This document shows, one piece after another, positions 1-64,000 of a DNA stretch of 64,000 nucleotides. The DNA lies in assembly GCA_007922195.1 (NCBI GenBank), contig ML682038.1:8463775-8527774 (forward strand), given 5' to 3'. How positions within the stretch are numbered: the first letter of the stretch is position 1; each line of letters opens with the position of its first letter. Position numbers and translations under genes: made by a program. Origin of the DNA: Podocnemis expansa. Its lineage: Eukaryota; Chordata; Testudines; Podocnemididae. The notes beneath the pieces were generated by a model, which saw only the letters and a program-made list of their open reading frames with translations, did no database searches and had not been told where the DNA came from.

Positions 1-2960
1 TTCCTGAGAGCTGCCCAGGACTGAAAGGGTACAAAAATACCTTGAGGCCACCAGAACCTCTCCCTCACGTTTGGGCTGCAGGTGCTCAGCTGTAACCATT
101 CGAGGCGCAGCAGAGAATTTAGCTTTATGTCAAAGAGTTTCTTTTATTAAATTGTATAGCTGTTAAAGATGGAGTAAGGCCATGAGATCACCTACTTTCT
201 GCTGATGAAAGATTGTTCCCTATGCCCTTACTTTCTAGTGACTTGAATTATGTAATTACGTATTTATATGTTGTGCATGAACTACGTACTTTGTATGTAA
301 CTTTGCTTGGGAAATTACTACAGCTTGTTCAAAAATTACATTAGTTCATTTTTAGCTGCCTTTGTTCTGTTACCTGATCACTCATGGGCAGCTTCTGGAG
401 AACTGTCCATACCCATGTCCACTTCTCCAGCAGTGATAGCACCAGTAATCATAATGGAATCACTTGGGAGAATGTTGGCTATAGCTAACAGAGAGTTGGC
501 TGTCTACTTGGACATATCAGGTCTCTTCCCTCTCCTCCTCACACTAAAAGCTTTTTGGAGGCTCTTGCTGATTTCTGGAAAAAAGATGAAGACATTTCCA
601 GTGCAGTGTGGTAGGGAAAGTGGCAGCAGAGCCCTCTTAGTGTCTTCTGCTGTCTGTCTGCCATCCCCAGACACATTCCATTGGTTTCCTTCTGGAGCTT
701 CTGCTACTTTGTCTTCGCAAAAGAAGCAGGTACGCAAAGGAGAACCCTTCTGGGCAGCTTTATGATATTTAGTGGCACTTGCATGGCCTAATAACTTCAT
801 ACATAGTAATAACACAAGGGAAAAATGTAACAACCAAATTCATCCATGGAAGACTAATGCATGCTCAGTGGTCAGTGCACTCTGTTCCACTTTTCTTCAA
901 TACTGGCCATGTGTAGTATCCTATTCCTTTAATTAAAAAAAAAATTAATAATGGACAATTCTAGTTTAAAATCATAGGACTTTCCATATACCTTACATAG
1001 TATCTAAGGCTAATGACTAGTGTAGAAGAGTTCCACATGTGTAATCTTTGTGAAATATTTTGGTTCTGTTCTGCAGTGTTGCTTTGAACAGTGCTCTGCT
1101 CCCAGTTCTGTCCTAGTGCTTTAGGAAGAATGTGGAGGGATTGGATGATCAAAAAGGCTAAAAACGGACTTATCAGTGTGATAGAGTATAAGAGTGCTTC
1201 CATGCTGCACAATTTCTGTTCCATAAACCAGAAAACTTTGTCCAGCCCAACACTACTGTGGTCTCTCCAACTATTCTGACATTGGGAAAATGCATTTTAA
1301 ATGAGGCAACACTCATAAGGCTAAAGTTTGAGCCTCAGCTCTCTGCATAGCAACTTTCGTTGTTGCAGCTTTCATTTTTGTTAATAGATGACTAGTTGAG
1401 TAAATAACTTCTTGCAGAAAGGTTTGCTCTTGCTTAGTCAGTGTTCTTTCAGGTTACTTGTAGCTGTATAAAACCAAATATGTTGATGGTTTAGGATTGA
1501 TTGATCTGATTTTTCTTTTTTGTGTATTCCACATTCATATGTACAATATCAAGCTGTGGGTATCTAGAGCCAGATTTCCAGCTGCTGTGAACTGGGGTAG
1601 CTCTGTTGGCTACACCATTTTACACCAGTAGAATGTCTGGCCCATGACCTTTATTTTCAATCAGACTTTCAATGGAAATTCTGAATTTTACTGAAATGTT
1701 AAAGCCCATCTATATATATATATATATTTGGTTCCTAAACTGCCCTATCCTTCCATTCTCCTTGAAACCCAGGAATATTGTGAAGAAAGTTGTCACTGTA
1801 TTATTTTATATTAAGAATGGGCTATAAAAGGTAAAAATAAATAAAAATAAATACATGCCCTAAGGCTTTTTAATAAAAATAGTATTCACATTTTGATGGC
1901 AATCATTGGTTAAAAGCTCCACTTCCATTATCCAGATAGCTTTGTGATATCTTGGAGGCAAAAATAAGTTAAAAATAATTCTTCATGGATCTGATCCAGC
2001 TTCCACTGAAGTTTATGGAAAAATTTCCATTGTCCTCAGTAGGTTTTGGATAAGGCTTCTGAATTTGATCTTGCACTATAGAAGTCAATGGATGTTTTGC
2101 CATCAACTTCAATGGGAGACGAAGCCAACCCCTTTGCAACAAAACATGTTCCCCTCTTATTGCATGGTATCTCAAGACATGGCCTTGGAAGTGCTGGAAC
2201 TTATGGAATTGTGGCATTCAGAACATATTTCTATTGGATTTGGTATGACTTTATTTCCAAGGTAAATGTGCAGGAATCTGTAACAACATTAGTTCAAAAG
2301 CTAATCCTTTCTAGATTGAGCACAGAATCTGCAGAAAGCCTTGCTTTATTTGAAACTCATTCAATTTTATGGGCTATTTTGATGAGGGAGGGATGGATTT
2401 TATTGAGGCTTTAATCTGTCCAATTAACTGAGATTGAAATGCGTGCTCCTGCCTGTGTTCAAAACCAACCCTTCTATGTAATTTATCTAAAATAGATCTG
2501 TTTGTGACAGGATGAATTCTTACATCAGCTTCAGCTTGCCCACCAACCATGGATTTTGCCAAGCGACACAGAGAGTGAAGGAGTGGAAGCAGATCAGGAT
2601 AAATGTGAGTGTGTTTTTGGGAGCTGATGGTGCCTGAGAGAACTTTTTTTTGTACTTTTTAAACTTCCCTCCCCCCCCTTTCTTTGGACCAAATCCTGCA
2701 CTCTTTGTTCACAAGTCATCTTTACCCCAGTGTGGATATTAACATAATGATTACACAGAAGCAGTGGGGTTGAAGGATTGCATTTATAGGACTTCTTTAC
2801 ACAAACATTTCTACGGTCAAGCTCCTGCAAGTTCTTGAGTTGTCCTTATAAGAGCACTGTCCATTTGAAGGCTCTTTTGGTCCAATCATATGAGTAACAG
2901 TCATCAGCATTATGACCTAAATGAGAGAATAAGCCAATATTGTACACTATGAAGTGCTAC
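1..2960. other. No gene recognised; unclassified AT-rich sequence
   Basis: I see no coding exon, RNA gene or well-bounded mobile element here. Open frames such as the 152-codon one at 307-765 resemble nothing I know and overlap an equally long frame on the other strand, so they look accidental. There is a short TA run near 1711-1727 and a C-rich run near 2670. Two short fold-back stretches at 1993-2043 and 2081-2116 are listed separately. Confidence 0.6.
1985..2120. repeat. Degenerate fold-back words of the TCAATGG/CCATTGA type
   Basis: Two neighbouring short inverted repeats are visible. At 1993-2043 a stretch containing CCACTGAAGTTTATGG is followed by CCATTGTCCTCAGTAGG. At 2081-2116 GAAGTCAATGG is followed by CCATCAACTTCAATGGG. 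Similar words recur elsewhere in the window (20154-20185, 23181-23217, 34427-34456). This pattern is common in turtle and bird DNA in my recollection, but I cannot name the family. Confidence 0.4.
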
Positions 2961-2975
2961 ACTTTGAAGCTTTAA

Positions 2976-3211
2976 CCCAAGGGATGTGAAACACATGGCC
3001 TGCGGGCTGCATCCAGCCTACAGACTTCTTTCATTTGCCCCCCCCCCCCCCGACTGTGCTCTGCAGGACCACACACTCCACCTAACAGAGAGAGAGAGCG
3101 AGAGGTCTCATATACCCAGAGCTACGCAATGCTGTGAGAATGTCAGGTCTCATGAGACTGCGGAGTGCTTAGTAAGCAAGCTTGTGCTCCATAAGACCAC
3201 GCTCTCTCCCT

Positions 3212-3248
<37 letters not shown>

Positions 3249-3300
3249 TGTGTGGAGTTCAGTCTTATATACACAATGCTCTGTGATGCCATGAGACCTG
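2976..3300. repeat. Possible hAT-like end followed by AG microsatellite with a duplicated flank
   Basis: The start (GGGATGTGAAACACATGGCC, near 2980) resembles the GGGGTCTCAAACTCATGGCC type of hAT-like terminus, followed by a C run near 3039-3052. Two related stretches follow, each with CTAACAGAGAG, an AG run, a CTTATATAC/CTCATATAC word, and an ATGAGAC word (about 3080-3160 and 3205-3300). The longer AG run is at 3215-3246. I see no convincing target duplication. Confidence 0.35.
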
Positions 3301-3311
3301 ACACTCTAGAT

Positions 3312-4011
3312 GGGGGATTGGCAACAGAGGTTCAGTGAGCTACTTTTGGCTCACTGAGCATCCCCTTCTGGCTCCCTGGCAGTCTCTTCCAAGGAGCCAG
3401 GTGTGCTTTGTGGACTCCCAGCTCACCCACCCCCCCCATCACAATGACATGAGCTGGAGCTGGCCAAAGGGGGGAGGAAGTGCAGGCAGCATGCGCTCCC
3501 TCTGTCCCTCCCTCCGCTGGCAGGGAGGAGCAGAGAGGCCCCACGTACCAGCCAGCCCTCCTTCCCAGGAGCAGCCGGGGAGAGCTGTGGCTTGCCGGAG
3601 CGGGGCCCTGGAGTGGCTGGGTCAGAGCAGCCTAAACTCCCTGGAGGGGGCCACACCAGGGCCCCGCTCCCACAAGCCACAGCTCTCCCCAGCTGCTCCT
3701 GGGACCTGGGAGCCAAGCTGCCTCCGTTGAGTCCTCGAGTGGCTGGGTGGAAGCAGCCTGAACTTTGTGGAGGGGGCTGTGCCAGGGCCCCGCCTCCGCA
3801 AGTTGCAGCTTTATTGTTAGCTACTACTGGGAAGGAGGACTGCCTGGTAGGTGGGACAGTGCTGCTCTGCCCTGCCAGTGCAGGGAGGGAGGGAGCGAGC
3901 ATGCGCCGCCCGGACACGTACACTCCCACCAGTGCTAGGGGCCGCAGCTCATGCAGTTGTGGGAGGGGAAGAGGGGATGGTTTTTCTCCCCCGCCCGGTT
4001 CCTGACCCCTG
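3312..4011. mobile_element. Non-autonomous hAT-like fold-back element, GC-rich
   Basis: The 700-bp block is flanked by CTCTAGAT (3304-3311) and CTCTAGAC (4012-4019), an 8-bp target duplication with one mismatch, as expected for hAT elements. Its left end GGGGGATTGGCAAC and right end GACCCCTG fit a decayed hAT terminus of the CAGGGGTCGGCAAC type. The interior is strongly palindromic. Arms 3566-3611 and 3656-3701 (46 bp) pair with three mismatches. A wider pair, about 3483-3566 with 3829-3912, also matches in inverted orientation. The frames of 131, 137 and 168 codons here are low-complexity translations of this GC-rich palindrome and not genes. Confidence 0.7.
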
Positions 4012-4019
4012 CTCTAGAC

Positions 4020-4725
4020 CCTAGTATTTTGATTTATGATACGTACTGCCCACTTAAAGTACATTTAAGTCAAATAAGGTGCGCCATACCAAATGAGTTT
4101 GTCACCCCTATGTTAACCAATCTTTTCTGATTATGCAATAGCCATAGATAATCTTGCTTGAAATGTTAAATGCTCTTCAGATTGAATTTATTTTAAGCAT
4201 AGTAGCTTGTGATCTGTCGGTGAAAATGTATGCTATTTCCCAGCCTATTTTGGTTTTAGGGTTATAAAAAACCAGGCTATTTAATCAGGTGCTTAGAGCA
4301 CTTTTTACATTGAATTAGAACTAATTGAACAAACAGCATTGGAGTAAGACATGCCAGGTTCCCACAGTAACAGTCGCCTGCTGGCTAGTGTTGTATAATT
4401 CATGAAAAACACGTCTGATAAACGCAATACATTTTTCAATGTGATGTCACCTGAAAAATATAAGAATTACATTTGCTTACTCTGCTGTTCTGAGTTGACA
4501 ATTGGCCTGTAGTTTGCCTTTCATGTTACCATGTAGACACTGAGATTCCCAAATATTTACCCCTTCATTCTCACAGTTACACCTTTAACTGTTTTATCTC
4601 TGTGATAATGCATAACCTTCAGGCCCAGTCTGGCAACCTTTTCTGAGTGTGAGATCCTCACTTATTCAGTAGGTGTTCTGCATGTGAAAAACACCCCTGT
4701 ATAATGGACCAGATCTTAACAATTA
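4020..4725. other. No gene or recognised repeat
   Basis: AT-rich sequence between two mobile elements. I see no supported feature in it. Confidence 0.6.
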
Positions 4726-4727
4726 AG

Positions 4728-4958
4728 GGCATGTCTACACAGCAGCTGAGAGGATGTCTCTCAGGGCTTGTAGACAGAAATGCATTAGTTATGCTTGAGC
4801 TAGACTAGAGCTCTAAAAGTAGCAGTGTGCCCACAGCAGCATGGGCAGAGGTTTGGGCTAGTGTCCTGAATGCAGTCCCACCACCTGTGCCATCGCAACC
4901 ACTAGTTTTAGCATGCAAGCTCAAGCTTAGCTACTGCATTTTTGTCTACCTGTTCTGG
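4728..4958. mobile_element. Degenerate DNA-transposon MITE
   Basis: The left end GGGCATGTCTACACAGCAG and the terminal GTCTACCTG near 4944 resemble the hAT-like MITEs of turtles that begin with GTCTACAC. The interior carries inverted words around CTTGAGCTAG and AAGCTCAAGC. Boundaries are approximate because no target duplication is evident. Confidence 0.4.
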
Positions 4959-4968
4959 AAAACACTTT

Positions 4969-5335
4969 GACTATGTCTACACTAGAGGGCTCAGGTAATT
5001 TGACTTAATAAGGTTTACTTAAAGTCAGCCTTATTAAGTCAACTTAAAGAAGCCCCACTTGTTTAAGTTGACTTTAAATGGGTCCTCTGGCTGAAGTCAA
5101 CTTCATAAAATTGACTTAAATGGCTTTCCTGACTTAAGTTGACTTTATTAAATTGACTTTAATGGCTGCATTTTGTTACATTGACTTAATATGGTCAACT
5201 TTAAGGGTTAGAGTTATTAAGTTGACTTAAGCAAGTGCTTAAGTTGACTTAATGAACTCCATATGTGGCCCTGGAGTTGCTTAAGTCAACTTAAGCCTGG
5301 TTAAGTCGACTTAAGCCTCCGGTGTAGACATACCC
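4969..5335. mobile_element. Palindromic-word MITE, AAGTCGACTT type
   Basis: Terminal inverted repeats are GACTATGTCTACAC at the left and GTGTAGACATACCC at the right, with TTT on both sides (4966-4968, 5336-5338). The interior consists almost entirely of variants of one word, including the perfect 14-bp palindrome TTAAGTCGACTTAA at 5301-5314 and many one- or two-base variants such as AAGTCAACTTAA. There is no coding capacity. The 3-bp duplication suggests a PIF/Harbinger-type transposase acting in trans, which is an inference. Confidence 0.8.
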
Positions 5336-5338
5336 TTT

Positions 5339-6348
5339 ACCAGTGATGCACTATGAGTGTTCTAAGAGGACTTCTTGCTTGTTCTCTGTGCGGGAGTTAA
5401 TTTCACTTTGGGTTCACAAGTGAAGCTCAGTCAGGAGGTAACCTACTGTATATCTGTTGTGAAATTGTTAATGTCTCTTTGACACTCATAAACACTATTG
5501 GTTTAGTTATAACTTATAACACAGAAAGGAAAAGTATAATTGCAAATTATGGCTTCCTTCTTGAAAAGGATTTATGTTGTAACATGCTCTCATCTTGATT
5601 TTATGTCTGTCTTATCATCATTCATAGTTTTCTGTTCTATTTAAATTAGGTCTTTCTTTCTACTAATATAGCTATAGAAGTAGAATTAAAAATGTTCGAT
5701 CTAAGCAATATTGCACTGTATGGGACACCTGAGAATGGCAAATTGGGTTAAAAATCAGATTTTTAAAAAATAATTATGTGATAATGGTAGCCATCTGGAG
5801 ATGGAATGTTAGTGTTATAGCCAAGCCATGGTTCAGAGCTTGAACTGCTAGAAGGTATGACATGCCAGCACCCATGTGCTGAAATGGCTGTACAGTGCAG
5901 AGCCAGTAAGAAGCCTGGCATACTTACTGATACCAGGTTTTAGTATTCATTGTATGTGGTGCAGCAGACAAAGTATGGGAAGAGTCAATCTCATTTTTCA
6001 TCCTAAAGTTAACAAATGACACTTAAGTCTTCATGGAACACTATATATGTGATTTAGTGTTGAGAGGCCTGAAATCTCATAATTTATGTGTCTTAAGAAA
6101 AGAGCTACAGAATTAATCTTTACAATAGTAACACCTGTTCTTTGACTCCACTTTTAATAAATTATGTATGGATAATATTTTCCACATTCTTTGACTTCTT
6201 TGAGATAATAGCCCCCAGGTGTGAAGATAAGCTTGGGTACTGGGAAAATTCCTCTATCAAAGCAAAAAATTAGGAGACAAATTATCTTTGTCATTTTGAG
6301 GTCTTTTATTGTAAATTATCTTATTTTATTCCTATAATGAATGTTACT
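5339..6348. other. No gene or recognised repeat
   Basis: AT-rich sequence with stops in all frames. Nothing in it can be supported as a gene or a bounded element. Confidence 0.6.
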
Positions 6349-6361
6349 TTGGAAAATGAAT

Positions 6362-6548
6362 AATCAAGGATACTGGTGGCTCTTCTAAAGACTAATAAAT
6401 TTATTTATCACATCTTCTATCATCTGACAAAATGGCATTTTCTCCCATGAAAGCTCATGCAATAAATAAATTTGTTAGTCTTTAAAAGTGCCACCAGACT
6501 CCTTGTTTGTTTTGTTGAACTAGACTAGCGTGGCTACCCCTTTGGAAC
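6362..6548 (+). mobile_element. Twin-tail (head-to-head) Penelope-derived short element, copy A
   Basis: Flanked by a perfect 13-bp direct repeat TTGGAAAATGAAT (6349-6361 and 6549-6561). The right arm runs from CATCTGACAA (6421) through CCCATGAAAGCTCATGC and TTTGTTAGTCTTTAAAAG to CTACCCCTTTGGAAC. The left arm (about 6371-6411) is the inverted counterpart, shortened, ending ATTTATTTATCAC. Strand is given for the full-length arm. The tail is homologous to the 3' end of the Penelope copy at 40573-40702. Confidence 0.85.
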
Positions 6549-6561
6549 TTGGAAAATGAAT

Positions 6562-7850
6562 GAATACTTTATTTAGAGTAACATTTGCAGAAAGGCCTAA
6601 GTTAGTTATGATTCACATACACTAATAGCAGTTTAGTGCCAACTTCCCATCAATGGTTAGTGGGAAACAGGTGCTTAATAGGCATTTGTTCCATAGTAAA
6701 TCTCCCCCTGACTAAGTCCCATTTTAAAAAATGACTTAAGCATTTAGGAGCTGAAGTGCTGTTAAAAGTCGGTGGGTTTCAGGTTCCTATGGGACATTTG
6801 GAAGTTTGAGTTAAGTCAGTTAGGTGCTTTTGAAAATGTTATCCTTAGTTTTGTAAAATGGAACAGGAAGAACCCAGAACAACTGGAAAGTAATCCTTTT
6901 TTAAACAGTTCAGATTAGTTAGGGCAAAGTAAAAATTATTTTTCTTTGATGTTAAATGCCAGGATACAGATGCCTGAAATTCTTATTTATTAAAAGAGAA
7001 GATAAGAGGGGTAGTGGTAGTCATGACAATGTAGGAAAGCAAAATAGTCACCAACACTGTGGCTCTGCACTTAAAACATTTTTTTTCTTTTCAGTGTAAA
7101 TGCCATCCGTTCATGTGCTGTGACACAATCAACAGATATATTATGTGAGTTTAGTAGTCGCCTTTATAGTCTTTGAGTCCAAATCAACTTTCCATATTAA
7201 AGATATAATTAAACAAAAAACAAACAAACAAAAAAAAAACCCTAACCTCCCTCCTACCCCAAAAGAAGAACCCTGCTTTACTTGTCCTTTACCCTGGTGT
7301 GGATTAAGAAGTATCATGACTCTATTGCAATTCCTATTATGTGCACTGGATTAATTCTTCCTTGGTATTCTATATAAACTGAGCTCATGGGTGATTGCGT
7401 GAGGTCTGTGCAATGCATTTATACAGGACCTTGAACTTGCCCCAAATCAAAAACTTATGGTTCTCTTTTCATTTCAGATGTCACCCAAGGTCCACCAAAG
7501 AAATCAGCAGGCATGGGGTGATGCACTTTTTGCTTCAGATGCCATATTAGAGCCCATCTGCCCTTACTAGTGTTGTCTTTAGACACCTGGTGGCTTGCTT
7601 TCATTTCCTCTGAGATGGCTGCTCACTCCTCAGGAGGAGGAGTGATAAGAAAACCCTGTTATTCTGCTAACGCTTTAGGATTTCCAGGACTGGCAAGAAG
7701 CAACTTTCCACTTCATAGGGTAGCAATGTAGGGAGATAGCATCACCCTGTAGCTAGAAATTCCTTACAGGAAGAAACTAAATCTCCTAGTGAACCTGTGG
7801 AAGTTCATTCTGTACTTTCCCCTGAGAACAATCCCTGCGTAGCCTAATTC
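6562..7850. other. No gene or recognised repeat
   Basis: No bounded element is visible. An A-rich tract at about 7211-7240 (AAACAAACAAACAAA type) is present. The 69-codon frame at 7145-7354 runs through this tract and is not credible. Confidence 0.6.
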
Positions 7851-7858
7851 ATATAGTA

Positions 7859-9056
7859 CAGTGATTCCCAGCCTTTTTGAGTATGAGGATCTGTTTTTAA
7901 CCTCGAAAAATTTTGTGGGCCCCCAAATGATAATAGTTGTTATCAGGGACTGACTGCAGGCAGCGGTGCTGTAGATGGGCAGTGGAGGATGTGGCCCCCA
8001 CCTGCTCTTAAGGGGTAAGGACATATCTAGGTTATGGGTGCTCACAGTAAGTATATACAATTCATTTGGAGCACAGAAGTTAAACACCTTCAATGTAGGG
8101 GCCCACACTGGAAGGCAGGATACCTGTCATGGGCCATGTGGCTGCATGGGCTCCCCAACACTTTCCCCATCCATATTCACAGCACCATGGGCTCCCCTTT
8201 CACCTCCCCAGCTCTGCAGGCTCTCCCACACCTTTCCTCTTCCCTACCCTATGGGCTCTCCTTTGTCATGCTGGGTCCCTGACCCCCCCCGCCCCTCCCC
8301 TTCCCTTTCCACTTCCCCTACCTCCTGGTGGCAAGCAAAAAAATCAGTCTCAGTCACAGACAGCCAGGCTAGGCTCCTGACTCTCCCCTTCCCGCACATC
8401 ATTTTCAGTCATTCAGAAAGCTGGCCTTCAGTTGGCTCAATCCAGACTAACCTTTGTTTGATTGGCTTGTTCCCATGTGGGCGCCAGTCACTTTTTCGTT
8501 TTTTATTTGTGATTTGTGCAATGTGCTGTCAATCAACTTAACATGCTGACTGACTGACAGTGAACAGTTGGGTGGCGGGCCCATGTGGTGGCTCTCCAGA
8601 GCTGGCCTATCCTCCTGTGACTGAGAATCTGATTGGTTGGCAGACCACAGTAGAGCTGAGCCAGGATTGCCTGGAGTGCTTCCTTTGTTCCGCTGTGCTA
8701 TGCCTCAGATAAAGTGAGTGAGTCTGAGGCACGCCTCGCCCTGTTGTGCCGGGAGCCTGTCTTTGGAGTTTGCTGCTGCAGACAATCTCCATCTACAGCC
8801 CAGGCAGCAGGTCCATGGCCCAGATCAGTGCCCTTGGCAGGCCAGATCTGCCCCTACAGGCCATAATTTGACACCCCTGATTTAGAGCCCTCTCTAGAGC
8901 CTCCAACATGGATTGCTGGCCAGCAGTGGCTTGGGCCTGATCAGGCATGGGCTGCCTGCTGCTGTTGGCTTGGGTTGGGGCCAGATGTATTCACGAACCC
9001 CTTGCAATAACTCCGCAAACCCCCAGCAGTCATGGGTCATAGGTTGGGAACCACTG
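7859..9056. mobile_element. hAT-like element, 1.2 kb, no intact transposase
   Basis: The left end CAGTGATTCCCAGCC and right end GGTTGGGAACCACTG are near-perfect inverted termini of the common CAGTGGTTCCCAACC hAT type. Flanking 8-mers ATATAGTA (7851-7858) and AAATAGCA (9057-9064) agree at six of eight positions. The interior is GC-rich with pyrimidine tracts (8160-8330). It includes a second terminus-like word, TTTGACACCCCTGA near 8867-8880, which suggests another hAT end inserted inside. The frames at 7975-8541 and 8034-8282 show no transposase-like motif. Confidence 0.65.
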
Positions 9057-9064
9057 AAATAGCA

Positions 9065-9636
9065 CATGCACAGGGATTAAAGTACATAGTGTGCACAGTG
9101 GAAAGAGGGCCACTGGTGAAAGTTTTTGCAGTCTAAGCTCCACTGTAGACCTCAAACGAAGCCTGAGCTGAGGGACAGAAGAGTTGGAATTTGTTCGTAC
9201 ATTTTTACTCAGATTGATCTTGATTCTGTAGTGCTGAAGTAAACGGAAGCTTCACAGTTGACTTTAGTGGGCATAGGATGAGGCCTTCTCTTGCCTGTTC
9301 TTTTACTTTTGGTTCTTCCCTCAGCAGAAGACCCAACAAGTCCCACCCCCAGCCCAAGTTTTCAAATATAAGAAATTCAGATTTGTTTACGAGAATCTAA
9401 TTTAGGGGTCCTTGTTCAGAGGTTAATTGCTTTTATAAAAAGAAACAGGTAAAGATACATTTCCCCATAAGTGGCTAAAAAATCTGGGAGAAAGTCAGCA
9501 ATTCTGATGAAATAAAACAGAGGTCCCTGTTTTGCCACCTTTACTTATGCTGAATAGCATTAAAATAAATGGGAGTATTCAACATTAGCGAAGGTGTCAG
9601 GAACAGACCCCAAATAAACAAAAGAAAGGACACGTT
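9065..9636. other. No gene or recognised repeat
   Basis: Ordinary AT-rich sequence between two mobile elements. Nothing supportable is seen. Confidence 0.55.
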
Positions 9637-10150
9637 GGCTGTGTCTACACACAGAGAGTTAAAGTGATTTAACTTAAAGCGATCTAATTGAATTTCTATA
9701 AAAATTGTTAAAACGATTTAAGTTAAATCAATTTAACAGGTCCACACTAGAAAGTCAAATCAAACTAGCATGTCCAGGGACAGAACCTGCTAGTTCTATT
9801 TTGGAGAGGGGCACCATGGGAGATGTTGCAGGATGGCCCACTAGAAGGGCCATGTCCACACCCAATATAAGAAGAGAGAAAGGCACCCTGGGAAGGAGAA
9901 GGGCAGAAGTGTTAAATCGAAGAACCGTTAAATTGAAATAACACATCCACATTGTTATTTCGATATAAACGTTGCGATCTAAGCCTCGTTTCAATTTTCA
10001 ACTAAGTTTTATTAAATTGCTCTAATATCCCTTATTTCAAAATGATGGAGCTTGTCATTTTGAAATAAGAAAACATCATGTGGACCTAACCTTTTTAAAA
10101 TCGAAATAACCAGCGTTATCTCGCTTTAAAACCTGTGTGTGGACATACCC
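9637..10150. mobile_element. Palindromic-word MITE, TTAAATCG/ATTTCGAT type, with GC-rich centre
   Basis: Ends are GGCTGTGTCTACACACAG and CTGTGTGTGGACATACCC-like (right end at 10150). Flanking trinucleotides GTT and ATT are an imperfect pair. The outer parts are variants of TTTAACTTAAA and TTATTTCGA/TTTTGAAATAAG. The middle (about 9790-9915) is a unique block with GGAGAGGGGCACCATGGGAG and GGCACCCTGGGAAGGAGAAG. The same middle block occurs in the element at 15984, so the two are one subfamily. The opposed frames at 9705-9994 are artefacts of the inverted repeats. Confidence 0.75.
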
Positions 10151-12266
10151 ATTCAAGTGGAATAGCATTATGTTTCTCACTAAGGGCTCAGTTCTGTCAC
10201 CCTTATTCATGTTGAATAGTACCTTATCCCTATGATACTCCTACTTATTGAGGATACTGGCAGAATGGAGCCAATTGCTGAGGCAGAGACTAGAATGGAC
10301 TGGGACCTTATCTGATAACTGGGCCCTTCTTTACAGGTACGGTCGAGCCCTCAGTATCCATTCTAATAAATAACTCTAGATGTGCCGTAGTGAAACTTGT
10401 CAGCTGCTTTTCAGTTATTGGTAGAACAAGAGTATGAGTGCTGAACAGAAGTTAAAAACTGATGCTGTTTTGTGTTTGGTTTGGTTTGGTTGTTTTTGGT
10501 TTTGTTTTTTTTTAAAGCTTCCTCTTTTAAAGCTAGATGTCACTCAGAATGAATAAGCTGCAGAACTAGGCTCTCAGTGAGAATTATTGATCGCAATAAT
10601 GTGAACACAAATGCTTCCTTTCCTCTGATATCCTTATTGAGTTATCACACTCACTGCTGTGGGGACTATAGCAACACACCTTAGCATCACATTCTCTTCC
10701 AGTGGGTATGAATTTAAGGCAAAACTAGTCTCTCCCTCTGCAGGAAACACACTGGATGTGTGCCAAGCAGTTACTTAACCCCTATGTGGCATAAAAATTA
10801 GCTCCATGAAGGCCCCTCCAGAGTAGAGTGCAAGGTGTAGGAACCGGGGAGAGCATGAGTGGGCCAAGGGAGGAATGCCTGTGCACACATCTTCACATCC
10901 ATGGTTTCCCTATGAGTGAGTGTATGAAGGCTGGCACACACTATTCGAGATGTATTGTGCAAGAGAGGGAGGCTCAGCAGAGCAATTCAGGGGAGAACTT
11001 TATATGTCTGAGAGAACTAGGCTGTGTTTAGGAGGCATAACTGAGCCCTTGTTTGATATGCATGGTAATAAATGCCACTCTAGATGGGCCGTTTTGAGGT
11101 ATACCAGCTGCTTCTCCAGACACTGCTTATCAGTCATAGCTGGAATGAGAGGATGACATTTATGCTGGCTCAGGGTTATTTTTCTAGAGTTTCTTCTTAT
11201 CAGAGACCTAATGGACAGTGTCGGGTGAATTGTAAAACCAACACCAGTTAAGTAGACAGTACATCATCATTTACTGGAGGAGCATAATTTTTAGAGCTGA
11301 AGAGTGCTGAACTTTTTCCTGACAAACAATTGTTCTGCAAACACTTATGTATGTGTGTAAGTTAGTTCTTGCAGGACTGGGGCCTGCTAGTTCTGTGATG
11401 TCAGAACTCATCTTATTGTTATGAGAGCCAGGAAACTTGCATAATCTTTGAAATATGAAATGTGATTTTAAAAGTTCTTTTTTGGTGAACCAAATATGCC
11501 CCAGAATAAATGAATCCAAACATTTTTAGACTATATATAAAACAAAATTGGGAAGGCAACAAATGAAACTTATCAGTTATAAAGATGATGGTATGGATAG
11601 CCATAAAATCCTACACATAAAAAGATCCCTATTACTCCAGATTTGTGGCACAGTTATTTAATTTTGTAGATTTCAAAGTGCAAAATGAATTAATCCTCAT
11701 TGAAACTGAATATCCATTATATTAACTGCCAAGAAATACCGTAACATAGATATAAATGTTTGGCTTCCAGCTTGGACTTAAAAGGTTTCCCTTTATGTTC
11801 AAATAAACATTAGTAAATGGGATTCTAGGCTTTTAGGAAAGATTTGTTGGCTAGTCATCTTTTTCTGTAGTCTGCAAAATTTTACTTTATTTATAAACCA
11901 GAAGAAAGAATATGCACAGCTAAGTTTGAGATAACAATGAATTATTATTTATTTCAGTTATTTGAAAACTGCACTTAGTCCTACTAAAAAGGTTTATGGC
12001 AAAAGAAAAGCATAAACCTAAAATAAAGTGATCTATGTGAATTTTAATTAAAAATATCCCAATATTATATACTGATAAAAATACTCTGAGGTGGGTCTGA
12101 AGAGCTGTCTGGTTTGTTATTTAAATGTTAAGTTGTTTCAAAACATATTCATTGTTAAATGATTTATCTAAAATGCTAATTCATCTAAAAGCAAAGCTTT
12201 CCAGGGAACTGAAGCAGATATAACATTTTTAATTAAAGACTTTAATAGAATAAAGTTAATCTTTTA
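10151..12266. other. No gene; one diverged duplicated segment
   Basis: No coding exon or bounded mobile element is recognised. Two related segments at 10345-10415 and 11043-11117 share GAGCCC, TAATAAAT, CTCTAGATG, GCCGT and CAGCTGCTT in the same order and spacing. A T/G-rich tract lies near 10470-10515. Confidence 0.55.
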
Positions 12267-13775
12267 GGCTGCATCTGCATCTAAAACCTTCGAATTTGCT
12301 TAGTCCGAACTAAGTAGTTCAAAGTTAGTTCGAACTAAACACATTTTTTAGTTCTAACTAAATAAAAGCAAGTTTGTACTAAAAGTTAGTTTGAAATAAA
12401 AAAAAAATACATTTTGTTGGAACTAACCACTAGTTTGAACGTACTTAGTTCAAACTAGCATGCCTGTATTGGGCTAGTTTGAACTAAATATGCAAATTAA
12501 TTTGAACTAAGCAGTTAGTTTGAACAAAGCTTTGCTTATTTCTAAGTAAAAAATTATAACTAAAAATATTTTACTTAAAAATAGGCAAAGCCTAGTGTAT
12601 GTAACAGGACTGATCACCCCTTACTGAAACTGAATGGACCCTTTTGATTGGCCACTGCAGCCTGGAAGCAAGACCCTGACTGAAACAAACCAGTGGGAGA
12701 GGCCAGTATTCCAGGATGGTTTGATTGACTGGCTGGACAAGCCAATAAGGGGGCTGAGAGAGTGTGTCCCCCTCCCCCCCCCAGCTGAAACTGCAGGCTG
12801 GGCATGCCTGGGCAGGCTGGGCGTGCCTGGGCAAGCTGGAGATTGTGGGGGGCCGAGCTAAGGGGGAAGCACTAAGCAGCCAGCAGCTAGACCAGCAGAG
12901 AGCCAAACTGAGCTGAACAGAGCGGAGCTGGAGTTGGGTGCAGGAGGCTAGAGAAAGAGCCCTATGACCTGATCTCATCTGTGCAAATGCACAGCAGCAG
13001 AACCAGAGGGCCTGAGGAACATCCCAGAGAGCCACACTAAAGCAGAGCGGGGCTGGGAGTCAGGGATGGAGCCGTCTGGAGTTGGATGCGGTGAGCAACT
13101 GGGGAACAGTGGAAGGGGGTCTGACACTGGGGCCCTAGAGCCGGGGGACATGTGGCCATTGCCAGAGCCTGCGTCTCTGACTCCCTGGATACAGCAGTGC
13201 AGCTAGACAGAGGGTCTGCAACATGTAAAACAGACTGAGAACGTCCTCTACACCCCAGAGATGCTGCATGTAATGCCCCTGTGTCAGGGGACATGTTGTG
13301 TGTTTTACCTTTAATCTTTCTCCTCTTTTCTTTGTTTGTTTGTTTGATTCTTGATTGTTCTTTGTTTAATAAATTGTATTACCTTGACTTGCATATGGTG
13401 ATTGGTGGGCCAGGGAAGCACCTAGTGCAGTCAGCATCCTGAGTGGGGACATTCTAGCTCCTGCTCTGAATGACTACAACAAGATTGGGGGTCAAGCCCC
13501 CAGGAACTCTGGGGCCAGTCTTGCTGTGGTTACAGGGACCCCACCATGCAGGAGAGTGGGAGGGGAGCCTTTGAGGTCAGGCAGGTCTCTGGGTAAAGGA
13601 AATGGGAGCAAGGGCTCAGATTCTGTTGCTACCCACCTTCACTGAGGGTAGTGGATAAACCAGAAAAGTTCCCCACAATAGCAGGCACATCCCCCCACTT
13701 ACATATAGGCAGGGTTCAAATTAGTTTGAATTAAGGCTCCTTAATTCAAACCAATTTGCAAGTGAAGATATTGCC
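12267..13775. mobile_element. Palindromic-word MITE, AGTTCGAACT type, interrupted by an LTR-like insertion
   Basis: The left end GGCTGCATCTGCATCT and right end AGTGAAGATATTGCC are decayed forms of the shared TGTCTACAC terminus. They are flanked by a perfect TTA duplication (12264-12266, 13776-13778). The left body (12290-12570) is built of TTAGTTCGAACTAA variants, with a perfect copy at 12325-12338. The right body (about 13700-13760) has TTTGAATTAAGG and CCTTAATTCAAA. Between them lies about 1.1 kb of unrelated GC-richer DNA, listed separately. Confidence 0.7.
12600..13683 (+). mobile_element. LTR-like insertion inside a MITE (possible solo LTR)
   Basis: The block begins TGTAACAGG and ends near CCCCACA or ATAGCA, consistent with TG...CA termini, and has an AATAAA polyadenylation-type signal at 13368-13373. 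It is GC-rich, unlike the MITE halves on both sides. I recall similar sequence as an LTR in turtles, but I cannot name the family. I could not find a matching target duplication, so the exact ends are uncertain. The overlapping 147- and 85-codon frames on the minus strand show no retroviral motif. It could instead be a non-LTR composite. Confidence 0.45.
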
Positions 13776-13834
13776 TTATTGACTTATTTAGGTTCAATCA
13801 CTGTGAGTCAGTTAAAAAAAAGTAGCAAATGTCC

Positions 13835-13856
13835 AAAAAAAAAAAAAAAAAAAAAA
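13835..13856. repeat. Poly-A run, 22 A
   Basis: An uninterrupted A tract lies just beyond the MITE. It is not attached to a recognisable SINE body. Confidence 0.9.
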
Positions 13857-15394
13857 GTAACTTTCCATTAAAATGCAACCAGCTTTCCTTTAAATTTTGA
13901 TTAGATCAACTGAACGCCATGTATAGTCCTTGATTCCCATGCTTAGTCATATGTTGAAATGATTTTTTGAGTTTAGATGTATTTGATACTTGCTTAACTT
14001 CATGTACCTACTTAAGTACATTAAGTGCTTTGCTGTGTAGAGGCTTTAGTGAATTTGGCTACTTTAAACAACGCCCAGATGACTGTGACCCTGTGGTAAC
14101 TGTGACATAGTGATGCACTGGTCATGGTTCCTCTCTAGGAATGCCTTCAGTAAAGCAGTGTTTTTGCAGTCATTGTCTCAGAATATCAGAGGCACACAGT
14201 GGGTGAAATAATATCTTTTATTGGACCAGCTTTCTCACCAACAGAACTTGGTCCAATAGAAGATACTACCTCACCCACCTTGTCTCTTCAGTAAAGTCAG
14301 GATACGAGGACTGAAAGCTGCGAAGAGTATTCTCAGTGAGAAGACGTGGCAGCTTTCTTAACTCCCTTGCACTACAGAAGTGCAAAGGGATCAGTGCAGC
14401 TATGGTTATCAGTAGTTGTCTAACTTTCTTGCATCTTATATGACAACCATCATCATAGTAGCATAGCAATGTTGCCCCTCATAGAGAGGATGCTGCTGCA
14501 ACCTAATATATTTTTCATCACATATTCTTAACTTCCCATGAGTTATGATCTCCAGGGACTCGGTTCAAGAGACCACGGACCTCATTCTCTTTTGCCCTAC
14601 AGCTTGTGTATCCATTCACACCTCTACAAAGTGAGTGCAAGGTGGAAATGAAATGCTGAAAAAAGCAGAATAACATCCTAAGCCATTCTGCACTGGTATA
14701 AATTATTCCAGAAGGTGGAAGGCAGGAGAGCATCAAACCTCATATACATACCTTTCTGCATTGCATAAGGCCTTATTGGTATCTTGGCTCTACAGTTGAC
14801 TGACTGTTTCAGCAGAGAGTTCAGATTGCCAGAGAAGCCAGGAAAAATTTAAAATACTTCAGTATGACCCCAAAATACAGAAGTGACTAGGAAGTGAAAA
14901 GTTCATGAAAAAAGAGTGGATGTCATTCTGCAACCTGTAATATATTACACTCTTTAAACTTTAAATCCCTCCCGCAGCTGTGTAATACATTGAGTTATTC
15001 CAACTCAAAGCTGCAGTAATTCCCTCCATCAGAAAGTGGGAGAAGTCTACGATTAGAAAGAAAAAAGTGTCTGTGAGCTGGGAGGGGTTAAGTCTGTTAT
15101 GTGTGTGTTACATCTGAGGAACTTGTTAGTGGAGAGATTCATGCGCTTGGGAACTTGCACTGATGAATTGAAATCTTTGATCTATGGAGATGGCTCACTT
15201 TATGGCCCATTGATAAATCTCTTCTGGCTTGTCTGTACTGTTCACAGTCTGTGGTGGAATGTGAGTTGTAGTTTGCCTTAAAATGTGCCATAACTGTCCT
15301 TTGTACCAGGACAAATTAAAAAGTTTTTAGTTCATGTTAACATAGTTCTGTTTCAAACAGGATGATATTAATACAAACTAATTGGACACAAGAA
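13857..15394. other. No gene; one short inverted SINE-like repeat inside
   Basis: Apart from the inverted repeat at 14196-14285, nothing can be assigned. The small minus-strand frames at 14266-14469 and 14518-14736 are unrecognised. Confidence 0.55.
14196..14285. repeat. Head-to-head pair of a second retroelement tail (TTGGTCCAATA type)
   Basis: GTGGGTGAAATAATATC with TTTTATTGGACCA (about 14200-14229) faces TTGGTCCAATAGAAGATAC with TACCTCACCCAC (about 14248-14278), around a short loop containing CTTTCTCACCAACAG. The arms match over about 31 bases with a handful of differences. The same words appear singly at 23268-23345 (reverse) and 28785-28900 (forward). I take this as a second Penelope- or SINE-type tail found in turtles. 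Confidence 0.6.
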
Positions 15395-15983
15395 CAAGTA
15401 GATATAAACTAGATATGAAATTAGATGAAGCTTTCTAACCACCAGAGGTGTGATGTTCTATAATAGCCATCCAAAGGAGCAGTGGGGGCAAATTCCAGCT
15501 TGCTTCAAGACTGAGCTTGATAAGTTTAAGGAGGCAATGATATGATAGGGGAGCCTAATTTGTCAATTAACTGTTCTTTGACTGTTAGCAGTAAACATGC
15601 CCAATGGCCTAGCATCAGTTGTTAGACGGGATGGGTTCTGAGTTGCTACAGAGAATTCTTTCCCAAGTGTCTGGCTGGTGAGTCTTGCCCATATGTTCAG
15701 TGTTTAGCTGATCACCATATTTGGGGTCAGGAAGGAGTTTTCTCCCATTGCAGATTGGGGTTTTCACCTTCATCTGTGGCATGGAGCACAGGTCACTTGC
15801 TGCTGGTTTCTCTATACCAGAAAGTCTTTATACCATAATTTGAGAATAGTAATACTTTAGTCATAGGTTGTAGCAATCTATTATCTATTACTTCAAGAGT
15901 GGCTGGGTAAGGTTGTATGTCTTGCATTGTATAGGAGGTCATAGTAGATGGTCATGTTGGTCCCTTCTGACATTAAAGTCTAT
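15395..15983 (+). mobile_element. CR1 LINE, 3' end
   Basis: The block reads as the terminal part of a CR1 reverse-transcriptase frame followed by the 3' untranslated region. Near 15433-15490 a frame resembling the NH-x-R CR1 C-terminus (CTAACCACCAGAGG) is recognisable with stops. The end GATGGTCATGTTGGTCCC then TTCTGACATTAAAGTCTATG is a typical CR1 3' end. It is 5'-truncated, as usual for CR1. The next element (15984) begins directly after it. Confidence 0.8.
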
Positions 15984-16494
15984 GGCTATGTCTGCACTTA
16001 GACTGTTAAATCAATTTAACTTAAATCAATCTAATTGAATCGAAAAAAAATCATTAAATGAATTTAAATTACATTGATTTAACATGTCCCCACTAGAAAG
16101 CCAAAGTGAACTAGCATGTCCATGGACCGGACTTCCTAGTTTGATTTAGGAGAGGGGCATCTTGGGAGGTGTCGCAAGATGGCCCCCAAGAAGGGTCATG
16201 CCACCACCCAGTATAAAGGAGGAGGAAGGCACCCTGGGAGGGAGAAGGGCAAAAAGTGTTAAATCAAAATAACAGTTAAATTGAAATAACATGGCTATAC
16301 TGTGTTATTTCAAAATAATAATTTCGATTTAACCATCATTTTGATATAAAGCGAGGTTTTATTATTTCAAAATGACCGTTCCCTATTTTGAAATGAGGGA
16401 GCTCCTCATTTTGAAATAAGGAAATCTAGTATAGATATGCACTACTTTAAATGAAAATAATCATTATTTTGATTTAAAGTGTAGGTGTAGACAT
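15984..16494. mobile_element. Palindromic-word MITE, same subfamily as the one at 9637
   Basis: The left end is GGCTATGTCTGCACTTA and the right end GTGTAGACATTT (decayed). The body has GTTAAATCAATTTAAC and TTATTTCAAAATAATAATTTCGA variants. A central unique block has AGGAGAGGGGCATCTTGGG and GGCACCCTGGGAGGGAGAAG, matching the centre of the 9637 element. It sits immediately after a CR1 tail. No open frame. Confidence 0.75.
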
Positions 16495-16654
16495 TTGAAA
16501 GCTGTTCCTTTTATTTGGAGCTAGAGGATCTACACTGGGCAGTTACTGAACAATACTCAAGTGTACACTGTAACTTACAGTGCAGCGCTATTAGATAAGC
16601 CCCTAATCTCTCAATATGCAATACTAATGTGCCCATCACTGTGGTGTCTAGGTA

Positions 16655-16775
16655 CCATGTCATTTCTCTGTGCCTCATTTTCACAATCTGTGAAATGGAA
16701 GTAATATCATTTGCCTACCTCACAGTAAAATTGCGAGAATTAGTTAAGGTTTTGCATATTGCTTTCCAAATAGAG
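16655..16775 (+). repeat. MIR-like SINE fragment
   Basis: GTGCCTCATTTTCACAATC, TGTGAAATGGAAGTAATATC and TTGCCTACCTCACAG in this order match the conserved central part of MIR/CORE-SINEs (typically GTGCCTCAGTTTCC-x-ATCTGTAAAATGGGGATAAT). No flanking duplication is visible, as expected for such an old insertion. Confidence 0.65.
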
Positions 16776-19755
16776 CACCTGATTCTGACCTTCATGGACT
16801 TCAGTTACTCAATTTTTATTTTGGTGTCCTGGCACTAGTCAATAGAGAATAAGGCCCTCTAAGTGTTATCTTTACAAGCATTAAATTATTGTCATTGCCC
16901 CTTATATTAGAAAAAACAGCCTCTTAAAGCACCAATTAACTTTTCAGTAGCTTGAGTAAAGTATCATTTCAAAGCTGTTCCTTGACTGAACGACCTGATG
17001 TCAGCCATGGAAGAGATCACTGTCTATCAGGCATTTGCGAGTTCTGCAAGCACAGCCCTATAGGAAATGCCATGGTGATCAAATGAGTGATCCATCTTGT
17101 ACAGTATCCCATCTCTGTGGATGGTTAGCTTTAGAGGCAAGTGTAAAAATAGATGTACTAGACAGTTAAGAAGAAATTTGCCTTGTGAGCAGTTTTTCAT
17201 AACAAGTTCAAGTTTATGCCCTGAAGCATGAAATATTGTATCCCTTATACTGTGGTGTAGTCAGCCTTCATTTTCTGGCCCAGCCCCTGAGTCTGCAAGG
17301 TGGCCCAACCACAGACAGCTTCCAGTCATGTGACTAGAAGCTGCTTGAGATGCTCCATTTGCTACATAGTAACAGGGGGTCTTGTGAGGAAGAGGGAGGG
17401 AGTTGGTAAGATCAGGCCTGCACACCACAGCACCTGAAGTTCATGCTGCTGCTGGGTACTGCGGTGAGAAGGACTGATCTCCAAGTGGGTGGGCCCCAGC
17501 ACACCTGAGCTCTTCCTTGGCTATGCCCTTTTTTTTTTTTTTTTTTTTTAACATGTAATGTTAGATGCTCTCTTTAGTTACCCGAATGTCTAATAATGTA
17601 CTATATCCTACATGCATCTCAATCACAGTAGTATTTTGTAGAAGCAAGTTTCACAGGTTAATTATGCATTGTGTTACCAAAAGCAAAAAAAAAAAAAAAG
17701 TTCCCTTGTTCTTGTATTATGAGACTATACAGGAGTGACCAGATGCTGAACTCATCAGATACTTTATTTGGTTTCCATGTACCATGCATTTTTGGTCTAA
17801 ACATTGTACGTGGAAATGTAGGAAACATGCACAATCTAGCAAGCACAATAAAGGATTAAAATTTCTTATTCTGGTTTTGTATATATATTATGCTTCGAGC
17901 ACTACCTTTGTTTTTGTTTTTGTTTTATTTTCACAGGTTTATGAAATCAGTGGGAATGCTGAAGAATGCAATTAAAACAAAATCACAATTATCAAATCGA
18001 CACCTGAAGATTTCTTTTAGTTTATGTATAATAATTTTAAATAGTTATTTTTATAATATCAACAATACCTAAATGGAATTACTTTGTGTGGATGCTGTAA
18101 TCAGATTTCCAGCTATGGCACCATGTCTTGGTAAAGAAGGATTACTGTCACTTTTTAATACATAGTTAGTATAAGGTATTTTGTTTAGTTTATATCCCTG
18201 TTATTTTGGAGTGACATTTGATATATTAAACTTTGCTTGATTGAAACAAGCTTTGCTTAAAGATTTATGTATTTAAACTTGTCTAGGGTTTTCTACTCCT
18301 TATATTTTTGTAATCTTTTTTCATTTTTTAGATTAATAACCAATAATGCATTCACCCACATCTGCCTATATGTATGTACTGTTCAAGTCTCTCAGAGAGA
18401 AAGTTGTTCACCATAGTCACCTGTAAAGAGAAGCAGAAGGGGAAGAAAGATAGTGGGAGGTAGCAGGAAAGGAAGTGTAGCAGAACCAGGTGTTGCCTGT
18501 GTCATAAAGCCTTGTTCTGAGTTTATCTACTCAAACAAACACAAATTCTGTTAAAATGGAATACATAAATGAGGAATGAAATGTGCATGCCAAAAATAAA
18601 CCACTAAAGGTACTTCATGTAGGTGATGTATATTATTTTCCCATATAAATTAGTGAAATGAGTTATCTGTTTTTAAGAAGTTAATCAGCATATGCTGCGT
18701 TTTTGGAATTTTAGGACATGTCTGCACACAGATATCAGATTAAGGGATGTGATGAGGACTGCACTTACTGATCTTATTTAGCTGTTGATTCTGTTAAGCA
18801 TAACTGCAACTCATTTTGTTTCATCTTCAATTACATTTGCTTGTTACTGTATCTCTGACATAACTGTATAATGAAACTGCTTTGCAACTGTTACAGAAAT
18901 AGAATGTAACCACCATCAGTTTAAGAAATAAAACTGGATTCCCTTTCTGATCACTTGAACAATGTAGGTAGATTCATTATTTTCTTTCCTCACATAGATA
19001 GCAGGTAACAGTTTTACACCAGACCACATGAAAGAACTAGTTTTAAACAGACGTGTATACTATGTGTATTAGACAAGGTCTGTTTTAATTGTAAAATGAG
19101 CGTGCTGATTCATAGATGCTAGCTTTATGAACCATAGTAGCTCTGGCTTCAATCTTGTACTGAGCAATGTACAGGTAGACTGGTGCTACAATGAAGTCTA
19201 TCTACCTGGAGCTCAGCATAGCAGATAGTTGAAATATGCTTGAAGAGAGACAGGGTGAGTGGGTGTGTGTGTGAGAGAGAGAGAGCTCTTTGCAGCATTT
19301 TGAGTGAGAGTAGTTTCTTTCTGAATTGTGTTTATTTTGTGGAAGTTTCCTCTGAGCAATTTCTTCTAATTAAATCTGTGCAAAACGTTAATAAATCATA
19401 TAGCCCATTCACTGATTTGTAGATTCCAGTGCCAGAAAGGATCATTGTAATTATCCTGTATAACACCGGCCCTAGAACTTATCCAAAAGATTCCATTAGA
19501 ATTAAAGCATATCCCGTAACAAACATCCACTCTTGAGTTAAAATTACTAGTGACGATGGAGATTCCACCATGACCCCTGATAAATTGTGCCAATGTCTGT
19601 GTTAAATGCATTGTTCAGATGCAATAGAAACAATGGCATTTGTGAATGTGTCATAGCAGTCTCACCTGATTCGTAGTTTCTCTCATGCTTCTGAGATATG
19701 AAATGCTACAGAAAACTGAAAGGATTTTGGTAGTGATTAACTGAAGAAGAGCATT
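16776..19755. other. No gene or recognised element in about 3 kb
   Basis: AT-rich with a 21-T run at 17529-17549, an A run near 17685-17699 and TTTTTG repeats near 17908-17930. The 60-62-codon frames here lie across these tracts and look accidental. No exon recognised. Confidence 0.55.
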
Positions 19756-19767
19756 CAAAAATTCTAA

Positions 19768-19985
19768 AACAAATGAGTCCTGTGGCACTTAAAAGATTTA
19801 ACACCTTTATTTATTGCAAGAGCTTTTGGTGGAAGAAAATCAACTTCTTCAAAGCATCTGACAAAGTGGGATATTGTCTCATGAAAGCACATGTGATAGA
19901 TAAATTTGTAAATCTTTAAGTGCCATAAGACATCTTGTTTGTTTTACTGAACTAGACTTAACACAGCTTCCCCTTTGGAACTTGG
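19768..19985 (+). mobile_element. Twin-tail Penelope-derived short element, copy B
   Basis: A perfect 12-bp direct repeat CAAAAATTCTAA flanks the block (19756-19767 and 19986-19997). The left arm starts AACAAATGAGTCCTGTGGCAC and the right arm starts near GCATCTGACAAAGTGGG (19853). The right arm ends ACAGCTTCCCCTTTGGAA. The arms are inverted relative to one another, and the right arm is about 45 bases longer at its outer end. The hammerhead-like core is mutated (CTGACAA). Confidence 0.88.
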
Positions 19986-19997
19986 CAAAAATTCTAA

Positions 19998-20690
19998 GAG
20001 GTTCTTTGGCCATGTCTCCTAGGCTGAAAGAATCATAGCAGAGATGTAGCATTGTGATGATGTAAAGATAGAGGTAAGGGACCAAAACAGAATTTTATTG
20101 AGATTTCATCTGTGTCTGTTATAGACAAAGGGTGACATACTGACCCTGTTTAAATTGATGGCAAAATGTCCAGTGATTTCAGTGGAACCATGATTTCACC
20201 CAGTATTTTTATTCACAAAGTGCCACATTTATTATTTTATTTTATTACATTAGATATTAGAGAATAAGCTTAGTTTCTAATAAGCTTTCCAGTGGGAACA
20301 TCTGAAATGACTTTGATATTAAAAGACATTAAATGGAAGTAAAAGGGAAGTTGAGGTTTCTATTTTTTTGAGTGTACGTGATTTTTAAGACTGAATCTAG
20401 GTAACCCTTAATAAGGCACCTGCAGCAATCCAAAGCCCAAAAGGTTAGGGGAGATCAGTTCCCAGGGCATCTATATGGTTGAAGTCAGTAAGTATGGATA
20501 AGAATTTGACTGCCCCATCTCCTCAGACATGGAACTTGTAGTGAATCAATTCTAGAGCATGTTAATTAAGGATTATGCCTCAAATAATCTTAAAAGGCCA
20601 ACAGATTCAGCAAAGATGTTAAATATTTAATGGATGTTAATTGCTAAATTCACACTTGCCAAAAAAATCTTTTAAACCTAGAATTACTTT
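19998..20690. other. No gene; one short fold-back word
   Basis: Nothing supportable except TTGATGG/CCAGTGATTTCAGTGG at 20154-20185, related to the fold-back words near 2 kb. Confidence 0.5.
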
Positions 20691-20697
20691 AACTACC

Positions 20698-20835
20698 TTG
20701 TTCCAAAAGGGAAGCCATGTTAGTCTAGTCCAGCAAAACAAACAATGCATCCTGTGGCAGTTTTAAAGACTAACAAATTTATCACATGAACTTTCATGGG
20801 AGAAAATCCCACTTTGTCAGATGCTTTGAAGAGTT
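20698..20835 (-). mobile_element. Single Penelope-type tail, reverse orientation
   Basis: Read on the minus strand this is the same tail as in copies A-E. It goes from GCATCTGACAAAGTGGGATT through CTCCCATGAAAGTTCATGTG and TTTGTTAGTCTTTAAAACTG to CATGGCTTCCCTTTTGGAAC. Only one arm is present, so this is either a solo tail or a twin element that lost its second arm. No clear flanking duplication was found. Confidence 0.75.
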
Positions 20836-21306
20836 ACTGATAGAAGGAAGACTTCTGTTTTACCTTAATTTGGCGTTTAGCATGGAAAGCTGAATTTAGC
20901 TAAATTAATCTGATTTAAAAAGCATAACTTTTAATGTGACTAATGGCAACAATAAATCCCCAGCTCACTATCTGACAACTTCTAACATGCATTTATTCAG
21001 TATCAAATAAAAGATCACATCTTTTTCCAGTTGCTGCACAGGAATTTAAATTCAATCTGTACAGAATACATGCACCTCTGGTTATAGTTTAACATACAAA
21101 AATGATATAAACAAGTATGAAATACATCTGACCTATATTTAGATCTTTGGGAGCGCCAGAACGTTAGTTGTATAATCTCTTGTATTTCTTTGGCTTCATT
21201 GGGAGAAAACTTTAAGGATGTCAAGAGACATCTCCCAGAGGGCTGAAGCCCTGAGCTCTAGCAGGCATGCCTCATGAAGCTGAAACTCTGAGACACCCAT
21301 CACCCC

Positions 21307-21661
21307 CTATGTTCCCTCTAAGCTATGTGCGTGTACATGCTCACACAGGTTGTTAAACCTGTACACACAACAAAATAAAGCACGCACAAAAAATTCAACA
21401 GTGCTAATATTTGTATGCTACTTTAGAAGACTATTTCAACTAGCATGTTTCAAATAAGGACTTGTAATTTATAAAATCATTTCCACCACCATATCAAAAT
21501 AAAATTTAGACGTTATTTGCATCATACATGCTTACTTTGTTGCACTCACAAGTTTGACCACACTCACTAGAGTGCACACAAATTTGTACACTGGATCCAC
21601 AAATTTGCACAAAAGAAATTTTTTGTGCACACAGCCTATAAAAAAATTAGAGGGAACACTG
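21307..21661. mobile_element. hAT-like MITE with perfect 8-bp target duplication
   Basis: The ends CTATGTTCCCTCTAA and TTAGAGGGAACACTG are inverted repeats of the CAGTGTTCCCTCTAA type. ATCACCCC is present on both sides (21299-21306 and 21662-21669), an exact 8-bp duplication as made by hAT transposases. The 355-bp interior has CACACA/GTGCACAC words and no coding potential. Confidence 0.9.
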
Positions 21662-21905
21662 ATCACCCCTGGGCAGAGCCCTCTAGCCCCGCTGTCCCAC
21701 CACAGGGCAGATGACTCAGGCTCTCTACGCCAGTCTGTTAGTTGGGGAATGGTGGAGGCATAGGGGGCCCTGCAAGTGGTGCTTTAAAAAGTTGCAGTTT
21801 GGCCACCTCTGTATTGTAGCACTGCTGAGAGTTAAATTGCGACAGCAAGAGAATAGCCACTGCTCACTGGTATAGTGCCTGGTAGGACTGCTGCTTGAGC
21901 AGGAT

Positions 21906-22326
21906 GGGTATGTCTACACTTACAATTTAGTTCGAATTAAGGAGCCTTAATTTGAACTAAATTAGTGCATGTCCACACTTGCTTTCATTAGTTCAAACTA
22001 AGGAGTTCCCTTAGTTTGAACTAAGGAAAGCCTAGTTCAAATCTATAAAACCTCTCTTAAGTTCAAACTGATGGTTAATGCGAATTCATTAGTTCAAATT
22101 AATTGTTAGTTCAAATTAACCACAGCTTGATTTTTCCCTATGCAATAGCACCCCCTGCCTGATTCAAACTTGCAAGTCCTGTGCAGGGACATGCAAGTTC
22201 AAATGAGGGTTTCTAGTGTGGCTGTGTTAATTCTAATGAACTTAATTCAAACTAATAATTATTAGTCCGAATTGATTAGTTCAAATTCAGTTAATTCAAA
22301 CTAACCTTCTAAGTGTAGACATACCC
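21906..22326. mobile_element. Palindromic-word MITE, AGTTCGAATT/AGTTCAAACT type
   Basis: Inverted termini GGGTATGTCTACACTTA and TAAGTGTAGACATACCC are identical, and the match extends outward through GGAT/ATCC to 21 bases (21902-21922, 22310-22330). The interior is tiled by TTAGTTCGAATTAAGG and TTAGTTTGAACTAAGG variants. No direct target duplication is evident, and the extended arms make the exact end ambiguous. Confidence 0.85.
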
Positions 22327-22330
22327 ATCC

Positions 22331-24177
22331 ACTGATTTTCAATGGTTCATGACTGAAAATGGCACATCATTTCATCTGCGAGTGTCAGAGTTAGATGAGT
22401 CTTGATCTCCGAGTGCTCACCGTTCTCTACATGAGGTACTGGCACCTGTCTGAGGAGTTTCTGGGCCTTCCATCTTATTCCTTAAGGAGCAGCAGCATCT
22501 GATCAGAAAAAAAGCATCCCAGGTAGTGATCGCTTTCCAACTCTTCTCTATAGGCATATTGTTCATGCTGCTGATGTGCCACACTTATTGAAATGTTGTA
22601 GGAATGGTAGTAAATATTTATATTATTATAATGTCTGCAGTCCCCAGATCCCAACAGGGAACCCATTGTGTTTGGTGCTATACAAACATAGAAAAGAGAG
22701 ACTGTTTTTGAACAAACACAGAAGAGTCCTGTCCTGAAGGGCTTTCAGTCTAAAGATCCAAACAGATGAAAGTAAAGTAGTGGGCAGACAATACATTAGA
22801 AAATCAGTATGGTGAGAATTTGATGCAGCTTTTTAGTCAAATGTTGTGCAGATTCTTATGTATTTAATTCTGCATTGGATCTGTTGAATTTTCAAGGGAA
22901 GAATCTCCCTAACTCACAGATGTTTTTGCATCAATTCTCCATCCTAATAAAGATGGAGCACCAGTGATATTCCCTGCCTCATTCCATATACTGCACATAC
23001 ATTCATGTACTTTGATTGGTTGTTTATGGGCTACTTGGGGCATGATTTCCTTTCAGACATTTCTTCTCCTGTCCTGATTCTTTTCCTCTTTTTACGACAC
23101 AAAATGATGAAACACTCCGTAAAATTGAGTTTGGGGCTGCTACCCAAAAATACCAAGGTGAAATCCTTGCTCCATTTACCAGTAAGTCATTGGGAATTTT
23201 GGTGTTAATTTCAATGGAATTAGAATTTCACCTTCAGTTGTCTATCACACTTGCTGATGGGAGACAGGATTGGTGAGGTACTATGCTCAATTGGACCAAG
23301 TTCTTTTGGTGAAAGAGAGACGTTTTTGAGCTTATGCATAGCTGCTCTGGGCTGGGAAATGTATTTAGAGTGTCACAGTGAACTACAAGAAAGAAGAGGT
23401 TATTTAGCATAAGTAGTTAACATATATTTCAAGAGACCATTCAGGATCAAGTAGCCCATTAGTACAGTCACAGCAGGGAAGGGGCATAGCTGGGGATGAG
23501 GGTTATTAGTACTTTATGGATTGTTATAATAAGCCACAAATCTAAGAGGTATTCTTATGGGCTATGTAATCTGTTGGGCATTGGCAGCAAGGCCTAGTGG
23601 TTCAAGCACGGGGAATCAAATATGATGAAACAATGGGCAATTCAGCCCTACCCATTTCAGTCACCACAGTTGCATGTAAGAAGGACATGAGGAACTTGTG
23701 GGTAGATTCCAAAAACTTGCCAAAAATGCTCCCATTGGCCTGATAATTACAGTAATTCAAAATCTTTCTATAAATGCCGCCCGAAATCATTCTCATTCTA
23801 TTGATGTGTATAAGGCACCTGTGTGTTCACAATTCCAGGTTTAATATGTGTGGTATGGCTATCCCTTTTGAAATTGATAAGGTTCCAGAGTCACTTACAC
23901 CTCTTATTCTTAATAGTGTCACTATTTTGTTGTTTCAGAACACATATCTGCCTTTGTGACTGAACAGATATCTTACATAATTTAAAATACCTTCCCAGTG
24001 CTATTTATTGAAAACAGCTAATAGGGTTGCCTGGGGCATATGAATACATAAGCTTTTGGGGGAAAGACATGAACATCAGCCTCAGCTGGGATTTCATGTC
24101 AGCTGTTGCCTAAGGCTGTTTAGGGTTATTGAAAGATTGAAGCTAAAACATTCCAAGTCAAATAATAGCCAAGATCC
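22331..24177. other. No gene; faint old repeats
   Basis: A stretch near 22640-22770 (ACCCATTGTGTTTGGTGC, then CAAACATAG, then GAAGGGCTTTCAGTCTAAAG) resembles a widespread old amniote repeat that I cannot name. 23268-23345 read in reverse resembles the TTGGTCCAATA tail family. 23181-23217 has a TCATTGG...TTTCAATGG fold-back. Nothing else is supportable. Confidence 0.5.
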
Positions 24178-24185
24178 CTCCGTGG

Positions 24186-24368
24186 CAGGGGTCTCAAACT
24201 CAAAACAAGGGCCACATGAGGACTAGTACATTAGCCTAAGGGCTGCACCACTGAAACCTTTTCAAATAATGATATTGCAAATATTGATGATGATAACATT
24301 GTTGCAGGGCTGCAGGAAATATCTTTGGAGCCACATGTGGCCTGTGGGCCACAAGTTTGAGACCCCTG
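24186..24368. mobile_element. hAT-like MITE, CAGGGGTCTCAAAC type
   Basis: Termini CAGGGGTCTCAAACTC and AGTTTGAGACCCCTG are inverted repeats. The flanks CTCCGTGG (24178-24185) and CTCTGTGG (24369-24376) agree at seven of eight positions. The 183-bp interior has GGGCCACATG and CATGTGGCC words. It abuts the next element, whose target duplication overlaps this one's. Confidence 0.88.
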
Positions 24369-24382
24369 CTCTGTGGTATATA

Positions 24383-24650
24383 AACAAGGAGTCCAGTGGC
24401 ACTTTTAAAGACTAACGCATTTATTTACAGCACGGGCTTTTGTGGGAGAAAATCCATCTTTGTCAGACACTTTTAAAGATGGGGGAACTTAAAAAATGGG
24501 AGAAGATCTCCCATCTTTAAAGTGCCTGATGAAGTGGGATTTTCTCCCACGAAAGCTTGTGCGATAAATAAATGTGTTAGTCTTTAAAAGTGCCACGGAA
24601 CTCCTTGCTTGTTTTGCTAAAATAGACTAACACAACTACCTGCTTGGAAT
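24383..24650 (+). mobile_element. Twin-tail Penelope-derived short element, copy C
   Basis: Flanks CTGTGGTATATA (24371-24382) and CTATGGTATATA (24651-24662) differ at one of 12 positions. The left arm starts AACAAGGAGTCCAGTGGCAC. The right arm has GCCTGATGAAGTGGGATTTT, CTCCCACGAAAGCTTGTGCG and TGTGTTAGTCTTTAAAAGTG. A small extra hairpin (CTTTTAAAGATGGG facing CCCATCTTTAAAG) joins the arms. This copy has the least damaged hammerhead-like core (24526-24554). Confidence 0.88.
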
Positions 24651-24662
24651 CTATGGTATATA

Positions 24663-27600
24663 TCCACTATTTCTTGTATAAGTAAATTAATTCAGACCAT
24701 AACAAATTAAACATTGTCTTCTGTAACTTGTTTTGTGTAATAAATGTTGAAATGAGGTCTACCAAATTCCATTCGAATGTTGGAACATTCTGACTTTTTC
24801 TGCTTCTTAGCCATGACAGAGCAATAGTTATCCTTTTTTAAAAAGTGGGATTTGTATCTGCTGGTTTGAAAAATCATGCAAGAAGAATACTTGCAGCAGG
24901 ATGGATTTTTTATTTTTTTTTTTTTTTTTAAATTCCTCGCTGCACAAAAGCAATTACACTTGACAAGAATATTTTGATTTTTGAGATACAATCTAATTTT
25001 ACAACTTTGTAAAGCACACAGTATTTCCTTAACTGTCATATCTCATTTAACTTGCATCTAATTAAGATGGAGTTTAATAGGTCCTATGCAGTATTTTAAA
25101 ATAAATTATCTTCAAGTTTATCTTCTTTGCTAATCTGGCAAGAAAGTCTGAAATGTAACATGAATGTCTCTTAAAGTTGCATTTCATTTGATCTCTCGTT
25201 TTGTCTTCATGGATAGGAAGGCTTACAGTGGGTGAGAAATTACTAGCAATAAGGAGAGCTGTCCAAATAATGGATTTTTGGGGCAAGTGGAAAAAAAAGT
25301 TGTTGTTTTGGGTCCTTCTGAAAGTGATTTTTATCTGTTTTGTTGCTAAATTGTGAACTTGAAAATAATTTCATTTCACTTGACTGTTTTAACTTTTCTA
25401 ACTGAATGAAATTTCTAAGCAAAATCTTATTTCAATCTGAAAGATTGAAATGTTTCATTTAAAAATGTCAAAATGAAGAATTCTGCCTTTATCAGGGTGG
25501 TGTTCTCTGGGGATGTTCTTTGGCTGAGCTGAATCCAGGAAATGTTTCAGTGTCATTGAATCTATTCTTTTGTTTCTTTGATCTGTACAAATTGTTTCCT
25601 CTTAAAAAATTTTGCTCACTGAGACTCAAACACCCCTTGGTGCAGAGGACACAAGGGATGTGTAGAATTTTAGAAGGATCTCCTGGGTTGGATATCTGCA
25701 TAATTGTTCGCCAAAAGGTGGCATCAAGATTTCCACAGAGAGCTAGTAGATCACTGGTCATCATAATCATTGCAAAATATATTTATGGGTAATATTTTAG
25801 AAGTTGTGCATCTGGACTATAAATTATTTTCTCAAATTCTTGAAGTTAAAGCAGGTAAGTATGAGTTGCAATACCTCAGAAATGTTCCTTTCAGGCAGGA
25901 GGTAACAGATCCTGCCCCCCTATCTGGCTATTTGAGTATTGTGTATGGCAGGCCCCCCACTGTATGCCTATTACCATTCTAAAGCAGTTGCAGAATGAAA
26001 GATTGAGAGATCTTCAATAAAGAAAAGCTACCAGATGGGGTAGGGAGTCATGTTTATGAATGAAGTCAAAGGATGGAAAACGCAATGGATGTTTCACCTA
26101 TAAGGCAAGCTGACAGCAAGTCTAGCTCATGAAAGGAGGGGCACAGTCCACCTGGCCACAAAGCACTTCAAGGATTTTGGGTGAGGTACATTCCTCAAGA
26201 CATGCAAGTCTTTTATTAATGATGTCCAAGCCCTAGAATGCAAGTGGTGATTTTACTTCGTATGTAACTATTTATTTCCAATCATTTCTCTTGCTACTAC
26301 TTGAATCTTTGTGCTTCATTAAATAAACATAAACTTGATGTCCCTATAACATATCTAAATGCTATGTATTAAGTGGCTCTGAGGTGGGACTGGTAAGCTG
26401 GGATGTACTGTGTCCCTTATCATGGCATCTAAGTAATAGGCCAAAATAATAAACAAGCATCTGAATGATTCTAGCCATTTGAATTCAACAGGTCTAGTTA
26501 ACTGTGCATTTTGGAGTAATGAGGTCCATATGTCGTCAGCTTAATTTTTCCCTTTATGAAACACACTCATTTTGAGTTTTTCCAGTTGGTGTACTAGTAT
26601 CTTAGGTTATATTTAAATTTATACCTAAAGGTGTAAGTTGTAGATAGTGTCTCTTCTCTGTTCCTTTTCAGTACTGGAGAAATTTGAGCCCTATTTAGAT
26701 AGTGTCCCATTAAACACCCTCCTCAATCTCTTGAAACATTAATATTTAACAATGAAGCTCTACCATAATTTATCAACAAAAAGTTCATTCTTTTCCTAGT
26801 GACTGCTCTTGTATTTAGCTGCATGGAATAAATAGATGACTATTATGTTGTGATAAACCTGAAGAGCTGAATTGCTTTTTTAGCAGGATCACAAGAAGTT
26901 ACTTTCGTTCACCCTTTTTTTCTCATTTATTTTTTCAAAGTGCTTTCTGCAATCCCGCTGTTTCTAAGTGGACCTTGGTGAGGCATTTATAATTCTTCTT
27001 CCATCCAGTCTCATAATTTGTCTTGTAGGCATTAATTGTGTTCCATTTTTGGCCAATAAAGTTCTCAGGTTTGCTTTTTACTGTCATACAGTCTGTACAA
27101 AGAGGATGTGGTCTCTGCTTGGGAGAAACTACTGGAACATTAAAGTACTCGAATATCCTCTAACCTCTGAGGAAGAAGAAACTATTTTGACACTAATAGT
27201 GACATTGTAAACTCACCTTTTCACTAAGAAAGGAGGTATTTTTTCTCCATTATCTTAGGATGTTGCTTTTATTACACAGCTTTTTTGTTTCTTTGTTCTA
27301 AAACATTTCATTTTAATAAGTTCTAAGGACGCTTACATAATATATTTAAAAACTAAGACATTTTCCTTTTTGTTTATATTTCCTCAAACCTGAAACTGTT
27401 TGTCTAGGGAAATATTTCCCTTTATTGGATGTGTTCCTTGGGTTGTGTTGAACAGAATTGTCCATAATGATTGTAACACTGATCTATTTACAGAGAGTTG
27501 GGGGTGATTGTAAGAGAAAATAGACAAGAACTACATGAAACTTTGCAAACAGATAGAGGTCTATAAGATGTTTACTCTCCCAGTTTCAACAGCATCTCTG

Positions 27601-28074
27601 TAATAAATTTTTGTATGAGAATCTGAGAAATTAGTTTTGAGATATAACCTAGCACAGAAACAAAATAAGCAGCCCACCTTTGACCCTTTTGAAAAGTGAT
27701 TGTAGAAGTCTAGTGATGACAGCCAGCACCATTGTTTGATTTATAGCAAGTTTCATTTAATATTCACCATATGGCAATTTTCACCACCTACATTGTTCAA
27801 GACCCATGTTAGTCACACACAAAGAAGAGAACCTTATTCCCAAGCAATTCACCTGAAACAGAGGATGCTGCAGTGTGGCATGTTGATTGATAGTGCACAG
27901 CACTGATAATTAGATCTCTCTGAATTCTTTTATAACTGGGGTCTGGGCTTTTGAACCTCATCACATTACTCTAACACAACTGAATTATAAAATGCATTAG
28001 CTTGTTTTCAAATGGTGTATTTGAAAGATGTGGGGACAAAAAGGCATCATGTTGCAAACTTTTCTGCATCCTTA
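24663..28074. other. No gene or recognised element in about 3.4 kb
   Basis: AT-rich, with a T run near 24909-24929. The opposed frames at 25492-25792 and the 110-codon minus frame at 24707-25039 match nothing I know. Frames at 26968-27210 and 28002-28259 likewise. Confidence 0.55.
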
Positions 28075-28082
28075 TTTTAAAC

Positions 28083-28463
28083 CAGTGGTTCTCAACCTTG
28101 TCAGACTACTACACCTGTTTCTGGAATGTGTTGTCTTGGGCACATCCAAGTTTCACTCCACTTAGAAATGACTTTTTTACAAAAGCAAATAAAAATACAA
28201 AAGTGTCCCAACACACCGTTACTGAACAATTGCCAATTTCCTCATTTTTAACCATATAATTATAAAATAAAAGCAACTGAAATATAAATATTGTACTTAA
28301 CGTATCACTGTAGTGGACGGAGCAGTATAAGCAAGCCATGGTCTATTTGAAATTTTAGTTCACACTTACTTTGCAGCCTGTTGTAATATTAGGCAAATAT
28401 CTGGATGAGTTGACGTACCAAGGTATCCCCAGGGTTACATGTACCCCTGGTTGAGAACCTCTG
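28083..28463. mobile_element. hAT-like MITE, CAGTGGTTCTCAACC type
   Basis: Termini CAGTGGTTCTCAACC and GGTTGAGAACCTCTG are inverted repeats (one mismatch). The flanks TTTTAAAC (28075-28082) and TTTTAAAT (28464-28471) agree at seven of eight positions. The interior is AT-rich and non-coding. The opposed small frames at 28002-28339 span its boundary and are accidental. Confidence 0.88.
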
Positions 28464-28779
28464 TTTTAAATGATAAGCGTTCATTAACTAATTGCTTTTA
28501 ATTTGGACTAAGGAAATGTCTCAGTAAAGATTTGGAGTCCTTAATACCAAAAGTTAGATTTTTGAAGCTGGTATCTCGATTTCTAAAACTGAAAAAATTG
28601 TTTTCTCTAATCTCTTACATTTTATTTTTTTATTTATAGAATCACAAGTTGTATGCTGCTTAGTGAAGCAAACAAAGCATGAACACCTGAGCTTGAATTT
28701 AGAGATGACGGGTCTCATTCCTGTGGTTTTTAAAAATTATTACTGAAATTTATTGAATTCAATAAACTGGCTTGTGTGT

Positions 28780-28905
28780 TTGCAGCGCAACCTCTGTGGA
28801 GGCTTGAAAGCTTGTCTCTTTCACCAAGAGAAGCTGAACCAATAAAAGAATTCCCTCACTCTTGTCCCTATAATATCCTAGGACCAATATAGTTACAGTA
28901 ACACT
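28780..28905 (+). repeat. Single tail of the second family (TTGGTCCAATA type)
   Basis: GGAGGCTTGAAAGCTTGTC, TCTTTCACCAAGAGAAGC, GAACCAATAAAAGAATTCC and CTATAATATCCTAGGACC follow the order of a tail I recall as frequent in turtles and birds. It is related to the inverted pair at 14196-14285. Confidence 0.5.
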
Positions 28906-29185
28906 GCAGCTGTGGATTAAGAACTAGGTTTTTTTAAATGGGATAGATAGTGTTGAACAGATTTTGCCACCCATGCTCTTGGTGTGTACTAAGTGAGTAC
29001 ACAGGACTGGATTAAGGCAGGGGTTTAGAGAGAAATGGTCGATTTCTATTGTAAACTTGCAAATTCTGGGCCAGGTCCTGTTCCTGCACCCTTTGAAATT
29101 TATGACAGACTTCCATGAACTTTTCCTGGGAGTTGAATCACAAGCGTTCTGATCTTAGAATTTTCCCTAGAAATGCAAAATAGAT

Positions 29186-29407
29186 CAGTGTTTTCCAACC
29201 TGTGTTCTGCAGAGCACTGGTGTTCTGTGGGGAAAAAAAAAAATCGATGCTAGTGATGGTTTCCCTTCTAACTCTTTTAAAAACAACTTCTGAGCAATAT
29301 GTGTGGCAATTTTGCAGTATGAACCCCCCGCCCAGCAGGTATATGTTCTGTCAATATATTCCAAGCCCAAAAATGTTCTGTGGTCAGATTAAGTTTAGGA
29401 AACATTG
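29186..29407. mobile_element. hAT-like MITE, CAGTGTTTTCCAACC type
   Basis: The left end is CAGTGTTTTCCAACC and the right end AGTTTAGGAAACATTG (decayed inverted repeat). The flanks AAATAGAT (29178-29185) and AATTAGAG (29408-29415) agree at six of eight positions. The interior contains GTTCTGTGG words in both halves and no credible frame. Confidence 0.7.
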
Positions 29408-29415
29408 AATTAGAG

Positions 29416-30070
29416 AGCCAGGGAGAGTGGAACTGATTTAATTGTTTTGTAAAAATATATATTTGGCTAAATCTGCTATATGAAAGCGACTCAGTAAAAA
29501 CTTGCCTGAACCTTACTGGGTTTTAGTGGGTCTCTCTGTACCTTTTTCAAATATGCATTCATAAAATTAGGTAGTTATTAAAAACAGGTTAATTCTGCTC
29601 CTCCTTTAACTCCTGCTCTTCCAAGCAAACACCACACAGCAGGACAAACAACTTATAAATCTAGTGAAGCCACAAAGGGATTGATTGGTGCCTGGGTTTG
29701 GACAACCATCCATTCGTGATGCCACTTATCAGAGCTCTCCAAACTTCTACAAGTCTCTACCAAATATCACTGTTCAGTTACATTAAAGGTAAATCCATAT
29801 AATCCTCCACCTATGGGCCATTCCTCCAACAGCCCCTTTGGTTTATACTTTGTGGCATCTTCCTGGGAGTATTCTGTTGACCCTTCTAAGTGTTAGATGA
29901 CTATCTTATTTTTCCCCTCCATTAAATATTTCTTTTTTTGTCAACTGTTTATATATCTGCTTATCTATTTTTTGATTAAGGACATTTAATGCATGGTGGT
30001 TCTCACTGTCATTATTCATGGATTATATGCAGACAGTATTTATAGATACAGTGTCAAATTTTTAAAGCAT
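29416..30070. other. No gene or recognised repeat
   Basis: No supportable feature in this AT-rich interval. Confidence 0.55.
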
Positions 30071-30072
30071 CA

Positions 30073-30388
30073 TAGCATGTGCCTACACTGCAATAAGAGA
30101 TCCATGGTCTAGCTGCAGCTGACATGGGTCTGAGTCAGCTGATTTAGGCTCCCAGAGAGTCAGCTGATTTAGGCTCCCAGAACTTGGGCCATGAAGTTAT
30201 AAAATTTCTCTGTAGAGTATTCAGACTCAAGCTGGAGTTTGGTTTTGGGACCCTCTTCTCTCATTGGGTCTCAGAGCTCAGTCTTCAACCTGAGCTCAAA
30301 CATCTATTCTGCATTTCCATAGCCCTGCAAGCATGTCTCAGCTGATCCTGACCAGCTGTGGGTCTTTTACTACAATGTAGATATACTC
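30073..30388. mobile_element. Degenerate hAT-like MITE with internal tandem duplication
   Basis: The left end ATGTGCCTACACTGCAATAA and right end ACTACAATGTAGATATAC are decayed inverted repeats. The interior CAGCTGACATGGGTC and GGCTC words match a MITE type I recall from turtles and crocodilians. A 25-bp unit starting GAGTCAGCTGATTTAGG is perfectly repeated at 30132-30156 and 30157-30181. Confidence 0.55.
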
Positions 30389-30389
30389 A

Positions 30390-32187
30390 CAATTACGTAG
30401 AAGCTTATGACCCATTGAAAGGGCAAACCCTAAGGACTCAGAACTGATTTTTAAAAGATATTTAGGCCTGTAAAGATGCAGATAGGAGCCCACTGGGATT
30501 TTCAAAAATCTGGCCTTTAGGCTCTCAGTCTCTAGGCTCTTTTAAAAATGTTATGCATAGTTTGCTTTCCATTACTATAGGTTTATGTAGACTCTCCAAG
30601 GTATTCTGATTAGATTATGGGTGTCTGGCATACAAAGTGAATTTCTTTCGTCGTATTCTGTATTTATAAAATAGTATTAAAATAAAATGAGGTGTGCAGG
30701 TAGGTCCACATCCTGAACTGATCTAAATCAGTATATTTCCACTGAATCAACTACAGCTGTTTGTTCAAGCTGAAGATCTGGCCCTTAATGTAGGTAGATT
30801 TTCCAGTTAAGAAAAGCAATGGAGGAAAATCTAAGTTTTTTTCTAGAGGAAGTCTAATAAAAGTTCTTTGTCCATGCCCATTCCATAAACTAATAGAGTA
30901 TTTTTTCAGACGAGCAATAACTTATTCTTTGAGAGAGGGCCCCAAATTCTGTTTTTGTATCTCACAGGCCAAGTAAATTTGAAAAGGCTGTCAAATCTGC
31001 CTATATAAATCTCAGAAACAAGCAGGCTTCAGCTAAAGTGGAAGTCAAGGTTGAGTTGCCCCTGAGGTAAACAATAACCCAGGTGAAGCTGAATTTATAC
31101 TTCATAAACTGTGAGCATTGTAAAATTAACTAGGTTTTTCCTTTAGCCCTTTGATAGGGTCATCTGCACTTAGGTCACTTGCTTTACTGTCTCATATAGA
31201 AATACAGCCAAAAAGTCAGCTGATTAGAGCTGAAGCTGTAAATTAGGTACAAGAATAGTTCTTAGATTGAAGAGATGAGGAATCAGGGTGAAATCCTGAC
31301 TTCACTAGAATTATTAAAAGTTTTTGCTATTGACTTTCTTCTATTTTTTCCAGCCTTTGATAATGGTCTGGTACCAGTAAGAAAGAAGAAACCATGCTTG
31401 GATGCAAAGAACATTGCTCACAATGCCACAATTCAAAATTGAGAAGAAAGTGGTAATACCATCATTACCAGCCCACTATACTTGTGTTGTTAGGTATAAT
31501 ACTTTAAAGTTAATAATTACTGTCCTTATAGAAATTAAAATGATACCAACTTTAGAGTGGTAGCTATCTTCAGAATATTAAGACATCTGGATCCATTTTT
31601 ATTTAAAAAATCTGCAGGCTGAGCATCTGAAATCAAATTGCTTTAGCTATTCCAAGCATTTCAATGACAATATATAGAAGGTGCCCAAGTTGTCTGAATC
31701 CTGATTAGACAAAAATGAATGGGAAAGTTACTTTACTTGATTGACAATTTAGTGAATAATTTCTCATCTTGTTTTAGCTATAAAATCTCTCAGTGGGGAG
31801 AAAGATTAGCTAAAAGGACTCTGGATAGTTTCCAGGCTTTTTAAACTAATGCCATCAGTTTTTAATAAATTTTGGAATTGCACAATCTGTTTTACCTACA
31901 GTCTAACATGGGTTGAAATACAGCTCCAAGTGCCTATGCTTGTGAGAAGTCAGAGAAATCCCTACTGTTCTTCTGACATACCTGCCATTTGCAGTGGGGA
32001 TCACTTTCAAGAGATTTAATACAACAGTGAGTAAGTTTAATAAAATGAAGCTGTTTTGTGTTGCTTTATGGTTCTGTCCTTCCATGGTGTGGCTCTTCGA
32101 GATATGGCACATCAGATGGCACAAAAATGTCTCCAGTCAGAAGCTGCACAAGCATTCTGTCAATTTGAAATTTCTATTGCTCTAATT
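30390..32187. other. No gene or recognised repeat
   Basis: AT-rich; the opposed 60-73-codon frames at 31903-32241 are not credible. Nothing supported. Confidence 0.55.
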
Positions 32188-32191
32188 CAAT

Positions 32192-32576
32192 GGCTATGTC
32201 TACACACACATCGTTATTTCAAAATAAGTATTTCAAAATGAGTTATTTAGAAATAAAGTCCTTATTTTGAAATAAGTTAATTCGAATTAAGAAAATGTTA
32301 ATTTGAATTAAGGGAAAGCCTGCTGTCGAAACGGCTGTTATTTCAAAATGGTTATTTCAAAACAACATGTCCAAACGGCCTTATTTCGAAATAACCATTT
32401 CGAAATAACAGCCGTTTCAAAATGAATGGGGTTTAAGCTGTTTTGAAACAACTGTTCTTATTTTGAAACGATGGATCCCGTCATTTCGAAATAAGAAAAC
32501 GTTGTGTGGACCTAATCTCTTTTATTTTGAAATAACCAGTGTTGTTTCGAAATAAAAGAGATGTGTAGACATACCC
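32192..32576. mobile_element. Palindromic-word MITE, TTATTTCGAAATAA type
   Basis: Termini are GGCTATGTCTACACACACAT and GATGTGTAGACATACCC. AAT lies immediately outside both ends. The interior is tiled by TTATTTCGAAATAA variants, including a perfect 14-bp copy at 32381-32394, plus a GGGAAAGCC unit near the left third. There is no coding content. Confidence 0.85.
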
Positions 32577-32579
32577 AAT

Positions 32580-35500
32580 GAGTCGTTAACCAGAGCTCAT
32601 GCCTTGTGCTCAGCGGCCTCATACAGTTATTGTGGAATAATCAGCAGGGTCACTACTTATGAATAGTACTTAACAGCTATGAAACTCCCATCTTCTTACG
32701 TGGAGCAAGGATTTCATCCTGTGTTTGCGTTCATGGTGTTTTATGTACAGAGGCTCATGTGCCATATTCCTACATTTTTAAGAATATGGAAAATTTAGAA
32801 AATTCTTAAATGTAGAAAAGATTCACAACTTTGCCTTGTAATGATATATTATGGATAAGAAATTATCATACTCATAAACACACATTTTTGTCTGTCTCTA
32901 TGGAATACATCTGTGATTAGTGGCAGTATCCAGTTCCTTCTATTTAGGCAACTCCTGGGTTCAAAGCTAATCACATATTCTCGTATGCTAGGGTTGTTTT
33001 CTTCTGTTCTTCCTTAGCCTTCTTGTAGGTTGCCAATTAATGTGCCAAGTTCTGTTTCCTTTGGTCATGAAAGCAGTCAGACTGAAGTCAAAGGGAATTC
33101 TTGAATGGATATGGCAACCAGCGTTTGGCCAATAGCAGTAATTACTGTGCTACCTGTTTGCTTGTATGAAACAATTGAAAAGCACTGATAAAAAAAATCC
33201 TTTGTGCATACTGTGGGAAGGGCTTAGAAGTAGTCCTTTAAGAATTTTTGTCCAGTTTACTAATGGAGTTTTTGGCCTAGATTTTAATGACATGTCTGCA
33301 CTGTGTATCTGAGATACATTTTAATTTATGCATGGTTCTGAAATTAACTTTCTTGCTTATTCTCATATCTCTGTGAAATCCTCACCTTCCGAACATGCTG
33401 TTTCTCAGATCTGCTTACTAGTCTCGACAGTTCTGAGCAAAGAATTGCCACTGGAGTGAATGGGAGGTCAACATGTGGACTCTATGTATGTCCCAGTATT
33501 TGCATTCTTGAAAAGATTATTTTTTGATTCTTTGGGAGGCCAAGAGGGAAAAACAGAGGAAGTAGTAGTCAAATGCTTAAATTCCTGCTAGTCTAAAATG
33601 TTTACAAGATAGAAATAGAACCTAGATTTGATGTTTCCTGTCTTTATGATGATGTAAGGGTTATTTCTGGGTGGATGTGGATTCTTAAGCTCTTTCTTTT
33701 GTATATTCAATGGCATCAAAAGTCAATGATAGATGCCAGTTACACAGTTGTAACTGGCCTCTCTCCTTTCCTTTGAAACTCAGTAGCTGATTACGCATCT
33801 AAACAGTTGTTGCATTATTTCAGGACGGGGGGGGATGCAATGAATCACATCCTAGGTCATTCAATGGGCAAAAGCATTTGTATTGGAAAGGTATACGCTA
33901 CACAGGTTCACTATACAGCTTCCAAGTGGCTTCTTTATTTGTTTCACTGTTAAAATGTAATATTAATTGATCCACAAGCTCACCCTTACAGCTACAGTGT
34001 ACCATACTGTGATGAGCTAGCTTGTAACACTGACTATGTAGATTAACATACAGGCAAAGACACTGTGTCAATATCTGAAAAGAGTGTTTTGTTGTGGTGA
34101 GTGATGTCTTATATATCTATAGCAGAAGCAATCCTTTGTTTCTGTGTTTATATTTCAGCTGATTAAATAGGCTGTCCATAGCAAAAATTCCATTTTGGGA
34201 GAAAGGACTATCTGAAATATATACTATAAACAAAAGAACTTTTATATAAGGCACATTGAAGAATGCCTTCTGATCAAAGCTTGGCTATCTCCTTGTGATT
34301 GAGAATTTAATAGACCACACTTTTAGCTTGTCCAGAGATGCAATATCTTCCTTTTGTTGTTGTTTTGTTTTTAAGACTTTGACTCAGTCAACTAATGGTT
34401 ATCATGAGAAAGTTATGATTTTACTGTAGTCAGTGGCAAAATTCCCACGGACTTGGATGAAGCCAGGATTTTACTATCAGTAATTAACCAAACATGGTAT
34501 GTGAAGCACTCAAGTATTTCCCTATATTTAGAATAGGAAAGAAATGTGGTGTATTACCTCAGAGAACACTGTTAACCGATGGTGCGTTAACTTTAAACTG
34601 GTGATAACTGTATTCTATAGGCCATGTTTTCTGAACGTACTTCTTCCTTTAGTTTTTTGTCTGGAGTATTTTGGGTTCTAAGTAGGTTTTAGTACTATCC
34701 AAGTAATCTGCACAGTGAATTCCAGGTGTATTGTATTACGTGTGTTGAAAAAAATAGAGACTTTCACCCTCTGTTTGTGTGTCAGAAATCTTGATGGAAA
34801 AGTGATCTTATTTGTACATCATATTAGATGATTTAAAATAGAGCATTTATAAATAGCAATTTCAGTATCTCCATTTAGCAAGCCTCAAATGTTAAGTGCT
34901 ATCACTTGTTAGACAATTAGCTCTTTATCCTATATGATTGCAATCAATGGGATTTATACCACTGAAATCAATAGTTGCAGAATCTTTGGCTTCATGTCTA
35001 TTTTTTTCTTGTGCATGTGCTTGCCTACATAGGTTTAATGCCTATGAACATATATCTTTATTGTTTGCGTACATATAGTAAGTTTCTATGAAAAAGGAAT
35101 ACATTCATTTGCAATTACGTTTTAAAAATAAATATCATAGGGTATGGAACATGCATAGTTTAACCTGTTGATTTTAAGTTCCTTTGGGCTGTAGTTCCCC
35201 TGCCTGCCTATCTTTCATTGTGTGGCTGTGTCAGAAAGGTAGAATCAGATGGAACATGGTCTGTAATATAATTGCTTTTCTGCAAAAACAATTGAGGCTG
35301 AAGCGCAAGAGATGTACTGTATAAAAATAACTGTGCAAATCAGCACAACTGTTGTTACTTGAAAATATTCTCTTCAATTTGAAAAATGGGACCTGTATAA
35401 AAAATGGACAAATGCAACTTGTAAATATATCACAATAAATGGCCAAGCAATATCCAGAAAAATAAGAGCTCCTTCCAGATTTCATTTAGAGACAGGGGCC

Positions 35501-37100
35501 TATTTTTCCTCCTCTTTTCTTGGCATATTTTACACTTCATTTACTGGAAATACATTATTTAAAACCCATCTCTAAATCCAGCTTGAACCTGTCTATTTAA
35601 GAATGCTGTGCTTCAAGCCCTTGTATTTTGACTGCTTGGTTTAGTTCATAAACTGCTGAATGGAGCTCTGCTATAGTCCATATTTAGATTATAATCCTAT
35701 TTTTAAACACTTTGAAATACAGTTGTTAAATCAGTTGATGAAATAAATAGTGGCTGTTTGACACTGTTATTTTTATTCCAACAGCAAAAGTAAAGATAAC
35801 ATGCAATGAGAATCTAAGACAGCAGATTCTTGTTTAGAACATCATTTGAGATATTTTTGCTATATTTCAGTGCTACTTTTTTGCCAGAACTTTTTTTTGC
35901 ATTTAATTTAGGACAATCAGTAGCTAAATGCTGGCTTGATATGTTACCCACATTTCAGAATAAATTCTAGCAACTTACCCATAAAGTGGGCATCTCTTTC
36001 TATCAATTTGTGGAATGTGTATGGGCATAATTCTTGTTATTGACAGTAGAATTTGCAAATGTTAAATCTGGACCTCATATGGAAGACTAGGGCACTAGTT
36101 AAAAAAAAAAGTGTCAGAATTCGGAAGCATCTCTATATTTTAAATCAGAGTTTCTTCAAAGTTTTTTCTCATTAGTTATTTAAACACAGTACCTATTATA
36201 GTACCCTATATTAAGTCATTGACTTTCAATGGTATTTGAATATTTCAGATCTTATTATAATAAATTACTCTTATCCAATATGCTGTATTTTACATTTTGC
36301 ATGTTAAAATACTTAGAGATTTAATTATTATTAACATCAGTTCTTGAATTGTACATTAACAGGGCAGATTAGAAGATTATCCTAAAACTGTGCCAATATA
36401 GTTATTAGAATTTGTGACCTCTATAATATTGTTGACATAGAAACTATGAAAATAACTATGGTATGAATAATTACGTTAAATATTTCTGAATAGTGTATTG
36501 TTCAGTTCCCCATGGGACGAGGCTGGATTATAGGACTAGTTCCTTTTTTTTCATTATCAATAGCATCCAACAGAGATCATGGTAGACTTTGAATGACCTC
36601 TTTTTTTGTAAAAACATCAACTATATATCTTAACCTGACAGCTAATTAAAAAAGGTTTATGTCCAGTCTCATGTGGACTTTGGTTATAAAATCTCTTGAA
36701 ACAGCTTTGTTTATACTTTCACTGTATTATGAAATAATAAGGTTTACTAGTTCATTCACTTTTTCTGTGCGGAAACAAACTTTGTTCTCTCAGGGTATCA
36801 GAACCTTACGTGTTAGAAACACAAGCCAGCTTCAGGCTATACTGTCATTAACTTCACTTGTGATATTAATGCTAGCTTTTGCCAAATTAATGTGTAATGA
36901 TCACAGCAAAAGTATTGCCTATACTTAAGCTCAATTAAAAAGAAGTTTTGTCTTTTTGGCTCTTGAATCTCTACAGTAGGTTCCTGCCATTTCCACAGAG
37001 AGAAATTAGGTATTGTGGATATGAAATCAAGACTGAAGATCCTCATATACTTTCTCTCACAGTTCCACATTTTCGGAATCACTAGTTTATTCCTTCTTTT
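32580..37100. other. No gene or recognised element in about 4.5 kb
   Basis: This is the longest quiet stretch. It includes a G run (33826-33834) and one TCAGTGG/CCACGGACTTGG fold-back word at 34427-34456. Frames at 35231-35485, 36659-36928 and 36837-37082 are unrecognised and short. Confidence 0.55.
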
Positions 37101-37104
37101 CTGT

Positions 37105-37375
37105 TGTAAAGGCCAAGACTAAAGCAGAGTTCAAAAAAGAACCAGATTAGGTCCTGGGGGATGGATCCATCAATGGCTATTAATCAGGATGGTCAGGGAT
37201 TGCTGTTTTCCAGAAGCTGGGAATGGGCAATGAAATATATCATTTATGATAATCTCTTCTGAAGCACCTGCATCGGCTACTGTCAGAAGACAGGATACTG
37301 AGTTAGATGTACCGTTGATCTGATGCAGTTTGTATGGCCTTTCTTGTGTTCTTATGTTATATTCTTTTATGTTCA
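37105..37375 (+). mobile_element. CR1 LINE, 3' untranslated end
   Basis: GGATGGATCCATCAATGGC, GGATGGTCAGGGATTGC, CCAGAAGCTGGGAATGG, GGCTACTGTCAGAAGACAGG and ATACTGAGTTAGATGTACCG are in the order of the CR1 3' end. The end TTCTTGTGTTCTTATGTTAT is typical of the terminal repeats. It is heavily 5'-truncated. Confidence 0.85.
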
Positions 37376-37900
37376 ATTCAGCCAAGTCATGAATATCTAC
37401 CACAGCATGAGTAGATGAGGGCTCTAAATCATATCAAGGAGATAAAGGACAGTCAGTATTTCAAGAGATTGGACAAATCCTGGACAAATAAACAATTTCT
37501 CATGAAGCTACTACTGATAATGATTTGTGAGTCCAGGCATGTCTCTTCATAACTGATGCTGCTAGTCCATCCAATCATCCTAGTCAACACAGAGGCCACA
37601 TCAATACACTGTAGATGATGTGTTGAGGCTATTTAAAGTTTCCAGCCCACATTTATTCAAATAAATTGCCATGCATATGTAACCAACACTAATAAGCAAT
37701 TACTGTAATAAGGATATAAATATTTATGGACTACAGTTATAAAGGCAACTTAGCTTTCTTTGGAAACATGCCAGACTATCATTTATGTCAGCTTTTGATC
37801 ACAAATTATAGAAATAAGAGATAGAAAGAACCTAATTAGCATCTATATAATCTCTCTGCTAGTGCAGGATAGTTTCCTATGACATCAAGTTCCAAAGGAG
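37376..37900. other. No gene or recognised repeat
   Basis: Sequence between a CR1 tail and the first Penelope copy. No feature supported. Confidence 0.5.
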
Positions 37901-37904
37901 GTGG

Positions 37905-38846
37905 TGTAGTCACCATGAATAAGCCAGATTATGAACAAGAGGCTAATAGATAACTCTGTGACACCACATTCTACTAGCCACTTCTCTCTCATCCCATTGG
38001 GGAATACCAAAAGAAGCTATGTCATCTATTCAGGAAACTCCCCAAGGCACTACAGGAACAAATCTACACAAGCACACCCCTAGAGCCTTGATCTGGGATA
38101 TTCTGTCTGCTACCCAAGATCCATAAACCTAGAAATCCAGGGCACTGCATCATGTGGTACTGGCACTCATTTATAGCAAGCTTGTGTGGCTACATGGACT
38201 TTCTTCTCAGATCCTATGCTACTAGGACTAATAACTATCTTTGAGACACCACTGACTTCCTGAGAAAAATTCAATCCATCGTTGAGCTTCCAGAAAACAC
38301 CATCCTGACCACTATTGATGTAGAAGCTCTTTACACCAACATCCCATGCAAAGACAAAATACAAGCCATCAGGAACAGTATCCCAAAGGATGTCAAGGCA
38401 CCCCTAGAGCTGAACTTTGTGACTTTGTACTCACAACTATTTCAGATTTGGAGATGATTTATACTTTCAAGTCAATGCCAGTGCTAAGAGTACCCACATG
38501 TCCCCACAATATGCCAATGTTTTTATGATTGACTTAGAACAATGCTTTCTCAGCTCTCATTCCCAAGTGCCACTCTCTACTTATGCTACATTGATAACAT
38601 CTTCATGCTTTGGATCCACAGAAAGGAGGCTTTTCAGAAATTCAACAGAGATTTCAACAGTTTCTACCCCACTATCCACCTCAGCCTAAACCACTCCACA
38701 TGGGAGGTCCACTTCTTGAACACAGCAGCACAAATAAGTGATGGCCACATAAACATCACCGAATACCAGAAACCTTACTGACTGGTATACGTACCTAAAT
38801 CACTGAAACTTTCATCCTGGACATATCACACAATCCATTGTCTACA
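37905..38846 (+). pseudogene. Penelope-like element reverse transcriptase, copy 1, decayed and truncated
   Basis: Penelope-like elements encode a telomerase-related reverse transcriptase, usually followed by a GIY-YIG endonuclease. Conceptual reading across frameshifts gives an N-terminal NKPDYEQEANR segment and CDTTFY (37915-37975). A degraded LPKIHKP motif (CTACCCAAGATCCATAAACC) follows near 38112, then TTDFLRKIQS, then TTIDVEALYTNIP (about 38311-38346), CYIDNIFMLW (about 38586) and HSTWEVHFLNT. The active-site YxDD is read as YIDN here, so a key aspartate codon is changed. Several in-frame stops, for example near 38236 and 38457, break it. The copy stops after the SIVYS region and joins copy 2. 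The endonuclease part is missing. Confidence 0.85.
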
Positions 38847-40702
38847 GCTCGACCAGGGGTATTCTATCCACTACCCAAGATCCACAAACCTGGGAGTCCT
38901 GGATGCCCCATCATCTCGGGAATTGGCACTCTCACAGCAGGATTGTCAGGCTATGTGGATTCTCCTCTCAGGCCCTATGCCACCAGTAGTCCTAGCTATC
39001 TATGTGATACCACTGACTTCTTGAAAATACCACAGTCCATTGGTGATCTCCTGGAAAACACCATCCTAGCCACTATGCATGTTGAAGCCCTCTATACCAA
39101 CATACCTCACAAAGATGGACTACAAACCATCAAGGACAATTTCCCAGGTGATGACATGGCACACCTGGTACCTGAACTTTGAGACTTTGTCCTGACCCAC
39201 AACTACTTCAGATTTGGAGACGATATATACCTTCACATCACTGGCATGGCTATGGGTACCTGCATGGCCCCATAATATGCCAACATCTTTATGGCTGACC
39301 TAGAATATCGCTTCCTCATCTCCAAGTACCTCTCCTTTATCTATCTTACACTGATGACATTTTCATCATCTAGACCCATGCGAAAGTCTCTTGAAAAATT
39401 CCACTGGGTTTGCAACAATTTCCACCCCACCATCAACCTCAGCCTGGTGCAGTCCACACAAGAAATCCACTTCTTGGACACAACAGTACAAGTAAGGGAT
39501 GGACACATTAACACCATTCTATAGCAAAAACCAACTGACTGTAATACATAACTACATACATGCCTCTAGCTTTCACCCTGGCCACATTACATGATCCATC
39601 ATCTACAACCAAGCCTTAAGATACAATGAGATCTGATCCAATCCCTCAGACAGTGACAAACACCTATAAGAGCTCTATCAAACATTCCTAAAACTACAGT
39701 ACCCACCAGAGAAAGTGGAAAAAACAGATTGATGGAGCCAGATGGGTACCCAGAGTCACCTACTACAGGACAGACCCGACAAAGAAAGCAACAAAACACT
39801 ACTGGCCATCACCTACAGCTCCTAGCTAAAAGCCCTCTGACACATCATTAAAGATCTATAACCTATCCTAGAAGAATATCCCATACTCTCTCAAGCCCTG
39901 TGAGGGAGGCCAATCCTTGCTTACAGACAGCCGCCAATCTGAAGCAAATTCTCACCAGCAACCAAACAACGTACAGTAAGAACACTAAGCCAGGAACCTA
40001 TCCCTGCAACAAACCCCATTGCAACTCTGCTCGCACATCAGCTCGAGTGATACAATGACAGGTTCCAACCACAAAAGCCACACCATCAGGAGCTCATTCA
40101 CCTGCACATCCACAAATGTGATATATGCCTTCATGTCCTAGCAATACCGCTCTGCCATGTACATTGACAATACTTTATACAAAAGGATAAGGGCACACAA
40201 ACTGGACATCAAAAATGGCAACATCAATAAACCAGTAGGAGAATACTTCAATCTCCCTGGACACTCAGTAGCAAATTTGAAAGTTGCCATAATTCAACAA
40301 CAACAAACAACAACAAAACCTTCAGAACCAGACTTCAGTGTGAAACTGCAGAACTGGAACTGATTCGCAAACTTGACACAATCAGAATGGGTCTGAATAG
40401 AGATTTGGAATGGTTAGCACATTACAAAAAGTAATTATTCCTGTTCACACATTCTCACCTTCTAATCAACAGGTGTGAATGGCCCTCATCTTACCTAACT
40501 GAATTCATGTTGTTAATACTTGCCCTCCTTCATCCTGGCAAATGTATATATACCTCTAAACTCTAGTTTCCACTTTCTGCAACTAACAAAGTGGGTTGGA
40601 TCCCACGAAAGCTTATGCCCAAAGAAATTTATTAGTCTTTAAGGTGCCACTGCACTCTTGTTATTTTTGCTGAACACAGACTAACTTGGTTACCCCTCTG
40701 GA
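38847..40702 (+). pseudogene. Penelope-like element, copy 2: reverse transcriptase, GIY-YIG remnant and 3' tail
   Basis: The copy begins inside the ORF at RPGVFYPLPKIHKPGSPG (about 38850). It continues with DTTDFL, MHVEALYTNIPHKDG and, after a stop, FRFGDDIYL, GMAMGTCMAP and YANIFM (about 39240-39290). The catalytic YTDD is present at 39347-39358 but in a shifted frame relative to its upstream part. VQSTQEIHFLDTTVQ follows. A degraded endonuclease part has CNKPHC (about 40004-40021, a likely zinc ligand pair), MYIDNTLYKRIRAHKLD and KPVGEYFNLPGHS (40157-40270), matching the region after the GIY-YIG core of Penelope endonucleases. The GIY and YIG residues themselves are not clearly legible. The end, 40573-40702, is a non-coding tail with CCCACGAAAGCTTATGCCC, homologous to the short twin-tail elements. 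Multiple stops and frameshifts make it inactive. Confidence 0.88.
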
Positions 40703-42164
40703 AAATATGTTGATTTGTTTTTCTCCTGTAATACGTTACAATATATTCATTTGCTGGCTTTTATTGCCCAACATTTTATTTGACTCTGTTAACTTATAGG
40801 TGCCTTCTAGTTCTGTGTTTTCCCTACCTCACATACAAGTTTCCTTAGCTTTGTTTTGTTTTTTTATTATTTCTTTCCTACATTTATAATTGGAGCTGCT
40901 CAAGAGTTGGAGTTTAGGTTCACAAGCAATTCTAAGATTTTGACTAGTTTTTTACTAATCTGGGAATTGTTTGTAAAACAAAATGTTATATTTTGTTTAA
41001 CCTTTTTGAAATATTTTATTTTGATAAGGTTAAAATGTTTTCTTTATACTTTGTTTTGACTATTAAATCATATATCATATTTTTTGTTTCAAAATATATA
41101 GTGTAGTATAGTATCAATTATAATATACAATATAACATAAAAGTCAACATAATATTTCAGCCTGATTTAATTATCTTTGGTAATATCATGTTGAAATTTT
41201 TGATAAAATTGCTACATGCCATTAAACATTTCAATTTAGTCTAAGCAGCATTTTCTAACAGAAAACTGCTCAGTCAAATCAACGTGTGCCAGCACTACTT
41301 GTAACTGCTTTAAATCTTGTTGTATGCTTGCTTCGATATAATTTAGTCACTTCAATTTATGTAATTAAAATGATCCTTGTTTCCTCTTCCAGACTGCAAA
41401 TGAAGTTAACATCTTTCAGTTCTACTCCAAAAGATGACTATAAAAACAATATTACAAGGTTCCATGCTTTGTGTTTTCTCAGTTCTTTCCATATGAAATG
41501 TGTTCAGTGTCTCAGTAGAAAGATGATTTTTTTTTAACTTCCAGTCTTGCAAACTTAACTTTGGATACAGAAATCTATGTGTTTGTTTTAGTCCATATAT
41601 AATCACAAGTAATACAGATTCTTCAGATGAAACAGTGCTCTTAGATGACTTTAGTGGGTTTGCATGGCTATATTTTAGCATGTCATTTGAAAACATGTTT
41701 GCATTGATGGTGACACAAATAGAAATTAGTTAACAATTCTGTAGATTATGTAAAAAAAAAAAAAATCAATTTATTCTTCCAGGGTTATGCTGGTTTGGCA
41801 TGGTCTAGGGAAATAAAGCATACTACTGTTTTTATCCATAGGCATAGTTTGACTTCTGCATTTGGAGGGGTAAGTTGAGTCAAGCCAATGAGGCCATGGG
41901 ATGAGTGAAGAGGGGGAATTCCATGCCTACCCAAGGCTTGCAGTTTGGAGGGCAGTGTTCTCCCTGCTCCCCCAAAACATGCTCATGATTTTTCAGTCAA
42001 ATCAGCGAATAAGAATCTGAATATGCAAAAGGAAGCCAGTTGCTGAATGGAAAACTGCAATTGTTACATAGTGATTTTTTACAGTAGAATTGCAATTTTA
42101 ATAAGATTAGACCCAACATTAATCCAGGCAACATCCTTCAAACCAGAGGAGTCCTCACATAGAA
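40703..42164. other. No gene or recognised repeat
   Basis: Very AT-rich; opposed frames at 41286-41537 and 41406-41696 are unrecognised. An A run lies near 41752-41765. Confidence 0.55.
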
Positions 42165-42300
42165 GGTCATAGAATCATAGAACCATAGGGTTGGAAGGGA
42201 CCCCACAAGGTCATCTAGTCCAACCCCCTGCCAAAAAAAGCAGGACCAACCCCACTGCCAGATTCTCCCTTCCTTTTGTATTTGGGTGTCTCCATCTACT
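42165..42300 (-). mobile_element. CR1 LINE, 3' end, minus strand
   Basis: AATCATAGAACCATAGGGTT, GGAAGGGACCCCACAAGGTC and ATCTAGTCCAACCCCCTGCC are the reverse complement of the canonical CR1 3' end, with the terminal ATTCTATGATTC-type repeats at the low-coordinate side. Only the last 130 bases or so remain. Confidence 0.92.
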
Positions 42301-42746
42301 CATCTCAGCTGTGCCAGAATGGCATGGGATAGGAGATTTGTTTCTCCTGCGAGTTCAGTGAGACTAACCAAGACTGCAAGAATTTGGAAGATCTGGGCCT
42401 TAATCTGATTGGATTATGTATTTTGTATAATCTCTGCATGTAGGTTTGATCCGGCAAAGCACCACCTGCTGAATTTTGAGAATCCATCACCAGAATTGCC
42501 ACCTCTCTCCAGGTTTTCCGACGAAGCTGTCCTAGGGTTCTCAAGTACACACTGCCAACTGTCCAGGTTTTATGGTCTCAGGATCATCCCAGATGTCCTA
42601 TTTTTTCCAGACCCCAGGATAGCAATCCTCTATTCCCCCTACAGTCATTGCATGGTGAAGACACCTCCTACCTTATCTTTACTTGTCTTTGCGAAGAATG
42701 GATCACTGTGAAAGGACAGCTGCCAGCAAAAGAACTTTGCTATATG

Positions 42747-42979
42747 TTAAAGAAGCAAGGAGTCCTGTGGCACTTAAAGACTAACAAATTCATTTATCGC
42801 ATGAGCTTTCATGGGAGAAAATCCCACTTTGTCAGACGCTTTGATGCTTCTTCAAAGTGTCTGACGAAGTGGGATTTTCTTCCATGAAAGTTCATGGGAT
42901 AAATAAATTTGTTAGTCTTTAGGTGTCACAGGACTCCTAGCTTCTTTCGCTGGACTAGACTAATGTGGCTGCCCCTTTG
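42747..42979 (+). mobile_element. Twin-tail Penelope-derived short element, copy D
   Basis: The 15-bp repeat GAACTTTGCTATATG flanks the block exactly (42732-42746, 42980-42994). The left arm begins near AAGCAAGGAGTCCTGTGGC and the right arm begins TTCAAAGTGTCTGACGAAG. The right arm ends GTGGCTGCCCCTTTG. The arms are highly similar, meeting at CGCTTTGATGCTTCTTCAAA, which makes this the cleanest example of the design. The right arm is longer than the left at the outer end. Confidence 0.92.
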
Positions 42980-42994
42980 GAACTTTGCTATATG

Positions 42995-45240
42995 CTGTAA
43001 ACTCCCAAAGATTTCTCTAGCATTTGTTTATTGGCATATGAATTTAATTAATCAAATAATTAATTAGAATTAAACCAGTGTTCCCTTCATCCTCTCTTTC
43101 ACATGTGTATTTTGATTTTAAAACTCTAATTTGTTTTATGTTGCTGAACTAGTAGTTTCATTTTCACTAGTGAGGACTGTAATAAGATCACATTGTTACT
43201 TTCAAAGAGGCAGTTGACAGATTGAATTTATAGTTTTAAAAATGCAGTTGTTAGAGTAGTTTTATGGTGTGCAGAACATGAAAGCACTTAATAGCCTGAT
43301 CTCATCAACTTCTATTCAATCCATTAAAAAAACAAAAACAAAAACCACACACTATTTATTTATTTATTTTCTACTTCTTGCAATGATGTATTGAAACCAG
43401 GCTTTCTGGCTATGACATTCTGAGATCTGAATTTGGTTAGTGATAGAGTACTGGAGTCTCTGATTGAGGGACAAGATTTATGGCACTCACTGTTAGTGCA
43501 TACAGAGTCACACTATTTTGCCTTGGAAACTACCTAGTGCTTTTTATTTTTATTTTTTTGTGTTACTTTAGAAAAATCCACAAACAGCATCTTTTTCATG
43601 GAGATTTTTTTATTATAGTTCATTCAGAAATGTAATAATTATGATCAAAGCATATTTTATAATTTATAATTGATTACATTTTTAGTGCTGGCCTGTGAAC
43701 AATAAATTTGTTCTTGTTGGGAGCCATATTAAAGATTAGTGAAAGTTCAGAACTTAATTTCTTTCCAGTACATATTTGGGGGGTAATAAATGATTTCATA
43801 TAGACTTTCTGGCTCTGTGAGATTTTCTTTTGGCACAAGTTTACTTAAAAATAAAAATGTAGACCAGACAGTAGCTGCATTTCATAAACCATTCTATTAT
43901 TTCAATGTGATCTTTATTACTCTGTCTAAACTGACACAGGAAAAAGAGTGGGCCATTTCATAAGATAATTAAAATGTGATGCTCTTAATTTATAAGAAAG
44001 ATGGTAATTTATCTGTAAGCAGGGAATCTTGGTGGCAGTTGATATTGTCAATACAAAATTTTATTCCTGTTAGTTTCCTTATAGATTTTACCCTGGAGCA
44101 AACAGTATCTGTAATTCCAGAAGTCTATGAGAGAGTTTATTGTTCTGTTTTTCTAATTTGTAATGTTTATGTATGTGCATATAGATCTTGAGATAGCTGT
44201 AATGGTTGCACTTTGCTTATGACAAATCCATTTGAAAGTCCTTTTATACATACTTACGACTTGTTATAATGGATCTGATGAACTGCTCTGGTTCACTGTG
44301 AAAATGATGTGAGGCTTCTGCACTGGATGTATGTGAAGAATTCCACAATAATGCCTGTTCCTTATGGTGGAAGAAAATCAATGCATTCAGCAGTAGATCA
44401 CTCCAAGATGTGTCAAAACCATGAGAGTTATTCCAGGGATAAGACCCAACATAAATATCTTTTCACTCTCCATTAAGAACAAATAGTGATAGTTAATTAA
44501 CAAGGCATACTTCCAGCATATTTATCATCATCATTTTAACAGCTGAGAGGGCCTTCCAACACAACAAATGGTCTATGCCCTGAAAAGTCCATAAGCTAAT
44601 TCCAAATTAGATACAATGAAAGGAGATACAAAACATTTGGAAGTAGTGATTATACAATGATTATAGCAGCAATATTATGTGATTATTCAGCAAAGATAAG
44701 TCCAGGTGCTGGGACAAAATGTGGGGAGTGTTAATAACAATAGATAACTGTTTTGTGCTCATTTCTTGTAGATATCTTTTTTGAAGTGGATCTGAAAAGG
44801 GATTTCAACGAGGTGAGGTTTTCCATAGGGTAAATGGGATTCAGCACAGCTTGGGTGGTTGGTTAATGTTGCCTATGAGCACAGTTAGATTGCTGATGTG
44901 AAGTACAAGACTTCTAATAGTCTTAAAGGAGCCAGCACTGGGATATAAATATATTTGTGCATCCATGCCTGCTCATACTACCTTTTAAACATGAAAAAAA
45001 TGTTAGTCAAAGATGGTTGATTTTTAACAAAAAATAATTTTTGACTAAAAGGGTTTTTTTGTGAAAAGAATTGTATTTTCCTTAAATGTTCTGATATGTG
45101 GGGAACACCCCCCCCAAAACTCTTCAACTTCGAACTGAAAAAAAAATGGAATTTGATTGTCTTTTGAAGCAGATTTCTGATAAAATCTTAAAAGAATATG
45201 CTGAAATGTTTTGCATGGAAAAATAATTTCCCAGCCAATG
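42995..45240. other. No gene or recognised repeat
   Basis: AT-rich sequence with short A and T tracts (43325-43345, 43545-43560). No supported feature. Confidence 0.55.
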
Positions 45241-45241
45241 T

Positions 45242-45405
45242 TACTGGCAAATGGCCTTCAGGGAGGTTCAGTGATTAAAGCATATTGCTGGGAGTTCTTG
45301 CATTTTAGCTAGCTTTGTTACTAACTCGTGCTGACACCTTGGGTAAGTCAGTTAATAACTCTGGCTTAGAGTCCCCATCTGTAAAATTAGTTTAAATACC
45401 AGCCT
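45242..45405 (+). repeat. MIR-like SINE fragment
   Basis: A tRNA-like start (GGTTCAGTGATTAAAGCATA) is followed by TTTGTTACTAACTCGTGCTG, ACCTTGGGTAAGTCAGTTAA and CCCCATCTGTAAAATTAG. This is the order of a MIR/CORE-SINE (CCACTTACTAGCTGTGTGACC then TTGGGCAAGT then CATCTGTAAAATGGG). It is very diverged. Confidence 0.7.
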
Positions 45406-46772
45406 CGGAGGCCATAACAAGGTTTAATTTGCTGATGTTTATATAGAGACCATCAGACAAAAAAGTGCCATGTAAATATTTTTCTTTTTTTTTCAAGAAG
45501 CTACCAAAGACAAATTTGGCAGCATAGGTGCAGATTAGTTGATTCCCGACTATGTCTTCAACAGAGCACACAGGCCCTGAGTTCATGTCCAAAATCATCA
45601 CCTTCCTTGGAACTGGCTTTATTGGTAATTCAAATGCAAAAGCACAAACTAGGACTCAATATAAATGGCTTCTCTGAATTGGGTTGTCTCTAGGGTTTTG
45701 CTCCAGCATCAAATCTCTCTTAGCTTCTAAAGGGCCAGTCTCATATGCTTTATATCATAGAGACTCCAAAGAGCAAGCAAAACTCCCACAGCATATCATG
45801 ATTCTAATATTTCCTACCAGTCTGGACCAGTGGATGAGCCATCCTATCTAGTAGTACTAGCAATGAGCTTTTTAGAAGGACTGTCATCTCCTTGTGATGG
45901 GGTTTGCCCTCCACATGAGTCCACATAGGATTAATGAGGCGTGAGAGGATACTTGGTGTCTCCTGAGAGAAGAAGGGCCAAAATTCATTGAGAGTGAAGG
46001 CCAGCAGTCAAAGGGCTGAGGCAATAATATAAAGCTAGGAAGGTGAAAGAGGCAGTAATTAAGATGTTAGGTATAAGGAAAAAGCCTAGGGGACTCTGAG
46101 ATCTTGCTGAGGAGTGAGACATGTGGTAAGAGGCTAGGAGGCTTGAAGTAGCCATGGGGAGTGAAGTAAACTTCAGCAATTAACCCAGAAACATGCAAGA
46201 AGATAGAGATGCTGGGTAGAAAGGAAAACTGGGAAATAGCACCTGGGACTGACCTAGATTCCTAGACTGGAATCTGTTGTAATGGGTATGTCTGTGTTTC
46301 CTTGCTAGTCAATGGTATGTGGTCATAAAACCCCAAGTTAAGCCTGGACACTATGGCATTTGTGCCTTACTGAAACATGTAACCCTGGAATGGGTGGACT
46401 AAATGGTGATCTGGGCTGAAGTGGGCAGAGAGAAGACTACTGCAAGATGAGCAATGAAGGCATAGTGAAGGGGGTACCCAATACAACTACATTCCCAGAC
46501 CTAGAGGAAAAGAGGCATGCTACTAGTAAGCGGGATCCCCTGTTACACTCCTATTTTTCTCTTCCATCTGATGAAAGAACCATCATTTCCAGTGCTTCTG
46601 AGCATTTGTTTGTTCTGACCTGTGAAATAATGATTCCTAGTCTAAATATCAGTGTTGATATTGACGCTTCTAAATCCCAATTAGTTCTGGATGCACAACT
46701 GGAAATGGATATTCAACAGATTTTGCCTCATTTTCTACAATCAACTTGGAAGTTTCTCTGAAACTTGTTTAT
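45406..46772. other. No recognised gene; one unexplained 104-codon frame
   Basis: The frame at 46447-46761 (plus) is the one translation here without low-complexity or repeat character (it contains DLEEKRHATSKRDPLLHSYF). I recognise no family, see no clear splice signals that would make it an exon, and have no homology evidence. It is most likely chance. Confidence 0.4.
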
Positions 46773-46780
46773 ATTTAAAA

Positions 46781-47006
46781 AAGGGGTCTCAAACACATGG
46801 CCCGAGGGCCACCTGTAGCCCCAAAAGTTACTTTTTGAGGCTTGCAATGACGCTATTGCTATCAATATTTGCAATACTGTTGTATGAAAAGGTTTCAGTG
46901 ATGCAGCCCTTGCGCTACCATACTAGTCCTCATGTGCGGCGCAGTCCTTGGGCTAATGGACTAGTCCTCATACGGCCGTCATGGTGATTTGAGTTTGAGA
47001 CCCCTG
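46781..47006. mobile_element. hAT-like MITE with perfect 8-bp target duplication
   Basis: Ends AAGGGGTCTCAAACACATGG and TTTGAGTTTGAGACCCCTG are inverted repeats of the CAGGGGTCTCAAAC type. ATTTAAAA lies on both sides (46773-46780, 47007-47014). The 226-bp interior includes GGCCCGAGGGCCAC and CTAATGGACTAGTCCTCAT, related to the element at 24186. Confidence 0.92.
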
Positions 47007-47014
47007 ATTTAAAA

Positions 47015-49800
47015 GCTATACCACTGAAACTGTGCTGTTGGTATAGTTACCATCAAAATCCTCCTAGTTATATCAGCTGAATTTTTGGTTTTGCTGATAT
47101 CGCTTATCCTGGTTCCACATGCGATGTCTGACAGATTGGCAATGTTTGGGTGTTTTGTTTTGCCACTACATCTATGTTGGGGCTTTTATCGTATGCCAAG
47201 TTTATAGATATAAAACTACACCTCTAAGCAACACAGTACTGCAGCAAAATTTTCAAGTATAACCCTGGCTATGGTATACTTGCTGTTTTAAAACTGCTTT
47301 TGCAGAATGTTGCTGAATTATCAATGCTCTGTAAATTATACCTGTGCTATCTGACATAGGTGCTCAGATGCTGAGCTGTGTTGGTTAGTGTTATTTGGCT
47401 GTAAGGTATCAGTGAAGCTTCTGTTCCCTCACTGGATAAGTATAATTTTGTGTATTATGTTCTAATCCAAATAAAAATGAAAAGCATTTCAAAATTTGCC
47501 TTCTATAAATATTCTCCAATATTCACTTTAGGTGTTTTTTCCATCTTTGGTAGGGAACTAGCAGAATGGGAACACAAAAAGAGTCACGTTCAATGGTAAA
47601 TAACTTTTTAAAAGTAATGAGTGGTCACTAATATTTTTATGATGTATTTACTCAGTTTTTTGTAACATATTTAACAATCTGTATTTATATAAATATTCTG
47701 CTTTATACCTGGCTGGAGAGTGAGTTGTATTTAGTTATGACTTTTTTTCCCCTGTGCATTGCACATTCAAATGAAGACATATTTTCTTCTCTGTTGCAGG
47801 GGCAGGTGCAATTTTGTGATCAGATGCAACTAATGACAAAAACATGCACATACATATTATGTTCATTCACAGAAGTCTTAATTTTTATGTTGTCCTCACT
47901 ATAAATTAATGGTTCTTAGAGTTGCTGTTTTGTATGATTTGGAGCAATAACAGTCACAAGATAAATCAATGCACTTTTCTGTCTTCTGAATTCTTGAATT
48001 AAGCATTTGGTCTCTCATTAGAAGTGATTACAGAAAAAAGCAGTAATTTCTGTTTTAAACATTAGCCAGTAGATTTTCAGGTATTGCTACTTAAATAATT
48101 CTCATAGGCATACTAACAAATGGTACAGTTAAAACACCAAGAATGATTGAGCCTGTGAAGGGGTAGTCAACCACTCACAGCAGTACTGCTTAGTGGTTAG
48201 CCTACCCCACTATCTGGCTTGGTCTTTTTAAAGGTATAGAAAGGCCCAGTAGATACCTAGAGAGACCCCAGGGTCCTGAGAATTATTAAGAAGTGAAGGA
48301 GGAATCCGAAGGGTCTTGGGGGGGAGGCAGGACAAGTTTTCTCTCTCACCCAGCCATTTGGGAAAGTATTGGGAGAAGGGGAGCAGCATGAAGCACAAAA
48401 CACAGTCACCAGAGAGGCCTTGGTGGTTGAACTCTTTAGACTGGAAGGCTAATTGGGAAGTGTGTTCAACAGAAGGATGCTAGCAAAAGCTTTGCAATGG
48501 TCAGCTGAGGCTTGGGATACAATGAGCATGAGGTGTGTGCCTCTTGAGGCAAGGGGAAGAGCTGAAACAGGCTTTTAGGAAATGTTTCTATAGCTGGTCC
48601 CAGGAGATGCTATGAGGAACCTCAAAATCGGGCTGGCAAAAGCAGAGGTGGCAAATCCTGTGAAAATAGTGATGTGTGAAGTAAAAGTAGGAGCAGCTGA
48701 AGGAAAATGAGGAATTGAAGGAATTGTCCTTAGTTGCTTAAACAGCCTCCAAGCTGTGTGTGGAGACCATACAAAGATGAGCATCATAAGAGTCAAGAAT
48801 TAAAAAGCTAAGAACTGTTAAGTGCAAGGTGGAGATTAGGGGTTGGTCTTAAAACTCATCAGTTTTTGAGTTCCCCTTCTGGGTGTTAACAGTAAGGTCC
48901 AGAAAACAGGAGAGCCCTGAGCAGCCACTTAGGTGGACAGGTAGTCCCTGTACATTGACAGATGACTGTCACAAAGAAAACTGTAGGGAGGTGCTAGTCT
49001 CAGAAAATCCCTGTAATGCTGCACCATGGCACAAGGGGGCTTTTCAGAAGTAAGGCATGATGACAGTGCCTCTTGGCTGTCATTGATGGAGGCAAAGCTT
49101 CTGTTGATATTTATCTCTTTGGTTGATCATTATATTGCTCATCTCAGTCAGGTTAATGCACATGGATTACTTTTTATCTGTTCAAAATATGAGATATTCA
49201 CTCTGCCAGTTTTAACATTGTATGTAAAAAGGACACTTTTAAAAATAATGACTCCTTTTAAACCTTGTTCGTGGAATTGTGTGACAATTTCATTGTGAAG
49301 TCAGGAGAAAGTTTCCAGCCTGCCGGCATTCTCTTTACTGTACAATGCATTCTAAGATAGGTGGTTTTTACAGCTGGAGGTAACCAGAGGCATTGGCCTG
49401 GGATCTGAGTTTAAGGTTCAGTTCACTGCCAAGTTACTGGCTTGCCTGGGTTGCGTCACTTATGGTGAGATTTGTGAAGGTCTGTTTGGAAACTCCCACT
49501 ACGTGTCTACCTCCACCTTTGGGCATCACATCAAAATTTCTTTAAAAATTGGGACCTTCATGTCCTGTGCCTGTTCCATCTATGAAGTGGGATGCTGTCC
49601 CAGGAGGTAGGTTTGCTTGGGAGAGCTGGGGCTAATTTTCTCAAGAAGGTGAAGAGCATCTTTGCATCAACTCACCTACCTAGTTAGGTGAGCTTTAAGC
49701 TAGATTCAAATAGCAGAGGTAAACATAAAGAAGGAAACTTAACAAAAGGTTAGGTTTTGGGGTGGGAGGTAGGATGGGAGACATCAAAAATTATAGGAGC
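47015..49800. other. No gene or recognised element in about 2.8 kb
   Basis: Sequence is AT-rich up to about 48150, then more purine-rich to 49000. Small frames at 48575-48796 and 49026-49298 match nothing I know. Confidence 0.5.
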
Positions 49801-49804
49801 AACA

Positions 49805-50960
49805 AAAATGAAATGTGTGTGATCTTGTCTCTGCACAAATGAAAGGTATGAGGGAATAAACAGGAAGAACTGGAAGCACTAGAACATAAACTTAACGATG
49901 ACTTAATCAGCGTCAGGTGAGAGAAATCTCAAGACTGCAGTATTGGTTTAGAGTGTACTGCTCATTCAGAAAGGACAGGCATTACATGTCAAGAACATGT
50001 ATGTTCTGAAGTCCAGAACAAGATGTCGGTCAAGTGAAAAGTATTTAGATGAAGATAAATTGTGGGGGAAGAATAGACCCCCTACCATGACCTACTGTAT
50101 TCCACCAAATCAAGAGGGGGATGAGGCATTTCTAGAACAAATAACAGAAATAGCCAAAACTGAAGACCTTAACAACCCAGACATCTTTGTTGACAAAGTA
50201 ATATGAGAAAACACAAGTAATATATTGTGGACAACTTTTTTCTTTCAGAAAGTAGAAAAAAGTAAGCGGAGGAACAGTCATTTTAGACTTGATTTTGACT
50301 AACAGAAAGAATTGGTTTTGAATCTGAAAGCAGACACAATTTAGTGCCAGTGTCATGAAATAATAGATTTCATGATCCTAAGGAAGAAAGGAGCAGAATA
50401 AGGACAATGGACTTCAAACCTAACCCCCCAGTGGTAGATGAGGTCCTGTGGGAAGAAAAGTGAAGGGATAAAGGAGTTCAGAACAGCTGACAATTTCTTC
50501 AGGAGACAATAAAGCCATAACTGCCAACTGTTCCGATGAGAAGAACAGATAGGAATAATTAAGTAAGAGGCTGATACAGTTCTGTCAGGAGCTCTTTAAT
50601 GGCCTCAAAATCAAAGAGGAATCTTGCAAAATGTAGAAACATGGATAAATTGCTAAGGAGGAAGGCTTAAAAAAAAATCAATCATGTAGGGACAAGTCAG
50701 AAAGGACCAAAATGAGAAATGCTTAGCAAAGACCATTCGACAATAACATTCTTTAGCTATGCTAGGAGGAAGAAAAAGACAGAGGGGAGTGCAGGCTGCT
50801 GAGTGAGGGAGAATAACTGACAGCAGGAAGAGTGAGATGTTTAAAGCTTATTTGCTTTAGTATTCCTTAAAAAGGTTAAGATGACCAGATACTCAACACA
50901 CCACTAATATATATAACAAGCAGGAAATAACACAAGCCAAAATAGAAAAATAACAGGTTT
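49805..50960 (+). pseudogene. CR1 LINE ORF2, endonuclease and start of RT region, decayed
   Basis: CR1 ORF2 encodes an apurinic-type endonuclease followed by a reverse transcriptase. The translated piece TYCIPPNQEGDEAFLEQI (within 49997-50206) matches the YYRPPNQ-x-EEIDEAF region of the CR1 endonuclease. ATGAAATAATAGATTTCATGAT (about 50354) corresponds to the SDH-containing end of that domain. The downstream AAGTCAGAAAGGACCAAAATG and CTATGCTAGGAGGAAG stretch (50690-50775) fits the linker before the RT. Stops and indels are frequent. The element continues at 51815-52830 on the other side of a MITE. Confidence 0.7.
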
Positions 50961-51418
50961 AAGAATATTGAGGTCATTGTATTAGTCAGCATTGCCTAAT
51001 GAACTTTGTCATTTGTTTCAGATAGTTCCTTAAGTACCAATCTTGGAACCACTAGTGTAACAGGGAGGCTGGCTCTCTGAGTTACAGTTTGGTATTAAGC
51101 CAACCCTGGTAGCAGGATGAGCCTCAGCTGAATGGCATCAAGAAATATATGATAAAGGGCAGCAGGTAACTTCTCAAAAAAGAGACTGGCAAAGCTCGAG
51201 CTGGCTGGAAGCAGAAGCAGCTGCAGGGAGGGAAATTAGTTTTTGCACTGTGCCCAGTGCTGGGAAAGAGGGCTGGGAACCATCCCTGCCTCCTAACTAT
51301 CAGGAGCAACAGAGAAGCGGGGCTGGGACCTGGAGAGCCTCCATATGTGTCAAGAATGACCCTTGGCTGCAAAGTAATGCTTGGGTGGCAGCCAGCCTTG
51401 TTACCATAGGAAATTATC
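50961..51418. other. No gene recognised; unclassified segment between CR1 part and MITE
   Basis: GC-richer stretch with GCTGGGAAAGAGGGCTGGG and CTGGGACCTGGAGAGCC. It may be divergent CR1 or another insertion. The opposed frames at 51124-51438 are not recognised. Confidence 0.4.
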
Positions 51419-51421
51419 TTT

Positions 51422-51810
51422 GGCAATATCTACACTAGCAAATTAGTCTGGATTCAGGAGGCTTAATCTGGACTAATTTGCTCCCTGTCTATACTAAGCT
51501 TTGGTTAATTCAAACTAGTTAGCTCGGCTGGTTAGTTTGATCTTAACACTTAGTTCGAACTTTAGTTCGAACTAGCACAATGTAGTTGTGCTAGTTCGAA
51601 CTAAGCGGCTAGTTTGAACTAGCCACAATTTTCAGTTTGAACTAACTTTTAGTTTGAACTAGCAATGCTTTTTTCAGTTCAAACTGAAAAAATAAAAATG
51701 TGGCTAGTTCAAATTAAAAATTTAGTTTGAACTAAAAAGCTGAGGTTAATTCAAACTAACTCTGAACTGCTAAGCAAGTCTGAACTAAGCAAGTAGATGT
51801 AGACATAGCC
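51422..51810. mobile_element. Palindromic-word MITE, AGTTCGAACT type, inserted in CR1
   Basis: Termini are GGCAATATCTACACTAGC and GATGTAGACATAGCC. The interior is tiled by TAGTTCGAACTA variants. A perfect 19-bp-arm hairpin lies at 51562-51580 and 51586-51604 with a 5-base loop. CR1 reverse-transcriptase sequence lies directly downstream and CR1 endonuclease sequence lies upstream. Confidence 0.82.
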
Positions 51811-51814
51811 ACTG

Positions 51815-52830
51815 AAACCTCATGAAGGATGGATGGTGTCCCAGAGGGCTGCAGAAGGGCAAACATAATACCTATCTTTTTAAAAGGAAGTAATAAGGAT
51901 CTGGGATGTCATAGATGGTTCATCCTAATTTGGATACCTGGAAAAATGCTGGAACAAGTTACTAAACAATCATTTTGTAAGTATCTAGAGGATTATAGAG
52001 GATATAATCATGTCAAACCAACCTTCTTTGACAGGGTTATTAGCTTAATGGATGGGTGAAAGAAGTAGATGTGGTCATCTCTTTATTTTTGTAAGGTTTT
52101 TGGCACAGTCCCATGCTACATGGTCAAAAGCAAACTAAGGAAATGTGGTGTAGATTAAATTACTATAAAGTAGATGTGCAACTGGATGAAAGATTGTACT
52201 TGAAGTCATTTGATAGCTACCTGTTCTGTCAATCTTGGGCATGTATCTAGTGGGTGCCTCACACTGGTATGTCATGAGTCTGGTACTAGTCAATATCTTC
52301 ATGAATGACTTGGAAAATGGACTGGAGAGTGTGCATATAAAATTCCAGTTTACCATTAAGTTGGTAAAGGTTGCAAGCACTTTTTGGTGGACAGGATTAA
52401 AATTCAATTAAAATTCAATAAATTCTCCAATTTGTCAAGGTAGGTTTGAACTTTATCTTGCTGGTTTCAGACCAAGATCAGTGCATATTACTTGACTTGG
52501 GAAGGAAAGGTCAAATAGACAACAAAATGGGAAGTAAGTAATTAGGTGGTAGTTCTGTTGAAAAGGATCTAGAGGCTATAGTGGATCACAAATTTAATGA
52601 GATACAATATGATGCTACTGTATGAAGCCAATATCCTTTTTGGATGTATTAATAGGAATGTTGCATATAAGATATTGAGTGGTAATTGTCCAATTGTACT
52701 TGGCACTGGTCAGGCCTCAGATGAAGTACTCTGTCCAGTTCTGGGGGCCACACTTCAGGGAAGATGTGAATAAAATAGTGTCAAGAGGAGAGCAACTAAA
52801 ATGATAAACTTACAAAATCCAACCTTGAGT
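51815..52830 (+). pseudogene. CR1 LINE ORF2, reverse transcriptase region, decayed
   Basis: Translation gives VPEGCRRANIIPIFLKGSNK (about 51838-51897), which matches the CR1 W-R-x-ANV-x-PIFKKG motif. LIWIPGKMLEQV follows, corresponding to S-V-x-GK-x-MEQ. GACTTGGAAAATGGACTGG (about 52307) is the FINDLE-x-G end of the palm region. GTCCAGTTCTGGGGGCC (52734-52750) is the Q-FWG-P motif near the C-terminal part. Frames shift repeatedly and stops are present. Confidence 0.85.
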
Positions 52831-52875
52831 CTTGAAAAAAAAAAGCGGAGGTGAGGCATACTTAGGGCTCAGTGT

Positions 52876-52950
52876 TATAGGAACATTGAAATTTAGAGCT
52901 GAAAGGAATGTGGAGAGGTCATCAAGTCCCACCTGAAAGAGGCAAGACCC
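52876..52950 (-). mobile_element. CR1 LINE 3' tail, minus strand
   Basis: TTTAGAGCTGAAAGGAATG then GAGAGGTCATCAAGTCCC is the reverse complement of the CR1 3' end. It lies opposite in orientation to the large CR1 fragment next to it, so it is a separate insertion. Confidence 0.65.
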
Positions 52951-54185
52951 AGAATAATTAAAAAGATGCATGTGCAGCAGCAGGAAATACTGCACTTCTT
53001 TTAGTTTCATCACTGCTGAATGTGGAAAAGGCAGGAGTCGTATTTCCATGGAAGATCTTTTCTCCTGGATTAGAAAGGGTAGTAATGAATTTATCCGCAG
53101 TCCTCCATATCCTGCCAGAAGACTGCAGAAGGCAGGGGGAGCCAACTGGTTGTTCTGGAAAACGCTGGCACCAACAGAGGTTATACACCACCTCTGTGCT
53201 CCAGAATAGAGGATACGGTAAAACAAAAGGTGGCAGGATTGTTCTGCTGTGAGGAAAATAATTGGAAAACTTTGATGGTTTGCTCTCCAGGCTCGCATAG
53301 CATTTTTAAGTTCATGCAAAGCTGAAACATCAGGAAAACTTGGAGAGCCATAGCTCTAATCAGCTTCTTCAGGTTCACAGAAAGCTATGTTTCAAGTTAA
53401 ATTAAACTCAGTTTCTTTCTTATTGGCACTGAAGAACATTTGTGCATATTTAAAATGTCAGGTCTATGAAATTGCATTTGTTTTTAGGATTTATGAATTA
53501 ACTTCATCATCCTGTTGCAAAGCTCTTGAGAATATGTGTCTGTATTGAGGACAAAGTGGTGCACAATGGCACCCCTTCAACATGGAAAGAGACTATCTTG
53601 CTGGTTTCAGAGGTTAGCTTAATGTAAATCAAAGTGATATTTGTTGGACCAAAATTATATCCTTTTAATAAAGATGTTACTGGGACTGTTCCGCTGATTT
53701 GGGCTATGTGGCTGAACTCAAATACCTAGTGGTATTGTTATGTCGGTTACTGAATATCAAGATTAATATTAAGCATTAATTGTAAATTAAGCCAGTCTGG
53801 AAACTATGAAAGTATAAGCAATGTCTCTCCCAGTTCATAAAATGGTATATATTCTGGTTTTCCTCCCCACCCTGGCATTTTATTGCAGTGATGTCATCTA
53901 TGTTGTTGCCTCCCAGTCTGTGCTTACTAAGCTCATGCAGTTGATCATTGTTTCTATTGTGGTAAATCATCATGACTTCTGGAAACATAATGAAAAACAT
54001 ATAGTAGTATCTTGGGTTTTTTACCTGCTGTAGGTATAAGGTATTTCTTCTTCTGGCACAGATGGAAGTCTCTATTTACAATGATCTGTCTGAGTCAGTT
54101 TGAAGGTATTGAAAGTTATGATTTTCTTCTGGCCTTGTCACTAGCCACATTGCCTGGTTTAAGTGGATGAATCACTACTGTTAAG
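52951..54185. other. No gene recognised
   Basis: Overlapping frames on both strands (52810-53319 minus, 169 codons; 52970-53252 plus) cross the CR1 tail boundary, so neither is a natural gene. No family motif is visible. Confidence 0.5.
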
Positions 54186-54189
54186 ATTA

Positions 54190-54610
54190 TCCTCCTGTCT
54201 TGTCACTCTGACCATCCCGTTCTTTCACCTCCCAGTATATTGTTTCCTTCTGTTGACCCCTGCTCCTCCATTGCATCATATATAATCTCCTTGCTTTTAA
54301 GGCCATTCACCACTTTGCCCCTCCTGGTTAGATTTACTAACCTACCAAGTGGCTGATCTTGGACCACCTCAAGAGCCAACTTTTCTGTATTAAGTATCTT
54401 TGGGCTTTCTTTCATGCCAGTCCCAACACATGGGGAAAGACTTTGCCATACTTCAGAAAGCCCACATCTTGTTTTCTTAAGTTCCTCCTTGAATCTTGCA
54501 TCTCTGCCTTGATGCTTACAAATTGCTACAATCCATCATTAGCTAGGCAAGTGGGAAGCTGAACTTTCTACTTGTTGAACTCTACTGGGAGACATCCTCA
54601 CTTGTCAATT
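54190..54610 (+). repeat. Possible old LINE (L2-like) C-terminal/3' fragment
   Basis: TCTCCTTGCTTTTAAGGCC, ATTCACCACTTTGCCCCTCC, TTCCTCCTTGAATCTTGC and CTGCCTTGATGCTTACAAAT resemble the CTCCTTCAAG-x-TGCTTACAAA pattern of an old LINE tail seen in reptiles. Order and spacing fit, but divergence is high and the family is uncertain. Confidence 0.35.
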
Positions 54611-56245
54611 GTTGTTGCTCCATTGAAAGCTATGAGTAAAGCTGTTTGTATCAGATGAGAATCTGCCCTATGCCTTTGCATGCAGTCACCATCCTAACCA
54701 CCCCCTACTTAACTCTTTTATTCTGTCTGATTCCTAAATTTTAAATTGTCATCTTTATTTGGCAGTACAGTATACACCATAATACAGCCCTCCTTTGTTC
54801 AAGGATCCCAAATGCAGCTGTAGTAGAAATTAGATTTGCATGGTTCAGAATCCTGTGTTTGTAATGTACTGTGTGACATAGCTCTTTACAGCTGTTTTGT
54901 CCTAAGCTTTTGCAGTTTTATAGGTGTGCTGGCTAATGGATGATCTTTATTCCTGAAATAGCACAATACAAATTATAACTAACCATTTCTACAGTGTCTA
55001 ACAGGCAATATATAAACAAATACTGTAGCTTTTGTGTTCACATGTATCATTTGCATGAAGAGTTCCACTCTGACAAGCATATATACAGATATTTGAAAAT
55101 TTATCCCAGATGGATTTAGTCCTCTAGTGATGTATGCACTAGGAGACATGATTTGTCTAAGTGCAGATAGAAATTACTTTTAATGAGATGAAAATATACC
55201 CCTGGGCTAGTAGCTGAACATTTATTTGTAACCTGCTCTTTGGTAGTGGAAACACTGAATGAAAATATTCCTTCATTCCCAGCTGGAGTAAGGGAGAACA
55301 ATATTAACTTTAATGTGAAAAATATAAATGTACTTCAGGGCTCACTTTGCCAGGTTTTTCTTGGATTATTTCCATGCCAATCACCTATTGTAATGGTTAT
55401 CCAAGTGTTGCTTGTATGTTTCATACTTGCCTTGAATTAAGGTTCTCAATGTTACTATAAATGGGTGACATCTAAAGATAATCCTCTAAAAGTAAGGATG
55501 CTGATGTAAAATTTATGCAAAGCATATTAAAGATTTATTGAACTTGAACATGTAACTTTGATCTTGGATCTTCCGAGGATGAAAAGTAGGAGGTCTAAGG
55601 GCATGATGCTTTATCCACATTTAGTATGACATACATATATTTCTTTACTTCTGCAGTGTATCTGGCACACAAGCCTCAGGGTTCTAAGAAATGTGGCTAC
55701 AAATAAGCCATTAAAAACAGAAGCTATAATAGCACAACTAGTGACAGCAAGCTGCTATAGAGTTGAATGCAAAATTTCTCCTTCATGCATTCTCATCGCA
55801 ACAACCTGCCTCCTACTCAAAGAGAGAAAACACTCCTCTGTGCAAGTTTGCTTTTGTATGCCATAAATTTGAAAAGTAAACAAATGCTGAGTTTCACCTC
55901 AAAGGATTCAGCAGTTGCATCTTGTGTATTGAGAAACACAGGGCTTCAGCATAGGAAATCCTGACATGCATGTTTTCAAAACAGTCATGCATTGGCTAGT
56001 TGTTCCAACACTGCCAAGATAGCTCACAGAGTAGGCTTTTATGTTTGACTTCAGGGTTCTGTGTTTTTATTTTCTGGATAACAGGCAATCAATGCACTGC
56101 AGTTCCAACTAGGTTGTGAAGGAAATCCTTCAAAAATCAAAAGGCCCTGTGGAATTCTTTAATGGATACAAACTTCATTGGTTTTCCAAGCTAGCACCTC
56201 ACTGACACTTTTGAGTAATGCAGCTTCTAAGTCATGAAGATAAGA
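54611..56245. other. No gene or recognised repeat
   Basis: AT-rich; no supported feature. Frames of 60-70 codons are unrecognised. Confidence 0.55.
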
Positions 56246-56259
56246 CAACATCTGGATGA

Positions 56260-56646
56260 GTTTGAAAGAGGTATCTGTGTCAGTCTAGTTCTGCAAAACA
56301 AACGAGGAATCCTGTGGCACTTTTTAAAGATTAACAAATTTATCATATAAGCTTTCATGGGAGAAAAATCCCACTTCATCAGATGCTCATCTTCCTCTAT
56401 ATGCTATTCCCTATGGTTTGAATCTAAACTGTTGCATTGATTTGCTATAACAGTCAAACCTGATCCTATGACTTGCACTTCCCTGCATGTATTTTCCTCC
56501 TATTCTGCAAGTTTCCCCACCTTCAAAGTGTCTGACGAAGTAAGATTTTTCTCCCATGAAAGCTCATGCAATAAATAAATTTTTAGTCTTTAAAATTAGC
56601 ATAGGACTCCTTTGTTTGTGAGTGGGGTTTTTTTTTTTTTTTGGCT
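56260..56646 (-). mobile_element. Twin-tail Penelope-derived short element, copy E, reversed and with long centre
   Basis: Flanks CAACATCTGGATGA (56246-56259) and CAACATTTGGATGA (56647-56660) differ at one of 14 positions. Here the full-length arm is on the minus strand at the left: GTCTAGTTCTGCAAAACAAA, then GGAATCCTGTGGCAC, then TCCCACTTCATCAGATGC. The right arm is shorter and ends with GGACTCCTTTGTTTG and a T run (56630-56642). About 130 bases separate the arms and include CTATTCTGCAAGTTTCCCC. The hammerhead-like core on the minus strand (56351-56382) reads CTGATGA ... CCCATGAAAGC. Confidence 0.85.
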
Positions 56647-56660
56647 CAACATTTGGATGA

Positions 56661-57750
56661 AATTCTGGTGGTACAAAGTCATTTGACTTTTTAGAGGCTG
56701 ACTTCACTTGAATTACAAAACTCAGGGCTAATTCTCTTATCTTGGTTTCACACCAGTGTAATTCCATTGAATTCAACAGTGATAGTTAATAGCTGTATAT
56801 GCAGTCTGTCTATGGCTGTCTTTATCTATGTGCAACTGAGTGGTCAGTAGCTTGGCTCTACCCATCACCTCTAGGTTAGCTTCCTCTGACACTGAGAGGA
56901 AGCTATGGTATCATGCAAAAACAAAGTTACAGCAAATCATAAAGTACAGATCAACTCTAACCCTGTCCCCGTTCTCCAGGTTTGAGCCTGGACTCTAGTC
57001 TAAACTCAGATATCTATATGGCTATATTTAGCTTGGAGTCTCTGTCTGTTGTGTGGGTTCTGAGACTTACTATTGTGGGTCTTCTTTTGTTGCATAAATG
57101 TACCCATAGTGACCCTAGAAAGAGCAGAACAAATCAAGAACACGTACATCCCAAACCAAATCTAGGGCGGAGCTCAGGTTTGATTCTCTCTGCACGCTTT
57201 GTTCCCTTTCATGACTTTGGGGCTCATACTGTTAGACAAACACTTTCCCACTCAGTATCTTTCCAGTATGACAGAATTGTTTTAGGTAAACTAATAAATG
57301 ATGATTTCCAAATATTAAACCAGGATGCAGAAACAAAAGAAATATATGAAGAACATTGTCAAAAAATGCAAATATGTTAACTTGCATCATGTGGATTTCT
57401 TGTGGAGTAGTAAAAAAGGAATAGCCTGCATATCTGTATGGTTTATTCTTCTTGGTTTGTCTTTGTTTGAATACCACATGTTACTGGAGGGCAAAAAGTG
57501 AGTTATTCAGAAACTACTTATTAGCTTGTTAACATGAGCTACCTTTGCTTCTGGGCCAAGTTTTATAGAAACAAAATACACCTCACAAGTTCATTTGTTC
57601 CACCCTTTTTTTTTTTTTACATGACGTGTTCAAACGCTACTAGATTTTTAAATACTTTTTTTAGAATATGTTTCTCTAACAAATTCACAATTGCTGATAT
57701 GTTTTCCTTTTACTTAAATAATGTTGAACTATCTGTATTAATTACTTTAG
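56661..57750. other. No gene recognised
   Basis: The 132-codon plus frame at 56982-57380 has no recognised motif; its first part is hydrophobic (VWVLRLTIVGLLLLH). No homology can be claimed. Confidence 0.45.
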
Positions 57751-59805
57751 TGCCCTCCTGGCCAGGAGAGTCTGATCTGCAAGCAGCTCTGGCCAAGAAA
57801 AAGTACAGGCAGGGGTGCAGCAGTGTAAAACCCTTCCACCCCAGAGGCACCTGTTCCAAATTACCCCAGAGTAGCCCACTCCACAAACACACCCCTCCCC
57901 AGCTGGAAGAAGACAAAGAATATAAGGAAAGGGAAATATTTATTTACAGAGACCTCAACAGAAAAATGGGGGTGGGGGAAGCATACAGTCAACACAAGGC
58001 CCTGCAGGTCCAGTTGTACCAGAGTCTGAAAGGGAAGACACCAAGCAATGGGCCTACATGGAAGAGTTCAGGAATGCTGGGCAATGTTCCAGTCTGGTGG
58101 TGCATCTTGGGCATTCCTAGTCATCTTTGGCACCAGTAAACTTTCCCCAGCAAATGCCTCCAATGCCCTCTTCTGCTGCCCTCTGCAGGGGTTCAAGTAG
58201 GGCAGAATGCCCTGGAACACAGTTCTGGGGTGGACAAAATTGAGGGGCCAGCATTTTGGGTCCCGAAAAATGAAAAAATCCAGCAGAACATGTGTTCCTC
58301 CAGGGAGCCGTACCCAGCAGGGTAAAGCAGTGCTGCCTTGGGCTGGAGGCTGGGTTCTGCATTCCTTTCCCACACCCCCAGCAGCAGGGAGGGCCAGCCC
58401 AGAGGCTGGGCTCTGCTGTCCTGCCCTGTGCCTGGGCTGTCTCCAGAAGCAGGGCTGGCTCATGGCACAGCCTCTGGAGTGGCCAGGGCTGCTGCAAGTG
58501 AGCTGATCATCCAGATTCTGGAATAATTCATCTCATCCTGCATGCCAAGGTGCAGCCATGATGTGGCAGGGGCATGGGGCAATAGCAATAGCACATGAGG
58601 GCTGGCATGGTGTGAAGTCAGGAGCTGCCTCTGCCTAGCACTGTGCTGTGCAGGGGTAACATGCTGAGCACCTGGGGACAATGACATGTGTCTCTCCTGA
58701 AGGGCAGAGTCATGGTTTGGAGAGCAGCCCAGATGTGGGGTTGAAGCTGAATCAGACCCACAGAGGTGAGTTACGGCCCCTCTTTTCTTTTTCTTTTCTT
58801 TTTCCCCAGACTGTGAGAGCCCTCTCCAGACCTGCTTCACCTTATGTCTCAGAGACAGGCCCTCCAGCTCGGTGATCTCTGCTCCTAGTGTGTTGGGCCC
58901 ATTTGTAAGTACAATAGATGCTGGAGGTGTAAACTCCACTCCCGCAGCATCAGTGAACCCACCTGTCATTGAACTAATGCTGGCTCATGGTCTCGGCTGC
59001 TGTCTCCACAGTTCCACCAGGAGGGGGCCCAGCCTGGATTCCACCCCCATGGATAGAGCTTGAGTGCAGCACTCAGCCACCGCTTCCACCACCAGATCAC
59101 TATCATCTGATCCATCTGCTCCCCAGTAAAACTACAGCAAGGTTAGAGTCAGGCTCCTATGGGCTTCCATTCCCAACCAGGGATTGATGGGGCATGGATT
59201 TAATTAGCTCTGCAACAAGCAGTTGGAATAGGGCTGGGCTGGGAGTGGGCAGTGACAGTCAGTTGGCAGCATCTCCACACCCCCCACTTCCCTCTGTAAT
59301 GCATGTCATGCCAATGATCCATCCCCTCCAACAAGTTGTGCTGTGGAGTCAAAAGTAGTTGGGGCCAGAGTCAACATCCTCCTGGGAAGCAGGAAATAGA
59401 GGGCATGCAAGATGCAGAGCTGGGGCCTGATGAGAGGGGGAAGAGGGTTTTTTTGGATGGGGGAGATGAGCTGTGGTTTCTGTACATGTCAGATGTAGGG
59501 TTAGGAAAGGGAACTCTGCTGGGTGCGCATCAGCTTTGCAGCCCACATTGTGCCAGGGTCTGACATTTATGCTGAAGTGCCAGTGAGGCCTGAGTTCACC
59601 CACATCACTGTGATATGCTGTTCAATCACTCTTCCTGTGCCATCTCGCCTGGGACCAGTAGCATCAACAGGTCTCCTGCTGTTACCGATGACAGGGATCC
59701 AGCCCCATCTTTCCCTATTTCCAGGGCCTCATGCTGCCCTGGGGCTTTTCAGTGATTTTGGGGGGCAGCCTGGGGTGTGTGTGTAAAGCACGGACAAAGC
59801 ACTGC
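57751..59805. other. Unclassified GC-rich block, possibly an old retroelement or LTR
   Basis: Base composition changes sharply near 57751, from AT-rich to GC-rich, and stays so for about 2 kb until the CR1 fragment at 59813. The largest frame in the window (57534-58139, 201 codons) straddles this step, which argues against it being a gene. Frames on both strands at 58068-58506 and 58460-58969 are proline-, serine- and glutamine-rich without known motifs. The ATATTTATTTACAGAGACC stretch near 57935 could be LTR-like. Family unknown. Confidence 0.4.
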
Positions 59806-59812
59806 CACACTC

Positions 59813-60262
59813 ATGGGCTTTGTCTAACCCATTCTTAAAAACTTGCATGATGGAGATTCCACAGTCTGCCTAGGCAACTTACTCAAGCGGTTAATCAGCC
59901 TGACAGTTAGGAATTTTTTCCTAATGTCCAACCTAAACCTCCCTTGCTGTAATTTAAGCCCATTGCATCTCATCCTATCATCAATAGTTAAGGAGAATAA
60001 TTTTTCTCCTAACAACTTTTTAGGTACTAGACAACTGTTATGTCCCCTCTGCCTCCTCTTTTCTAAACTAAACAAACTCAGCTCTTTCAATCTTCCCTCA
60101 CAAGTCAAGTGTTCCAAACCTTTAATTATTCTTGTTGCTCGTCTCTGGACTTTCTGCAGTTTGCCCACATCTGTCCTGAAATGAAATGCCCAGAACTGGA
60201 CACACTACTCCAGTTGAGGCCTAATCAGTGCAGAGTAGCATGGGAGAATTACTTCTAATCTC
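59813..60262 (-). pseudogene. CR1 LINE ORF2, C-terminal part, minus strand
   Basis: The minus-strand frame 59824-60168 gives KVQRRATRIIKGLEHLTCEG, RLKELSLFSLEKRRQRG and GRFRLDIRKKFLTVRLINRL. These are the hallmark C-terminal motifs of CR1 ORF2 (VQRRATK, LGLFSLEKRRLRGD, RLDIRKKFFT). An internal segment after RGHNSCLV is altered relative to the usual DLI-x-AFQYLKG, indicating a local frameshift. The 3' tail reads TTTTTAAGAATGGGTTAG on the minus strand. Severely 5'-truncated. Confidence 0.92.
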
Positions 60263-60296
60263 TGAGAGCAACTTATGTTTTGGAGGTTAAGACAAG

Positions 60297-60385
60297 ATGA
60301 TCATAGATTCATAGAACTGGAAGGGACCATGAGAGGTCACTGAGTCCAGTCCTCTGCATTCATGCCAGGACCAAGTACCATCCAG
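60297..60385 (-). mobile_element. CR1 LINE 3' tail, minus strand
   Basis: ATCATAGATTCATAGAACTG, GAAGGGACCATGAGAGGTC and ACTGAGTCCAGTCCTCTGC are the reverse complement of a CR1 3' end. It is a separate insertion next to the CR1 at 59813. Confidence 0.88.
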
Positions 60386-60790
60386 CGGGGCAGAGGGGGC
60401 AGCATGTGAGACATGGATGAGGGTGGGGGGCAGAAAAGGCAGTATGTGAGGCCAGGATCAGGGTTGAAGGGGGCAGAGGCAGAGTGGGAGACCGGGATCG
60501 AGGTCAGAGGGGGTGGCAGGAGCAGTGTGTGAGGCCAGGATTTTTATGGAGTGATAACCGATATATATGGTACTGAGAAGTGGTTGCAAATGCCTATCTG
60601 GGCTAGGGCCTGCACATGCATGAAGGGGGTCTGGACAATACAGGAAGGGGGCCCAGTGGTTAGGAGGGTTTCAGGGCCCACCAAATTATTCTTTAACCAC
60701 TGGCTCTGTGCAAACCCTGTGAAATACAACATGCCCGCTTAGCTAGCCGTAGCCTACTTGCTTATTCCCAGTCCAAAGTCACAAGCCCCA
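60386..60790. other. No gene; purine-rich imperfect repeats
   Basis: Between about 60390 and 60545 there are three or four imperfect repeats of GGGGGCAG-x-GTGTGAGGCCAGGATC type, about 50 bases apart. No coding signal. Confidence 0.5.
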
Positions 60791-60799
60791 GTACTCATG

Positions 60800-61440
60800 G
60801 GCTCATACAGCTCTGGGCAACATGAATGGTATGATGAGCTGACTGGTTCAGTGGATGTGATGTATGCTGGCTTTAGCAAAGCTTCTGATATGTTCTCCCA
60901 CAGTATTCGTTCCAGCAAGTTAAAGAAGTTTGGTTTGGATGAATGGACTATAAGGTGGATAGAAAGCTGGCTAGATCATTGGGCTGACGGAATAGTGATC
61001 AACGGTTCTTTCAGGTTGGCAGCCACTATCAAGTAGAGTACTCCAGGGGCTGGTACTGGGGCTGCTTTTGTTCAACATCTTTATTAATGATCCAGAGGAT
61101 GGTGTAGTTTACAACCTCAGCAAGTTTATAGATGACACTAAGTTGGCAGAAGAGGTAGTTAAAGAGTGATGTTAGGAAGAAGACTCGGCCAATAGAAATA
61201 TGCTAAGGTTCAACAAGGATAAGTGCAGATTCCTGTACTTAAGATAGAAAAGTCCCATGCACTCGTATGAACTTGGAGATTGACTAGCTAGGCAAAAGTT
61301 CTGGGGAAAACCTGTGGGTTACAATGAAGTAGCTGGACACAAGTCAACAGTGTGCCCATATTGCCAAGAAGGCAAGAGGTGGCCCATTTCAGATGGAATA
61401 TATTGGGGATCCTTCAGAAAAATAAAAAGGATGAGGATTG
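60800..61440 (+). pseudogene. CR1 LINE ORF2, reverse transcriptase palm region, decayed
   Basis: The frame 60758-61036 contains YAGFSKASDMFSHSIRSSKL, then LDEWTIRWIESWLDHWADGI. These match the DFSKAFDTV-x-H-x-ILLSKL and LD-x-WT-x-RW-x-x-NWL segments of CR1 reverse transcriptase, with the first catalytic aspartate region degraded to AGFSKA. Downstream, out of frame, TTTATTAATGATCCAGAGG and AGTTTATAGATGACACTAAG correspond to FINDLE and the FADDTK active site, read here as FIDDTK. Stops follow the SFRLAATIK region. Orientation is opposite to the CR1 at 59813. Confidence 0.88.
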
Positions 61441-63010
61441 AAAGTTGCCTTTTTTCAACATGGTTTTGGCATTTATATATGCTCTGTGATACAATCTTCT
61501 TTGCAGATGTAATTTTTGCAGTATGTTAATATGACAGCTATACTACTAAGAATTTTCTGGGAGCGAGGAGACATAACAGCCAAATCTTTTCGTAATGATA
61601 ATGTACTGGAACTTTTTTCGCTATGAATTGATTTTTAGCAGTAATGAAACAGTGCTTATCTTAATGAGACAATTTGCTGTCCATGTGGTGCTCTCCTATA
61701 ATCTTCCACTGGGCTTCAAATAAACACTAAAATGCCCTTAAGTGATATTTAAAGTAAATTGAAACATTAGGTCTACGTCGTAGCATACTTTTAATAGATG
61801 AAGTGGACTCCAGGTAATTGAAACATGGGGCCACTTTCCAGTATAGGGCCACACTGATTAATTAAATTCCAAGATTTGTATTAGCTTTAGATTTATTGGC
61901 TATAAAAGTGGAAGCTCCTGAAAAATTACCAGCATTACTTACCATGATTATTTGCTATCTAAGACACTTTACTGCTGGTTTTTATCGTCAGTTAACTTTA
62001 AGCCACCTAGCACACTGGAACACTAAAGACAATTGCTGCAGGCTCTCCAGTTCCGTTGAGTCCCATAAAGTAATTCCTATAAAACAGTAGCTATTGCATG
62101 TTAATCTGAGAGAAGGTAACTGGATATTCTTTCTGTGATAGAAGTGTATTTTTCTTCTTTGCTTGCTGTTTAAAACAAATGCTATTTGCATTAGCTCCAC
62201 ATAAAGTAGGGAAGATGTCCATTAAAATCCCAATTTTTTAGCAGCAATTCATTATGGTTTACAGCGTTAATACCACTTGCTACTGTAGTTTGAGATTTCA
62301 AATGCTAAACCAAGTAGGACATGTTCCATATTTTACAGGGGTGGCTTCTATGAAAAACCTTGGTGGTGTTATTACAGGGGTGGCTTCTATGGAAAGCTTG
62401 GTGGTGATGCTTCAATAGGTGGTACCTGCTCCTCACCCCCACACCAGTCCCTTGAAACAGTACTGAAGCTGTGCCTCAGAATGATATTGGGACTGGAAGA
62501 AGTCAAAATATAGGAAATCTGATATTCTTAGTGAATTGTAAATTGTCACTCTGCCTACTTGGTGTGTGCGCTTTTAAAAATCTTTTTCTGGTAATACTAC
62601 TCCTATTTTCCTGGCCAAATGCAATTTCTACATCATATTTAATCCTTACTAACATGCTTCCCCCTTCAATTCTCCCTGTTTTAAATGGGTATGGTGCTCA
62701 CCACTTTCTGTTCCAGTTGGTTATATTTAAACCAGCTCCATATTCTACTCATACACTTCATCTGATAAAGTAATTTCTTTTATACTGCATATATACTAGT
62801 TAATAAAGCACTTTGGCAACTTTTAGGACAAAAGACATCAAATATATTCAATTATTAAATCTATGGGCTTGTGACTCTACTGAGGGTACAATCTGGACTG
62901 ATGGACAGTTGTGTGCTATCACTTCTCCAACCTGGGATGCCTTTTACCTTTTCTCTGAGAGTAACCACTCTTGATTTACCCATATACATCCACCAGCATG
63001 TAGAGTGCTA
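61441..63010. other. No gene; one short tandem duplication
   Basis: AT-rich. A 39-bp unit starting ACAGGGGTGGCTTCTATG is imperfectly repeated at 62335-62373 and 62374-62412. Nothing else supportable. Confidence 0.55.
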
Positions 63011-63015
63011 CACTT

Positions 63016-63390
63016 GGTTATGCCTACACTAGGAAATTAGTCAAAATTCAGGACGCTTAATCCGGACTAATTTGGTACTTGTCTACAGTAGGTTTCACCT
63101 AGTTTGAACTAAAAATTTTTTTAGTTTGAATAGTAAGTTCAAAATAAGTGCTCAGTTGGAACTTTAGTTTGAACTAGTGTGATGTAGGCATGCTAGTTTG
63201 AACTAAATAAATTTGAACTAAGTAGTTAGTTCAAATTAGCCACGGTTTTTAGTTTGAGCTAACTTGTAGTTTAAACTAGCCCACACTTTTTTAGTTCAAA
63301 CTAAACAGTCATAGCTAGCTTGAACTAACTTAGAACTGCTTAGTTTGGACTAAGGAAGACCAAACTAAGCTTCCTGGTGTAGACATAGCC
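63016..63390. mobile_element. Palindromic-word MITE, AGTTTGAACT type
   Basis: Ends are GGTTATGCCTACACTAGGAA and CCTGGTGTAGACATAGCC, flanked by CTT on both sides (63013-63015, 63391-63393). The interior is tiled by TAGTTTGAACTAA variants. It resembles the element at 51422, including an ATTAGTC...GGACTAATTTG inner hairpin near the left end. Confidence 0.85.
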
Positions 63391-63396
63391 CTTCAT

Positions 63397-64000
63397 GGGC
63401 ACGTCTACACTAGTGCTGTATAGGTATGTCTACACTATGGCTGTGTTCACACAGCACTTTTGTTTCGAAACAACCTCGTTGTTTTGAAACAAAAAAACAA
63501 AAAAAAACATGTTCACACGACGCACAGTTGTTTTGAAACAAGGGGAAGCCCTTGTTTCGAAACAACGAGGTTGTTTCGAAACAAGTTAAACCCCATTTGG
63601 GGTCGAAACAACCTTGTTTCGAAACAACGCGTGTGAACATGTTGTTTCGGAACAATAGGTTTAAATTTAAATTTAAAGGGCTGCCCCCTCAGCACCCTGG
63701 CCAGGGAACACTCAGCACCCTGGCCAGGGTGCTGAGGGGTGTCCCCTGGCCAGCAGGCACTGGCGGGGTTCAGCTTAAGCTTTTAAACTGGCGAGGAGCA
63801 GCACTGGGCTGGGCTTAAGCCCGGCTCTGCAGGCACCGGGGGGGGAGCAGCACTGTGCAGCGCTGACCCCCGCCGGTGCCTGCAGCCCCCCTTTGCAGGC
63901 ACCGGCGGGGAGCAGCGCTGGGGAGCGCTGCAGCCCGCCGGTGCCTGCAGCCCCCTGAGGAAGCGAAATAGCAGGTTCACAGTGTGAACCTGTTATTTCA
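63397..64000. mobile_element. Stack of MITE left ends; GTTTCGAAAC-type element running off the window
   Basis: Three left termini follow in 45 bases: GGGCACGTCTACACTAG (63397), AGGTATGTCTACACTA (63422) and GGCTGTGTTCACACAGC (63443). The innermost element is tiled by TTGTTTCGAAACAA, with perfect copies at 63552-63565 and 63571-63584. It then enters a GC-rich centre with strong hairpins (63685-63955). A palindromic CAGGTTCACA/TGTGAACCTG lies at 63972-63992. The right end is beyond the window, so it is partial. Confidence 0.75.

Follow-up and report, generated by a model that had tools for sequence, protein, structure and literature searches.

Head-to-head tails of a Penelope-like element in the turtle Podocnemis expansa as probable products of single two-sided insertions

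A stretch of 64,000 nt from the genome of the turtle Podocnemis expansa (assembly GCA_007922195.1, contig ML682038.1, positions 8,463,775 to 8,527,774; hereafter the window) contains five short blocks in which two copies of one retroelement tail stand head to head. A preliminary description based on the letters of the window alone took them for independent insertions of a unit that was already inverted when it moved. Is such a composite unit indeed inherited, or is the second arm made at each insertion? All five blocks were found where they had been described, as head-to-head copies of one tail of a Penelope-like element (PLE), and a script confirmed that each lies between its own direct repeat of 12-15 bp. 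A single duplication encloses each pair and is different for each block, which supports five independent insertions. The features of the window are as follows, with the bases alike in each duplication counted by script.

6349-6361 and 6549-6561, no strand: target duplication of unit 1, left copy TTGGAAAATGAAT, 13/13 bases alike
6362-6548, plus strand: unit 1, with a short (inner-start) inverted arm with heavily cut head on the left and a long direct tail arm on the right
19756-19767 and 19986-19997, no strand: target duplication of unit 2, 12/12 bases alike
19768-19985, plus strand: unit 2, with a short inverted arm on the left and a long tail arm on the right, without spacer
20700-20831, minus strand: single arm with full tail and head at CTTCAAAG, duplication score 6 (not convincing), absent from the preliminary description
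24370-24382 and 24650-24662, no strand: target duplication of unit 3, 12/13 bases alike, one change
24383-24649, plus strand: unit 3, with a short inverted arm on the left, a centre of 38 nt and a long tail arm on the right
38087-40703, plus strand: decayed copy, putatively Penelope-like, with partly duplicated reverse transcriptase (RT) segments (38087-38556 and 38848-39322) and a related tail at its end (40579-40703)
42732-42746 and 42980-42994, no strand: target duplication of unit 4, 15/15 bases alike
42747-42979, plus strand: unit 4, with a short inverted arm on the left (42746-42844 by profile), a centre of 5 nt and a long tail arm on the right
56246-56259 and 56647-56660, no strand: target duplication of unit 5, 13/14 bases alike, one change
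56260-56646, minus strand: unit 5, with a long inverted tail arm on the left (to 56387) and a tail-less arm on the right (56521-56613)

The long arm is thus on the right side in units 1-4 and on the left side in unit 5. The arms of unit 4 are 91% complementary over 96 nt (42749-42844 versus 42852-42947), and its long tail arm, placed at 42850-42984 by profile, overlaps the duplication. In unit 5, both the duplication and the tail arm are clear; about 110 nt of additional PLE 3′ untranslated region (3′UTR) upstream of the tail-less arm make up most of the 133-nt centre, and the short end is uncertain, as the short arm is followed by about 30 T-rich bases without a match before the right duplication copy begins. 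The match of the arms to the PLE tail described at 40573-40702 is real, but that copy is divergent, with 67% identity over 63 nt to 6488-6550. Reading of the motif suggests that the RT segments of this copy are Penelope-like; a Pfam search with the two RT pieces of the window returned no match.

The preliminary description proposed counting the copies with both arms, collecting their duplication lengths and looking for empty sites. We searched the 2.39-Gb assembly with unit 4 (233 bp) as the query and scored 40 of the 4,575 first-look candidates. This search gave at least 80 matches at at least 40 places, those of the window included, most of which span nearly the full 233 bp with at least 79% identity. 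The sequence examined totals 347,916 bases and comprises the window, 20 stretches of 10 kb and 26 loci from the unit 4 search with their flanks. The 20 stretches were chosen by round-number coordinates on 20 contigs that the same search had turned up, and are not strictly a random sample. An arm profile search detected 14 head-to-head pairs and 9 single arms in these 200 kb, and the full 347,916 bases yielded 52 pairs and 17 singles; L001, L021, L024 and L028 are second views of places already covered and were left out of the final counts. Extrapolation from the 14 pairs gives, very roughly, 100,000-300,000 pairs per genome with all subfamilies pooled. Three apparent singles (L044, L027:2404 and L042:3220) had on reading an opposite arm that was very short or cut, and L037:8752 and L040, with duplication scores of 11 and 10, seem to be true single-arm insertions.

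A duplication score of at least 9 was obtained for 27 of the 52 pairs, compared with 1.7% when the flanks were mismatched. When the ends were set by profile, 29/52 pairs reached this score versus 3.2% with mismatched flanks; two of the 29 (L022:2 and L041:1) are edge artefacts, though each scores 32. The duplications are 9-16 bp long with a median of 12 bp. Their GC content, determined for 28 of them, is 30.5% against 42.7% in the flanks, pointing to an AT-rich target, and their ends mirror each other, with T as the first base in 14/28 and A as the last in 15/28.

All 27 pairs with a duplication score of at least 9 have one long and one short arm, and the same was true of 27/27 pairs by profile ends after the two edge artefacts were dropped. 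Among the 27 supported pairs, the long arms terminate within profile positions 130-146 and the short arms within 69-103, 23 of the latter within 93-103. The unit thus possesses two distinct ends, separated by about 37 bases, and each of these copies carries one of each. The direction that had been ascribed to the unit stands, but the difference between the arms is about 37 bases (median ends 134 versus 97) rather than the 45 given before. Eleven of the supported pairs do not lie at the centre of a fetched search locus (units 1-4, of which unit 4 is the query, and L006:2122, L007:2276, L007:2860, L033, L043, L031:9143 and L049:648); the scores of L006:2122 and L049:648 drop from 10 and 9 to 5 with profile ends, leaving nine supported both ways. 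With the duplication ignored, profile ends classified 47 of the 52 pairs as mixed and 5 as short-short. Of the latter, L022:2 and L041:1 have the edge of the stretch at or near the cut, L037:1865, L038:6815 and L008:2157 score 8, 4 and 7, and none of the five has a convincing duplication. L016 and L032 have long profile ends on both sides and were counted as mixed by the rule that one profile end below 132 is short.

We compared the joined flanks of the 39 pairs with a score of at least 7 against all examined sequence. Two pairs interrupt other repeats, and copies of these repeats without the interruption are present elsewhere: L007:2276-2637 lies in a PLE 3′UTR and L033:5487-7139 in another repeat. 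There were 16 spanning matches in all, with 67-90% identity, one of them within L007 itself. Both arms are absent together from each of these two paralogous empty sites, and thus arrived together in the two copies.

If an inverted unit were inherited, its inner and outer arms would form separate lineages. None was seen, which disfavors the inherited unit: the inner-arm and outer-arm consensus sequences are identical in 95/95 columns, and the mean distances across copies are 0.1742 for inner-inner, 0.1711 for outer-outer and 0.1725 for inner-outer comparisons. Arms within a copy are more alike than arms paired by shuffling, with a mean distance of 0.1344 versus 0.1717 (sd 0.0039; 0/20,000 shuffles) in 49 of the 52 pairs, the other three having too few shared columns. 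The 23 pairs not centered on another search locus, the query unit included, gave 0.1759 versus 0.2137 (sd 0.0073; 0/20,000), and a first pass with 31 copies had shown the same sign (0.109 versus 0.131; 0/20,000). Outside CpG, TpG and CpA sites, 67 non-consensus bases are common to both arms, compared with 16.2 (sd 3.8) after shuffling. The nearest arm is the copy's own partner for only 10 of 49, and bases private to one copy are mostly in one arm only, 5 of 62 being present in both.

The centers between the arms are short, at most 21 nt in 43/52 pairs when overlaps are counted as negative, and range from 33 to 2,112 nt in the remainder. The tests on centers drop copies with long centers or cut heads, leaving 41 of 49 copies for the first test and 34 of the 43 main-family copies for the second. 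All 34 main-family centers are distinct. Centers within two edits of each other were found in none of the 10 and one of the 25 copy pairs with the most similar arms, and in 15/561 of all pairs; an inherited center changed by substitutions alone would be expected to leave many more near-identical centers at such divergence. Center similarity and arm similarity are nonetheless correlated (rho 0.312, p 0.0045 for the 34 main-family copies; rho 0.485, p 0.001 for the 41 copies), and this correlation is what speaks most strongly against a center made entirely anew. Some center sequence may be inherited from the sources; a two-armed source transcribed from near its own center would yield such a correlation. 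By eye, a fragment ATGCTT or AAGCAT recurs among the centers, and some centers, e.g. those of L010 and L004:1496, are perfect short palindromes.

The element can be followed further in L033 (5487-7139). The tail-less arm of this copy continues upstream past the usual head for about 1.1 kb, into a reading frame with a GIY-YIG match. Its tail arm goes no further than the aligned overlap of the two arms, 321 bp with 97.2% identity; the nearest other copy in the examined sequence is 93.3% identical over 195 bp. The frame (5814-6716), whose first residues lie within the inverted arm before the junction, matches GIY-YIG with an E value of 3.7e-4 and 21.2 bits, below the curated 22.6. It has 106 homologues, the best of which are mostly turtle records (60-71%) and many of which carry PF00078, PF26215 or PF01541; a comparison with PDB found no relative. 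The continuity of one arm with this frame supports the earlier proposal that a PLE mobilizes the blocks. In unit 5, L007:2276 and L004:387, too, it is the tail-less arm whose head lies further 5′; L004:387 has no convincing duplication, and the extra center of these three copies matches the 3′UTR of the L033 element. In these four copies, both arms are thus best read as separately cut reverse transcripts of one kind of RNA. In L044 and L027:2404, the inner arms measure by eye only about 11-17 nt. The idea that the inner-start cDNA is always the longer was dropped, as L045:7390, L022:1498 and unit 2 appear by eye to be the opposite. A CTGANGA core, a hairpin, GAAA and AGCT, also noted by eye, make up a putative PLE-type hammerhead. 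Rfam returned no hammerhead for the window at the gathering score; at a loose threshold, unit 4 gave sub-threshold matches only, mainly microRNA-type hairpins, and a single arm gave weak matches only (E 2.1 or worse), again with no hammerhead.

On the strength of these sequence comparisons, we consider it likely that every block arose directly from a single PLE insertion through two-sided target-primed reverse transcription. In this reading, the two strands of an AT-rich site would be cut by the PLE enzyme with a stagger of 9-16 bp, and each target 3′ end would prime a first-strand cDNA from within the PLE RNA, the two cDNAs presumably being copied from one RNA or from RNAs of one locus. One cDNA would begin at the outer start and yield the long arm with the tail, and the other would begin at the inner start about 37 bases upstream and yield the short arm. 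Both would mostly run to a preferred 5′ limit, CTTCAAAG, which may be the 5′ end of the RNA or a halt at the putative hammerhead hairpin, and would at times stop short of it or continue further into the 3′UTR or the ORF. The cDNA heads would then be joined, leaving two outward-pointing tails, a variable center and one target duplication. As the second arm would be made afresh at each insertion, no pre-inverted unit need be transcribed. Two-sided priming with head joining appears to be the simplest account of the orientation, duplication, asymmetry, arm identity, variable centers and unequal heads taken together. In vitro, the purified protein of Poseidon, a PLE of Anolis, cuts an AT-rich target on both strands and extends each of them; it begins reverse transcription at two neighboring sites within the RNA, between which the genomic tail lies (Frangieh and colleagues, PMC11167929). 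The parts of that paper covered here report no difference in start site between the strands and do not describe the joining of two cDNAs. The one-of-each rule is thus not predicted by the in vitro work as covered, and in the turtle genome each supported insertion displays both starts, one per arm.

The inverted arm could arise in other ways. Self-priming, which has been proposed for rotifer PLEs (PMC3846280, in the part covered), would let a cDNA or an antisense RNA template fold back at its head and be copied again. It would account for the likeness of the arms within a copy, and the perfect palindromes seen by eye in L010 and L004:1496 are in its favor. However, a copied arm that is missing just the tail should not outreach the 5′ extent of its template, as the tail-less arm does in unit 5, L033, L007:2276 and L004:387, and the narrow range of short-arm ends also speaks against it; we regard self-priming as unlikely. 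The preliminary reading, in which a stable, non-autonomous and already inverted unit is transcribed into a hairpin RNA and copied whole by the PLE enzyme, would produce the long/short asymmetry automatically and agrees with the many near full-length matches to unit 4, the center/arm correlation and the recurring center fragment. The absence of arm-specific lineages, the strong co-variation within copies, the different centers of even the closest copies and the very different head lengths of the arms do not support it, and we give it only a small chance.

Gene conversion between the palindrome halves after insertion could act on top of either model and would yield similarity within copies, in line with the five private changes present in both arms. 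Five of 62 is little for an ongoing process, and unequal arm lengths and variable centers would be left unexplained; a substantial contribution from conversion is improbable. Inverted outer ends with duplications also look at first sight like a foldback or MITE DNA transposon, or the arms might be two tail insertions side by side. The former is at odds with duplications of varying length, with unequal rather than symmetric arms and with the GIY-YIG match in a long copy. Against the latter, a single duplication encloses both arms, and separate insertion is refuted for L007:2276-2637 and L033:5487-7139 by the uninterrupted repeats lacking both. We regard either as very improbable indeed.

In the twin priming of L1 elements, to which the present case may be likened, an inversion results from priming on the RNA by the second target end. 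The two parts of a twin-primed L1 come from different stretches of the RNA, whereas both arms here copy the same stretch from two start sites. The preliminary description left open whether the architecture had been named; the part covered of a study of Adineta vaga PLEs (PMC3846280) describes it as an inverted pLTR with an optional tail. There, Pen2a and other PLEs have head-to-head pLTRs as here, one of the inverted pLTRs bearing an optional 31-bp tail, and the inverted pLTR of Pen2a is 37 bp shorter. These elements have duplications of 8-10 bp and palindromes at the inverted junctions. In A. vaga there are few copies, usually with an ORF enclosed by the pair, whereas the turtle copies are mostly two arms alone in a very abundant family. 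Metazoan retrozymes are likewise short non-coding retroelements, with hammerhead motifs and with PLEs as candidate helpers (PMC7229834, in the part covered). They are tandem, whereas the present copies are head-to-head and have no Rfam hammerhead match; the inverted arms do not fit a retrozyme of direct tandem hammerhead repeats. The structure is therefore a small and very numerous form of an anatomy already known from PLEs, and to call it categorically new is not warranted. The open-licence literature yielded no published test of within-copy arm likeness or of the one-of-each start rule.

The valuable part is the genome-scale evidence on the origin of the inversion. A repeat family in head-to-head form is not necessarily an inherited composite element. 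With many small two-armed copies, the question becomes one of counting: the copies directly reveal which start sites were used, how well the arms agree and what the junctions look like. At even chances in our estimate, the PLE complex would carry out two first-strand syntheses per insertion, one per target strand, using each RNA start site once, so that the tail would be the footprint of this process and no separate second-strand priming would be needed; copies on the order of 100,000 would perhaps be its record. As the second arm is apparently made at each insertion, these copies offer a direct test of how PLEs, which are poorly understood, enter DNA.

A sixth copy in the window, in addition to the five two-armed units, consists of a single arm, around which no convincing target duplication was found:

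20700-20831, minus strand, single arm with the full tail present and its head at CTTCAAAG

At L007, a locus of the same genome outside the window, a two-armed copy is nested within the 3′UTR of another Penelope-like element (PLE) copy (2192-2802), followed by a further head-to-head pair at 2860-3091. When read by eye, positions 1-48 of the arm profile contain a putative hammerhead-like core, the stem of which looks compensated in divergent subfamilies.

Comparison of the window sequence with itself showed that the reverse-transcriptase segments of the decayed PLE copy are present twice (38087-38556 and 38848-39322), with a spacing of 761-766 bp and 74-78% likeness. This doubling is a tandem copy of part of the region, and arrangements of this type have been reported in PLEs. 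The same comparison covered two other repeats. A distinct 155 nt repeat occurs in inverted orientation at 24213-24367 and 46782-46936 (75% alike), and the two-armed unit 3 is located right next to the end of the former copy. A separate repeat with an internal palindrome (TTATTTC...GAAATAA) has three copies, at 10030-10112, 16381-16463 and 32456-32538, the later two being 71% and 80% like the first, respectively.

At 42800-42896 on the plus strand, the palindromic unit 4 scores in Rfam as a microRNA-precursor-like hairpin, MIR173 (E 3.6e-7; 40.2 bits, below the gathering score of 70). If transcribed, palindromic two-armed units could feed small-RNA pathways.
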